Assembly: GCF_020740795.1 (NCBI RefSeq)
Contig: NC_067285.1
Coordinates: 40,894,511-40,958,510, forward strand
Reading direction: 5' to 3'
Source: Apus apus
Lineage: Eukaryota > Chordata > Aves > Apodiformes > Apodidae
DNA length: 64,000 nt
Shown here: one piece after another, positions 1-64,000 of the stretch
How positions within the stretch are numbered: the stretch's first letter is position 1
How the letters are laid out: each line of letters begins with the position of its first letter
Made by a program: the position numbers and the translations under genes
Notes under the pieces: model-generated
Database searches by the model: none
What the model was told of the DNA's origin: nothing
The model's input: the letters and a program-made list of their open reading frames with translations, nothing else

Positions 1-75
1 TCCAGCACCAGCAGCCTCTTCCAAAGGCCAGTCCTTGGCAGAGACAGCACTACCAAAAGCCACCTGCCTACTCAC

Positions 76-3000
76 CCACAACATACAAGCAGCCATGGAG
101 CTCGCTGACCCCGTTGCCAGCTCTTCTCTGACCCATCTCCTTCACTTCCATCCACTTATCCAGATGGGGATCATATTTCTCCACACTGGAAAGAGATGCT
201 ACCCCATCATTGCCACCCACAGCATAGACATGGCTCTGGAAAAGTAGAGAGATTAGTTGTCATGTGTTTAATGGGCTTTTCAGAAGCAATGTTAAAAATA
301 TAGGGGGAAAAAATGGTGTATTCATAAGGTCCTAATAATTTTATTTAACGTCAACAACAGGCTTATTTTATCTTCCAATTAAGGAAGTGAAAAAAGTAAG
401 TAGTGTTGCAGATGTTTTGCAAAGTCCACGTGGTGATGGGGGTGAAAGTGCAGGTGCCTTCAGAGCTTTTAAACATAGTGACAAACTTCTGAAAGAGACA
501 TGAAGCCTAGTGGTGTTAGAAGGGTCCTAGTACTTGTTCCCAGAACCTGTTGAATCAGAGTGCAGTTCTGTTTGAGGTGAGTGTTCTCCTCAAGGCCCTC
601 CCCTTGTGCTCAGTTCCACAGCCTTTGGATGACTGGAGGTGCTCAGACCCACCACCTGCATCTCATTGATCTTGTGCTCTGCTGTGTAGAAGCAGCTTGA
701 AAAGCAGGTTTGATTCTCAGCTGGCCCTGACTAGGAGGGTAGGGGGGGGGAACAGTCACTTACCATGAGGGCTACAGAGCCAACTCCTCCCCTGGGAGTG
801 TTCATAGGGGCCACCGTGCTCCACCGGTCAGAGTCGATGTCGTATCGTTCCACGTCGCTGAAGCAGGTGTTGTCATCCAGCCCCCCAATGGCATAAATGG
901 GGCCACCCAGGGAGGCCAGAGCAATTCCTCTCCTGAAGAAAAGCATGGGGTCAGTCATAGAATCATGGATTCATTTGGGTTGGAAGGGACCTTCAAGATC
1001 ATCTAGTTCCAACCCCCCTGCATGGGCAGGGACACCTCCCACCAGCCCAGGCTGCTCCAAGCCCCATCCAACCTGCCCTTCAACACTGCCAGGGATGGGG
1101 CAGCCACAGCTTCTCTGGGCAGCCACAGCTTCTCTGGGCAACCTGGGCCAGTGCCTCACCACCCTCACTCAAGAAGTTCCTCCTAATGTCTCACCTCAAT
1201 CTCCTCTCTTCTAGTTTTAATCCATTGCCCCTTGTCCTCTCCCTTCCTGCCCTTGTCCCAAGCCCCTCCCCAGCTTTCCTGGAGCCCCTTCAGGCACTGG
1301 AAGGTGCTCTAAGGTCTCCCTGGAGCCTTCTCTTCTCCAGGCTGAACACCCCAACTCTCCCAGCCTGTCTCCAGAGCAGAGCTGCTCCAGCCCTCTGACC
1401 ATCTTCATGGCCTCCTCTGGACTCTCTCCAGGAGCTCCATGTCCTTCGTATGCTGGAGGCTCCAGAACTGGTGTGCTGCAGGTGGGGTCTTACCAGAGCA
1501 GAGGGGCAAAATCCCCTCCCTGGCCCTGCTGGCCACACTATTTTTGTTGCAGCCCTGAACATGTTTGGTTTCTGGGCTCCAGTGCATGGTGCTGGCTCAT
1601 GTTGAGTTTCTCATCCACCATCACTCCCAAGTCCTTCTCATCTCAGCAGTTCTCAAGCCATTCTCCACCAAATCTATAATTATGGGATGCCCAGATCCAG
1701 GTGCAGGATACTGCACTTGGCCTTGTTGAACTTTCTGAGCTTGACATGGGCCCACCTCAAGCCTGTCAATGTCCCTCTGGATGGTCACCCTTCCCTCCAG
1801 TTGTTGACCCCACCACACAGCTTGGTGTCATCAGCAAACCTGATGAGGGTGCACTCAATCCCTCAGTGCAAATTCTTAACAAAAGGGAATTGGAAAAACC
1901 CACCAAGTGCAGTGTGACCCAACTGGCACCTGTTTCACACTATGGGGAAAAAAAGGAACAGAAATTTAAGAACTTGACCTCAGCTTTCCCAAGCACTCAT
2001 GTGTTATTGCTTGATGAGCAGGACTGCTGCAGCTAGAATGTTTTAGACTGCAAAAAGACAAAAGCTGCTGTTTAAAGAAAAGCAGGGGAGCATAGAATAC
2101 TGTTTTGACTGAATGTCACCTGAGACCCAAATCCTCTACTTCATGCTTGGATATGTAAGATGAGCTTAGTTGTTTGATTTTTCCAATCTTGGTACTGAAT
2201 TTTACACCTATCTTACTGAAGCTGATGGAGAACCAAAACTTGCTGGTTTTTAACTTTGTTGGTAGAGCTCCTGATGGAATTCAGAGATTATTTTTTGGGG
2301 GCTGTTAAATTATTGTATGCATAGTAGCCAGGGGAGGAGAATATAATTTGCCAAGGGTTGTGAGGCCCTGGAACAGCTTGTCCAGGGAAGTAGTGGAGTC
2401 AGCATCCCTGGAGACACTTGAAGCTGTGTAGATGTGCTGCTCAGGGCTCTGGCTCAGCAAGGGCCTTGGCAGTGCTGGGTTAAGGGTTGGACTTGATGAT
2501 CTTAAGGGTCTTTTCCAGGCAAAACAATTCTATGATCCTATATTGAAAGGCAAACCTGTGGCAGATGTTACTATGAAACTCCAGCAAGGTTTAACTGCAG
2601 TTTTTTTCCTTTCTGTTACTTTCTATTAAGTCTGTGCTAAAAATCTACCAGATTTTTTCTGTTGAATCTATCAAAATCAGGGTACAATCAGTAAGTATGG
2701 TCTAGAGTGTAAGCATTAACTTTCTCCTTCACCTAACAAGACAGGAGGCACATCATTTCACCAAGAACCTTCCTGTCTCACTACACAGAGGGCAGGTTCA
2801 CCAATCCCAAGGCAAGAGGAAAGGAGGCACCATTTTTCTATAGAGCAGATATTGTGGTAACATCTTGGGCTTATCTTCAATTGCTACAGCAGAGAACACA
2901 GACACCACCAATGGTGGCAGGGTTTTTTCTCTACCTAGTGTTCTGACAGCACCTCCATCCATGGGAGGAGTGGGGTGCAGCCAAGGCACAGCAGCCCTGT

Positions 3001-6000
3001 CATTTACCAAGACACAGAGTAAGAAACATCACAGAAATCTAGGGCTAGTGTTTGCTGAGAATACAGTGGCAGGAGGGAGGAAGAGGAGCAAAAAGCCACT
3101 TCCAGAAGTCTGGGTCTTGGGTAGGTCACAGATACAAACAGCTTCAGGACTAGGCTGTGCTCAATGTCTTACTTCTACTTGTACATGATACTTTTAGAAA
3201 CAACACATGACAAATAGAATGGAGAATTAAGGAGGTTGGCTTAAATGACAGCAGAAACAAAAAGTTACAGATATGTGTCCAGCATAATGGACACATGCTT
3301 AAAAGAATCTTAAAATGTCACAAGGCAAGACAAGTCCTCAGTTTGACTACCAGTGTTTTAAGCCTTCTGGCCTCTTGTGGCAAACACACAGGCAGCTGAG
3401 GGTTTCCTGGGCTTGAAGGATCTCACTGAATATGTTCTGCTGGCTTGCATCATATTCATGCTCAAAAAAGAGCAAAAACCCCACAGAACCAGTTAATCAG
3501 TTTTAAATTCTTTGTTGGGCATAAAAGAAAGGTCCTAGATATCAGAATGTAAGCACAGCTGGAGTAGGAGAGCTCTCTGCTTCAGAAGCCAGCCACAGCA
3601 CCAAGAAAAACAGATAAGAGGGACAACAGAGCCAAACAAACACAGCCAGTATTACAAGCCAGGGCCTCTCCCTAAAGAGGAGGATTATGCAGTTTTGCAC
3701 TGAAATACTTCTAGTAAGATACCTGCATCTCTGTGCATGTTTGTGATGTCTGCCAGCGTGTAATGGATATTTGTTTGCTTTATAGACAGTAAAAAAGGGT
3801 TTCTGACAGCATAAAATCCCAAAATAGGAGGAAAAAAGTCCTAAAAATGGCACAGGTTGGAAACCCAACTAAAAGCAGAACAAACATGATGTTTTTCAGC
3901 AACAACAAGAAATGATACATCACAGACTAGGACTGAAATTTAGGACCATAGGACATGTACCTCTTTGTGTTCATCGATGCCTTCATCATCCACTTGTTTG
4001 TGAGAGGATCAAATACTTCCATGCTTCCCAAGTGTTCATTTCCATCATGTCCACCTACTGCATAGACTTTACCTGAAACACATCCACATATTTCAGTACC
4101 AAGATTGCTTGGCAGCATTTTTGTTTTCCTTTCTGCAACATCCCTGGCTTATGTGGAGATAAAAAGCTTAAAGGTTAAAGTTTTCACATGTTTCTAATAT
4201 CAGGCTTTTAATAAGTATACATTTTGTATTTTTATATGCAGTACTCAACCAAAGAAGGTAAAAAATGATCCCTGTTCTGCTGCAGCAACACAAGGTCTGC
4301 CACATACAAAGAAAAATGGCATCACGGGTGAGAAGCTGCTCTGGACTGCACAGACCTGGTTTCTGAAGATGTGAGAGCCAAAAATTAAGGCAGGTCTGCT
4401 CTTGGGAGAGTTAGGGTCTTAGTGCTGTGCCTGTATTGGTCTAAGTATGAAGGGTATGGGTACTATCAAATTCTGGCTGACTCTGCCATGTAAGGCCATG
4501 TTTTCCACATGGATTAAAATAAATCACCTATTAAGACTTGACGCTATAGAATAGTTTGGGTTGGAAGGGACCTTTAAAGGTCACTCAGTCCAGCCTCCTC
4601 TGCAGTGAGCAGGGACACTTCCCACCAGCTTAGGTTGCTCAGAGCCCCATCCGACCTGCCCTTGAACATTTCCTGGGCATCTACCATCTCTCTGGACAAC
4701 CTGTTCCACTGTCTCACCACTCTAATTGTAAAAAAAAATCTTCCTTATAACTAGTCTAAATCTCAGTTTAAAACCATCACCCCTTGTCAGGGGCAACAGG
4801 CCCTGCCTAAAAGTCTGTCCCACCTTTCTTATAAGCCTCCTCTAGGTATTGAAAGGCTGCAGGCAGGTCTCCCCAGAGCCTTCTGCAGGTTGAGCAACCC
4901 CAGCTCTCTCAGCCTGCAGTCCTGTCTTTTCCAGAAGCATGCTCTCAGATTGTTTCAGAATCAAAAGACCCTTCACCTAGGAAGCTTTACTAAACTGAAG
5001 AATATCAGAATATCCAACAGTTAGGCCATTGAAAGACATTTATTTCTAGCAAAAGTACCAATTCCAGCACAAGGAGGAAACAAGTGCCTTTTGAATAGGG
5101 TTGCTTGAATAGGATTACTGACCTCCCACAGAGATCACCCCCACGTGCCTTCTCCTGCTGTTCATTTCAGGGCCAAAGAACCAGTTGTTCTTACTGACAG
5201 AGTAACATTCAATGCTGCGAAACGGGTCCCCAGATCCACCTCTGCCACCCACACAGAACAGCACACCTGAGGGAGACAAAAGAGGTTTCCAGAACCCTAG
5301 CAGGAAGATGGGGGACCAAGTTGCAAAGCAGAGTGAATAGAAAATTATGAAGTCCCAAAGTCCCATTTGTCTTCAAGGGGCACAGTCATTGTTCTGTGTA
5401 ACTGGATGCTGGATTTTGGCCTTTGCTTGGCAAGCTGCTCTGGCAATTAACTATCTCTTTTGCTCTTGTAAAAACAATGGCTATTTTAAACACACTTTTT
5501 GTGATTTTTTTTTTTTTTTTTTGCTTAGGGAGCTAAACAGCTTGTTACATATATCCATGTAAACATCAGGAATTGCAGTCTAATACTCATCACTCACTTG
5601 TGGTATAGGTTAGCCAAAGAGTTTAAAAGTTAGCTGAACCTTCTCACACCAGAAGCTAAGTGTCCATTGGTTTTGGTCTAGCTTTAAGTGTACTGCCTCC
5701 ACATAACAGACTTAACAGTTCTACATTCACTAGAGAGAGAGACAATCAGGATAATTAACACACTGAAGACAGAAAATGACTGCTACAGTTCTGCTAGGGA
5801 AACACAGCACATGACCTAATTACCAGCGAGGTACACCGAGGCTTTCCCAATTCTGCATCAAGTCATTAACAACCATTTATGCCAAGCTACCTAACACTGC
5901 ACACACGTGCCACCTTTTCTCCACACCACTCCCTACTGGATAATCAGACACACATTTAATTACCAGCAGTCTGCTTCCTTGGTGTTGTGCGAATGGAGTA

Positions 6001-9000
6001 CTCAAAGTCTGGCACTGCCCTGCTGCTCAGGTGAAGGTGGTAGTTTCTTGCTTCATCCAGCAAATCCCTACATTTTAGATTCTGCTTGACAATTTCTTCC
6101 TTGGCCACAACACCCATTAGGAAACAAATGGGCAAGAGAGGCAGCCGTACCTGACAGAAATGAAGACAGTTGGAGTAACTGGCTGAACTGACTTGAGTCT
6201 CACCATTCACAGTGACACACACAGAACAGATGGCAGCTTCTGAGCCAGCTGCCAGCCCCATGCTCTTCCCTGAAGAGAGTGGCTTTCATAGTTGGTTTTG
6301 GGATTTATTTTTTTTTTTCCCCCCAGCATAACAGAAATAGAAACAGTTCTTTTGGGTGACAAATGTTTGCTACAACCGTTGGCGTTTCAGCAGCGGTGGA
6401 GAATTGTCCCTTGGCTCAGGCTGAGCTGAGGAAGGATTACAAAAAAATCAGTTAAAAAATAGGTTGAGAGCAAATTGTTTCCTTCCCCAAATCCCTCCTG
6501 TGGTTCCACAGAAGAGGGCAGGTGAGCGGGCTGAGGAATGGAATGCTCCTTCTGGGTGAGGCTACAGGCAGTCACTGCCCAGAGCAACCCCTGGTGATGG
6601 GGCACATCTGGAACAAGGTCAGCCTTGCCAAGACTGCCTTGCAATGTCCTCCTCCTCACAGCCATTTCTTTCAGCAAACCTTCTATTTGTCCTTGGGAGG
6701 GAAACAGTGAGGAATATGGAGTACAATCAGGCAGAAAGGTGGGACAGGTGTTAGCAGGAGGGGAAGTAAAACCACCCTCTGACTTCCTAAGTTTTGGAAT
6801 CAGCACTCTGAAGCAGCTCAGCAGTCATGGTGAAAAAGTCTATCTCTGCTCCTGAGAGCTGCAGGATGGTGCTGTTCTATAGCTGAGTGTCCCTCTCTTC
6901 AGGTAAGCAAGTGTCTCTACTTGTTCTTCATTAGCCACTTGCTTTCACTCCCATTTCTTCCTTTACTTTGGTTTGGCTTGGCTTATTTTAGGCTGATTAA
7001 GAGCAGCACCATAGCCCTGCTAATCAACTCATGAGGTTAGTGCTGGGGGAAGAACTCAAGGCTAACAAATTCAGAACCTCATTATAACAGTTTAACTTGT
7101 AAGGCTGATTATGTGGACAAGAAATATTAAGAAGCCCCGTCCTGGTCTTCTAAATCAACTAAAGGCTCCATACACTCCTGCAAATAACTCTTATTTACAG
7201 GAAGGAGTCCACTTTTTTCATTGCTTTGTTCTAGACTCGGGTGTCCATGAATAGAATAAAGCTGTTAACCTGCTAACTCAACTGGATAAACATCCAATTT
7301 ATTTTTTAAATCTCAAATAATACTGTTTGTACCAATAACCTCATGATAGTCTATGTGAAACAGGAGGTTTTTGGAAGACAGAGTTGTCATCTTTTACCAG
7401 GAAATGTGAAAAATGAGGCACGCAGACAATGACAGCAGCAGGTTAGTGGGCCTCTCATTACTCACATGACACAAGTATTGGCAGTTCTGCCAAATGCAAA
7501 ATACTCAAGTTGGAGTTCAGTGACAACTGAAACAGCCCAGTTGATCCTACCTGCTAAGATGCATGGGATGTTTTGCAGTGCATGGCATGCTCCCCCCTCC
7601 TCCCCTAGCACAGGTTAGCCATACCTGGCTCAAGTACTGTATTTTAAACTCCCACAACCAGCACAGATGGAGCTAGAATAACTGAAGTCCCTAACACTGT
7701 GGCAGGAGGAGGTCCAGTGGGTGTTCAAAGAAGTTCAGCTTGTCCAGCTGAGAGACTTCTTGACAGCTGTGTTTATTTCAGAAGCAGTGGACTTGCTTCA
7801 AGCCTAGACAATTAAACTGCAAACTCCTTTCAGATCCTACAGATATGACTAGCAGTGCTTGTCTAGTGAGCATTCAAGGGTCAAGCTTAGGTTTCCTAGC
7901 CTGCTTGCTGGGCTAACACATAGAATCATTGAATGGTTTTGGACAGCTTGCTCTTCTGTTAATTAAATACACTGAATATTCTACATGTAGCACGACTTGA
8001 TATGACATCTCCATTACTAAGTAGCCATCTTCATGGCTACTTTCCTAGTCATGTGAAAAACCTTTGCTCTCCTTTCTTACATACAAATACCAGTGAGGGA
8101 AGTGAGCATTCCAGGCTGCAGTTACACCAAACCAAAGGAAGTGATGGTTTTATGTTCTCCAATCTGTGTAAATCTAAGAAGTCTGTGTTCTAACACAGGT
8201 CCACCTTTCTGCTGGCTCCCCAGCCACCAGTGAATACAGAAACTGGAGAAGACTACTCCTTCCTGGTGCTGGAGATCTAACTTGCCTCCCCTGACAGCTC
8301 ACAACTGAGAACACCAGGTGAGGCACCGACTGCTGAGACACCTTGAGCTCCTCCCAACTGGGTTATCCAACTAAAGCAGCCCGGGGTGGGGGGGGGCTCG
8401 CTCTGCCCTACCTGTGCCAGTATTTCATACAGCCACGTGGCGTGATGCTGCGGGTTGGCCAGCAGCCACTTGATGGCAGCGTTGTAAACTTGCTTTTCGT
8501 TCTCAATATTCAGGTCGCTGGAGGACAGGAGCTTATGGAGGTGCTGGGGGGACACGCTGACAAAGTCCTCACACTCCACCACCTCGGCGAAGTGTTCGCA
8601 GGCGTACTGGTCAGCCATGGCCATCAGGTCGATGCGGTTGTGGCTCTCTGCAAACGCCCTGACTGCCAGGCAGTTGGAGGGATGGAAGTGCAGCTTCATG
8701 TATTCACAGCACGCCTTGGCCACCAGTTCCACCTGGAGAATGCAAGCAGCATACAGGAGAGGCTGGACGTTGTCCACCGTCAGAGTGAGGCGGGAGGAGT
8801 ACACGAACTTCACCAGGTCCTCGATCGCGTCGCCGTCGAAGTCCCTGATCTCGATCAAGGTCTGCTTGGCTTCAGCCATCTCTGACAGAAACATGGCTCT
8901 GAAGTAAGGGATGACACAGGCCAGCACCAGTTTGTGGCAGGAGATAAGCTTCGAACCAACCTGGAAAAATAAAATAAAGAAAAAGAAGCAAAACCCCCAA

Positions 9001-11890
9001 GTTTTCACTGGAATGTCATCTGCAGCTAGGAAAGGAGGGGCAGTTGAGCTACCATAAGAATTCTGAACCTGATCTGCACTGAGTTACTGAATTTTGTTCC
9101 AACAAACTAACTCCATTTGCCCTGTACTTCTGACTTTAGATCAATGCATCCCAAGTTGTCACCTTGGCCTCCAAAGTAGGGCAAGGCCTTAAGGTAAGGA
9201 AGTAATAGCACTGATGCACTAAACGTGCTTTTCTTTAACAGCCATATCCTAGTTTTTATATGAAACATCCTTAGGAACCTTCTAGGTGCACCTTGGAGAC
9301 AGGAGGAGACTAGTAGGCTTGTCTGGTTTATGTGTATTTAGATGCTTTAAGCAGAGGTGAATTCTAAAGTGACATTATTAGACTGCTTAATTTAAAACCT
9401 CTGAGCTTTCACTACTGCTGAGGAGTTGATAATGCTGTTTGCAGAAGCAAAATAATGTAAAGCCACAGTAATAACAGCTCTTACAGGGATTATTAAAAGT
9501 ATTCAAGAGTTTTAGAAGCTGTTTTGCCACAAAAAATACCCTACTCCCCATGACATCAGAGCTCCCTTCCAGCTACTGTCACATATATACAATCATATTC
9601 TGAGAGCCAAGAGCTAGATCCATAATTGTTCTGCCAGCAGCAATGCCCAAGTTCCTCACCACCAGAAGTCATGCACAAAAGCAGAAAGTTCAGCTAGAGC
9701 AAATGATTCTTAAAACATGAGAAATGCATGAGCACTACAGAAACTAAAAGCAAGCCCTCCAGAAAATTCTAGTTCAAGGTACAGGGACCAGTTACTTGGA
9801 AACACTTATTTAGGAAGCCTTCAAGTAAGATGTCCACAGGGTTGCTCTAGCCTCCAGAGATTACATTCTCCACCTGAGGACTGGAAACCAAGGCAGGCAA
9901 TCTAATAGTCTTACATAACCACTGTAGCTCCACACACATATTACAAATGAACAGTTGTAGAAGCCTGCAGACACATTAAGTGTATTTTCTAAGACAAGCT
10001 TCCCTAGCAGGAGTATGTGTTTAACTTGAGCTCTGCCTTTTCTGCAGGGGTGGGTGGAAAGGGCAAAAAGAGAGGATTAAATCAAGAGAAGAGGATGGTT
10101 GTTCAGAGTTCTGAAAAGAACCTTCTTCCCCAAAACTTCTTTTAAAATGACAGATGCAAAAAGACATGATGATGATCTCTCTCAGGCAAGGTCTGTTTCG
10201 TGGCTCTCGTGCTGTATGGAGCAGCTTCAGTATTGTCCTTCAGTGTCCTACAAGCATCAAGTCACCTGTTGGGTGCCATCTGCTGCTGCATCTAGTGCCT
10301 CCTTGGCACAAGGCCGAGTGCAAGGTCCTACATGAACTGGGACAATGCCAAGCACAAACACAGGTTGGGTGGAGAATGGACTGAGAAAGAGCCCTGAGGA
10401 GAAGGACCTGGGAGTGCTGGTTGAGAAACTAAACGTGAGCTGGCAACATGCACTGGAGTCCAAAAATCAACTGTGTCCTAGGCTGCATCAAGAGCAGCTG
10501 GGATTTAGATTACAAATGAAAGAGGAGAAATTCTTCACAGTGAGGGTGGTGAGACACTGGAACAGGTTTCCCAGAGATGTTGTGGCTGCCCCATCCCTGG
10601 AAGTGTTGAAGGGCAGGTTGGATGGGGCTTGGAGCAGCCTGGTCTGGTGGGAGGTGTCCCTGCCCATGCAGGGGGGATGGAACTAGAGGATCTTTAAGGT
10701 CCCTGCCAGCACAAATCACACTTTGATTCTGATTCCTCAGTGCCTGGTGACAGGCAACTTAGTATCTCCTGTGTAGAACAGAAAAATGTTCTTTCTTCTT
10801 CTACTCCTGATGTCCAGGGTGGAAAGGAGAAAAACCTCTTCCCCTCAGAGATTTCCTTATCTCCCAAGCATTTCAGAAAGATGAGATGCCTTCTGAGGGG
10901 GCACCAGGGACACACATCTGTGGAAGATTTTTCCCTGTTAATATCTAATAGTAAAAGTGGTAGGCAAACCATTTCTCCTAAAGGCATATGTCATTTGTTC
11001 TTGGTATAGGAGCCACACTTAGTTATTTAAGAAAAAGAGATTATCTGGCACTACTAACATGTCTAGCTAAGACATACTTGGTATTTGCAGGTGCTGACAA
11101 CCAGTGCTGCTAGCTATGAATTGGTTGTCATCAGGATGTAAGTAATATACAAAGACTGCAGTAAAGCAATGCTATGCCAGAAACATAAAACTGGTTTCCT
11201 CCTCCTTTACTCTTTGAACATAGTTGTCTGGGTTTGTTTTTTTTTTACTTTCTTTGAGAATGCTGGAGGTTAGATTTGTTCCAGAAATCCTGTTTGCCAT
11301 GGAAGATCTAGCAGAGCAATAAAGAATGCAAGAATAGAAATAAAATTGAGCATTAAAGTGAGTACAAAAAGGCTACAAGAAGCTGAAACTGCACAGTAAG
11401 GCACTGATCAGCTGTGGGAGCTTGCTTAGAAAGCAAGGTAGGTGAGGTGAAAGTCATGCACTTCTTCTTTTGGACTGTCAATATCTTAAGTGTTTCCATT
11501 TAAGTTCTAAACTTCCTGAATATGAAAAAAACCCAACCCATAAGCTTATCTAGAGGTGCCTCAGATGCACCAGGTATTCTGTGGCTTCCATGCCCCTGCC
11601 CAAAATCACAGCCACCTTCAGCAGCCTTGTTCATAGCTGAACTTTCAGACTGGTAAACACAATGAATGTGTGACTATCACCTTCAGTGTAACATCACAGA
11701 GCTCTCCAGCTTCAAAGAAGCGAAGAAGAGAGCTATGAAAATCCTTCCAAGCCTCATTTGCTTCAAATACAAAGCTGTCATCTTCACCATCACTGTTGGA
11801 AGACCTGGGCTGCTGCTGCTGTGGCTGCCGCCTTTTTCCCTTTACCAGATGTTGTTTTGCCTGCTCTGGAACCATGGATTCTGAAGCCAT
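76..11890 (-). CDS. KLHL8: KLHL8, kelch-like protein 8 (BTB-BACK-Kelch), 3' end beyond window
   Basis: Coding exons, 5' to 3' on the minus strand: 11890-11681, 8960-8412, 6150-5964, 5266-5123, 4072-3961, 932-764 and 235-76. All junctions are AG/GT and the reading phase is continuous, giving 510 residues plus one base of about 620 in human KLHL8. Residues 1-70 are a polar, Gln-rich N-terminus ending in ELCDVTLK. The BTB domain covers about 65-165 and BACK about 170-285, both almost all in the 549 bp exon. Kelch blades follow, each with a GG doublet and a later Y/F-D...W: VLFCVGG, KVYAVGG, PIYAIGG, HVYAVGG, and the start of a fifth (CLYVVG). The start ATG opens MASESM, matching the family N-terminus as I remember it. 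Family knowledge: a substrate adaptor for CUL3 ubiquitin ligases; KLHL8 and worm KEL-8 are linked to rapsyn turnover. The last blades lie left of position 1. No frameshift was seen. Confidence 0.96.
236..763 (-). other. KLHL8 intron between Kelch exons
   Basis: 528 bp between two Kelch-coding exons, bounded by GTAAGT at 763 and TTTTCCAG before 235. I see no repeat, RNA gene or conserved element in it. Positions 1-75 are the beginning of the next intron (donor GTGAGT at 75). Confidence 0.8.
955..1925 (-). mobile_element. CR1 LINE fragment, minus orientation, about 0.97 kb
   Basis: It starts with the reverse complement of the CR1 3' end (TCATAGAATCATGG, then TTTGGGTTGGAAGGGACC) and continues through the Cys/Pro-rich 3' UTR into degraded ORF2 sequence near 1,690-1,900. 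It lies in the 3 kb KLHL8 intron and begins only 23 bp upstream of the 932-764 exon acceptor. Reading frames across it are broken, so it is an inert 5'-truncated copy. It runs in the same direction as KLHL8. Confidence 0.9.
2340..2545 (+). mobile_element. CR1 LINE 3' fragment, plus orientation
   Basis: A sense CR1 3' end of about 200 bp: GGCCCTGGAACAGCTTG, then GTGGAGTCAGCATCCCTGGA, then TTGGACTTGATGATCTTAAG and a tail of the TTCTATGAT type at about 2,530-2,545. It lies in the same KLHL8 intron as the 955-1,925 element. The rest of that intron (2,546-3,960) shows nothing I can name. Confidence 0.85.
4548..4955 (-). mobile_element. CR1 LINE fragment, minus orientation
   Basis: About 400 bp beginning ATAGAATAGTTTGGGTTGG and ending in the remnant of the 3' UTR that reads on the plus strand as AGCCTGCAGTCCTGTC. 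It lies in the KLHL8 intron between the exons at 5266-5123 and 4072-3961. It is more diverged than the 955-1,925 copy. Confidence 0.88.
5267..5963 (-). other. KLHL8 intron, with a poly-T run
   Basis: A 697 bp intron. The only notable element is a run of about 18 T at 5,505-5,522 (poly-A on the transcribed strand). It is not followed by a recognisable retroelement or retrocopy. Confidence 0.7.
6151..8411 (-). other. KLHL8 intron between BACK and linker exons
   Basis: 2.26 kb with no repeat family, RNA gene or coding potential that I can recognise. It is AT-rich and appears unique. Confidence 0.65.
8961..10299 (-). other. KLHL8 intron, unique part
   Basis: The 3' half of the intron between the BTB exon (8960-8412) and the first coding exon. 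No recognisable feature. The part above 10,300 holds a CR1 copy, and 10,736-11,680 again shows nothing recognisable. Confidence 0.6.
10300..10735 (+). mobile_element. CR1 LINE 3' fragment, plus orientation
   Basis: Sense CR1 sequence: the degraded C-terminal end of ORF2 (AGTGCAAGGTCCTACATG, then GAGAAGGACCTGGGAGTGCT), an internal deletion, then the 3' UTR (TGAGGGTGGTGAGACACTGG, GGTTGGATGGGGCTTGGA) and a TTTGATTCTGATTCC tail. It is opposite to KLHL8, inside its 2.7 kb intron. Confidence 0.9.
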
Positions 11891-11968
11891 TGGCTCTTTT
11901 CTTCTTTCAGTGTGTGAATAGTCAAAAACTTCTGGCGCGACAAAATCCAGTCCATCAGGAGTGAAGGC
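11891..11968 (-). other. KLHL8: KLHL8 exon 2, 5' UTR part (acceptor inferred)
   Basis: Just upstream of the KLHL8 start codon the minus strand is open with no stop back to a possible acceptor (CACTTTAG, exon starting at 11968). This is probably the untranslated 5' part of the first coding exon. In-frame translation would add about 26 residues (ending RRKEP before the MASES start) but offers no upstream ATG. The exact acceptor is inferred and could be another nearby AG. Confidence 0.45.
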
Positions 11969-12091
11969 CTAAAGTGCAGTTAAATTCTGCTTATCTTCCT
12001 GTTTCAAAAACCAAACAAACAAAGACAAAACACAAAACAGCAGATGAGACATTAGGTACTGCCAGTATCTGAGACTGATGACATGTTATAA

Positions 12092-12245
12092 ATCACAGAA
12101 TCACAGACTGGTTTGGGTTGGAAGGGACCTTAAAGATCATCCAGATCCAACCCCCTACATGGGCAGGGACACCTCCCACCAGCCCAGGTTGCTCCAAGCC
12201 CCATCCAACCTGCCCTTCAACACTGCCAGGGATGGGGCAGCCTTG
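12092..12245 (-). mobile_element. CR1 LINE 3' end fragment, minus orientation
   Basis: About 150 bp beginning AATCACAGAATCACAGACTGG and ending GCCAGGGATGGGGCAGCC. It is the terminal part of a CR1 in KLHL8 intron 1. Both ends are sharp. Confidence 0.88.
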
Positions 12246-12954
12246 TACATTTAAGCAAAATATAAAAAGCTTTTACAGAACTAGAGACCAAGAATTTACA
12301 CTTACAGAAAGACCTTGTAATGAAAATAATTTCCTTTTATCTAGCAAACTTCTAAATCCAACAGATTGATATTTAAAGCATGAACATGAGTGTTTATTAC
12401 ACATAAGTTTGCTCCTGCTAGCTTTTATTTTAGACTGTGTTCACCCAGCTTAGCTGCAGATATTTAAGGTGTCTAAGATTTATACAGCTTGGCTCAAAGG
12501 AATTGTAGCTGTACAGACATCCCAGCTTTCCCAGGGCTGAAAGATGAATCCTGGATACCAGGGACAATGGGGAGAAGGGTTTTTCTGCTTCTGTCAGTCA
12601 AATATTTTACTCTTCCTTTTACTGTGGGATTCAGTTAGGTCAAGCTTGAAGTCCACCTTTTTAGTTGCAACTAGAAGTTGTGCAACAGGGAAAGAGCAAT
12701 ATTTTTTTTCCAGCCCAGTAGTGCATTGCAAGTTTCAGCTCTGTGTTTCTAAAAGGTGTTAAAGCCAACTCAGTGAGATTTCCACTGTGAATCCACATGC
12801 TCTGAGATTACGAAGCACACAAGATAAAATGGAACACTGCTTGAAAGAACGGAGCTACTGATTCAGCAGGCAAACTGCAGTTCTGTCAGATTTTGGCAAG
12901 GGAAGCAAATGAGTTTGTAAGGTGTTAAGACAAAGTCACTGAAGAGCATATTTA

Positions 12955-13042
12955 TCATAGAATCACAGAATGGTTTGGGTTGGAAGGGACCCTAAAGGTC
13001 ATCTAGTTCCAGTACGGGCAGGGACACCTCCCACTAGGCCGT
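12955..13042 (-). mobile_element. CR1 LINE 3' terminal scrap, minus orientation
   Basis: About 85 bp: ATCATAGAATCACAGAATGG, then the GGTTGGAAGGGACC motif and GGGCAGGGACACCTCCCAC. It is a very short CR1 end in KLHL8 intron 1. Confidence 0.8.
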
Positions 13043-13205
13043 CTGTATCTGATGCTTATACAAAGGTCTTGGAGGTGCTGAGCTCTCATTTGGAAGAAGT
13101 CGAGTGCATATTTGGATTTATTAGTTTAGGACAAACTTAAGAGTACACACTTGATATTGTAGGGGAAGAAAGGAGAAACAGCCACAGACAGAAGCACATG
13201 TACCA

Positions 13206-13355
13206 GGCTGCCCCACCCCTGGAAGTGTTGAAGGGCAGGTTGGATGGGGTTGGAGCAACCTGGGCTGGTGGGAGGTGTCTCTGCCCATGCAGGGGGGTTG
13301 GATCTAGATGATCTTGAAGGTCCCTTCCAACCCAAACCACTCTGTGATTCTGTGA
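13206..13355 (+). mobile_element. CR1 LINE 3' end fragment, plus orientation
   Basis: Sense CR1 end: GCTGCCCCACCCCTGGAAG through TTGGATCTAGATGATCTTGA to an ACTCTGTGATTCTGTG tail. It lies 165 bp from an opposite-facing CR1 end at 12,955-13,042, giving a small inverted arrangement in KLHL8 intron 1. Confidence 0.88.
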
Positions 13356-16300
13356 AGGGAGATCCCAGTATGGCAATATCAAACCAGTGTATGGGAACAC
13401 AAGAGCAAGTCAGTTACTGCTCCTCAGAAAAAAAGAAGTTTCTGTGACACATTAAAAATTAACATGTTTAATATAACTTTAAGAAAATATTCAGATAGAA
13501 GTAGTATGACACACTTTCATTTTGATGAGACTCTGTGACAGATAATGTCTTAGATAAGATTTTTATTCTTCCCCCAAGTCATCAATTCAGGAGCATCTAG
13601 TTTCTGTGAGACATCTCAAGCAGCCAAATCTTTTTAGATACCTATCCACAAATCCTCATCTTACAGTTTTCAAATGAATCATCATCTGCTAGGGAAAGTA
13701 CCAGCTGTAGCCATAAGACAGCTGTAAAGCTCACTCTGAAGGAGGGCCAGGCCACTGTACAGATCCAGAAACAGCCCTGTTATGAATTATATTGTTTATT
13801 TGAAAAAAAACCAAAACAACCCACAAGGATTTTCACAATTGGAGCCACTCCTATAGTTAACTACTGTGAAGAATCCATCTTTATCAACAGGGTGCACTAC
13901 TACAGTTATATACAAAGTAATATTACAGAGGTAAAACACAGTATTAAGATAATGTACTGAAGTGTGTGATACAACCTATCATGACCCAGACAGAGGGAGA
14001 GGACAGATGTTTCATTTGTAGCTAATACTGGTTTGGGCTGATCTGAATGCTTAGTTCTAGGCCTTGACTGTTCTCAGATTGTAGATGGAACAGAAATGAG
14101 TTTTAGTAGCGCTCAAATCAAGATACTAAACTCTGGAAACCAGAAAGTCACACAGAAGCCATGAAGGTCAGGACAGTTCAACTCCAAACCTACTCCTTCC
14201 CAGTCAAAGTGGAATGGTTAATATTTTGGTCACTGCACAGCCTTAAAGGGGGAGCATATGAAAAGCCCAAGAATGTGAAGTTATGTTTTCACTTCCTGAA
14301 TTATACAGAAGTTCACTAGCTTAAGAACCACTAGCTAGGAGGACTGATCAGCATTCAGGTTAGTGTGCATAATGCTTTGTTAGTTATGCAAAAAGAACCC
14401 AAAACTGAGTGAGAAGAGCCATTTACAGATTTGCTCCCCAAATCAACAATAACGCAACAAGAACATCCAGCTCCTTGAGACTGGCTTAGTACTAGTGAAC
14501 GCTGCAGACTTACACAAGGACACACAGTCTTTCCTCTGTAGAACAAAGAGTTCTACAACTAAGAGTGTAGGTGAACACCACAGAAAGTGACTGACTCTAA
14601 GGAAACTAAAGGAATTGGCTCATTCATAACATCTATTATTCCTTGTAGACAGCTGCTCGACACTTTCCACCACGGAATAACTGTCTGACTGAATAAAACA
14701 AACCAGATGTTTGTTTATAGCTCAACATTGTTTGCTGAGAGCAAGTCAGCAATTTTCTTGTTCAAGGTAAATATTTAGAAACATTGATGATGTCTGCTGT
14801 TCCCAGAGTGCAGCTGGGAGCTGGAATTCCAGGCTCCAGAGCTGCTATTCTGGTCCTCAGGCAAGGGGTTAAGGATCCCCTCCTAGCTCTTCCTCACTAT
14901 CAAACTTAGCAAATCAAGCAGGGATGGGAGGTCAGAGCACAAGCACCTTCTATCTGCTGCACTTTGGATACCAGTAACATCCTAAAGTGAAGTGATTTTG
15001 ATTCAGACATGCCAGCTAAATCTGAAACTGAATTAAGTGTAAAATTCCTCAAGTCATGTAGAATATTTATTTCAGCAGAGGTAAAATACCTCAAATAATT
15101 TTGAAACAAAAAGAAATGGAAGGCATTAGACAGTAGCAGGACATGAATGAAAATCACTGTCATGAAGTTAAATCCCAGGAATCCTGGCTGACAAGCCAAC
15201 ATAGATGTTGGAGTACATGACATCCTCCCCTATCAGGTACCATGGGAGACAGTGCCCCAGAAAGAGAGGATTGCCCTTGTTCTTCCACACATGGGAGGAA
15301 GACACTTCAGTGCTACAGAACAGAAACAAAAACTCCCACTGTAACTCCAACTAGGCAGTGTTCAGAAGAGAGGTCTTCCAAACCCCATAAATCCAACACT
15401 TGTTATTTATGAGCAGTGGCACTGAATTTGGAAAAAAGCAGGCACGAGTCTGGCAGAAATCAAGATACAGGTCAGGTGAAGCTTCACTAACAACCCTGTG
15501 TGGAATCTAGTTGCCCACCCCCGAGATGAACAAAAGCCACCTCATCATCTGTGCAGAGGAGGGCAGTGATCCTCCCTCTGAAAACAAAAGTGAACTGAAG
15601 GAGACAAGAAATTTGCCTCCTGGAAATGCAGAGTGTGTAGGAGCCCTGTGAGCAGTGAGGTTCTGCACGTGACCTGAGTGCAAACAGACTGCAGGCATAT
15701 AAATATGTACAGGTGTGCATGTGTGGCTCTGTAAAACTAAGCTGTCTAACACAGAGCCTGATGATGACAGAGCAGGTGATCATCTGGTGCTGCTGACCAC
15801 AAGATTAGATAAGGATATGCAGTGACAAGTTCTTCTCCACTTTAATCTAGCTAACAGAACAAGTCTAGCTGTTGCCCTGTGCTGCACGAAGAAAACTTGA
15901 ACATTTGAAAAGAGGGCAGCTGGCAGAGCTAAGGAAGAGACAGAGGGAGAGAAGTGAGAGAGGCAGGAAGCAGCTGCAGTGCAAACTGCAGCCAAGCAGC
16001 AGCTTTGGTAGGAACTGCACCAAGCAGATGTTGGCTGTTCAGTCTGGTTACAGCTGCACCACCAAGAAGGAACACAGGGGGCGAGGAGAGGGGGGGACTG
16101 ACAGACAAAATAGTGGGGGAAAACCTCAGTGCTCTCCCCTTCTCCATCCACCAGTGCCATCAGGAGTTATAGAAACCGAGGCAAAACTGCTCAGATGCTC
16201 ATACTAATTAGGTCAAATCAAGGTTTGAAAACAGGGGAAAAGTTCAAGTTAAACACTATTACAAGTCTTAGCCTACTGTGATTTTCAGCAGAAAGTTAAT

Positions 16301-18589
16301 TTAACAAGCAAAAAAAAAACAATAAACCCCCACAAACAGAAACCACACATCTAACTGGTTTAGCTTGTTTCAAACCACAAGGCTTCCTTGTGTAGAAATC
16401 CATAAAAAATGTCTTAAGACTAAGACAAAATTTCTAGATCCTTTCAGTACTTCAAAGGTTCTTTGTAGCAAAAGCTCCCATTTTTTATGGTTTTGTGTTA
16501 CTTGTCATACAGGTATTTCAGAAAAGAGTGAAATGAGTACAGTTGGCACCATCTTTCATCTGCTCCTATAACCAAAGCCTCATTTGTGCCATAAACATGC
16601 TCACCATGAACGAGGACTGCTTGCAAAAATGCAACAGAAAAAGGACAGAAAAGGTGTTTTGTCGAGCACGAAAAGCACAGTCAGATAAAATCTCACTTTG
16701 AAAATAATTCTGCCTGGCAATCCCTTAATCCTGTTTTGAGACAGCTTCTTCTCTGCTTCCTTTGATCCAATATATGAATATGCTCTAAGTTCTACTGAGG
16801 CTTAATTGCAGCTTCCATCAAACCTCAGAAAAGCCAGCTGTCTTCTGGGCTTTATGGGATGACAGGTCGGTTGACTATTTTGCATCACCCAAACCAACCA
16901 ACCAACCTACTATGCCATGAGGTGCTTATGCTGGATTCACTTTTGCTCCAGAACAACCACCAAAACCCACAAGAAGCCCCAGAATGGCAAAGGAGGGCTC
17001 TGCTTTGCAGCTACAGGTGTACTTAGGAAGGGATTGACTTATGCAAGGTAACTTTGGGAAAAGAAGAAAGCGAAAGAAAAAACACTGCACATCAGTGCAA
17101 ATCTTGGGAGTGTAGTGAAGTGTTGATTGATATGTAATAAAAATGTTAACTTTACATTTGTAGGAACACAGAACATAGGTGCTTACCAAGCAGAGGCACT
17201 AATTGCTTTCTCTGATGGACCTGACGATATAGAACATTAGTTTTGTGGTCTTCACAGCAGCGTTTAGTCCAGCCCTATGTGGAAGTATAAAGGGAAAGCA
17301 AAATAATTTCTAAGTCATTTGCCAGCTGCCTTTTATCCTGGCCATGTAAGTCAAGGCATGGTACCCAGCAGAGCATCCCAGAGCTGTAGCCAAACATCAT
17401 TTCCCACACACCCACCAGGCCCACCTTCTCAGAGCTCTCTGCCTTAGCTGCCAACAATCACCATCATATTCTCTCATCTAGAGATCCACTGAGGCTTCAG
17501 CCTCATGCTTCACTCACAAGTCAAACAGTTCAAACCACACAGCAATCTCATCTTCCTTTTGTTCCAAGAGCTGCAAGGCTCCTTCAAAAATCTGTTAGAA
17601 ATCAAGAGGGGGCAGAGGTAATACAAAATAAAACAACCCAAGAAGCCGTAATGCAGGAAATTATTATTACAAAATCTGTTTGGTGAAGCCTGCTGGGGAA
17701 GAACAAAGACAGTGGCTAGGATGGTACTGTGCTGCTTTGCATCAAACTGCTGGCAGGAATGACACGACGACTGCATCCTCTGGTGACCACACTGATTAAA
17801 CAAGCTTCTGCAAAGAAAACTGGATGCCAGGCTACTGACACCTCAGTAACGATTTATAAATAAACCAAGTCACGAGTACATCACTAATAACATGCTCCAC
17901 AGAAACTAGAGGTACAACTTGGCACGTTCCAAAGCGGACACACTTCTTACACAGCACAAGAACTCACACAGAAATTATAAAGGAATAGGCCCAAACTAAG
18001 TGAAAAAACTTCCAACCAAATTTTTTTAAGGCATATGACTGAATCTTTTGCAGCTTAACCTCTGTTACAGGCAATCAAAGCCACATGTGACACACCTGTA
18101 GTGGCCTCACCTTGTTAACATCGCGGGGAGCTGCTTCCCCTGCTGTGGTACTTTCCTATAGTCCCTCAGGTGTGAATTGTTTCATTATATTTCCAGAGGC
18201 CTTTCTTTGCAACAGGCCCAGAAAGTCGAGTTTTTGTAACTTTCACTCCTGCAGACAACGCAGGAACGAGCAGCCAAAGGAGGAACTAGGAGGCCCTGTC
18301 TGCTTGGAGAGCTAACTGCACACTTAATAAATAGAAGCTTAATAGATAAAAGCTTAACTGCTGCTTCCCAGCAGCTAGCTAAGCAACTGGCTTGAGTGGG
18401 GATGGGGAAGTGGAACCTGTCAAAGCAGCAGGAAGCGCAAGAAGGCCGTAACAAGAGCTGGTGGGGCTGTGGCAGCTGTAATTCTGAGGTCTCTGAGAAG
18501 GAAGGAGAGGGCAGGGACTCGGGAGGGCTCTCCCCAGCAGCAACGGGTCACTTCTTGCTGCTGCTGAACACAAGAAATAGCGGGTCTGG
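13356..18589 (-). other. KLHL8 intron 1, remaining part
   Basis: About 5.2 kb of first intron with no recognisable repeat family, RNA gene or conserved coding exon. Short open frames occur here (for example near 15.8-16.2 kb), but none resembles a protein family I know and none has supporting splice sites. Confidence 0.55.
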
Positions 18590-19270
18590 GGTAAGTGAAG
18601 CGGTTCTACCCACTCCCCACCAGCGGTGAGCTGCCCAGGACACTGGTTTCTGGGGCCGGGGATGACACGCGGGGGCCCGGGCAGCGCGTCCCCCCGCGGC
18701 CCCAGCCCGCGGACCCGCACCCGTTCCGGCTCCACCGGCCGGGACCCCCCGCTCGGCCCGGGTCTCTGAAGCCCGGGCCGGGCGTAACAACCGACGACAT
18801 AACGGCAGCCGGGCCCACCGGGCGCCTGTCGGGAGCGGGGTCCCGGCTCTCCCGCTCCGGGCGCCTGCGGGGAGAAGGGACGCGAGGAGAACAACAAACC
18901 CCCCCCCCAACCCGGCCTCCGGCGCCGCAACCCCCCGTCACACGCGAGGGGAGGGGAGGGGAAGGCGGCCCCGCCGGCGGGGAAGGGACAGACCCGGTTT
19001 CCTCCCGCCCCGCCGCCCGCCCCGCTCACCTGCGCGGCCGCCGCGGAGCCGGGAGGGCGGGAGGCGCCCGGGGCGGGGCGGGAGGCGGGGGCGGCGGGGT
19101 CTGCCGGCTCCTTCCTGCCCGCCCCTTCTTGCCCTGCCAGCCCCTTCCTGCCGGCCCTGCCAGCCCCTGCCCGCCCCTTCCTGCCCGCCCCTGCCCGCTC
19201 TGCCAGCCCCTTCCTGCCAGCCCTGCCAGCCCCTGCCGGCCCCGGCGGAAAGGAAGGGTTGGGTCGGCGT
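18590..19270 (-). promoter_or_regulatory. KLHL8: KLHL8 CpG-island promoter and non-coding exon 1
   Basis: About 680 bp that is very GC-rich and CpG-dense, against AT-rich flanks. A strong minus-strand splice donor (GCAG then GTGAGC) ends a putative non-coding exon 1 at 19030. That places transcription start slightly above this position, within or next to the C-rich minisatellite. The first intron then runs about 7 kb to the coding exon near 11.9 kb. A non-coding first exon in a CpG island fits the human gene. The exact start site is not visible. Confidence 0.7.
19108..19243. repeat. C-rich minisatellite at the KLHL8 promoter
   Basis: An imperfect tandem array of CCCCTTCCTGCC and GCCCTGCCAG modules, with unit length about 10-20 bp and variable order. 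The plus strand is pyrimidine/C-rich. It sits immediately upstream of the putative KLHL8 non-coding exon and so probably lies in the core promoter. Confidence 0.75.
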
Positions 19271-19304
19271 CGTCATGACGCGTTTCACGCGTCTCCCGCC
19301 GTTT

Positions 19305-19770
19305 CATCGAGTCATAGAGCCCTTCACGTCGGAAAAGCCCCTGGGGATCCCCGAGTCCAGCCACCATCCCTACTCTACCCAGTTCTCCCCTAAACCATCT
19401 CCACCAACACCACATCCAAACGACCCTTCAACACATCGAGGGATGGTGACTCCACCACCTCCCTGGGCAGCCTGTTCCAGTGTCTAACCACTCTTGCTGT
19501 GGAAAAAATTTTCCTACTGTCCAGTCTAAACCTGCCCTGTTGCAGCTTGAAGCCATTCCCTCTTGTTCTGTGGCTAATGACCTGTGAGAAGAGACCAGCA
19601 CCAACCTCTCTACAATGACCTTTCAGGCAGTTGCAGAGACTGATGAGGTCTCCCCTCAGCCTCCTCTTCCTCAGACTACACATTCCCAGCTCCTTCAGGC
19701 CTGCATCAGATTGATTCTCCGGACCCTTCCGCAGCTTCCTCGCCCTGCTCTGCCCTCCCTGCAGCTGGGG
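19305..19770 (-). mobile_element. CR1 LINE 3' end, minus orientation
   Basis: Reverse complement of a CR1 3' region: TCATAGAGCCCTTC at the end, then GGATCCCCGAGTCCAGCCAC, and further in TTGCAGCTTGAAGCCATTC and AGGTCTCCCCTCAGCCTCC. The same subfamily, matching closely by eye, occurs in plus orientation at 62,815-63,712. Neither copy has an intact frame. Confidence 0.9.
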
Positions 19771-22700
19771 TGGGAGCTGAGGCCTCCAGGGCCACCTGCA
19801 AGCAGCAGGGGTGAAGCAGCAGGTTGAGGGGAGGCAAGCGCTCAGAGGGGTTTGCTGCCGTGGAGCGATGTGCCGCGGTTTATAGAACTGCCCAGGCAGG
19901 GTCGGGAACTGCTCTAAGCTGCGGCTCCATCCAGGGGAGGGTTTTGGTGCTGTGCTGCTGAGGTGAGAGGTTCTGGCTGTGCTTTGCTTCATCTCCTCGG
20001 AGAACCAGAGGTGTCGGCAGGAGCTGGTGGCTGTGCAGGGTGGCGAATCCCTCTGTCCCAGCTCTGCTTGTTTATCAAGGGCCGTATGAGACAGTTGCTC
20101 TTCTTGCTGTAGTTAGTCTCTTATTTGGCCGCTCTTTTTCCCTTAGAGAGGGGTTTCTGTGAAAAATATGTTTTTCATCATTTGCAGATGAGTGAAGGCA
20201 GAAAAATGCTGCTGGAGCACGTGCTAAACATCCCTCCCAGGAGAGTTTCACAGTGAAAATGAGTCTGTTGCCTTCCTTTTCTGTCCTAACCTTGTTTCCC
20301 TCTTCTGATGCAATGCCAAAGCTTATCTCCTTTCCTGTTGGCACAGAAAAGGCTGCCATTATATGGGAAGCAGAGGAAGGCAGAACAATTCCCAAGAAAT
20401 GTCACCCAGTTGTCCACCCCTTCCCCCCAGATCTAAACTAGTGCCATCTCCTAGGTAATACAGATCAGAATGATCCCACTTCAGATTTTGGAGGAACTGC
20501 AAAGGATCTAGGGGAGAAGAAAAGCCTGTACCAGATCTTTCCACCAGCTGTTGTCCCTATAGTATATATACTGTCTCACACAGTGCTGCCACACACTCCC
20601 ATCAGTGCAGGAACATGATTCCTCAGTTCACCTTTATCCCCAGGCTTGTTTCAGACTCTTTGTAGTGCCTCTCTGCCTCTGGAGCAATAAGGGCAAGTGT
20701 CGGTCCCATTTTCCTTAAAGCTTGACTCAAGAACTTGAAAAGAGTTAGCTAGGAATGTATTACAGGCTGTTAGAATTGAAGGCAGACCTTAAAAAAGAAA
20801 TACACACCCAGGAAGTACTAAGTTTTATTAAATAACTGCCTTGCACAAAAGGCAAGCCAACTGAAAATGTGCTCTGCCTCCAGCCCCACAGCTAAGTAGC
20901 TCAGGATTTTTCAGTTATGCACTGTAGAGTTGAAAGCTGGACTCTCATGCTGCATGCCAAATTCTCCTCTATAGATGGGCATAATAATTCTAGGATTTCC
21001 TTTTTTCCTGAATACAACACCATTCTGCAGAAAAGCGGGAAGGTGTTTCATCAATCCACACTTGTCTGAGAAGGAGTTGCTGCAGGTTTACAGTTCCCCA
21101 TGGAATACACATGCACAATTATGAGGAGATGCACATTTATTTCAGAGTGTTTAAAGGAAAAGTCCAACTAGATGCTTTTATTCTTTATTGGCCTCATAGT
21201 TTCACCATTGTGTCTCCGTGATGACCAGCCTGGCAGGTGCTTTACTGCCTCAGATTGTTTCCCTTCAGGATGGAAGCTCAACACCTAAGAAGTTGTAAGA
21301 AATCTTACCTCCCAGCTTCCAGAGATGAGTGCTGAGGTTGGAACGAGCTCATAGCTCTGCTCTGTAAAAAGGCGGGAGAAACTGGTGGGCAGACTGCTGA
21401 GAAACTAATGCCTTTCTGCTTTTGAGAGTTAGCAGTGCTGCTTGCAATGTGTCGTGGCTCTCATCCAACACCCCTGGAAACCACCAAAAAGGCTCCCGTT
21501 GGCTTCAGTAAGAGTTTGATCAGGCCTTCAGCCCACAAAGATGCCATTGTTTAGTTTTGCTGCCACTGAGGGTTTTGGCACAGTGCTCCTCCCCTGCCCT
21601 CACATGCATGGATCTACTAAGTCCTTGCAATAAATTATTTACATGTGTGATGTCTGATCTCTGATGACAGAAAGAGGTTACCTCTTCCTGAACAGGGAGA
21701 GACTTTGACACTGGGTGCCTGGTGATGCATTGTGACTGTTCTGGTAAATGTGACACTGACTTTGTGTGCTGAATCAGAAGGTGTCTGAGGTGCCTCCAGC
21801 GCAAGATCCTGCTGGAGCATAAACACCTACCTGGAGATGGCTTTGGATAGAGAGTGAGTGCCAGATGGTGGCTTGAAAAATAACTATCTGAAGAATCTGT
21901 GCTGCTGCTTTCTTACATACAGGCCTGGAGTATACATGAACTTAGTGTGCTGCTGGAGGGGAATAGGAGCTACAGCCACTCCAGTCCCTAAATTGGTTGC
22001 TGATTAACTGGATGGATTAGGGAAAAATAATCCTTCTGAGTCAAGAATTCCTGATCTAGAAAATTCATAAACAGTGAGTGTGAAGCACATTCACAAAATG
22101 TTACTTTTTTTTAATGATTCTCAGCCACTCATTCCTGCAGTTGCATCCATTACCATTAACAGATAGAAAAGGAGTATCCTTGACAAAGTGTCTCCACAGT
22201 CCTGTGCAGAGATGCTCACTTGAATCTCAGGAGCAACATAGCTGAGTTAGCTGTAACTATGCCTCTGTTAATCAGTGTGCTAATGAGAGATCTGGTTTGC
22301 TCTTCAGTTCCTTGGGAGGAGGAAGAAAGTTTAGCTCGTGCTCAGTAGCATATTTACTGCACTTGTACTCTTTTTAAAGACTTCCTAAAATGAGAATCAG
22401 TTCTCCAGTTTTTTCATTTAAAAATGGCACACTAGGATCCTCTTGTGTCCCGTGGCTGATGTCAGCTGTGTGGCCCAAGCAGAGCTTCTTTGGCCAGAGA
22501 TCTGCCACATAACAACTGGCCTGTATGTATAAAGTGCCTTTGTCATTGTCATATCCCAGAGCAAAGGTTTTCTTTTCCATACCAGAACCACGTAAATTCC
22601 ATCTTTTGTCTCTTTAAATTTAAGGGGGAAAAAAATAAAAAGGTTTTGCATTTGTTTTTCTCCTGTAAAATGAAACTTGGCTCAATTTATCTTCCTAAAA

Positions 22701-25002
22701 GTGTTTATTTTTTGGATGAAAGTATTCGTTACATTCACAGTAATTGACATGTAGCTCTGAGTGACCTAAATAACCAATTAATATAAAATGGATTAATATA
22801 AAATGTTGTGGGGTTTTGTGTAGGTTGGTTGCTTTTTGTTGTTGTTTGTTTTGGTCTTTTCCCATATTCCTTTGCTGTAAATCCTGGTGCAGCCTCCTCC
22901 CAGAACAATCCTCTTGGACCTGTGCTTGTGTTTGAAATGGCTCTCAATACCATTTTATGTCAAAGAGAGAGAGGAGGATGGAAGTGGAAGTGTGTCACAT
23001 AAAAGAAGTGTTTAACTGGAAAGATAACACTTGGAGGCTGAACTGGTGTTAACTGCACACTTGAAGGGCTTTGAGAACAGAGCTCTGTACCAGACAGACT
23101 TGAATCTTGTCTTTTGCCAGGATAATTTCAGTGTAACTAGACAGAAACCACTAGATGAGAATAAATACAGGCCCCTGCCTCTGCATAATAATACAACCAG
23201 TTATTACATGATCCTCGGGTTTTCACATCTTAGTTTGCAGGTGTCAGTCCTATAAGGCTCCAAGAACTGTTATGTTCCAGGTCAGCTCTACAAAAGAAAG
23301 CAGCAGCATTTCATCATCAAACCTCTGTGGTCATCAACAGATTAATGCGAATTCCTGCTCAGTGTTTGGGTTTGTTTTTTATTCCCATTAGAGATCAGCA
23401 AGCTGGTAGGTACTAGTGAGCATGAGTCTCAGGAATATCTTTATATAAAAACTCTTGTAACTAGATTATTTTTGAGCAAAAAGTGTTGCAGCATCTGTTC
23501 ATCTAGGATGTTTCTTGAAAAAGCATCTTGATTGTGATGTTTTGGAGGATCATCAGCTACCAGCTGGGCATGTGCAAAGGCTGAGAACACAGCAGGGAAA
23601 TAGTTTGCAGGAGAAGAAATTTACTCATAGTAGCACCTGGTTTGTTGGATAAAAGCAAGTTTATTCATTTTCTAGTGGAGTTTTTGCAGTGAAACTGGCA
23701 AGTTCTAGCCTTGGTATTGAAAGCAGGAGACCTGCTGGGAGAAGAGCAAAATGAGTGGCCAGAGAGCAGATGGAGAAGGAAAGAATCTGAAAGGTTTAGG
23801 GTACTAACAATGTGTTTCAGAATGGAATTTTGCAAACGGCTTTGCAACACTGAGCAGCTCGTGACCTCAGATGCTGGACTGCAGAGAAGCAGTAGAAAAA
23901 AAACAAAACAAAACAACCCCCTTGGGTTGAACCTGCTGGGTTGAGCAAGTTCTGTGTGTTTAGAAATCAGTGTTCTGAAACGCCGCTTCAGATGGCACAT
24001 GATTTTGATGCATACTGGCATGACTTGGAAAATTTAAAATACTGTGATTCTTGCCCCAGTCTTGAGGCTGGGGCCTCGGTGCTCGCAGCCAGCTGCAGTG
24101 AGAGGTACAGCCATGGCTTGGAGTGGCTTAGCTCTGTGACAAGAAATGCTGTTTGGGATGGATCTCCTCACATTCTGAGTAGGATTCAAGGACTTTGAAA
24201 AAATGCAGCAGAGCCAGTCTCTGAAGAAGTACTCTTTGCTAAAGGGACATATCAGGCTGCTGTGCTCTGGGGAGCTTTATTGCCTGGCATTAGAAATTCA
24301 GTAAGACTGGATGTGACGAAGAGAAGCAGAAGCTGCTTGAAGACTCTTGACAATTTTACCTATTGTGATGAAGGTAGTAATTGTGAATGTTCTATATTGT
24401 CATTAAATATCGTTGTTAAATGTTGTTCTTTCCTCTGATAATGAGCCTCACAAATTTCAGACCAGCTGGGTGTGTCTGCATGCTGGACAAAGGAAAACCA
24501 TCACAGCTGCTCCTCTTTCATTTGGTGTTCAACTGGGTGGTGTCATCAAAAGGCTTCTAAGTCCATAAACCTCTGCTCGTCTTGCAAAGGAGATGGTTTC
24601 ACCCGTGCTGCCTGCTCAGCAGCTCTGTCCCTGTGGGCCATACTGCCCCCACACAATGCCAGTAGCTTTATGGACTAAAACTATGGCAGGAAGCAGCAGA
24701 ATGGATGGCTGGAAAAGAGGGCACGAGCGTGGTGCTTGGCTTAGAAACGCAGTTGTAGGGTTTGTGAGACGAATAGTTCTACTTGATGCCTGGTGCACGG
24801 GGGAGCAGAGCCTCTCCCAGCTGGCAGGGCAGTCACAGCAGTGACCCCCACATGCTGGCTGCAGCAGCTCAGGGAGTATCTATACACCTGGTGCTTGAGG
24901 TAGCTGTGAGGTCCTCACAGTCCTGGGCTTTCTGAAAGGGGAACAACTACGAGTGCTGGGGAAGGAGCCACACAGACCTGGAGCCAACGTCCCGGTGCTT
25001 CA
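19771..25002. other. Intergenic DNA between KLHL8 and the HSD array
   Basis: About 5.2 kb with no gene, tRNA or recognisable repeat. Open frames here are short and unsupported. The right end (about 25,003) is the left breakpoint of the triplicated segment. Confidence 0.6.
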
Positions 25003-26068
25003 GCTGCAGGGTTGCTGGTGCTGTCTGCGGGAGACTGGGCTGACTCCTCCAGCAGAGGTTCAGAGCCAGGCACTTCCTACTTTCCTCTTGGAGCTCCCTG
25101 CTGTTCTTGATGAACACATCACCCTTTGGGCCAGGCGCTCCCTGCCCAGCTCAGCGCTGCTGTCACTTCCCTGGCACAGGCTGCAGGCAGAGCTGTGGCT
25201 GGGACAGGAGGCAGGGAAGGCAGAGAAGCCCCAGAGAAGCCTCAGCTCCCAGAGACACTGGAGGGGCAGGCAGAGCCCAAGGGCAGAGCCGCTGCCGGGG
25301 CTCAGCAGCATCCTCAGCCAGGAGGGAGGTGCTGCTCCTCACACCTGGGCCTCAGCTTGGGTGGCTTCATGGAGCTTGCACAGGCTCCTGCTGGGCACCC
25401 ATCATGGCCAGGCTGTGGGGTGAGCTTCACGTCTGCTGTGGGCAGGAAGGGACCTGAGGAGCTCTGGAGGCTTTTGCTGACTGCATTCTGTCCTTGGTGG
25501 TGAGGAGGCAAAGGCTGAAATCCTTCCTTTGCTATTCCTTGATGCCCAGCAGAAGCTTCCAGGCTCAGGCAAGGTGGGAAGAGCAAGTGCCTCTCAGTCG
25601 TGTCAGGCCTGTCCTCTTGGAAAGAGCTGGATATGGAGCTCAGAAAGGCCCCCTCCCTCTGGGGGCTGTGAGCCAGCAAGTGCTGGTGCAGCTGGAGTTG
25701 CACAAGTGTGTGGAAAGAGAGTCTGTGCTCCCAGAGGTCTCTGTCCCCCGTGTCATCAGGTGCTGTTCTCCTGCACCCCAGGACAAAGACCTGAGGGCTT
25801 TCACCTCCTGGTCACGTTGGATCCTGCCAGAGCAGGCCAGCCTGGGGTGAGGGGCTGTGAGCAGCCTGATCTGGAGCCTCCCCCCGTGCTGGCACCTGCA
25901 GTTCAGCCCTGGCCTTGGGCTGCACTGTTGGCCACCAGGCCTGGGGGAGCCTGAGGTGGCTTCCTGGGGTGAGTGGGGACCTGCCTGGTCCCTGCAGCCT
26001 GGCCTGGTGCTTGGCAGGCTCTGCCTGAGCCTGTCACCCCTGGGGCACCTGCTCTGCTGCCCTTCCTT
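25003..26068. repeat. Downstream segment of unit 1 (repeated at 34,040 and 41,572)
   Basis: 1.06 kb lying beyond the 3' end of HSD copy 1. It is repeated with only scattered changes at 34,040-35,098 and 41,572-42,630. It is GC-rich with no retroelement signature I recognise. Open frames of 116-185 codons appear in several frames at once, as expected from stop-poor GC-rich DNA, and none looks like a known protein. After 26,068 unit 1 departs from units 2 and 3 until about 26,866. Confidence 0.85.
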
Positions 26069-26865
26069 GGGAGCTGTTGGGCAACACCCCTTGTCCTCCC
26101 CTGTGGCACCTGGTGTACCTCCCTCCCCCAAGAATCCCTCCTCTGCTGCTTCCCTGCACATGGGCTGGGAAGAGCAGGGCTGGGAAGGTAAAGCACAGGA
26201 TCAGACAGGGATGTTGTTGCTGCAGCATCTTCCAGTCAGCGAGGAGGGGAATATATAAACCCTCAGCATGGTGCATGTTTCAAGAGATGGAAAGAAAAAA
26301 ATATGTGGAGGCACGTGTATGATCCAGTGTCTGCATGGGTGTAACTTTGTGCTGTGATGAATGTGATAACTAGTCAAAATGAAGCTGCATTCAGGATTTT
26401 CCAGGTGTTCAGGCCTCCTCCTGCACTGTCCACAGGTACAGAAGCCCTGTGGACTTCAACTCACCCCCCTGGCCCAGCACAACCTTGCTGTTAATCTTTG
26501 ATACCCAGATCTGACTCATGGAGACTGAACCAAACAGACTGCAGAATTTTCATTAGGTTGGCCCAACTTATTCTGCATCCTCATGTCTCAAATCACATTT
26601 TCTAGCATGCATGAAGTGCAGGAGGGCACCCAGGAACTTGTAGAGAAACATGACACTGTTCTCACAAGAAGGTGTTTTAAAGGTGCCTGGAAATTACAGA
26701 TGAACAGGGAGGGTGAGGGGTATATGACTTGATACCATATCGTAAATGCACCTCTAGGAGCTGGTTATGACTTTCAGTGCCAAGTTTCACAGCTTGGTGT
26801 TAAAGAATTGTGTTTATTGGGAATAAGGCAGGGTGATGGAGCCATTGCATAATTGATGTCACTAG
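26069..26865. other. Unit 1-specific stretch below HSD copy 1
   Basis: About 0.8 kb found only in unit 1. Units 2 and 3 instead have a roughly 100 bp sequence here that ends in GATGACATCACTAGGGATTCC. Contains the presumed copy 1 poly(A) signal at 26,813-26,818. No gene seen. Confidence 0.6.
26813..26818 (-). terminator. Poly(A) signal, HSD copy 1
   Basis: TTTATT on the plus strand (AATAAA on the transcript), 540 bp below the copy 1 stop codon. Units 2 and 3 have the same hexamer at the matching place. Confidence 0.6.
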
Positions 26866-27357
26866 GGATTCCATGACATCCAAGCCTGTATCGTTTCAGG
26901 TTCCCACCACAACAGCACAGGGAAACGTGTGTGGTCAACACAGCACAGCTTTCTGCATTCAGAAAGAGGAACTGAGGTGCAACAGGCCACCCACCTCCTC
27001 TGTCCACTGCTCAGGGATGAGCCCAGATGAAGGGGTTCTCAGGCAATCCCTTTCTCCCCTCTGGGAGGCAGCTGTGCTGGGCCACAGAGGGGCTTGGTGG
27101 GAATTCCTGTTGCCTCAGCACCAGGAGATGGAGGCGATGGACCTCCAGCCCTTCAGGCCCTGGAGATGCATTTCTGCTGGGTGAACTCTCCTTGTGATGC
27201 AGGCATGTCCCTGCTGCAGGTGTGGGATAAACCCTTAGGAAATGGTGGCCTGGAAGCATCTGCCTTAGTTCTGCTCTGGATCCAACCAGCTGGGCTGTGC
27301 TCAGCCAGCTTCTGTTTTCACCCGTGCCACTGGGAAGGGAGAATCCATCTCCACTTT

Positions 27358-30300
27358 TCACTGGGTGCTTCTCTGCCCAACAATTGCATCAAATTTGACT
27401 TCAGTCATCTTCCTCAGCAAATTCAGGGCACGTTCTGGAAACACCCTGGAAGAGATAATAACATGATGTAGGATGTGCAATTTAAATCATGGGAGCAAGG
27501 GGCACTGCAGGTGAGGGAAGAGCTGGTCTGGGAGCAGGATGTGTGCACACACACATAGCCTGGCACCAAGACTTAAACCAGAAGTTATTTCCAAAGAACC
27601 CACAGCCCACACCAGATCAGTCTGACTGCTTTAACTCCCATCCCATCCATCTCCTCTTATGACAGTTCCAGGACAGGCAGCTTCCTGACATGATTTAGGT
27701 TGCAATATTGCTGCAAAATACAGACACTTGGATTTGCCTTTTTTCATGCTTTCCAAACCTTATCTGGTTAATTTGGGGAATTCTTGGAGGTGAAAAAACA
27801 AACAAGCCACCCCAAACATCTTTACACCTCCTTGCAAAGGGAAATTTGGAGTTAGATCCAAGTTTGCTGGCTTTCACAAAGAAGAAATTGCCATGTGTTT
27901 AATGAGGTTCTGGAGAAGTTAACTGGATACCTAACTCAGGTGATGGGCTATTCATTCTATGTTTGGAAGCTGAGCTCTGAGGAAGACACTTCCTCAGCAG
28001 AGCAGCTACACTGGATATTAAAGATGTGTGAGAGGACAGATCTTGCTTTACATGTCAGAGAGAAGCAATAGAGCCCTTTGGAAGCAATTTTTCAAGCCTC
28101 TGTGATCTCAGTCTTTGGTGTTGACATGAAAGAAACAAAACAGCAAGAAGCAGCAAGTCCTCAGCTCTTCCTGGAATACTTTAATACACTGGGGCTGCTG
28201 GTTCAGAGAAAGTGTTTGGGTTTTTTTTGCAGGCAGAAGGGAAGTAGCAATCTGTGAAGAAAAAGTGTTCTGTTGTTCTGCCCCTCCCTGCCCATCAGCC
28301 TGCAGAGGGAGACCTGTGAGAGCACTCAACAGAGCCCTTCCCTGGAATGTGTCCGCTGTTGTCGTTAGAAAGATCCAAAGTGCTGTTTGGTTAATTGGTG
28401 AAGTGTTCTTAAACAAAACAGTCTTGAATCACATGGAACACGTTCTGAGGGTTGTACACTCAGCGAGTTATATTTGAGAGACAGGGAGTGTGTGTTGAGT
28501 TGGTGGTTTGGCTTTTTCTACTTACCTTTCAAAAAATAATGCAAGGCGTTGATTTGATGGAACAAAAACCATCTTCTGGTTGGTCAGTATCCCCTCCATC
28601 AGGGCCTCTGCAACTTCTTCAGCCTCCAGAATCTTCCCAAGCCTGCAGAGGAAAGCACCAGGTCAGAGCTGGGGTGGCAGAGCAGGGCTGGGGCTGGCTG
28701 AGGGAGGACGGGTCCCAGGGGCACCAGCTCGGGGCTCCCACGTGCAGCCATGAGCACAGATCCTCCTGAGCCCCTCGTGCCCACTGTCTTTCCACAGGCA
28801 GCTGGGATGCAGGGCCTAAAGCTGGGGCTGATCTCTAGTGCCTGCAGAGAGGGCAGCACAGGGAAGCAGAGCTGGGCACTTACCTCGTGCTGGGGTTTTT
28901 GACAAACCCCGTGTTTATAAACACTGGACACAGACACGTGGTTTTGATTCCATCCTTTCCCAGGGCAGACAGCTCCTCTGTCAGAGCTTTATGAAATCCA
29001 ACTGCAGCAAACTTGCTTGAGCTGCAGGAGGGGAAAAAGCACAACTGAGAAGGCAGAAATACTGCTTCTAGCTCTCTAGAAAGGGGAACGGGGAGGGGCT
29101 GTTTGCCAAGGGGTGTGTAGGGAGAGGACAAGGGGCAATGGCCTTAAACTAGAGCAGGGCAGATTGAGGTTGGATATCGGGAAGAAGTTCTTTACACTGA
29201 GGGTGGTGGATCACTGAACAGGCTGCCCAGAGAGGTGCTGGAGGCCCCATCCCTGGAGAGATTCAAGGTCAGGCTTGACCAGGCTCTGACCAACTTGATC
29301 TAGCTAAAAATGTCCCTGTGCACTGCAGGGGGGCTGGACTAGGTGGCCTTTAAAGGTCCTTTCCAACCCCACAAGTTCTGGGATTGTGTGAAAAGATCAC
29401 ACAGTAGTGACTAGGAGGCAAAAACCCCCAAAGTAGGGCAGCTGAGAGACATCTCAGAGACTAATCCTGAGCTTCCCTGTGCCACAGTGCAGTGCTGGGT
29501 TGGGTACTGCTGCTTTGGGCAGCAGCTGTGACACACAGAGCAGGTGGCTTTCAGAAACAGTCACCTTAGTTGCAAACAGATGAATGTCAGGCATGTTTAG
29601 AAAATTCTAACTCCTGTGCATAACTCAATGAGCTTTCCTCTTTCACATGTGAGCAGATTCTCAGAAGGAATGGAGCCCGAGTCAGGAAAAATGAAGAAGG
29701 ATGGGCAGAGTAGAAATGGAGAACAACCTTCCACCATTTCTTGTAGCAAACAGGAGCATTGTGAGAGTCTGGAAATAGAGGAGCATGCTGCATGCCAAGG
29801 GTGAAGAACATTAATGTCACAGGAATTGATGTGGGTGAGGAGTGTAATGAACTGCAAACAGAACAAGAGCACCTGTGGACTGGCTGCTGTGGATCTGGAC
29901 AGTGTGACCCCACTGAAAGCCCTGGCTGGGGAGCTCTCCCTTTGCTAGCAGCAACTGGCTCTCTGAGAAGGGAGTTTTCCATGGGGAAGGTGCTCTCACT
30001 GGAGCCACTGGTACAGAGGGCTCCATCTGGTGCAGAAGGACAATCCAGACCTGCGTGCCTCTGCTCACACTCAGAGATTCAGTTGCTTCTAGCAGAAGGA
30101 GCAATGCAGTGACCTCTCAGGTGATCCAGCTTGGTTGCTCACAGCACAGGGAGTATCAGCAGGTCTTTCCCTTCTAAAGGGAACTGCACAGGCAAGAAGC
30201 AGTGTCATCTCCTGATGGCAGAGGTATTTCTACACACTAGGCACCACCACAAGGGCAGAAGGAGGAGAAGCCACTCGTTAGGGCTTGACCTGACAACAGC

Positions 30301-32793
30301 ACAACAACTCCCAGAAGCACTCACTGCTTTCTAAGATGGAGAAGGGAAGAGGGCACCTGTGTTGCCAGGCAAAAGTCTGGTGAGGGAGAGAGAAAAGAGC
30401 AGCTTTTGTTAGTTGGTGTGTGAAGGAATATTGTGGTTGCTCTGTGCTTGCTGATGGAGAAGGCACCATTTAAAACAAAGAGATGAAGACTGTAAAACCA
30501 CTTACCAATAAGCCACCATGAAAGAAATCACAAAATGACCTGCTGCTGAAGCCACCGTGACGATGTGACCGTAGTTGTTCTTCATCATGGTTGGCAGAAA
30601 AGCTCTTGTGGTCTTGAAAGTCATTGGAACCAAGAGGCAACCATGGGGGAAGGAGGAAAAGAACAGTGTTTTCTTAGCCAGGTCCAACACTGACCCTGAC
30701 TAATCACTAATGCAGTGGCTAATGCTTTGTGGCAACCTTTGTTCCCAACAGGCATATTTTGGGAAGTCAGCTGTAAACAGCCGATCCACACACCCTTCCT
30801 GTGCTGCTTTTTAGTTTTCAGATGTCAGCAGCAATGCTGCCCATGTCCCACCACATCATGTTCAGTAAAACACTCATCCTTCTGCAGCTTCTCCTCTCTG
30901 CTGCTGCAAACAGCAAGTCCTGAACAGCTGAAACCCTCCCACCCTGTAACCCCTGCTGGCAGCTGCCCTACCTTGTGGCTCATCTGTGGGCCTGCAAAGA
31001 CCCAAGTCCCAGCTCTGACAGCCCAGCTGTGTCTCCTGGGCTCAGCTTGCTGGAAAAAAGCTGGGAGCAAGGCTGCAGAGATGAGAGAAGCAAATCATGA
31101 GGAAAAGACAGGATTGAAGGCAGGCTCAGAAGTAGTTGGAGGAGCCAGAAGGCAAAGAGGTGACAGAGCAAGGTGTAAACTGGGAGAGGAGAAGTGCCCA
31201 GGGAGACTGGCTGGGTTGGGAGAAGGGGTACAAAGATGGAGGTGGCCCTTACCCACATGTGAGCAAGGATGTTGACTTCAAACATTCTTTCAATCTGGTG
31301 GTCCTGAGTGGAGAGCAGGTCGGCAGCTGTAATCACACCTGCATTGTTCACCAGGATGGTGACATCCCCAACGTCCTTCTTCACCTGTTGGACAGAATAA
31401 AACCAGAAAGGGGCCTGTCACTTGATATCAAAAACATGCCAGGCTAGGGAAGATGAGAAGCAATTTCATTCCTAACCTTGTTTCTTCGAGAGGGAGGAAG
31501 ATCAGCCACATTTCCAGATGTGGCAGGAACTGTGCAGTAGCACCACAAAATCTGGATTGGATCTGCTGCTTCTCCCTTAGTTACTGCCAGTATTTTTAGC
31601 CCCCCCCCCCCCAGCTCAGAAGTGCCACTGCACTTGTTTTCCTGGCTCCCCTGAAAGCTGAGCACCTTGGGCTGAGCCCTTGGACATGCCCCTGCTCCCC
31701 TACCTTCTCGGCAGCGCTGTAGATCTCCTCCCTCTTGCTGCAGTCCACCAGGAAGGTCTGCACGGGGGCTCCCAGCCTCTGGCACTCTGCTGCCGTGTCC
31801 TCAAGGCCGTGCTGTTGGAGGCAGGGCAGACAGACACTCGTGTGCAGCCGGGCCCTGCCTGCCTGGGGCTGCTCGGGCACCGCAGGGCACCAGGGACAGC
31901 CTGAAGGTTGGTCCTGGTCAGGGAACCCTGCCGAGCCCCAGGACAGCTCCTGCTGCCCAGGGAAAGAGCTGCAGCCAGGGGCTGAGAGAGGACTAGGATC
32001 ACAGGGCCAGACAGTGGGGGGTTGGAAGAGAGCTCTGGAGATCATCTAGTCCGACCCCCCTGCCAGAGCAGGATCCCCATGAGCAGATCCCACAGGAACA
32101 CGTCCAGGTGGGTTTGGAAGGGCTCCAGGGATGGGGACTCCACAGCCTCCCTGGGCAGCCTGTCCCAGGGCTCTGGTGCCCTCTGAGCAAACAAGTATTT
32201 TCTCATATTCAGGTTAAAGCTCCTTTGTTCCAGTGTGTGCCCCTTGTCCTGTCCCTGGACGCCCCCGAGAAGGGTCTGGCCCCGTCCTCCCGCCAGCCCG
32301 GGCAGCTCCGCAGCCCCGCTGAGCCCCGCGCTCCTCCCGCAGCCGCTCTCGGAGGGGCTGCTCGTCCCAGCTCGGCCAGGAGCCCCGAGCAGCCGTGGGG
32401 CCAGACGCCCGGGGCCGTGGGGCCAGACCCAGGGGCCGCGGGGCTCGGCTGGCGCTCAGCACCCAGCGCGGGGCCGGGCGGGACGGGGCGATGCGGGGCA
32501 GGTCCGTGTGCCCGCCCGGCCCCGGCCCCGGCCCCGGCCCCGGCCCCGCAGGGAAGGGCCCCGCACGCCCGCGGCTCCGCTACCTTGTTGATGTCCCACA
32601 GCACCAGCCGGCTCCCGCGCTTGGCGAACTCCAGGGCGGCCGCTCTGCCCACGCCGTGGCCCGCGCCCGTGACGAGCACCAGCTCCCCGCGGACAGACTT
32701 CCTGCGGGCGGGCAGCAGCAGCTTCGCCAGCGCCTCCAGGTAGGAGTAGAGCAGCGTGGCCAGGAACAGCAGCAGCTCCGCCAGCGCCCGCAT
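27358..32793 (-). CDS. HSD17B11/13: HSD17B11/13-like 17-beta-hydroxysteroid dehydrogenase, copy 1 (mosaic)
   Basis: Seven exons: 32793-32584, 31811-31704, 31384-31253, 30612-30506, 29021-28884, 28642-28526 and 27445-27358. All have GT/AG borders and consistent phase, giving 299 aa (human HSD17B11 and HSD17B13 are each 300). Residues 2-20 are a hydrophobic N-terminal helix, the lipid-droplet/ER anchor of the family. The cofactor motif TGAGHGVG is at 42-49, NNAG at 119-122, and the catalytic set is S172, Y185 and K189 (YCSSK across the exon 4/5 junction). Family role: NAD-dependent short-chain dehydrogenases on lipid droplets that oxidise steroid or retinoid alcohols. From memory, several motifs (YSYLE, AAEC, KNPSTR) look more like HSD17B13 than HSD17B11; bird orthology is unresolved. 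It differs from copies 2 and 3 at 15 residues: V178, I179 and 13 changes between 261 and 285. It has no stop or frameshift. Confidence 0.93.
29125..29395 (+). mobile_element. CR1 LINE 3' end in intron 4 of HSD copy 1
   Basis: A sense CR1 end: GACAAGGGGCAATGGCCTTA, then GAGGTTGGATATCGGGAAGA, then GGTCCTTTCCAACCCCAC. It is present in all three units, but this copy keeps about 60 bp (TGAACAGGCTGCCCAGAG region) that is deleted in both others. It is opposite in direction to the host gene. Confidence 0.88.
32003..32262 (-). mobile_element. CR1 LINE fragment in intron 1 of HSD copy 1
   Basis: Reverse-oriented CR1 3' end: GGGTTGGAAGAGAGCTCTGG, CATCTAGTCCGACCCCCCTG, GGCTCCAGGGATGGGGACTC. It grades into GC-rich sequence on the exon 1 side. 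Shared by all units. Confidence 0.85.
32517..32548 (-). repeat. GGGGCC hexanucleotide tract, HSD copy 1 intron 1 (5 units)
   Basis: The plus strand reads (CGGCCC)5 plus CG, so the transcript-sense strand is (GGGGCC)n. The tract starts 36 bp downstream of the exon 1 splice donor. It is pure with no interruptions. Confidence 0.95.
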
Positions 32794-32799
32794 GGCTGC

Positions 32800-33240
32800 C
32801 CCGGCGCTGCCCGGGTGAGCCCGGCTCGCTCTCCCCAGCGGGACGGGCTCCTTGCCCCAGGACCGACCCGCCCGCCCCGCCATGGCCGCCCCCGGCCCGC
32901 CCAGCATGGCCGCCCCCGCACGGAGCCCCGCGCCGCCATCTCTCCCCGCGGCAGCCAATCAGAGCGCGGCGTTAGCCCAGGGGGGCGGGCCCTTAGGAGG
33001 CCGGCGGGCCTCAGGCGCTGGGGATTGGCCCGCCCTCCGGCCAATCAGAGGAGGAGGGATCCTCCCCGCCCGCCGGGCGGGGCCGCGTGTGACGCGCTCG
33101 GGGCTTGTCCCGGCCCCGCTGGCGCCCGCAGCGCTCGTGCTGCGCGCGGGTCGGCCCCGCACGGGGAGCTCCGGTGGTGCCGCCCCGGACCCCGCTGGTG
33201 TCCAAGCCCAGCTCCCCCAGCGCCTGGCTGCTGAGCTTCC
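32800..33240 (-). promoter_or_regulatory. Orphan CpG-island promoter of HSD copy 1
   Basis: GC-rich, CpG-dense DNA immediately upstream of copy 1. It contains CCAAT at 32,955-32,959, inverted CCAAT (ATTGG) at 33,024-33,028 and CCAAT at 33,041-33,045, with a GGGGCGGG GC box between. Spacing and flanks match the CCAAT-ATTGG-CCAAT trio between HSD copy 3 and NUDT9, so this is a duplicated bidirectional promoter that has lost its NUDT9 side. Confidence 0.8.
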
Positions 33241-33262
33241 TGGGGGCCTCGGGAACAGGCAG

Positions 33263-33460
33263 AATCCCCAGGGCTGGAAAAGACCTTGAAGACCCTCAAG
33301 TCCCGCCTGTGACCAACACCCCCACATCTCCAGACCAGGGCACCAAGTGCCGCCTCCAGCCTGTCCTTGAGCACCTCCAGGGACGGTGCCTCCCTGGGCA
33401 GTCCCACCCGATGTCTGATCACCCTCTCCCTGAGGAACAGCTCAACTCACCCTTGTTCTG
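33263..33460 (-). mobile_element. CR1 LINE fragment upstream of HSD copy 1
   Basis: Reverse-oriented CR1 3' region: GGGCTGGAAAAGACCTTGAA through CACCTCCAGGGACGGTGCCT to ATCACCCTCTCCCTGAGGAA. It lies just outside the orphan promoter. The same element is at 40,795-40,990. Confidence 0.82.
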
Positions 33461-33689
33461 GCTTGTGCGGGGGTGTCTGGAGCCTCCACCAGAGCAGGAA
33501 TGTTGGTAGGAAATGGGAGAAAGCTGCTTCCAGGCAGTTTGGCTGCAACAGTGTAACTGCAAGGGTTTGTTGAGAGAGGGTTGCTGCCCTTACTCCTTTG
33601 CTTCTCCTTCAGCAATCCAGAAGAATCATGTTCACCATGTTGCTGAGTGATATTTTGAGCTGCTTTGGGAGAAGTGATGGCTGCACGAA

Positions 33690-33950
33690 CATCTGTCCTC
33701 TGCCCAGGATGAGGGGCAAGAGGCACAAGCTGGAACATGGGAAGTGCCAGTTCAGTGTGAGGAAAAGCTCCTTTAGCAGGAGGGTGAGAGAGCCCTGGGA
33801 CAGGCTGCCCAGGGAGGGTGTGGAGCCCCCTTCTCTGGAGCCATTCCAGAGTCTCCTGTGGAATGTGCTCTGGGCCATCCTGCTTTAGCAGGGAGTTGGA
33901 CGAGATGATCCCTAGAGCTCCCTTCAAAGCCTGACAGGTCTGTGACTCTG
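33690..33950 (+). mobile_element. CR1 LINE fragment at the unit 1/unit 2 boundary
   Basis: Sense CR1 3' region: GATGAGGGGCAAGAGGCACA, then GAGCCCTGGGACAGGCTGCC, then GAGTTGGACGAGATGATCCC. It ends about 90 bp before the start of unit 2. The same element is at 41,222-41,482. Confidence 0.85.
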
Positions 33951-35157
33951 CATGAACATCTGTCCTCTGCCCAGAATCGCTCTCCAGTTCAGATTAGAGC
34001 TGTTGAAAAGGAGTTTATTTTTGTTCTCAGGGTGGCTTGGCTGCAGGGTTGCTGGTGCTGCCTGCGGGAGACTGGGCTGACTCCAGCAGAGGTTCAGAGC
34101 CAGGCCCTTCCTACTTTCCTCTTGGAGCTCCCTGCTGTTCTTGATGAACACATCACCCTTTGGGCCAGGCGCTCCCTGCCCAGCTCAGCGCTGCTGTCAC
34201 TTCCCTGGCACAGGCTGCAGGCAGAGCTGTGGCTGGGACAGGAGGCAGGGAAGGCAGAGAAGCCCCAGAGAAGCCTCAGCTCCCAGAGACACTGGAGGGG
34301 CGGGCAGAGCCCAAGGGCAGAGCCCCTGCCGGGGCTCAGCAGCATCCTCAGCCAGGAGGGAGGTGCTGCTCCTCACACCTGGGCCTCAGCTTGGGTGGCT
34401 TCATGGAGCTTGCACAGGCTCCTGCTGGGCACCCATCATGGCCAGGCTGTGGGGTGAGCTTCATGTCTGCTGTGGGCAGGAAGGGACCTGAGGAGCTCTG
34501 GAGGCTTTTGCTGACTGCATTCTGTCCTTGGTGGTGAGGAGGCAAAGGCTGAAATCCTTCCTTTGCTATTCCTTGATGCCCAGCAGAAGCTTCCAGGCTC
34601 AGGCAAGGTGGGAAGAGCAAGTGCCTCTCAGTTGTGTCAGGCCTGTCCTCTTGGAAAGAGCTGGATATGGAGCTCAGAAAGGCCCCCTCCCTCTGGGGGT
34701 TGTGAGCCAGCAAGTGCTGGTGCAGCTGGAGTTGCACAAGTGTGTGGAAAGAGAGTCTGTGCTCCCAGAGGTCTCTGTCCCCCGTGTCATCAGGTGCTGT
34801 ACTCCTGCACCCCAGGACAAAGACCTGAGGGCTTTCACCTCCTGGTCACGTTGGATCCTGCCAGAGCAGGCCAGCCTGGGGTGAGGGGCTGTGAGCAGCC
34901 TGATCTGGAGCCTCCCCCCGTGCTGGCACCTGCAGTTCAGCCCTGGCCTTGGGCTGCACTGTTGGCCACCAGGCCTGGGGGAGCCTGAGGTGGCTTCCTG
35001 GGGTGAGTGGGGACCTGCCTGGTCCCTGCAGCCTGGCCTGGTGTTTGGCAGGCTCTGCCTGAGCCTGTCACCCCTGGGGCACCTGCTCTGCTGCCCTTGC
35101 TCAGACCTGGTCAGGACTTCCCTTGCTGAAAGACACCTTGGGTTTAGAGAACTGTCT

Positions 35158-35163
35158 TTTATT
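35158..35163 (-). terminator. Poly(A) signal, HSD copy 2
   Basis: AATAAA on the transcript strand, 541 bp below the copy 2 stop codon at 35,704. Confidence 0.6.
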
Positions 35164-35703
35164 TGGAATGAGGAGTGTTGATGGTGCTCATGCATAAGTG
35201 ATGACATCACTAGGGATTCCATGACATCCAAGCCTGTATCGTTTCAGGTTCCCACCACAACAGCACAGGGAAATGTGTGGTCAACACAGCACAGCTTTCT
35301 GCATTCAGAAAGAGGAACTGAGGTGCAACAGGCCACCCACCTCCTCTGTCCACTGCTCAGGGATGAGCCCAGATGAAGGGGTTCTCAGGCAATCCCTTTC
35401 TCCCCTCTGGGAGGCAGCTGTGCTGGGCCACAGAGGGGCTTGGTGGGAATTCCTGTTGCCTCAGCACCAGGAGATGGAGGCGATGGACCTCCAGCCCTTC
35501 AGGCCCTGGAGATGCATTTCTGCTGGGTGAACTCTCCTTGTGATGCAGGCATGTCCCTGCTGCAGGTGTGGGATAAACCCTTAGGAAATGGTGGCCTGGA
35601 AGCATCTGCCTTAGTTCTGCTCTGGATCCAACCAGCTGGGCTGTGCTCAGCCAGCTTCTGTTTTCACCCGTGCCACTGGGAAGGGAGAATCCATCTCCAC
35701 TTT

Positions 35704-38700
35704 TCACTGGGTGCTTCTCTGCCCAACAATTGCATCAAACTTGACTTCATTCAGCTTTTTCAGCACATTCAAGGCACGTTCTGGAAACAGCCTGGAAGAG
35801 ATAATAACAGAGGTGGCACTGTGGGTGAGAGAAGAGCTGGTCACACACAGGGACTGGCACCAAGACTTAAACCAGAAGTTATTTCCAAAGAACCCAAAGC
35901 CCACACCAGATCAGTCTGACTGCTTTAACTGCCACCCCACCCATCTCCTATCAGAGTTCCAAGGCCAGTTATCTGCAGGGCAGTGTTGGGGTTGCAATAT
36001 GGCTGCAGGATCCAAGAAGGTTCAAGACTGAGCAGAGACAGGTGGGTACTGAGTGTTTTACACTCTGAAAAGCAGCAGGGCTGAGGAAGGATGAGATGTT
36101 AAAACTGAGCTGCAGTTGCTTCCCTGGGATTTCTTCTCTCATGAGTCACCTCTCTTGCTGTCCTCCTGCCCCAAATGCAGACAAATGAGCCAAGTTTTCC
36201 TCAGGGCTTTTCAGCATTAGGTCTGACTTGTCTACACTTCTGCAGACTTGGACTGTTCACCAGGCAGCACTCGGAGATGCAAAAAGACTGAAAAGCTTTT
36301 TCCCTCTGCCTGGTGTCAGGTTTTGCCAACAAGGTATCACCACATCTTCCAGGAAATACCATGGAAGGTAACTGAGAAGTGAAGGTAGTTGTTGTGATGT
36401 GAATGCCAGATTTGGAACCTGAGCTCTGGTAAAAAAGCCTCCTCAGCAGAGCTCCTCTGCTTGATGTTAAGGATGTGTGGGAGAACAAGTCTGGCTTTTT
36501 CCACGGCAGAGAGAGGCAAGAGAGCCCTTTTAAAGCCACTTTCCCAGCCTCTGAAACCTCAGTGTTTGGTGCTGACATGAAGAAACAAACACAAATCAAC
36601 TGCAGGTCCTCAGCTCTTTCTGGAACTGCTGCCAGGGCTGCTGGCTGAGAGAAACTGTTGTTTGCAGCCCCATGGGACACAGCAACCTGTGAACAAAAGT
36701 ATCCTCTTGTTCTGCTTCTCAGCTTGTAGAGCACTTCTGTACTGAGAAGAGTTTGGTGCAGAAAGTGGGTCACAAAGACCTAGGAGAGGGCTCAGAAAAA
36801 TCTCTGTCTTGCCTGCTCTTGCCATTAGAAAGAACCACTGCTGTTTCACCACCTTGTGTGTTCCTCTCCTACAAAAATGCTTCAGGTGGGGGCTTGTTTA
36901 AGAAATTATCTTCTCTCCTGCAGACAGTTCCTTATTTTATAGTTCTCACAGGCATATTGATGTACAAATCTGCACTGATGAGTAACTGAGCATAGGGATG
37001 TCAAACACTGAAGTTAATACCAAATAAATGAAACTGGATTGAATGGGGTCCATTCTGAATTGAGAACTGAATTCAGAGCTGCCCAGCTCTCATTCCAGGA
37101 TTTCTCTATCTGGCCATTTCGTACCTTTTACTGTCATGAGTGCAAAATACAAAAAAAGGCTGACAACTTAACCTTGAATCAGATGTTGCAACTCGGAGGG
37201 CTGCACGCTCAGTGAGCACTGACAGTTTTTCCCTCCTCGTCTATTTTTCATTTTTTTCCTACTTACATTTCAGAAAGCAACGCAAAGCTTAGATGTGGTG
37301 GCACAAAAACCATCTTCTGGTTGGTCAGTATCCCCTCCATCAGGGCCTCTGCAACTTCTTCAGCCTCCAGAATCTTCCCAAGCCTGCAGAGGAAAGCACC
37401 AGGTCAGAGCTGGGGTGGCAGAGCAGGGCTGGGGCTGGCTGAGGGAGGACGGGTCCCAGGGGCACCAGCTCAGGGCTCCCATGTGCAGCCATGAGCACAG
37501 ATCCTCCTGAGCCCCTCGTGCCCACTGTCTTTCCACAGGCAGCTGGGATGCAGGGCCTAAAGCTGGGGCTGATCTCTAGTGCCTGCAGAGAGGGCAGCAC
37601 AGGGAAGCAGAGCTGGGCACTTACCTCGTGCTGGGGTTTTTGACAAACCCCGTGTTTATAAACACTGGACACAGACACGTGGTTTTGATTCCATCCTTTC
37701 CCAGGGCAGACAGCTCCTCTGTCAGAGCTTTATGAAATCCAACTGCAGCAAACTTGCTTGAGCTGCAGGAGGGGAAAAAGCACAACTGAGAAGGCAGAAA
37801 TACTGCTTCTAGCTCTCTAGACAGGGGAACGGGGAGGGGCTGTTTGCCAAGGGGTGTGTAGGGAGAGGACAAGGGGCAATGGCCTTAAACTAGAGCAGGG
37901 CAGATTGAGGTTGGATATCAGGAAGAAGTTCTTTACCCTGAGGGTGGTGGGTCAGGCTTGACCAGGCTCTGACCAACCTGATCTAGCTAAAAATGTCCCT
38001 GTGCACTGCAGGGGGGCTGGACTAGGTGGCCTTTAAAGGTCCTTTCCAACCCCACACGTTCTGGGATTGTGTGAATGGCCTAAAAGATCACACAGTAGTG
38101 ACTAGGAGGCAAAAACCCCCAAAGTAGTGCAGCTGAGAGACATCTCAGAGACTAATCCTGAGCTTCCCTGTGCCACAGTGCAGTGCTGGGTTGGACACTG
38201 CTGCTTTGGGCAGCAGCTGTGACACACAGAGCAGGTGGCTTTGAGGAAAAGAGTGCAGCATGGAGTCTAAGTGAACTCCAAAAAAAACCCAGACCATCAA
38301 TGGACTGACTGCTATGGATCTGGACAGTGTGACTGTAAAACCACTTACCAATAAGCCACCATGAAAGAAGTCCCAAAATGACCTGCTGCTGAAGCCACCG
38401 TGACAATGTGACCGTAGTTGTTCTTCATCATGGTTGGCAGAAAAGCTCTGGTGGTCTTGAAAGTCATTGGAACCAAGAGGCAACCAAGGGGGGAAGAAGG
38501 AAAAGAACAGTGTTTTCTTAGCCAGGTGCAACACTGACCCTGACTATCTCTAATGAAGTGAGAAATGTTCTGGCTAATGCTCAGTGCTGCACTGCACCTT
38601 GGATTCTGAGAGCCACAAAGACCCCTGTTCACTGGGGTCTTGGCTCAAGGAGCCAAGAGGGGAGATGGTGACACAGCAGGGTGTAAACTGGGAGAGGAGA

Positions 38701-40325
38701 AGTGCCCAGGGAGACTGGCTGGGTTGGGGGAAGGGGTACAAAGATGGGGGTGGCCCTTACCCACATGTGAGCAAGGATGTTGACTTCAAACATTCTTTCA
38801 ATCTGGTGGTCCTGAGTGGAGAGCAGGTCGGCAGCTGTAATCACACCTGCATTGTTCACCAGGATGGTGACATCCCCAACGTCCTTCTTCACCTGTTGGA
38901 CAGAATAAAACCAGAAAAGGGCCTGTCACTTGTTATCAAAAACATGCCAGGCTAGGGAAGATGAGAAGCAATTTCATTCCTAACCTCGTTTCTTCGAGAG
39001 GGAGGAAGATCAGCCACATTTCCAGATGTGGCAGGAACTGTGCGGTAGCACCACAAAATCTGGATTGGATCTGATGCTTCTCCCTTAGTTACTGCCAGTA
39101 TTTTTAGCCCCCTCCCCCCCAGCTCAGAAGTGCCACTGCACTTGTTTTCCTGGCTCCCCTGAAAGCTGAGCACCTTGGGCTGAGCCCTTGGACATGCCCC
39201 TGCTCCCCTACCTTCTCGGCAGCGCTGTAGATCTCCTCCCTCTTGCTGCAGTCCACCAGGAAGGTCTGCACGGGGGCTCCCAGCCTCTGGCACTCTGCTG
39301 CCGTGTCCTCAAGGCCGTGCTGTTGGAGGCAGGGCAGACAGACACTCTTGTGCAGCCGGGCCCTGCCTGCCTGGGGCTGCTCGGGCACCGCAGGGCACCA
39401 GGGACAGCCTGAAGGTTGGTCCTGGTCAGGGAACCCTGCCGAGCCCCAGGACAGCTCCTGCTGCCCAGGGAAAGAGCTGCAGCCAGGGGCTGAGAGAGGA
39501 CTAGGATCACAGGACCAGAGAATGGGGGGTTGGAAGGGAGCTCTGGAGATCATCTAGTCTGACCCCCCTGCCAGAGCAGGATCCCCATGAGCAGATCCCA
39601 CAGGAACACGTCCAGGTGGGTTTGGAAGGGCTCCAGGGATGGGGACTCCACAGCCTCCCTGGGCAGCCTGTCCCAGGGCTCTGGTGCCCTCTGAGCAAAC
39701 AAGTACTTTCTCATATTCAGGTTAAAGCTCCTGTGTTCCAGTGTGTGCCCCTTGTCCTGTCCCTGGACGCCCCCGAGAAGGGTCTGGCCCCGTCCTCCCG
39801 CCAGCCCGGGCAGCTCCGCAGCCCCGCTGAGCCCCGCGCTCCTCCCGCAGCCGCTCTCGGAGGGGCTGCTCGTCCCAGCTCGGCCAGGAGCCCCGAGCAG
39901 CCGTGGGGCCAGACCCCCGGGGCCGTGGGGCCAGACCCAGGGGCCGCGGGGCTCGGCTGGCGCTCAGCACCCAGCGCGGGGCCGGGCGGGACGGGGCGAT
40001 GCGGGGCAGGTCCGTGTGCCCGCCCGGCCCCGGCCCCGGCCCCGGCCCCGGCCCCGGCCCCGGCCCCGGCCCCGGCCCCGCAGGGAAGGGCCCCGCACGC
40101 CCGCGGCTCCGCTACCTTGTTGATGTCCCACAGCACCAGCCGGCTCCCGCGCTTGGCGAACTCCAGGGCGGCCGCTCTGCCCACGCCGTGGCCCGCGCCC
40201 GTGACGAGCACCAGCTCCCCGCGGACAGACTTCCTGCGGGCGGGCAGCAGCAGCTTCGCCAGCGCCTCCAGGTAGGAGTAGAGCAGCGTGGCCAGGAACA
40301 GCAGCAGCTCCGCCAGCGCCCGCAT
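35704..40325 (-). CDS. HSD17B11/13: HSD17B11/13-like 17-beta-hydroxysteroid dehydrogenase, copy 2
   Basis: Exons 40325-40116, 39319-39212, 38892-38761, 38455-38349, 37762-37625, 37383-37267 and 35791-35704: 210, 108, 132, 107, 138, 117 and 88 bp, summing to 900 bp (299 aa plus stop). All junctions conform to GT/AG. It has an N-terminal hydrophobic anchor (2-20), TGAGHGVG (42-49), NNAG (119-122) and S172/Y185/K189, so the enzyme should be competent. The C-terminus is LFPERALN...GQRSTQ. The protein is identical to copy 3, with one synonymous change seen in exon 5. Its promoter is an orphan CpG island with CCAAT boxes, backed by CR1 debris instead of NUDT9. The start was chosen at MRALAEL, where the family begins; the in-frame ATGs 55 and fewer codons upstream lie in promoter-like sequence. 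Confidence 0.94.
37865..38075 (+). mobile_element. CR1 LINE 3' end in intron 4 of HSD copy 2
   Basis: The same insertion as in copy 1, so it predates the duplications. It has an internal deletion after GAGGGTGGTGGGTCAGGCTT that is shared with copy 3, which groups units 2 and 3 together. Confidence 0.88.
39511..39770 (-). mobile_element. CR1 LINE fragment in intron 1 of HSD copy 2
   Basis: The counterpart of the 32,003-32,262 element with a handful of substitutions (for example GGTTGGAAGGGAGCTCTGG). Confidence 0.85.
40025..40080 (-). repeat. GGGGCC hexanucleotide tract, HSD copy 2 intron 1 (9 units)
   Basis: Nine pure units plus two bases, the longest of the three copies. The 24 bp excess over copy 1 fully explains the change in unit offset between exon 2 and exon 1 (7,508 to 7,532). 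Confidence 0.95.
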
Positions 40326-40334
40326 GGCTGCCCC

Positions 40335-40770
40335 GGCGCTGCCCGGGTGAGCCCGGCTCGCTCTCCCCAGCGGGACGGGCTCCTTGCCCCAGGACCGACC
40401 CGCCCGCCCCGCCATGGCCGCCCCCGGCCCGCCCAGCATGGCCGCCCCCGCACGGAGCCCCGCGCCCCCATCTCTGCCCGCGGCAGCCAATCAGAGCGCG
40501 GCGTTAGCCCAGGGGGGCGGGCCCTTAGGAGGCCGGCGGGCCGCAGGCGCTGGGGATTGGCCCGCCCTCCGGCCAATCAGAGGAGGAGGGATCCTCCCCG
40601 CCCGCCGGGCGGGGCCGCGTGTGACACGCTCGGGGCTTGTCCCGGCCCCGCTGGCGCCCGCACGGCTCGTGCTGCGCGCGGGTCGGCCCCGCACGGGGAG
40701 CTCCGGGGGTGCCGCCCCGGACCCCGCTGGTGTCCAAGCCCAGCTCCCCCAGCGCCTGGCTGCTGAGCTT
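40335..40770 (-). promoter_or_regulatory. Orphan CpG-island promoter of HSD copy 2
   Basis: Nearly identical to the copy 1 promoter: CCAAT at 40,497-40,501, ATTGG at 40,556-40,560 and CCAAT at 40,573-40,577, with a GC box after the first. No NUDT9 exon follows on the plus strand; CR1 fragments do. Confidence 0.8.
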
Positions 40771-40794
40771 CCTGGGGGCCTCGGGAACAGGCAG

Positions 40795-40990
40795 AATCCC
40801 CAGGGCTGGAAAAGACCTTGAAGACCCTCAAGTCCCGCCTGTGACCAACACCCCCACATCTCCAGACCAGGGCACCAAGTGCCGCCTCCAGCCTGTCCTT
40901 GAGCACCTCCAGGGACGGTGCCTCCCTGGGCAGTCCCACCCGATGTCTGATCACCCTCTCCCTGAGGAACAGCTCAACTCACCCTTGTTC
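40795..40990 (-). mobile_element. CR1 LINE fragment upstream of HSD copy 2
   Basis: The counterpart of 33,263-33,460, identical by eye over most of its length. Confidence 0.82.
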
Positions 40991-41221
40991 TGGCTTGTGC
41001 GGGGGTGTCTGGAGCCTCCACCAGAGCAGGAATGTTGGTAGGAAATGGGAGAAAGCTGCTTCCAGGCAGTTTGGCTGCAACAGTGTAACTGCAAGGGTTT
41101 GTTGAGAGAGGGTTGCTGCCCTTACTCCTTTGCTTCTCCTTCAGCAATCCAGAAGAATCATGTTCACCATGTTGCTGAGTGATATTTTGAGCTGCTTTGG
41201 GAGGAGTGATGGCTGCACGAA

Positions 41222-41482
41222 CATCTGTCCTCTGCCCAGGATGAGGGGCAAGAGGCACAAGCTGGAACATGGGAAGTGCCAGTTCAGTGTGAGGAAAAGC
41301 TCCTTTAGCAGGAGGGTGAGAGAGCCCTGGGACAGGCTGCCCAGGGAGGGTGTGGAGCCCCCTTCTCTGGAGCCATTCCAGAGTCTCCTGTGGAATGTGC
41401 TCTGGGCCATCCTGCTTTAGCAGGGAGTTGGACGAGATGATCCCTAGAGCTCCCTTCCAAGCCTGACAGGTCTGTGACTCTG
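41222..41482 (+). mobile_element. CR1 LINE fragment at the unit 2/unit 3 boundary
   Basis: The counterpart of 33,690-33,950. CR1 copies at both unit boundaries could have supplied homology for unequal exchange. Confidence 0.85.
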
Positions 41483-42689
41483 CATGAACATCTGTCCTCT
41501 GCCCAGAATCGCTCTCCAGTTCAGATTAGAGCTGTTGAAAAGGAGTTTATTTTTGTTCTCAGGGTGGCTTGGCTGCAGGGTTGCTGGTGCTGCCTGCGGG
41601 AGACTGGGCTGACTCCAGCAGAGGTTCAGAGCCAGGCACTTCCTACTTTCCTCTTGGAGCTCCCTGCTGTTCTTGATGAACACATCACCCTTTGGGCCAG
41701 GCGCTCCCTGCCCAGCTCAGCGCTGCTGTCACTTCCCTGGCACAGGCTGCAGGCAGAGCTGTGGCTGGGACAGGAGGCAGGGAAGGCAGAGAAGCCCCAG
41801 AGAAGCCTCAGCTCCCAGAGACACTGGAGGGGCAGGCAGAGCCCAAGGGCAGAGCCCCTGCCGTGGCTCAGCAGCATCCTCAGCCAGGAGGGAGGTGCTG
41901 CTCCTCACACCTGGGCCTCAGCTTGGGTGGCTTCATGGAGCTTGCACAGGCTCCTGCTGGGCACCCATCATGGCCAGGCTGTGGGGTGAGCTTCATGTCT
42001 GCTGTGGGCAGGAAGGGACCTGAGGAGCTCTGGAGGCTTTTGCTGACTGCATTCTGTCCTTGGTGGTGAGGAGGCAAAGGCTGAAATCCTTCCTTTGCTA
42101 TTCCTTGATGCCCAGCAGAAGCTTCCAGGCTCAGGCAAGGTGGGAAGAGCAAGTGCCTCTCAGTTGTGTCAGGCCTGTCCTCTTGGAAAGAGCTGGATAT
42201 GGAGCTCAGAAAGGCCCCCTCCCTCTGGGGGTTGTGAGCCAGCAAGTGCTGGTGCAGCTGGAGTTGCACAAGTGTGTGGAAAGAGAGTCTGTGCTCCCAG
42301 AGGTCTCTGTCCCCCGTGTCATCAGGTGCTGTTCTCCTGCACCCCAGGACAAAGACCTGAGGGCTTTCACCTCCTGGTCACGTTGGATCCTGCCAGAGCA
42401 GGCCAGCCTGGGGTAAGGGGCTGTGAGCAGCCTGATCTGGAGCCTCCCCCCGTGCTGGCACCTGCAGTTCAGCCCTGGCCTTGGGCTGCACTGTTGGCCA
42501 CCAGGCCTGGGGGAGCCTGAGGTGGCTTCCTGGGGTGAGTGGGGACCTGCCTGGTCCCTGCAGCCTGGCCTGGTGCTTGGCAGGCTCTGCCTGAGCCTGT
42601 CACCCCTGGGGCACCTGCTCTGCTGCCCTTGCTCAGACCTGGTCAGGACTTCCCTTGCTGAAAGACACCTTGGGTTTAGAGAACTGTCT

Positions 42690-42695
42690 TTTATT
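42690..42695 (-). terminator. Poly(A) signal, HSD copy 3
   Basis: AATAAA on the transcript strand, 543 bp below the copy 3 stop codon at 43,238, in sequence identical to unit 2. Confidence 0.6.
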
Positions 42696-43237
42696 TGGAA
42701 TGAGGAGTGTTGATGGTGCTCATGCATAAGTGATGACATCACTAGGGATTCCATGACATCCAAGCCTGTATCGTTTCAGGTTCCCACCACAACAGCACAG
42801 GGAAACGTGTGTGGTCAACACAGCACAGCTTTCTGCATTCAGAAAGAGGAACTGAGGTGCAACAGGCCACCCACCTCCTCTGTCCACTGCTCAGGGATGA
42901 GCCCAGATGAAGGGGTTCTCAGGCAATCCCTTTCTCCCCTCTGGGAGGCAGCTGTGCTGGGCCACAGAGGGGCTTGGTGGGAATTCCTGTTGCCTCAGCA
43001 CCAGGAGATGGAGGCGATGGACCTCCAGCCCTTCAGGCCCTGGAGATGCATTTCTGCTGGGTGAACTCTCCTTGTGATGCAGGCATGTCCCTGCTGCAGG
43101 TGTGGGATAAACCCTTAGGAAATGGTGGCCTGGAAGCATCTGCCTTAGTTCTGCTCTGGATCCAACCAGCTGGGCTGTGCTCAGCCAGCTTCTGTTTTCA
43201 CCCGTGCCACTGGGAAGGGAGAATCCATCTCCACTTT

Positions 43238-46200
43238 TCACTGGGTGCTTCTCTGCCCAACAATTGCATCAAACTTGACTTCATTCAGCTTTTTCAGCAC
43301 ATTCAAGGCACGTTCTGGAAACAGCCTGGAAGAGATAATAACAGAGGTGGCACTGTGGGTGAGAGAAGAGCTGGTCACACACAGGGACTGGCACCAAGAC
43401 TTAAACCAGAAGTTATTTCCAAAGAACCCAAAGCCCACACCAGATCAGTCTGACTGCTTTAACTGCCACCCCACCCATCTCCTATCAGAGTTCCAAGGCC
43501 AGTTATCTGCAGGGCAGTGTTGGGGTTGCAATATGGCTGCAGGATCCAAGAAGGTTCAAGACTGAGCAGAGACAGGTGGGTACTGAGTGTTTTACACTCT
43601 GAAAAGCAGCAGGGCTGAGGAAGGATGAGATGTTAAAACTGAGCTGCAGTTGCTTCCCTGGGATTTCTTCTCTCATGAGTCACCTCTCTTGCTGTCCTCC
43701 TGCCCCAAATGCAGACAAATGAGCCAAGTTTTCCTCAGGGCTTTTCAGCATTAGGTCTGACTTGTCTACACTTCTGCAGACTTGGACTGTTCACCAGGCA
43801 GCACTCGGAGATGCAAAAAGACTGAAAAGCTTTTTCCCTCTGCCTGGTGTCAGGTTTTGCCAACAAGGTATCACCACATCTTCCAGGAAATACCATGGAA
43901 GGTAACTGAGAAGTGAAGGTAGTTGTTGTGATGTGAATGCCAGATTTGGAACCTGAGCTCTGGTAAAAAAGCCTCCTCAGCAGAGCTCCTCTGCTTGATG
44001 TTAAGGATGTGTGGGAGAACAAGTCTGGCTTTTTCCACGGCAGAGAGAGGCAAGAGAGCCCTTTTAAAGCCACTTTCCCAGCCTCTGAAACCTCAGTGTT
44101 TGGTGCTGACATGAAGAAACAAACACAAATCAACTGCAGGTCCTCAGCTCTTTCTGGAACTGCTGCCAGGGCTGCTGGCTGAGAGAAACTGTTGTTTGCA
44201 GCCCCATGGGACACAGCAACCTGTGAACAAAAGTATCCTCTTGTTCTGCTTCTCAGCTTGTAGAGCACTTCTGTACTGAGAAGAGTTTGGTGCAGAAAGT
44301 GGGTCACAAAGACCTAGGAGAGGGCTCAGAAAAATCTCTGTCTTGCCTGCTCTTGCCATTAGAAAGAACCACTGCTGTTTCACCACCTTGTGTGTTCCTC
44401 TCCTACAAAAATGCTTCAGGTGGGGGCTTGTTTAAGAAATTATCTTCTCTCCTGCAGACAGTTCCTTATTTTATAGTTCTCACAGGCATATTGATGTACA
44501 AATCTGCACTGATGAGTAACTGAGCATAGGGATGTCAAACACTGAAGTTAATACCAAATAAATGAAACTGGATTGAATGGGGTCCATTCTGAATTGAGAA
44601 CTGAATTCAGAGCTGCCCAGCTCTCATTCCAGGGTTTCTCTATCTGGCCATTTCGTACCTTTTACTGTCATGAGTGCAAAATACAAAAAAAGGCTGACAA
44701 CTTAACCTTGAATCAGATGTTGCAACTCGGAGGGCTGCACGCTCAGACAGTGAGCACTGACAGTTTTTCCCTCCTCATCTATTTTACATTTTTTTCCTAC
44801 TTACATTTCAGAAAGCAACGCAAAGCTTAGATGTGGTGGCACAAAAACCATCTTCTGGTTGGTCAGTATCCCCTCCATCAGGGCCTCTGCAACTTCTTCA
44901 GCCTCCAGAATCTTCCCAAGCCTGCAGAGGAAAGCACCAGGTCAGAGCTGGGGTGGCAGAGCAGGGCTGGGGCTGGCTGAGGGAGGACGGGTCCCAGGGG
45001 CACCAGCTCGGGGCTCCCACGTGCAGCCATGAGCACAGATCCTCCTGAGCCCCTCATGCCCACTGTCTTTCCACAGGCAGCTGGGATGCAGGGCCTAAAG
45101 CTGGGGCTGATCTCTAGTGCCTGCAGAGAGGGCAGCACAGGGAAGCAGAGCTGGGCACTTACCTTGTGCTGGGGTTTTTGACAAACCCCGTGTTTATAAA
45201 CACTGGACACAGACACGTGGTTTTGATTCCATCCTTTCCCAGGGCAGACAGCTCCTCTGTCAGAGCTTTATGAAATCCAACTGCAGCAAACTTGCTTGAG
45301 CTGCAAGAGGGGAAAAAGCACAACTGAGAAGGCAGAAATACTGCTTCTAGCTCTCTAGACAGGGGAACGGGGAGGGGCTGTTTGCCAAGGGGTGTGTAGG
45401 GAGAGGACAAGGGGCAATGGCCTTAAACTAGAGCAGGGCAGATTGAGGTTGGATATCAGGAAGAAGTTCTTTACCCTGAGGGTGGTGGGTCAGGCTTGAC
45501 CAGGCTCTGACCAACCTGATCTAGCTAAAAATGTCCCTGTGCACTGCAGGGGGGCTGGACTAGGTGGCCTTTAAAGGTCCTTTCCAACCCCACACGTTCT
45601 GGGATTGTGTGAATGGCCTAAAAGATCACACAGTAGTGACTAGGAGGCAAAAACCCCCAAAGTAGTGCAGCTGAGAGACATCTCAGAGACTAATCCTGAG
45701 CTTCCCTGTGCCACAGTGCAGTGCTGGGTTGGACACTGCTGCTTTGGGCAGCAGCTGTGACACACAGAGCAGGTGGCTTTGAGGAAAAGAGTGCAGCATG
45801 GAGTCTAAGTGAACTCCAAAAAAAACCCAGACCATCAGTGGACTGACTGCTATGGATCTGGACAGTGTGACTGTAAAACCACTTACCAATAAGCCACCAT
45901 GAAAGAAGTCCCAAAATGACCTGCTGCTGAAGCCACCGTGACAATGTGACCGTAGTTGTTCTTCATCATGGTTGGCAGAAAAGCTCTGGTGGTCTTGAAA
46001 GTCATTGGAACCAAGAGGCAACCAAGGGGGGAAGGAGGAAAAGAACAGTGTTTTCTTAGCCAGGTGCAACACTGACCCTGACTATCTCTAATGAAGTGAG
46101 AAATGTTCTGGCTAATGCTCAGTGCTGCACTGCACCTTGGATTCTGAGAGCCACAAAGACCCCTGTTCACTGGGGTCTTGGCTCAAGGAGCCAAGAGGGG

Positions 46201-47867
46201 AGGTGGTGACACAGCAGGGTGTAAACTGGGAGAGAAGTGCCCAGGGAGACTGGCTGGGTTGGGGGAAGGGGTACAAAGATGGGGGTGGCCCTTACCCACA
46301 TGTGAGCAAGGATGTTGACTTCAAACATTCTTTCAATCTGGTGGTCCTGAGTGGAGAGCAGGTCGGCAGCTGTAATCACACCTGCATTGTTCACCAGGAT
46401 GGTGACATCCCCAACGTCCTTCTTCACCTGTTGGACAGAATAACACCAGAAAAGGGCCTGTCACTTGTTATCAAAAACATGCCAGGCTAGGGAAGATGAG
46501 AAGCAATTTCATTCCTAACCTCGTTTCTTCGAGGGGGAGGAAGATCAGCCACATTTCCAGATGTGGCAGGAACTGTGCAGTAGCACCACAAAATCTGGAT
46601 TGGATCTGCTGCTTCTCCCTTAGTTACTGCCAGTATTTTTAGCCCCGTCCTCCCCAGCTCAGAAGTGCCACTGCACTTGTTTTCCTGGCTCCCCTGAAAG
46701 CTGAGCACCTTGGGCTGAGCCCTTGGACATGCCCCTGCTCCCCTACCTTCTCGGCAGCGCTGTAGATCTCCTCCCTCTTGCTGCAGTCCACCAGGAAGGT
46801 CTGCACGGGGGCTCCCAGCCTCTGGCACTCTGCTGCCGTGTCCTCAAGGCCGTGCTGTTGGAGGCAGGGCAGACAGACACTCGTGTGCAGCCGGGCCCTG
46901 CCTGCCTGGGGCTGCTCGGGCACCGCAGGGCACCAGGGACAGCCTGAAGGTTGGTCCTGGTCAGGGAACCCTGCCGAGCCCCAGGACAGCTCCTGCTGCC
47001 CAGGGAAAGAGCTGCAGCCAGGGGCTGAGAGAGGACTAGGATCACAGGGCCAGACAGTGGGGGGTTGGAAGGGAGCTCTGGAGATCATCTAGTCCGACCC
47101 CCCTGCCAGAGCAGGATCCCCATGAGCAGATCCCACAGGAACACGTCCAGGTGGGTTTGGAAGGGCTCCAGGGATGGGGACTCCACAGCCTCCCTGGGCA
47201 GCCTGTCCCAGGGCTCTGGTGCCCTCTGAGCAAACAAGTATTTTCTCATATTCAGGTTAAAGCTCCTGTGTTCCAGTGTGTGCCCCTTGTCCTGTCCCTG
47301 GACGCCCCCGAGAAGGGTCTGGCCCCGTCCTCCCGCCAGCCCGGGCAGCTCCGCAGCCCCGCTGAGCCCCGCGCTCCTCCCGCAGCCGCTCTCGGAGGGG
47401 CTGCTCGTCCCAGCTCGGCCAGGAGCCCCGAGCAGCCGTGGGGCCAGACGCCCGGGGCTGTGGGGCCAGACCCCCTGGGGCCAGACCCCCGGGGCCGTGG
47501 GGCCAGACCCAGGGGCCGCGGGGCTCGGCTGGCGCTCAGCACCCAGCGCGGGGCCGGGCGGGACGGGGCGATGCGGGGCAGGTCCGTGTGCCCGCCCGGC
47601 CCCGGCCCCGGCCCCGGCCCCGCAGGGAAGGGCCCCGCACGCCCGCGGCTCCGCTACCTTGTTGATGTCCCACAGCACCAGCCGGCTCCCGCGCTTGGCG
47701 AACTCCAGGGCGGCCGCTCTGCCCACGCCGTGGCCCGCGCCCGTGACGAGCACCAGCTCCCCGCGGACAGACTTCCTGCGGGCGGGCAGCAGCAGCTTCG
47801 CCAGCGCCTCCAGGTAGGAGTAGAGCAGCGTGGCCAGGAACAGCAGCAGCTCCGCCAGCGCCCGCAT
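43238..47867 (-). CDS. HSD17B11/13: HSD17B11/13-like 17-beta-hydroxysteroid dehydrogenase, copy 3 (NUDT9-proximal)
   Basis: Exons 47867-47658, 46854-46747, 46427-46296, 45993-45887, 45300-45163, 44921-44805 and 43325-43238; 299 aa, complete, all splice sites canonical. It has the same motifs as copy 2: hydrophobic N-terminus, [13 protein letters not shown]172/Y185/K189. It starts 726 bp from the NUDT9 start codon on the opposite strand and shares that CpG island, an arrangement expected of the ancestral single-copy locus. The intron 1 GGGGCC tract is shortest here (4 units), and a nearby GC-rich 20-bp-class motif is expanded (about 47,440-47,510). As with the other copies, assignment to HSD17B13 rather than HSD17B11 rests on remembered motif similarity and needs a tree. 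Confidence 0.94.
45405..45613 (+). mobile_element. CR1 LINE 3' end in intron 4 of HSD copy 3
   Basis: Same insertion and same internal deletion as the copy in unit 2. Confidence 0.88.
47045..47305 (-). mobile_element. CR1 LINE fragment in intron 1 of HSD copy 3
   Basis: The counterpart of the elements at 32,003 and 39,511. It lies between exon 2 and the GC-rich part of intron 1. Confidence 0.85.
47597..47622 (-). repeat. GGGGCC hexanucleotide tract, HSD copy 3 intron 1 (4 units)
   Basis: Four pure units plus two bases at the same place in the presumed ancestral copy. Confidence 0.95.
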
Positions 47868-48592
47868 GGCTGCCCCGGCGCTGCCCGGGTGAGCCCGGCT
47901 CGCTCTCCCCAGCGGGACGGGCTCCTTGCCCCAGGACCCGCCCGCCCCGCCGCCCTCGCCCTTCTGACTGCCGAACCGAGCCGGGCCCTGCGGCGTCCGC
48001 CGGCGGCGCCGCCTTCCCGGGGCGGGCCCGTGTGTGCGGGATGCCCGCCTCGGCGCCGCTCCCGCCGGGCGCGTTCCCTTTCCCCGCCGCCGGGAGGCGC
48101 CCGGGGCAGCCTGACCGCGCTCCGCCCGCCCCGGCAGCCGCCGGCTGCGGCGGGAACCGCCCGGCCCCGCCCCGCCATCCCGCCCCGCCCCGCCCCGGCA
48201 GCCCGCGGAGGGCAGCGCCGGTCCGAGCGGTCCCGCTCGCGGCCACGCCCCGCAGCGCCGCCGCAGCCAATCGGAGAGCGGCGTTTGGCCGGGGGGGCGG
48301 GTCTATGGGCTGGCGGCGCTCGCGATTGGTGGCTTGTCGGCCAATAAGAGGCGAGTTTGTGGAGAGGGTGAGGGCGGTTGCGGGGCAGAGTAGGGCGACT
48401 GTGGGGGCGGTCTGCTCGGTACCGGGTCGGTCCGGTCCGTACCGGGTCGGCTCCTCTGGGCGCGGGGGCTGCAGCTCGGGCCGCTCCAAGGCCTCGCCCA
48501 GCCGGTCCAGCGTCCCAGGCTGGGCCTCGGCCCGGCCGCGCGGAGGGCCTGGCGCGGCCGCCGCTCCCGCCGCGCTGAGGCCGCTGCCGTCG
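47868..48592. promoter_or_regulatory. Bidirectional CpG-island promoter between HSD copy 3 and NUDT9
   Basis: 725 bp between two divergent start codons, strongly GC-rich and CpG-dense. CCAAT at 48,267-48,271 is followed by a GGGGGGGCGGG GC box, then ATTGG at 48,325-48,329 and CCAAT at 48,341-48,345. Paired CCAAT boxes in both directions plus GC boxes are typical of NF-Y/Sp1-driven housekeeping bidirectional promoters. Direction-specific start sites cannot be read from the sequence. Confidence 0.8.
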
Positions 48593-51500
48593 ATGCTGCC
48601 CGGGGCCGCGTCCGCCGCCGCCGCGTCCGGCTTCGCGCGGGCTGTGGCCGTGCTCTCCGTGGCCGCCGTGCTGTCCCCGCAGCCTGCCCGCTGCGTTCTG
48701 CAGCGCCGCCCGCTCCTCAGGTACCGCAGGCCCGGCGGAGCCCCGCGGCCCGGAGCCCCGCGTTGGGCCGTTCGGCTCCGCTGAGCGGATCCCCGGTCCT
48801 GGGCGGAGCGGCCGCCTCACGGGGCCGGGCCTTCGGGGGGGCTGCCGGGCCCTCGGGGGCTGCCGGCCGCGGGGGAGCTTGGCGGGGGCTGTGCTGTGTG
48901 ACTTGAGGGAGCCCTTTTTGCAGGCGCAAAAGCCCCGCTGTGCTTGGAAGCCGGACGGCTGCAGGCACCGCAAAACACACGCGGGGTGTCCCGCTGCCCT
49001 GCGGGTGAGGCGGGCAGCCTGTCCGGTGTGTCCCTGCCCCTGGCTGCGCTGAGGGTCTAACGCGCCTCGGGGCGGGTTGTGAGTTCCTGGTGCGCTTGTG
49101 ACTCAGCTGCGCGGGTTTCAGCGCACCCTGGGTGTGTAACGGCGAGCAGGGCCTTTTCAGCCTCGGGGTGAAGGCTCCATCCCACGAGTGGGGAGTCTTT
49201 AAGCTGCTGGTTTTGAAAATCCCTGGCCTGTGCTGCTAGTTATAATCCAATAGTCACATCTGGGTCGAAACAGCAGGGTTAGTGTATGAGTCGGTTTGTT
49301 GTTTTTTTGTTTTTGTTTTTTTTTTACATCTGAAACTCATTGGTCACATCATTATTTTGCTCAGGTGTGAAGCTGTTAAAACCTAGATGTATTTCTGCAG
49401 AGAAGATACATTTCCTTATATGCTGGAAGTGGTGGTTTCTTTTTTTAAAAAAAGCAACAGCCTTTTCACTAAGAATTAAAAAGTTTTCATTTTGGAGTAC
49501 TCCTGTAGCTTATTTGAAGCTCTTATCTGGCTTAATTTCTTTTTTTTTTTACTAATTAAAAAAAAAATGGAGTACAGGAAGGTCTCTGTGTGTTGAAGGA
49601 TCTGCTGTTGAGTATTTTATTGTTGACTGGTTTTTCAGCTCCTGAAAACCAATGGCAAAATGAAATCATTGGAGGTCTCAAGTATTTTTTTTTCCTTTTA
49701 ACTGAAGTGGTTTGATAGTTCCAGCTTTCTTTGAAATTAAAAACTAAGGGAAGCTGTGGCTGCCCCATCCCTGGCAGTGTTGAAGGGCAGGTTGGATGGG
49801 GCTTGGAGCAACCTGGGCTGGTAGGAGGTGTCCCTGCCCATGCATGGCAGTTGGATCCTGATGATCTTGAAGGTCCCTTCCAACTCAAACCAGTCTATGA
49901 TTCTATGTGTTATTCAACTCAGTAGTGCACAAAAGGCTTATTTTGATGGTCACAGCAACTTCTAGAGCTGTGTTGCTTGTCATTTTCTCTATTTCATTCT
50001 GCCACTGGATGTGGGAGCAGCATTCTAGTTAAGACTTGAGTTGGTTTGTTGATTAAATACCCCTATGGAGATCTAATTCCTGCTGCATTTATGGTAGATA
50101 CCTTGGAGCTGTTCCTTATGTAGGATTCATCACTGCTCAGTGTTCCACACAGTCTGGAATGGCAGCTCTGGTTCTCAGGTTCTTCATGCTCTGAAATCTT
50201 GTGTGTCTAGTGGAGTTCCCTTCTGCTTCAAGCAGCTAAAGGTGACATTCCATATTTTTTGCTTGGTGTCTGGAGGAAAAAAATAATCTATTCCTGAGAG
50301 CTGGTCTGTGGAAACAACTAGTGTGTTCTGCCTGCTGTGCTACGCAGATAAGGGATTAAATACCAGCCTAATGATTGAGGTGTTTTCTTCCTCTTTTTCA
50401 GTCACTTGCCTGCAAACTGTTGGTCCTCCCTTCATCCTGTTACCATGTCTAATGGTTACAATGTGAAGTTCTGCCACAGGAAGGCTCTGACCTGCCCATA
50501 TCCAGGATCTCGTGTGGAGCGTAGCCCAGTTCCTGAAGACAAAGTAGGTTGGCTGGTGGAGTGGAAAGATTATCATCCTGTGGAGTACACTGCAGTGTCT
50601 GTTTTGGCTGGACCCAGTTGGGCAGATCCCCAAATCAAGTGAGTGGAAATTGTGGCTCTTCTCTCCTGTGGACATGGAAGCAGGAAATATGGGTCAGCTG
50701 AGTTAATAAGATCATCAGCTTGAGTGACATTTGTGCTTCTACAGTGTTGTGTGAAAGTCAAGACCTAGAAAAATGGTGGTTGGAGAGCTGAATGGTTTGG
50801 GGTGAGTTATGAAGGTCTTTGACATGTGGTTTTACTTAGCTGGTGATTGAGGGTGAGAGTAGTGTTAATTGGGATAATGTTGATCAACAGCTGTTGGTTT
50901 CTGTGAAGTGCTGCTTCTGTGTTGTGAGCTAAGGAAAAACCTTAGGAATTTAGGAGAACACTTTCATGACATGTTTGTTTGTTCATGGACTGAATGCAAG
51001 ATGAGAAAAGAATTAATATAGACATGTAGTTGTAGAGTTGAGGGCTCTGACTCAGGAAATGTACCATGTTTGAATGCCTGACTGTACTTTTTTTTGTGAA
51101 GGTATGTTCATTTTTATTGATTCTGTGAATATATTCTCCCCTCAATGGAAGCTGTATGCTTCTTGGCTAGAAAGTTATGCATCTAGTGTAACTTGTGATA
51201 AGGTGACATGGTGATTTCTGTGTCTGCACATGGGTGTAGAAAGGTCAGAATAAGGTGGCACTTGAGGTTTCAGCCTTTCCTTCCTCATTTACCATGGCTG
51301 TTTGGACTTATGCTTCTGTTTGCTTTTAATATGGTTTAGTATTGGTGATTATTATCTTGAAACTCTGATAAATCATCTCTAATAAATTATCTCTAATAAA
51401 TTCTGCTCAGTTTTCAAGTAGCAAAATATTTTTGGAGTTTTCTCAATGGATCGTGTTCTCTAACCTAGCAAGGACACCTTGGAAACACCTTGTCTGAAGA

Positions 51501-54500
51501 AAAATCTCAATGTTAAATACTTCAGAGGGGCACATGTGTCTGCACAATGAAATATGGGGAGACTCATCAGTAAAGGCTGAGATTTTATGGCCTTCTGTGG
51601 AAAAAGGAAGGCCTACAAATTGAGTTCTGGTGGGAAAAAGTGCTTGTTGGTCAAGTGGATGTTGCTGCTCTGGGGGTTGGCCTTCAAGCTTTTCTGGGGT
51701 GGAGAAGTGCTGTGTGTTTGATAACTTACCTCTGTGAAATTGTGCTTTTCCACACAGTGATCAAGGTTTTTCTCCCAAGTTCAATGAGAGGGATGGACAA
51801 GTGGAGAGGAAGAGTCTGAGTGGCTTGTATGTGGTGGAAAATGGGAGGCCCCGGTGAGTGGGTTGTTCTGTTTGCATGTTATGTTGTTTCAGAGTTCTCC
51901 CAGGTTTTGATAGAGGGTACCTGCTAGAGCAAAATCAAGGCACTCTGCCACAGATGTCTTTCTAAAGCTGCTTTTTTTTTAATACTAGGAGTATATTTTG
52001 AAAGTAAATATGCTTAATGTTCTGTGTCACTTGTCACTTTTTTCAGAAACCCGGTGGGCAGGACTGGCCTCACAGGCAGAGGATTATTAGGGCGCTGGGG
52101 ACCAAACCATGCTGCTGATCCTGTTGTAACTAGGTAAGGGCCAAGGGACTGCAAGGTGCCTCACAGCAGAGCAAAAATGAACATGGTTTTTGCTTTTTCT
52201 GTGCATATCTGGACTCTTCATGGGCCTTTTGTGTGGTTTCCCCTATGTGTAAGCCCCTTCAGATATGGGTATCTGAATGGTGAGAGTTCTTTTCTCTGGC
52301 AAAAAAATAAGGACTTGCTGCTAATCATAGAATGGTTTGGGTTGGAAAAGACCTTCAAGATCCTCTAGTTCCAACCCCCTGCATGGGCAGGGACACCTCC
52401 CACCAGCCCAGGTTGCTCCAAGCCCCATCCAACCTGCCCTTCAACACTGCCAGGAATGGGGCCTCCACAGCTTTCCTGGAGAGCCTGGGCCAGGGTCTCC
52501 CCACCCTCACACAAGAATTTCCTCCTAATGTCCAACCTCAATCTCCCCTCTTCCAGCTTTACTCCATTCCCCCTCGTCCTCTCCCTACAAGCAAATGCTT
52601 CTGAAATGCTGAGGAAGCAGGTTGAAAAAAAAAATCCCAACAACTCAAAGTGTATTTCAATAAAAATACACAAATAATCTTCAGTAACAAATGTAAAAAC
52701 TGAAAGGACCGTGTGATATTTTGATCCTGTATATATAATATGCCAGAAGGCCTTGGATGAGGCATATTAAATTGCAGGAATGTTGTTTTTCTGTCATACT
52801 GACTAAACTGCAAAAAAAAACCAGGGTGCCTGCTTGTGCTGTGTAAGAAATATTAACTTGGCCTGGTGTATTACAGGAGGAGGAGGGGTTAGGCTTCTCT
52901 TGTTCTTTTTTTATTGTCAGTGTATGCTCTGTTTTAATTGTGTTTTTGCCAGCAGGAGCTGTGTGTGTACATGCCAGCTCTTTTACAGAAGGCATTCAGA
53001 AAAGATTGTGGGGGGTACCAGGGGTGCAGGCTAGGAAGTGTTGTGCTGAAGGTGGAACCATTGTGCTGCTCGTTATCATGGAGTTTACTTCTTCCCCTTT
53101 CCAGAAGGCTTCAATGCTGTTTTGTCTTTTTTTTAGACAGTTTTTTTCCTGTAACTATAGATTCCTAATTGTTTGCTGAAGGCAGTGGTGGGTGGTTGTG
53201 GCCTTGGGGTGGTGTCAGGTGGGCATTGGGAAGTGCTGCAGCCTGCACAGCTGCTCTGTTCTGGCAGGAGAGATCCTCACCCTCTCCTTGTGGAGAGGCA
53301 CAAGTGCAGCTGATGGGATGTGCTGATTGCAGCTCTCACACTCTTGAAATGTAGCTTTGGGGCAGTTTGTGCCCTTCTGGCTGAGGATCAGAACCCAATT
53401 GGTAGAGGTGTGTGACAGACTTGGGGCTTCACCTTTGCTCGTGATCTTGCTGCACGGTCCTTCTGCACTTGCTTTTCCCCTGCACAGGGAACAGTGCAGG
53501 TGCCTTGCTGCTCCTCTCCCAGGCCCTTGTGCCTGGAAGCAGCAAAACATGTTCTTATTTGTCGTTTGCTGCAGGTGGAAGAGGGATGGAAGTGGCAAGA
53601 AAGTTGCTCATCCAGTTACTGGGAAGAACATCTTGCAGTTTGTTGCTATCAAGAGGAAAGACTGTGGAGAGTGGGCTATTCCAGGGGTAAGAGCAAAGTC
53701 CTGGAGACAGGGTACACTTCCCCACTGGTAAAGCTAAAAGGCCTTGCTGCTGTGCACCTGACAAAAGTGTGCTTTTTGATGTTACAGCTTGTGTTACAGA
53801 GGTGAGGAGAAATTCTCCTTAACCTGGCTTTGTCTGAGCATCAGCTCAGATGCCTCCTGCTGTTTCTGCATTGCAAGGCACTTACTGTTTCTGATCCTGA
53901 CCATGTCTTTTGTGGAATGCAGGCAACATTTAATCCAGTGCAGGTTTTGAAGGATGTGATAGTCACCTTTTTTTTTCCCCCCCACTCCCACCCCAAGGGG
54001 ATGGTGGACCCAGGGGAGAAGATTAGTGCTACCCTGAAGCGAGAATTTGGGGAGGAAGCCTTGAACTCCTTGCAGAAATCACCTGAGGAGAAAGCAGAAT
54101 TGGAGAAGCAACTCCACAAGCTGTTCAGCCAGGAACATTTTGTGGTGAGCTCTGTGCCTTTTGTGATAGCCTCTTGAGCTATGCATGTGAGTTGCAGCTG
54201 TGTGGAGCTTGGAAAAGTGTAGCTGCAATCATAGAATTATGGAATGGTTAAGATTGGAAGGAACCTTAAAGATCAGCAGGTTCCAACCTCCCTGCTATGA
54301 GCAGGGACACCTCCCACCAGCCCAGGCTGCACAAGCCTCATCCAACCTGGCCTTGAACACCTCTGGGGATGGAGCATCAACAGCCTCCCTAGGCAACCTG
54401 GTCTAGTGTCTCACTGCCCTCATGGTGAAGAATTTCTTCCTGATGTCTAACCTAAATCTCCCCTCTTTTGGTGTAAAACCATTACCCCATGTCCTGTCAC

Positions 54501-57500
54501 TGCCCTCTCTAGTGAAAAGCCTCCCCAGCTTTCCTGGAGCCCCTTCAGGCACTGGAAGGTGCTCTAAGGTCTCCCTGGAGCCTTCTCTTCTCCAAGCTGA
54601 ACACCCCAACTCTCCCAGCCTGTCTCCAGAGCAGAGCTGCTCCAGCCTCCTGATCATATTCATGGCCTCCTCTGGACCCTCTCCAACAGATCCATGTCCT
54701 TCCTGTGTTGAGGGCTCCAGAACTGGGCACAGTACTCCAGGTGGGGTCTCACCAGAGCAGAGTAGAGGGTCAGAATCCCCTCCCTCATGCTGCTGTCCAT
54801 GCTTCTTCTGAAATGAAGTTGTGATGCTTGGGTGGTCATAGTGTAGGAAATGGAAGGGACTATTGAAAAACTCTGCAAGGGCAAATGTATCGGAAGGAAA
54901 TCAAATATGGTCTAATTGATTCCACCTTGTTTGTTGTGACACTGAGATTGTTTTGACACTGAGATTGTTGTGGGTTTTGGGTCCTTAGGTGTACAGAGGG
55001 TATGTGGATGACCCTCGTAACACTGATAATGCCTGGATGGAGACAGAGGCTGTGAATTATCATGACGAAACTGGTGAGTATCTCCACATCTGCTCTTAGC
55101 TGCCTATTACTGTGTATGTTGGTTTGACATTGGGGTGTGTGTTGGGCTGAGCTTGGCAAAGAAACTGGGGGAGCATGCTAGTCAGGTGTAAAGTATTGGA
55201 CTAAAATCTGTGGATGTGAGGAACTCTTGTCTCCTCAGTTGTTCAGCCTTGACAGGTAGTTATTTCCATTTGGTTTCTCTGTCTTGAAATAAGGAACAGA
55301 GGGCTTGGACTGAAAACTATTTGTTAGCTAGTTGTGAGCTATGGACCGTGTCCCTTGGTATGGAGGTTGAGCACTGGACAGGAGCTCCTTCTTATCACTG
55401 CATTGATCTTGGGTTGGTTTCCTTGGCCTTGCTAGTGAGTCTGGGGTGGGAGGATCCTCTGTTTCTTTTGTTTTTCCTTAGGTAGCTAGTGTGAGCTTCA
55501 GGAGGGTGGGCTCTGGCTGTGGGCAGACTTGCACTGCATTTATTGCTTTGGTATTGGAATTGCTCTGAGACAGAGTAACTGTTGGACTTTGTTTTACTTC
55601 TATAAATTGGTGACCATACATTGCCAGTTCCTAGATGGATCTGTTACCTTGGGTTATCTCTCACTGTTTGAGATAAATCAGGCTAGTTAGGTGTCCCTGG
55701 ACTCATCCAAGTCAGAGACTTCATATAGTGACATTTACTGTCTTGGGTTGTAGATACCAGTGGTGAAGTTTCACATGTCTCTGGTCCTTGATTTGCCTGA
55801 AGCAGCAAAGATGCTGTTCCTTTGGCCTTTTGTAATACTTGGAATACTTGGAAAAGCATCTATTTGTCTGTGGAGTCCTGGGGTTCTTTTTGAAAATGAA
55901 GTAAGAAACTTTGGAGAGCAATTCAGAACCATTTCTCTGTCCTTCCTGAAGTACTATTTTTGATTTTCACAAAATTACTTTGGTGGGAAAAGACCTTTAT
56001 GATCATAGACTCCAACCACAACCTAATTCTGCCAACCATTAACCTAATTTTACCAAATCCAGTGCTTAAACCATGTTCCTAAGCACTATGTCTCTGTCTT
56101 TTAAACACCTCCAGGGGTGGTGATTCAACCACCTCCCTGGCCAGTCTGTTCCAGTTTTTAATTAGCCTTTCAGTGAAGAATTTTCTTCTAATATCCAACC
56201 TAAACCTTCCCTGACACAACTTGGGGCCATTTCCCTTTGTCCTGTTGCTTGTTACTAGGGAGAAGAGGCCAACCCTCACATCACTACAGCTGTCTTTGAG
56301 GCAGTTGTAGAGAGCCATAAGGTCTCCCCTCAGCCTCCTTTTCTCAGGCTAGATGTCCCGAGCTCCCTCAGCCTCTGTTCACAGGCCTTGTTCTCCAGAC
56401 CCTTAACCAGCTTGGTTGCCCTTCTTTGGGTCTGCTCCAGCCCTCAATGTCCTTGTAGTGAGGGGCCCAGAACTGCACCCAGGACTCAAGGTACAGCCTC
56501 ACCAGTGCCCAGTACAGGAGGACAATCACTTCCCTACTCCTGCTGGCCACACTACTCCTGATACAAGCCAGGATGCTGTTGGCTTTCTTGGCCACCTGGG
56601 CACCCTGCTGGCTCATGTTCAGCTGCTGTCACCCAGCACCCCCAGGTCCCTTTCTGCTGAGCAGCTCTCCAGCCTCTCCTCCCCAAGCCCAAGGGTTGCC
56701 TGGGGTTGGTGTGTCCCCAGTGCAGGACCTGGCACTTGGCCTTGTTGAACCTCATACAACAGGCTTTGGCCCATGGATCCAGCCTGGCCAGGTCCCTCTG
56801 CAGAGCCTTCCTACCCTCAGGCAGAGCAAGACTCCTGCCCAACTTAGCATAGTCTGCAAACTGACTGAGGGTGCACTCAGACCCCTTGTCCAGAGCATTG
56901 ATAAAGATATTAAAGGGAACTGATCCTGATACTGGGCCCTGAGGAACATCACTTGTGACTGGCTGCCAACTGGATTTAACTCCAGTCATCTCCAGTCTCT
57001 GGACCTGGCCATCCTGCCAGTTTTTAATGCAGCCAAGGGCACACAGCACTCCACACCATGTGTAGCCAGTTTCTCCAGGAGAATGCTGTGGGAAACAGTG
57101 TCAAAGATCTAGATAAAAACATCCACAGCCTTTTTCTCATCCATGAAACTGGTTGCCTTGTATTATGTAGTTTCAGAACCTGAGAAAGGAAGCAGACGGA
57201 CATTAGCCCAACAAACAAACAAAAATCAAGGCAGATGGACTGGCAAACTTCACAATAGTTTCTAGTAACTTGTGCTGCTGATGCTACCTTAGGAGTGGTG
57301 ACATGGAGTTAACTTCACCTCTGCCACTCAGATTTACCTTAATATATTGCAAGTATGAAGGAGGTTTCTGGCACAGAATCAGTGAGCAACTTTAATTGGT
57401 CTCTCTGAGAAGCAGGTGAAGTCACTGCCCATGAAGGAGCCTTGTAGAAGGGTGGAACTGATCAAATGTGAGAAGAAAAATCAGAACAGAAGGTGTATTA

Positions 57501-57714
57501 GCCTGTTCTAACTCTTGTTTTATGAACAGGTGAGACAATGGATAATTTGCCTCTGGAAGCAGGTGATGATGCTGGAAAGGTGAAGTGGGTTGACATCAGT
57601 GAGAAGCTCAAGCTGTATGCAAGTCATAGCTACTTCATTAAGCTTGTGGCTGAGAAACGAGGAGCCCACTGGAGTGAGGATCCTGGTCCTGAGTGCCATG
57701 AGGGATGTAAATAA
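48593..57714 (+). CDS. NUDT9: NUDT9, mitochondrial ADP-ribose pyrophosphatase
   Basis: Eight coding exons: 48593-48720, 50402-50638, 51758-51853, 52047-52133, 53575-53686, 53998-54144, 54989-55073 and 57530-57714. All are GT/AG and in phase, totalling 1,077 bp (358 aa; human 350). Residues 1-42 are Ala/Arg-rich with a hydrophobic stretch and no acids, fitting a mitochondrial targeting peptide. Then come [22 protein letters not shown] and [11 protein letters not shown], all conserved in the family. The Nudix box spans residues 221-243: G221, E227, R235-E236-F237, E239-E240. The active REF triad is kept, unlike the RIL variant in the TRPM2 NUDT9-homology domain. Reaction: ADP-ribose to AMP plus ribose 5-phosphate. 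The start ATG is the first that gives a family-like N-terminus; upstream in-frame codons are open but lie in promoter DNA. It shares its promoter with HSD copy 3. Confidence 0.97.
48721..50401 (+). other. NUDT9 intron 1
   Basis: 1.68 kb. The first 400 bp continue the CpG island. T-rich runs lie near 49,300-49,330 and 49,540-49,550, and a CR1 end is at 49,745-49,912. Nothing else is recognisable. Confidence 0.7.
49745..49912 (+). mobile_element. CR1 LINE 3' end, plus orientation, NUDT9 intron 1
   Basis: GGGAAGCTGTGGCTGCCCC, then GGGCAGGTTGGATGGGGCTT, to the GTCTATGATTCTATGTG tail. A clean short sense copy. Confidence 0.9.
50639..51757 (+). other. NUDT9 intron 2
   Basis: 1.12 kb of AT-rich DNA. 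Tandem CTCTAATAAATTATCTCTAA at about 51,377-51,405 is a small direct repeat. Nothing else is recognisable. Confidence 0.6.
52325..52590 (-). mobile_element. CR1 LINE 3' end, minus orientation, NUDT9 intron 4
   Basis: AATCATAGAATGGTTTGGG through GGACACCTCCCACCAGCCCA to CTTTACTCCATTCCCCCTCG. It is antisense to NUDT9. The remaining intron (52,591-53,574) holds nothing recognisable. Confidence 0.9.
54228..54812 (-). mobile_element. CR1 LINE fragment, minus orientation, NUDT9 intron 6
   Basis: About 585 bp beginning ATCATAGAATTATGGAATGG, 84 bp after the exon donor at 54,144. It runs to ORF2 remnants (GGTGGGGTCTCACCAGAGCA). Antisense to NUDT9. Confidence 0.9.
55983..57120 (-). mobile_element. CR1 LINE fragment with RT remnants, minus orientation, NUDT9 intron 7
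   Basis: 1.14 kb, the longest CR1 here. It covers the 3' UTR and the C-terminal part of ORF2 (reverse transcriptase). On the minus strand a frame around 57,049-56,552 reads remnants such as [19 protein letters not shown] and [12 protein letters not shown]; the aspartate pair of the active-site region is altered (ADYAK rather than the usual ADD type). Frames are broken, so it is inactive. Confidence 0.9.
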
Positions 57715-58101
57715 GGAATCAACAGACACCAAGGAGAGACTGAAGTTTTCCAGCTTTGGAACAGATAACCTTGTCCTTTTCAGTGGAAATGGAGTGAAAT
57801 TCCTGTGAAATTCAGGAGGCAAAACCACTTTGGCTTTTGCAGAGACTTCAAATGGCTTCTTTTGATTTCTTGTGTGAAATGAGATGCATGTGGAGCTGTT
57901 ACCTTATTTTCCCTTTCTTGTCTTAATTATTTGCAGCCATTTCATAACATCTGCAGAATTGTGTGACCACACTGGGATTCTGACTGATTGCAGTTCAGTA
58001 TTTACTTCAGCTCTGACTTTTTGCTCTGATTTCTTGCCAGGAGTGTGAATCCTTAAGGGATGTGAGACTTGTAGGATGATGACTTAAATTAAGTGCTACA
58101 T

Positions 58102-58107
58102 AATAAA
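58102..58107 (+). terminator. NUDT9 poly(A) signal
   Basis: AATAAA 388 bp after the NUDT9 stop codon, followed by a T-rich stretch (TTTTCTTTTTGG) about 20 bp later, as expected for cleavage. Confidence 0.75.
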
Positions 58108-58196
58108 GCAACTTTTCTTTTTGGAGTTGTTTCACTTAACATGTCTTTTCCATTATTTCCTGTTTTGAGAGATTAGTTTTCACATGGAATTGCTTT

Positions 58197-58910
58197 CTAG
58201 TTTACAGTATGGGTGGTGTTCACATCTAAGTGTTTGACAGTGCCTCTATCTACAAAGGTAACTGTTGGAGGATGTAACTTGATTTTTGGGAGCTGGAATT
58301 TGAGGTTCCTCTCTTCCTGCTGTGCACAGCTGCTGGGGAGACTGCCATAAACAGGATCATTGTAAAGAGCAGCCTCCATGTGTGATCTTGTAAACTGTGG
58401 TGGTTTTATACAGTTTAGTTCATGCGAGTAGTTCACAGTCTGGGGTGGCTCTTCTGTGGCATTTATGCAGGTAACGAGCTGCATGATAATTGCTGACGCT
58501 TCTCCCTGTGTTTTTAATCAAAGGAGTAATTGCTGTTGACTGCTTAATTGTGTAATATTGTCAATGGTTGGTGACAGTAACAGCCAAAAGTTGGGATTGA
58601 GACCTGGGGAGGGGATCTTGATTAATTTTAAGCCATATGTTGAAGTAGGGTGGTGATAAATGTCATCATCTGGGTAACCTGTGCTAGTGGGTGACTGACC
58701 TTGCTGTGGAGGAAAATGTTTCATGCAGTCTGCAGTCCTACCACAAGTTATTTCTTTCATGATCTTTAGTCCAGGTCACACGAAAGCATTTGGGTTACCT
58801 TGGAATTGCATGTTAGAACAGTTGCTCAGTGCATCAGACCAAGTTGGCTGGCTCCTGTGACAGGGTTGTGTGACAGGCTGGTGGCTCTGTGCAGTTCTGA
58901 GGACTGGATC
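58197..58910 (-). pseudogene. Interrupted reading frame of unknown family, NUDT9-SPARCL1 intergenic
   Basis: Reading from 58,910 down to the TAG stop at 58,197 in one frame gives 237 codons before the stop, with only two internal stops, both TGA (58,778-58,776 and 58,520-58,518). AT-rich DNA of this kind should show about ten. The translation has protein-like composition: PPQQGQSPTSTGYPDDD, NITQLSSQQQLL and AALYNDPVYGSLPSS, rich in S/P/T/Q. No introns are apparent within it. I do not recognise the family. It could be a decayed retrocopy, an old exon, or chance. It runs in the same direction as SPARCL1 and tail-to-tail with NUDT9. The frame is upstream-bounded by TAA at 58,913-58,911. Confidence 0.35.
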
Positions 58911-60291
58911 TTAAATCAGAAATCTATAGGACACCATGGATCATACCTTCTTGAGACCTTTTGAATGTTTAGTTTACTTATCAGCTGATAAAGAAGCCCT
59001 TATATATATATGAGACCCCTGCTAATCCTTGGAGGAGTGATGTTTGGCAGTGGAACTGTAGTGAGAGTAGTGTAGTATCAAAGGATACTGTAGTGTAGTA
59101 TCAAAGGAACATTTGTTGAGCATTTTGGTAATACAGCTGTTCTGTCTGTAGGGTTCTGTACTTCAGTGATGCTGGAGGAATGCTTGGGTATGGCAGCCTA
59201 GAGTTCTGAAGCTGCTAACTGGGAGGGAGTGTTACAAATTCCATAACTCCCTCCTTTTTCCTGAAGGAATGGGATCTGGTGAGTTAACTGCTATCTTTTG
59301 AGGCCAGCTGTGTCTTGACAGGTTCCTTGGAGTTTGAGAGCTGAACTTTCTGACATCTGGCTGCATGCAGGTTAAGCAAAAAGCTATTAAAGGTAAGTCT
59401 CTAAGTTTTCAATTGGGGGGTTTGCTTGGCCCTTCTGTTTAGTCATGATTTTAGTAGAAAAGCCTGAACTGGTAAATACAGAGTTTAAATTAATACATGT
59501 ATCTAGGGAAGATCTTGGGTGATGCAATTCATGTTGGCATGATGTTGGTTCTGTTTAAGGTCTCTGGTATCAATAGCTCATCTCCATACTCTTTTAATAA
59601 GGATGCAAATTGAGCTGTAAACTTGTTACAAAGCATCCTACTTGCCTGTTTTGGAGGCAATAGAGTAGATACTGCTCATGGAGCACAGGGGTGAGAGAGC
59701 AGAAGGAAGGAAACATGCTTTTTGTAGCATTTTCTAGGTTGGCATGTTTGTGTTTGTGCAGTTATTTGTTGACTAGTTGGAAAGATTGTCCTCATCCTCA
59801 ATGAAAGCAACTATTAACAGTGACTGGAAGAAAAGCCCAAACAAACCCCCAACCAAAAACCCCAAACCAAACTCAAACTCAAAACCAGATTGAAATGGAA
59901 ATAGACTCCAGAAGTATTTGGTAAATGTGCTGGAATGCTTCCCAGTTCTTTTCCTCTAGAATACATGTAAGGTTGTCAAGAGGAAGGATATGTTATCCAG
60001 AGTTGATAGTGTGCAAATGGTTTTTTGGGGAAGCATTTGGACAAAGCTGATCAGTGTTCCTCCAGAAAGTGTAAAAATGTGACCCCACACCTGCTGGCGT
60101 GGCCTGTTGAGCCAGAAGCCACAGATGATGTGGTGGTCACCTGTATTTCCTTCTTTTTGGAGTCTTCCATGTGGCTGTGCTGGAGGACTGAGAATGAAGA
60201 CAAACAGGTCTGGTATCAGTACTGCACTGAGAAGGAGGTTGATCTTGTTTGAAAAGGAGAGTCAGATGGCCAGGTCAGTGGAAAGAGATGA
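58911..60291. other. Intergenic DNA between NUDT9 and SPARCL1
   Basis: AT-rich, with a short (AT)n run near 59,001 and a local direct repeat of GTAGTGTAGTATCAAAGGA near 59,065-59,110. No gene is recognised. The stretch 60,516-61,138 likewise shows nothing beyond the SPARCL1 poly(A) signal. Confidence 0.6.
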
Positions 60292-60515
60292 TAGAATCAC
60301 AGAATGGTTTGGGTTGGAAGGGTCCTTAAAGATCATCACATTCCAACCCCCTGCATGGGCGGGGACACCTCCCACCAGACCAGGTTGCTCCAAGCCCCAT
60401 CCAACCTGCCCTTCAACACTTCCAGGGATGGGGCAGCCACAGCTTCCCTGGGCAACCTGGGCCAGGGTCTCACCACCCTCACACTCAATTTCCTCCTCAT
60501 GTCTCACCTTAATAC
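60292..60515 (-). mobile_element. CR1 LINE 3' end, minus orientation
   Basis: AGAATCACAGAATGGTTTGG through GGACACCTCCCACCAGACCA to TTTCCTCCTCATGTCTCACC. It is intergenic. Confidence 0.9.
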
Positions 60516-61138
60516 ATGCACTTATATCTATATCTACATACACACACTGCTGTGTGGTGTTAGAGGATGTGAAGTGGGCAACAAGTCAGGCTTACCAGAG
60601 CAACTGTCAGTGAAACTGGGCTTAGTGGGGAAATAATATCTTCTTGGCAGAAGTTCTTCCTGTGTTGAAAACAGTCATAGCTTGATTGTCTCCCAGGGTA
60701 CCAGGCTGGAGGTGGACTAGCATTAGCAGCCTGTGCTGGTCCAAGAGCAAACTAGTGAGGGGCAAGGGGACTTTTCCAGTATTAAAGCTACCAAGACAGC
60801 ATTTCTGAATCCCATTTTCTTTTCATGGGAAAGATGACATGGCTCAGATGAAAGATGTTTTCTGGTCTTCCTCTGTAGGAGTAGCATTTGAGGGCTCTTG
60901 CTTACAGCAGAGTGTGCTGGTGGTGTTTTCAGTTAAGTGCTTGTCTTAAGATCACAAAGTTAATGGGATTCAGGACTAACCCCATTCTGTCCTGGTTTTT
61001 ATACCTAAATGGTGCCTGTCTTCAGGCAAGGAAAAGCTGAGAGATGGTGAAAGAAATAATTAGCATTTCTTTCTCAGAAAAATGGTTCATTTTCTTTGAC
61101 AAAGTCCTGACAAAACCCACATATCCAGGAAGACTTAC

Positions 61139-61144
61139 TTTATT
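61139..61144 (-). terminator. SPARCL1 poly(A) signal
   Basis: AATAAA on the minus strand, 390 bp after the SPARCL1 stop codon. NUDT9 and SPARCL1 are convergent, with their 3' ends about 3 kb apart. Confidence 0.65.
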
Positions 61145-61533
61145 TGAGGTTTCTATGCAGAATGTTAAACTGACAGTACAGTAAATAAAAGAAACAAGTG
61201 CTATTTCAAGTTAATTTTCTTCACTGTATGATAAAATCCACATCCTATAATTCTATTGAAGAGCTTTGTAAATAGCTCAGTCATCAGGTTAGTACTTCAG
61301 AGAGATCAGAGATAAATGCAGGGTAAAACACTAACTATGGACCATTTGGAGTAGTTAAATTTTTCTGCTGTTAATGAATGTAGAACTCTTGTGTACATGT
61401 TATTTGATAAGACTGCAGTGAACCTTATACCACTTTCTTTCTTGAAAACTGTGAAGCTGTTAGTTACAGAAGTGATCAGGATTCACATATTTCACCAGTT
61501 CTAGTGCTGCACTCTGGTTCTGTCCAGCCAAGC

Positions 61534-62748
61534 TCAGAACAGGAGACTTTCACTTACGTCTTCTGCAACAAAGAAGAAGAAAATATAAACATTTAATGCC
61601 AAAGAGACATTTTTAAGATCAATGAAGTTTCAGAAGGCTCACGTAGGGGAACACTATCCCTAAAAAACCATGTATGGTTGTTGCTATCATGTTCAGGAGC
61701 CCTTAATTGAGACTTTTCTTGATAAGTGCTTTCTTGTTTCTGTTGTTCTATTTCTCCCTGATCTGTTTGTGAGCTGAGAATCCTTTCCACTCCCACAAAT
61801 GACTGACCCTAAACCCCTCTTTGGCTGGACAATCCCTGGCAGCAGTACATGTATATTATGGTGACTCCTCACATCTTAATTCCACATGTGGTTTGTGACT
61901 GGCCAGTTCTCATCAGAAGAGCTGGACAAATCCTGGGCAGAGTGATGGCTCTGCTTGCCTGACCTCTGACTAGAACTGGCCTCCACTTGAAATGATGGAG
62001 TTGATGGTAGGATATTGGGCATGTTTCTTGAGTCCACATCTTGAGCCAAACACCTTCTGTCCCAACTCTTCTAGGATGAACCTGTGCTCGTGCTACCCTT
62101 GCTTAAGGGCAGGGTTGTTCAGCTGTCACTGGGGGCTAGGTCAGAGGAAGGTAGGTTGTGAAAGGATGCCTTGGGCTGAGCAAAGTAATCTCAAATTGCT
62201 ATGGTGACAACTTTCCTTCAGCTGCTGCCTAGTTCCAGAGCCACCAGCTGTGCAGTAATACCCAGCTTTTCACTTCCCTAGAGAATTCTCCATGTGGACT
62301 GAGCTGAACCAAATGTCTGCCTACGTGGAGGTTCAGACACTACGTGGGAATGATTTGATGTTTAGTACAAGCTCCCTCCTAAATTTATCTTCATAGGAAA
62401 TACGATTTTTTTATCTCAAGAAAACATTTCAGGTCCTTGCACCTTTTGCCAGCTTGTCATTACTGTTCCATTTGCCTCCATGCACAGGAGCCATGAGCTT
62501 CTGGCTATGGTTTCTTTCCCAGATGTTGTGGTCTGGGAATGTGCCTGGTGTCAATAGAAACGTTTTGTCCTGTAGCTCTGCCTGTTCTTTTAGGTTTACC
62601 TTCCTTGATCCCAAAGCAGTGGCACCATTCCTTCAGAGCAATGAGTTTGTCTTGGTCCCCATCACACTCCTGGAAGAAGCGGGTTATGCAGTGTTCCATG
62701 GGAACGAGGGAGGCTCTCAAAGGTGCCAGCTCTGAGTGTGTTAGTAAT
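61534..62748 (-). CDS. SPARCL1: SPARCL1 (hevin), last two coding exons
   Basis: The penultimate exon 62748-62600 (149 bp, acceptor CTTTCTTTCAG, donor GTAAAC) reads [33 protein letters not shown] and FGIKE. The last coding exon 61562-61534 (acceptor TTTGTTGCAG) reads EDVSESLLF then TGA. The exon joint completes [13 protein letters not shown], matching the end of SPARCL1 (LLF) rather than SPARC. Visible domain: the C-terminal extracellular calcium-binding domain, with a canonical EF-hand loop starting at the DGDQDK aspartates and ending at the glutamate of LKE. Role by family: a secreted matricellular, collagen-binding, synapse-promoting protein. One oddity is WCHCF, where I recall WGHCF, giving an extra cysteine. 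All earlier exons lie beyond 64,000. Confidence 0.94.
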
Positions 62749-62814
62749 CTGAAAGAAAGAGCAGGTACATGGAGCTGCATTTCATACAGTTCATATAGGG
62801 ACATAGAGTGTGTT

Positions 62815-63712
62815 ATCAGGCAGTTCACAGATGACAGCAAGCTAGGTGGGAGTGTTGATCTGTGTGAGGGTAGGGAGGCTCTACAGAGAGACTTGGATAG
62901 ATTGGATCCCTGGGCTAATGTCAGTGGTCTGGGCTTCAACAAGGCCAAGTGCCAGGTCCTGCACTTGGGCCACAACAACCCCAGGCAACGCTCCAGGCTT
63001 GGGGGAGTGTGGCTGGAAAGTGTCTGGCAGAAAAGGACCTGGGGGTTCTCATTGACAAGTGGCTGAATGTGAGCCAGCAGTGTGCCCAGGTGGCCAAGAA
63101 AGCCAGTGACATCCTGGCTTGTAATGAAATAGTGTGACCAGCAGAAGTAGAGAGGTCATTGTCCCCCTGTCCTCAGCACTGGTGAGGCCACGCCTGGAGT
63201 GTTGGGTTCAGTTTTGGGCACCTCAATTCAAGGAGATCTTGAGGTGCTGGAGCAAGGAAAGAGGAGGGCAACGAAGCTGGTGAAGGGCGTGGAGAATCAA
63301 TCTGATGCAGAGGGCTTGAAGGAGCTGGGAATGTGTAGTCTGAGGAGGCTAAGGGGAGACCTCATCAGTCTCTACAGCTGCCTGAAAGGTCATTGTAGAG
63401 AGGTTGGTGCTGGTCTCTTCTCACAGGTCCTTAGCCACAGAACAAGAGGGAATGGCTTCAAGCTGCAACAGGGCAGGTTTAGACTGGACAGCAGGAAAAA
63501 TGTTTCCACAGCAAGAGTGGTTAGACCCTGGAATAGGCTGCCCAGGGAGGTGGTGGAGTCACCATCCCTGGATGTGTTGAAGGGTGGTTTGGATGTGGTG
63601 TTGGTGGAGATGGTTTAGGGGAGAACTGGGTAGAGTAGGGATGGTGGTTGGACTCGGGGATCCCCAGGGGCTTTTCCGACCTGAGTAGTTCTGCGATGCT
63701 ATGATTTCATTA
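62815..63712 (+). mobile_element. CR1 LINE, 0.9 kb 3' part, in SPARCL1 intron
   Basis: A sense CR1 with the end of ORF2 (remnants [27 protein letters not shown]), the 3' UTR and a GCGATGCTATGATTTCAT end. It is 5'-truncated about 65 bp upstream of the SPARCL1 exon acceptor at 62,748 and antisense to that gene. Frames are broken. Same subfamily as 19,305-19,770. The remaining 63,713-64,000 is intron with nothing recognisable. Confidence 0.92.
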
Positions 63713-64000
63713 ATAAATTGTCAGGATCATCAAAGATTATCTAAGCTGCTAGAAGAAGACACTGATGACACTGACTTTGACAGGTGGAATCTGTTCTGGT
63801 AGTGAATCTGTCCCAGGTCATCCTGATGATGAAAGATACCTGATAAACTGATTCAACTGCTGTATTTTCACAAACATTTTTTTGCCAAAACAAGTATTAC
63901 TGAGATTGATTATGGAGTTCTGCTGTTGATCTTCAGGAGATCAAGCTTGCAAAGGTGCTTAGCTATGTTCTAAGACAGTAGGTGTGATTAGGATGAGGTG

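Follow-up and report, generated by a model that had tools for sequence, protein, structure and literature searches.

Near-identical and diverged blocks in a three-gene HSD17B11/HSD17B13-type array of the bird Apus apus

Introduction

HSD17B11 and HSD17B13 are SDR16C lipid-droplet dehydrogenases. HSD17B13 is a drug target in liver disease, and its natural substrate and membrane behaviour are described as still under study in PMC10449848; the same paper assigns P260-N286 to membrane anchoring and reports that changes at residues 177/178 alter estradiol activity. A table in PMC7064643 gives chicken one hsd17b11 and no hsd17b13, and Xenopus one of each, while an extract of PMC2865489 places one HSD17B11 locus in the zebra finch. 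Within the portions accessible of the literature on HSD17B11 and HSD17B13 in chicken, in birds and in relation to duplication, no bird array of these genes was found described; the corresponding portions of PMC10449848, PMC7064643, PMC2865489, PMC11371425, PMC5103168, PMC7092514 and PMC11064361 do not mention one, and no literature was found that combines HSD17B11, HSD17B13 and gene conversion. In this article we describe such an array in a stretch of 64,000 nucleotides from Apus apus, referred to as the window.

Organization of the array

The initial annotation had described a tandem triplication of an HSD17B11/13-type gene between 25003 and 47935. The array does consist of three neighbouring minus-strand genes whose closest PDB entries are HSD17B13 and HSD17B11, and the repeat homology extends from 25003, in the 3' flank of copy 1, to 47938-47951, in the 5' UTR of copy 3, where the resemblance of copy 3 to the other copies ends. 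The gene models are as follows.

27358..32793, minus strand: copy 1 (A-type protein, A-type upstream region); GT-AG exon model with an open 299-residue frame; exons 32584-32793, 31704-31811, 31253-31384, 30506-30612, 28884-29021, 28526-28642, 27358-27445
35704..40325, minus strand: copy 2 (B-type protein, A-type upstream region); exon model and upstream identity to copy 1; exons 40116-40325, 39212-39319, 38761-38892, 38349-38455, 37625-37762, 37267-37383, 35704-35791
43238..47867, minus strand: copy 3 (B-type protein, B-type upstream region); exon model; exons 47658-47867, 46747-46854, 46296-46427, 45887-45993, 45163-45300, 44805-44921, 43238-43325

All three genes are complete and intact, as had been claimed: each has seven exons of 210, 108, 132, 107, 138, 117 and 88 nt that rebuild a coding sequence of 900 nt (299 amino acids and a stop), free of frameshifts and internal stops, and all 18 introns run from GT to AG. 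Copies 2 and 3 do encode one and the same protein, since the only difference among their 900 coding bases is synonymous; copies 1 and 2 differ at 23 coding bases and 15 residues. The further description of the introns as near-identical is correct for intron 1 (772/796/803 nt in copies 1/2/3), intron 2 (319 nt in each) and intron 5 (241 nt in each), but not for introns 3 (640/305/302 nt), 4 (1484/586/586 nt) and 6 (1080/1475/1479 nt), large parts of which give no alignment of copy 1 with the other two. Intron 1 also carries short tandem repeats that are specific to each copy, with 5.7, 9.7 and 4.7 copies of a 6-nt unit and 2.5, 2.5 and 4.5 copies in a 22-nt array. No match to Rfam was obtained at the gathering threshold across the window, and a comparison of the copy 2 protein with viral contigs gave six pattern matches, none of them confirmed.

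The array is flanked by other genes on both sides.

71..5372, minus strand: Kelch-repeat exons, consistent with KLHL8
48593..48720, plus strand: candidate exon 1 of NUDT9, with its start codon at 48593 and an approximate end; named by position and direction only
53806..54171, plus strand: open frame with a NUDT9-type Nudix-box exon, matching PDB 1q33 over frame residues 62-114

The Kelch-repeat gene is presumably KLHL8, a name taken from synteny. Human HSD17B11 lies next to NUDT9, and here it is copy 3 that sits beside NUDT9.

A mosaic of near-identical and diverged blocks

Compared with copies 2 and 3, copy 1 alternates between blocks that are 97-100% identical and blocks that are 15-44% different or unalignable. 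A two-state segmentation gives successive differences of 0.85, 31.3, 0, 14.9, 1.3, 36.9, 1.07, 37.5, 3.0, 43.5 and 0.92%. The principal segments, in copy 1 coordinates, are these.

25003..26064, no strand: homogenised 3'-flank tract, from alignment and segmentation; counterparts start at 34040 and 41572
26854..27393, minus strand: homogenised tract covering codons 289-299, the last of exon 7, and the sequence after the stop; the three copies agree at all 538 aligned sites
27394..28561, minus strand: divergent island with codons 259-288 and intron 6, from segmentation and exon differences; it corresponds to 35740-37302 in copy 2 and to 43274-44840 in copy 3
28562..29551, minus strand: homogenised tract that takes in the beginning of exon 6, intron 5 and exon 5, and a portion of intron 4; about 1.1% difference
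30506..30612, minus strand: exon 4, between diverged introns 3 and 4; V178/I179, where copies 2 and 3 have G178/T179
31172..32864, minus strand: homogenised tract, by segmentation, with exons 3-1 and the proximal 5' UTR

The longest run of identity between copies 1 and 2 covers 538 sites, where 1000 permutations gave at most 158, and the clustering of mismatches (variance/mean in 100-site bins) is 23.9 against a null maximum of 1.5. For copies 1 and 3 the run is 540 sites against 150 and the clustering 24.1 against 1.65, again with 1000 permutations. These runs of 538 and 540 sites are thus longer than chance allows and join paralogues that are diverged elsewhere, as in a gene-conversion mosaic. 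Differences between copies 2 and 3 amount to 35 substitutions in 6341 aligned sites (0.55%); their longest identical run, at 2055 sites, exceeds the null maximum of 1706, whereas the clustering index of 1.46 stays within chance (null maximum 1.73). Their exon-7/intron-6 block differs at 3 of 1563 sites and the spacer at 9 of 1126, with a p of only 0.035. The overall difference of 0.55% between copies 2 and 3 is also within reach of allelic sequence.

Either a very recent origin of the array or the upkeep of its uniformity by conversion had been proposed. The closeness of copies 2 and 3 agrees with this, but copy 1 bears the marks of an old paralogue that resembles the others only in blocks.

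Two kinds of upstream region

Copies 1 and 2 have one upstream CpG island in common, and copy 3 has another, which faces NUDT9.

32865..34039, no strand: spacer separating copies 1 and 2, with the A-type upstream region; a second occurrence lies between copies 2 and 3 at about 40397-41571
47952..48592, no strand: upstream region of copy 3 (B-type), a CpG island that lies back to back with the candidate exon 1 of NUDT9

Over the 1126 sites compared (32865-33990), the two occurrences of the A-type sequence differ at 9. The A-type and B-type regions are diverged homologues: their alignment score of 77 lies above the maximum of 57 from 500 dinucleotide shuffles, and both keep ATTGG, CCAAT and ATTGG boxes in the same order. 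Both would presumably act as promoters. The array therefore combines A-protein with A-type upstream region, B-protein with A-type and B-protein with B-type, and the earlier idea of extra dosage is too simple for a locus with two proteins, differing in two short segments only, and two upstream regions.

Differences between the two proteins

All 15 residue differences between copy 1 and copies 2/3 lie at 178-179 and 261-285. Residue numbering is shared with HSD17B13 at P28, S33, S172, Y185, K189, P260 and P274, and the two segments correspond to parts of HSD17B13 with known roles, the first to a substrate-selectivity peptide and the second to the helix-turn-helix that anchors the enzyme in the membrane. 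The island 27394..28561 contains 13 of the 15 differences, together with one short similar stretch at 27560-27636, and its coding part (codons 259-288) matches the published helix-turn-helix P260-N286 to within two codons. Copies 1 and 2 both have features of a lipid-droplet anchor, namely a hydrophobic N-terminus up to P28 and a helix-turn-helix with P260 and P274, from which their localisation is predicted.

In codons 259-288, 13 changes are nonsynonymous and 6 are synonymous (dN 0.22, dS 0.35; Fisher p = 0.37), with no excess over neutrality; in exon 4, copy 1 differs from the others by 2 synonymous and 2 nonsynonymous changes only. The first anchor helix has an amphipathic moment of 0.51 (shuffle p 0.18) in copy 1 and of 0.09 (shuffle p 0.84) in copies 2/3; for the second helix the values are 0.68 (shuffle p 0.028) and 0.63 (shuffle p 0.037). 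The moments of the first helix do not go beyond those of shuffled sequences, and a change of anchoring between the A and B proteins is a possibility that the sequence suggests.

Placement within the family

Copy 1 matches Pfam adh_short at 8.8e-49 and has the TGxxxGxG motif (as TGAGHGVG), NNAG and the Ser-Tyr-Lys triad, so that the catalytic residues reported at the outset are all present; S172, Y185 and K189 were checked in copies 1 and 2, the copy 3 protein being that of copy 2. Among PDB entries alone, copy 1 matches HSD17B13 at 2.1e-126 and HSD17B11 at 5.8e-116 (next entry 2.4e-30), and copy 2 at 1e-126 and 1.8e-115 (next entry 1.5e-33).

Over residues 27-275 copy 1 shares 170/249 positions with human HSD17B11 and 158/249 with human HSD17B13, which share 166/249 with each other; the copies are thus about as distant from either enzyme as the human pair is from one another. 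A tree with HSD17B11 and HSD17B13 sets the copies outside both (bootstrap 65), and the AU, KH and SH tests reject no placement. The AU p is 0.367 with HSD17B13, 0.122 with HSD17B11 and 0.723 outside both; the HSD17B11 placement has a RELL bootstrap proportion of 0.0498, which is marked as excluded despite its AU p. At the 55 sites that separate HSD17B13 from HSD17B11, copy 1 is like the latter at 21 and like the former at 16. The human HSD17B13 reference was PDB chain 8g9v, a protein in which, as described in part of PMC10449848, four residues were altered to those of dog; these were set back to the stated human ones. With 8g9v unaltered the bootstrap is 69, the AU p values for the placements are 0.086, 0.351 and 0.743, and the conclusion is the same.

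Origin of the array

We think it likely that the array descends from an old A/B pair, its age being read from this one genome, that was homogenised in blocks by conversion and then gained a hybrid third gene by unequal crossover; we infer conversion and crossover as the agents, as we do any functional difference. The ancestral tandem pair would have had A beside the Kelch gene and B beside NUDT9, each with its own promoter. Conversion may then have made the two alike in the 3' flank, in the 3' UTR and end of exon 7, in exons 5-6 and in exons 1-3, less completely in exon 4, and the blocks between these tracts would have retained the old A/B divergence. A later unequal crossover in the identical exon-1/5'-UTR block, putatively at 32408-32864, where the three copies show zero mismatches (gaps left out), would have produced the third gene, with copy 2 as a hybrid that carries a B coding region behind an A-type upstream region. 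The outcome would be an A-protein with an A-promoter, a B-protein with an A-promoter and a B-protein with a B-promoter. All three products are predicted to be NAD-dependent dehydrogenases of the SDR16C type that reside on lipid droplets and share their catalytic core and N-terminal anchor; the A and B proteins may differ in the opening of the substrate pocket (178-179) and in membrane seating (helix-turn-helix 260-286), and copies 2 and 3 may differ in expression and not in protein.

At the 21 variable sites of the tract from exon 3 to the 5' UTR, copy 1 is the odd one at 9, copy 2 at 8 and copy 3 at 4. The nearest sites below the putative crossover, 32407 and 32225, group copies 2 and 3, as the crossover predicts. 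Further down the same tract, six sites (32198, 32052, 32014, 32012, 32006 and 31840) group copies 1 and 3, and a later exchange or other histories must therefore be added. The main homogenised tracts are nearly equal in difference (0.85, 1.07 and 0.92%), which could reflect one duplication that later received old blocks.

Two additions could account for where homogenisation stopped. A neutral barrier, which we consider rather probable, would have halted conversion at copy-specific insertions and at the unalignable introns 3, 4 and 6, with the C-terminal segment weakly constrained. Several tract ends do lie at the edges of unalignable sequence (for instance 26064/26065 and 29551/29552), and dN/dS is indistinguishable from neutral; however, one tract ends 36 nt inside exon 6, 49 nt before the BLAST alignment edge at 28513, and divergence prevails along the alignable stretch 27394-27715, with 14.9% over 114 sites, 1.3% over the next 77 and higher values after that. 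The other addition, that conversion goes on homogenising the array and selection rejects it at the substrate peptide and the membrane anchor because A and B need to be distinct there, we regard as doubtful. It would fit the confinement of every residue difference to those two segments, the agreement of codons 259-288 with the helix-turn-helix and the extension of flanking tracts into exons 6 and 7. Against it, codons 259-288 show no excess over neutrality, exon 4 offers just four changes, and the coincidence with the helix-turn-helix was spotted post hoc; the segment also varies between human and dog HSD17B13 (13/17 identical at 259-275 vs 214/249 over 27-275). More tentative still is the combined proposal that selection separates the two modules (178-179; 260-286) in a homogenised array while exchange re-pairs coding types and promoters.

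It is improbable that the assembly is at fault, with A and B the two true genes and copy 2 a second passage through a repeat loop by way of the other haplotype. A loop through the near-identical 5' block does predict exactly the order A, B, B and a second A-type spacer, and in our judgement the difference between copies 2 and 3 is plausibly allelic. Yet there are no N runs in the window, the assembly comprises 1.10 Gb in 110 contigs, and a genome-wide protein search of it found no further close copy elsewhere; repeat numbers in intron 1 differ between copies, and the 5' block 31172-32864, at less than 2 kb, is short for long reads, if the assembly used such reads. Nor can a loop account for copy 1. 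A simple recent triplication of one gene is hardly credible: large blocks at about 1% difference and the identical proteins of copies 2 and 3 speak for it, but the unalignable introns, the 37% mismatch in the exon 6-7 island (which includes forced alignment) and two diverged upstream regions speak against it.

For copy 1, plain haplotype duplication is ruled out because its introns are unalignable and the upstream regions diverged.

Significance and comparison with known systems

The locus encodes two intact proteins whose only differences fall in two short segments, both of which had already been linked to activity and anchoring, and one of the proteins, B, stands behind two upstream regions; the effects of modules and of promoters thereby become testable without design. 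If the reading of selection on modules is true, this would be a natural module-swap experiment in a human liver-disease enzyme family, with three of the four combinations of two proteins and two promoters present. A further suggestion from the locus is that, in some species, a mosaic array may lie behind the single 'HSD17B11' of bird annotations.

The array resembles the primate L/M opsin genes, a tandem set in which, according to PMC3213168, conversion has homogenised the genes but functional exons still differ; for the opsins selection against homogenisation is argued there from population data, whereas for the bird array selection is a possibility. With HSD17B11 and HSD17B13 the genes share length, catalytic triad, an N-terminal anchor up to P28, the P260/P274 helix-turn-helix and NUDT9 as neighbour, but there are three copies in this bird. 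Duplicated genes in general are said to be kept at low divergence by the exchange of fragments, or gene conversion; unlike in that general case, exchange in the bird array would also have split an upstream region from its coding region.

Gene content and neighbourhood of the array

The array comprises three complete genes on the minus strand, numbered from the Kelch-gene side to the NUDT9 side, and the exon models give a frame of 299 residues for each:

27358-32793, minus strand, coding region of copy 1 (exon model)
35704-40325, minus strand, coding region of copy 2 (exon model)
43238-47867, minus strand, coding region of copy 3 (exon model)

The frames are open, exon lengths are common to all copies (210, 108, 132, 107, 138, 117 and 88 nt) and 18/18 introns are GT-AG, confirming the initial annotation's observation of three intact HSD17B11/13-type genes in tandem. 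Copy 1 contains a short-chain dehydrogenase domain (Pfam, 8.8e-49), and its top PDB matches are HSD17B13 (2.1e-126) and HSD17B11 (5.8e-116), the next entry being at 2.4e-30. Within the window the array is flanked on the left by minus-strand Kelch exons, from a putative KLHL8, and on the right by a plus-strand NUDT9 exon (PDB 1q33, 1.6e-20), which we take to be the human gene order of KLHL8, HSD17B13, HSD17B11 and NUDT9.

Over residues 27-275, copy 1 is identical to human HSD17B11 at 170/249 positions and to human HSD17B13 at 158/249, the two human proteins sharing 166/249. In a tree of six sequences only, rooted on the Apus apus SDR16C5-like protein, the array branches outside mammalian HSD17B11 and HSD17B13 (bootstrap 65). 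With these six sequences the AU test rejects grouping of the array neither with HSD17B13 (0.367) nor with HSD17B11 (0.122), the RELL proportion for the latter, 0.0498, lying just beyond the 95% set. Conversion blurs the orthology signal further, and the genes are best called HSD17B11/13-type.

A protein search of the assembly (1.10 Gb, 110 contigs; window at C5:40894511-40958510) gave 34 exon matches, with 55/55 candidates scored and counts for large families being lower bounds. The array accounts for 21, at 68-97% identity; the remaining 13, including a tandem pair on C3, reach just 33-54%, so all close HSD17B11/13-type genes in the assembly appear to lie at this locus. The exon matches of the C3 pair, presumably SDR16C5-like genes, lie at C3:117158807-117164691 and C3:117175195-117179378.

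A patchwork of similar and diverged blocks

Between copies 2 and 3, 35 of 6341 aligned sites are different. For copies 1 and 2 the count over 25003-32881 is 504 of 5854 aligned sites, with a very uneven spread: identity extends unbroken for up to 538 sites (maximum 158 in 1000 permutations), and a two-state segmentation yields blocks of alternating low and high difference, in which the high percentages are inflated by unrelated, force-aligned sequence.

Blocks of copy 1 against copy 2 (position, difference)
25003-26064, 0.85%
26065-26853, 31%
26854-27393, 0%
27394-27559, 15%
27560-27636, 1.3%
27637-28561, 37%
28562-29551, 1.07%
29552-29889, 38%
29890-30705, 3.0%
30706-31171, 44%
31172-33990, 0.92%

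Introns 3, 4 and 6 of copy 1 have lengths unlike those of copies 2 and 3. From exon 3 to the 5'-UTR there are 21 variable sites, at which the odd one out is copy 1 (9), copy 2 (8) or copy 3 (4), a spread that fits repeated exchange among all three. A simple recent triplication is rejected, since it would leave neither the alternating blocks nor this 9/8/4 pattern.

The tract 26854-27393 (counterparts 35199-35739 and 42731-43273), spanning the last 11 codons and post-stop sequence, has 0 mismatches over 538 sites in all three copies, lower than the ~1% of other tracts, reflecting either very recent conversion or constraint. A fragment that we take to be CR1-like occupies an equivalent position of intron 1 in each copy (32019-32174, 39527-39682 and 47062-47217), and an inverted relative lies in each spacer (33789-33931 and 41321-41463). 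The window also holds inverted interspersed repeats, 19324-19765 with 63246-63684 (92% identical) and 56101-56868 with 62816-63581 (75%).

Upstream regions and the origin of copy 2

The upstream regions of copies 1 and 2, here called A-type, have 9 differences in 1126 compared sites, and similarity to the copy 3 region, called B-type, ends 71-84 bases before the start codon. Both types are CpG islands and putative promoters, and the B-type region stands back to back with a further feature:

48593, plus strand, start codon of a candidate NUDT9 first exon

Their local alignment score is 77 (maximum 57 in 500 dinucleotide shuffles), and ATTGG, CCAAT and ATTGG boxes occur in equal order in both. 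They are diverged homologues, so that the original duplication would have included the upstream region.

Copy 2 has a B-type coding region, the form encoded by copies 2 and 3, joined to an A-type upstream region. This hybrid probably arose by unequal crossover within the 5' block: 32408-32864 has 0 mismatches among the three copies, and at 32407 and 32225, the nearest variable sites below that stretch, copy 2 goes with copy 3; at the next, 32198 and 32052, copies 1 and 3 go together, so this account requires a later exchange. The expected product of a crossover in the 3' blocks is A, A, B. Copy 2 could in principle be an assembly artefact, the repeat loop having been traversed twice via both haplotypes, but this is unlikely: the window has no gaps, the protein search found no stray copies, and the intron-1 tandem repeats differ between copies. 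Copy 1 as an allelic duplicate is ruled out.

Protein differences

Copies 1 and 2 have 23 coding differences, 4 in exon 4 and 19 in codons 259-288, which alter 15 residues: 178, 179 and 13 positions between 261 and 285. Residue numbering agrees with HSD17B13 at P28, S33, S172, Y185, K189, P260 and P274. In HSD17B13, residues 260-286 form a membrane-anchoring helix-turn-helix (excerpts of PMC10449848), and the main island, a diverged block of codons 259-288 plus intron 6, has a coding portion that coincides with this anchor to within two codons, a match spotted post hoc. Copy 1 has V178/I179, and copies 2 and 3 have G178/T179. The same excerpts report that changing dog G177/V178 to human E177/G178 raised estradiol activity and opened the pocket, and that I179 is one of the ligand contacts different in HSD17B11 (PMC10449848). 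Residue 177 is F in both A and B types, unlike human or dog, so the 177/178 effect is not directly transferable to the bird proteins.

A neutral barrier, conversion having stopped at unalignable introns, would explain much. Conversion ends 36 nt inside exon 6, before the intron edge is reached, a weak hint that selection keeps A and B different there. Against selection, codons 259-288 carry 13 nonsynonymous differences (68.7 sites) and 6 synonymous ones (21.3 sites; dN 0.22, not above dS of 0.35), with no excess of amino-acid change between copies 1 and 2 (Fisher p 0.37), and the segment is variable also between human and dog HSD17B13 (13/17 identical at residues 259-275, versus 214/249 overall).

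Age and overall reading

In intron 6, the stretch that BLAST can align (27962-28281, 73% identity) shows 65 mismatches over 302 ungapped sites, or 21.5%. Combined with a bird neutral rate of ~2e-9 per site and year, this roughly places the A/B divergence at tens of millions of years; copies 2 and 3 split, or underwent their last homogenisation, much later. Given such an age, the pair is expected in other birds. The single HSD17B11 locus listed for chicken (excerpts of PMC7064643) and zebra finch (excerpts of PMC2865489), both older annotations, counts against this, unless the array was collapsed in those annotations.

The initial annotation had proposed a triplication, very recent or kept uniform by conversion, with extra dosage; the three intact genes stand, whereas the recent dosage increase gives way, in view of the alternating blocks and diverged upstream regions, to an old pair. 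On the corrected reading the array is probably such a pair, homogenised in patches, with a third gene of hybrid make-up. Taken one by one, gene conversion, unequal crossover and the re-pairing of upstream regions are already known. Searches of the literature on HSD17B11/HSD17B13 with birds, duplication and conversion found no description of such a combined array, and as far as they show, it is new for these known processes to be combined in this way, with breaks at the enzyme family's substrate and membrane modules.
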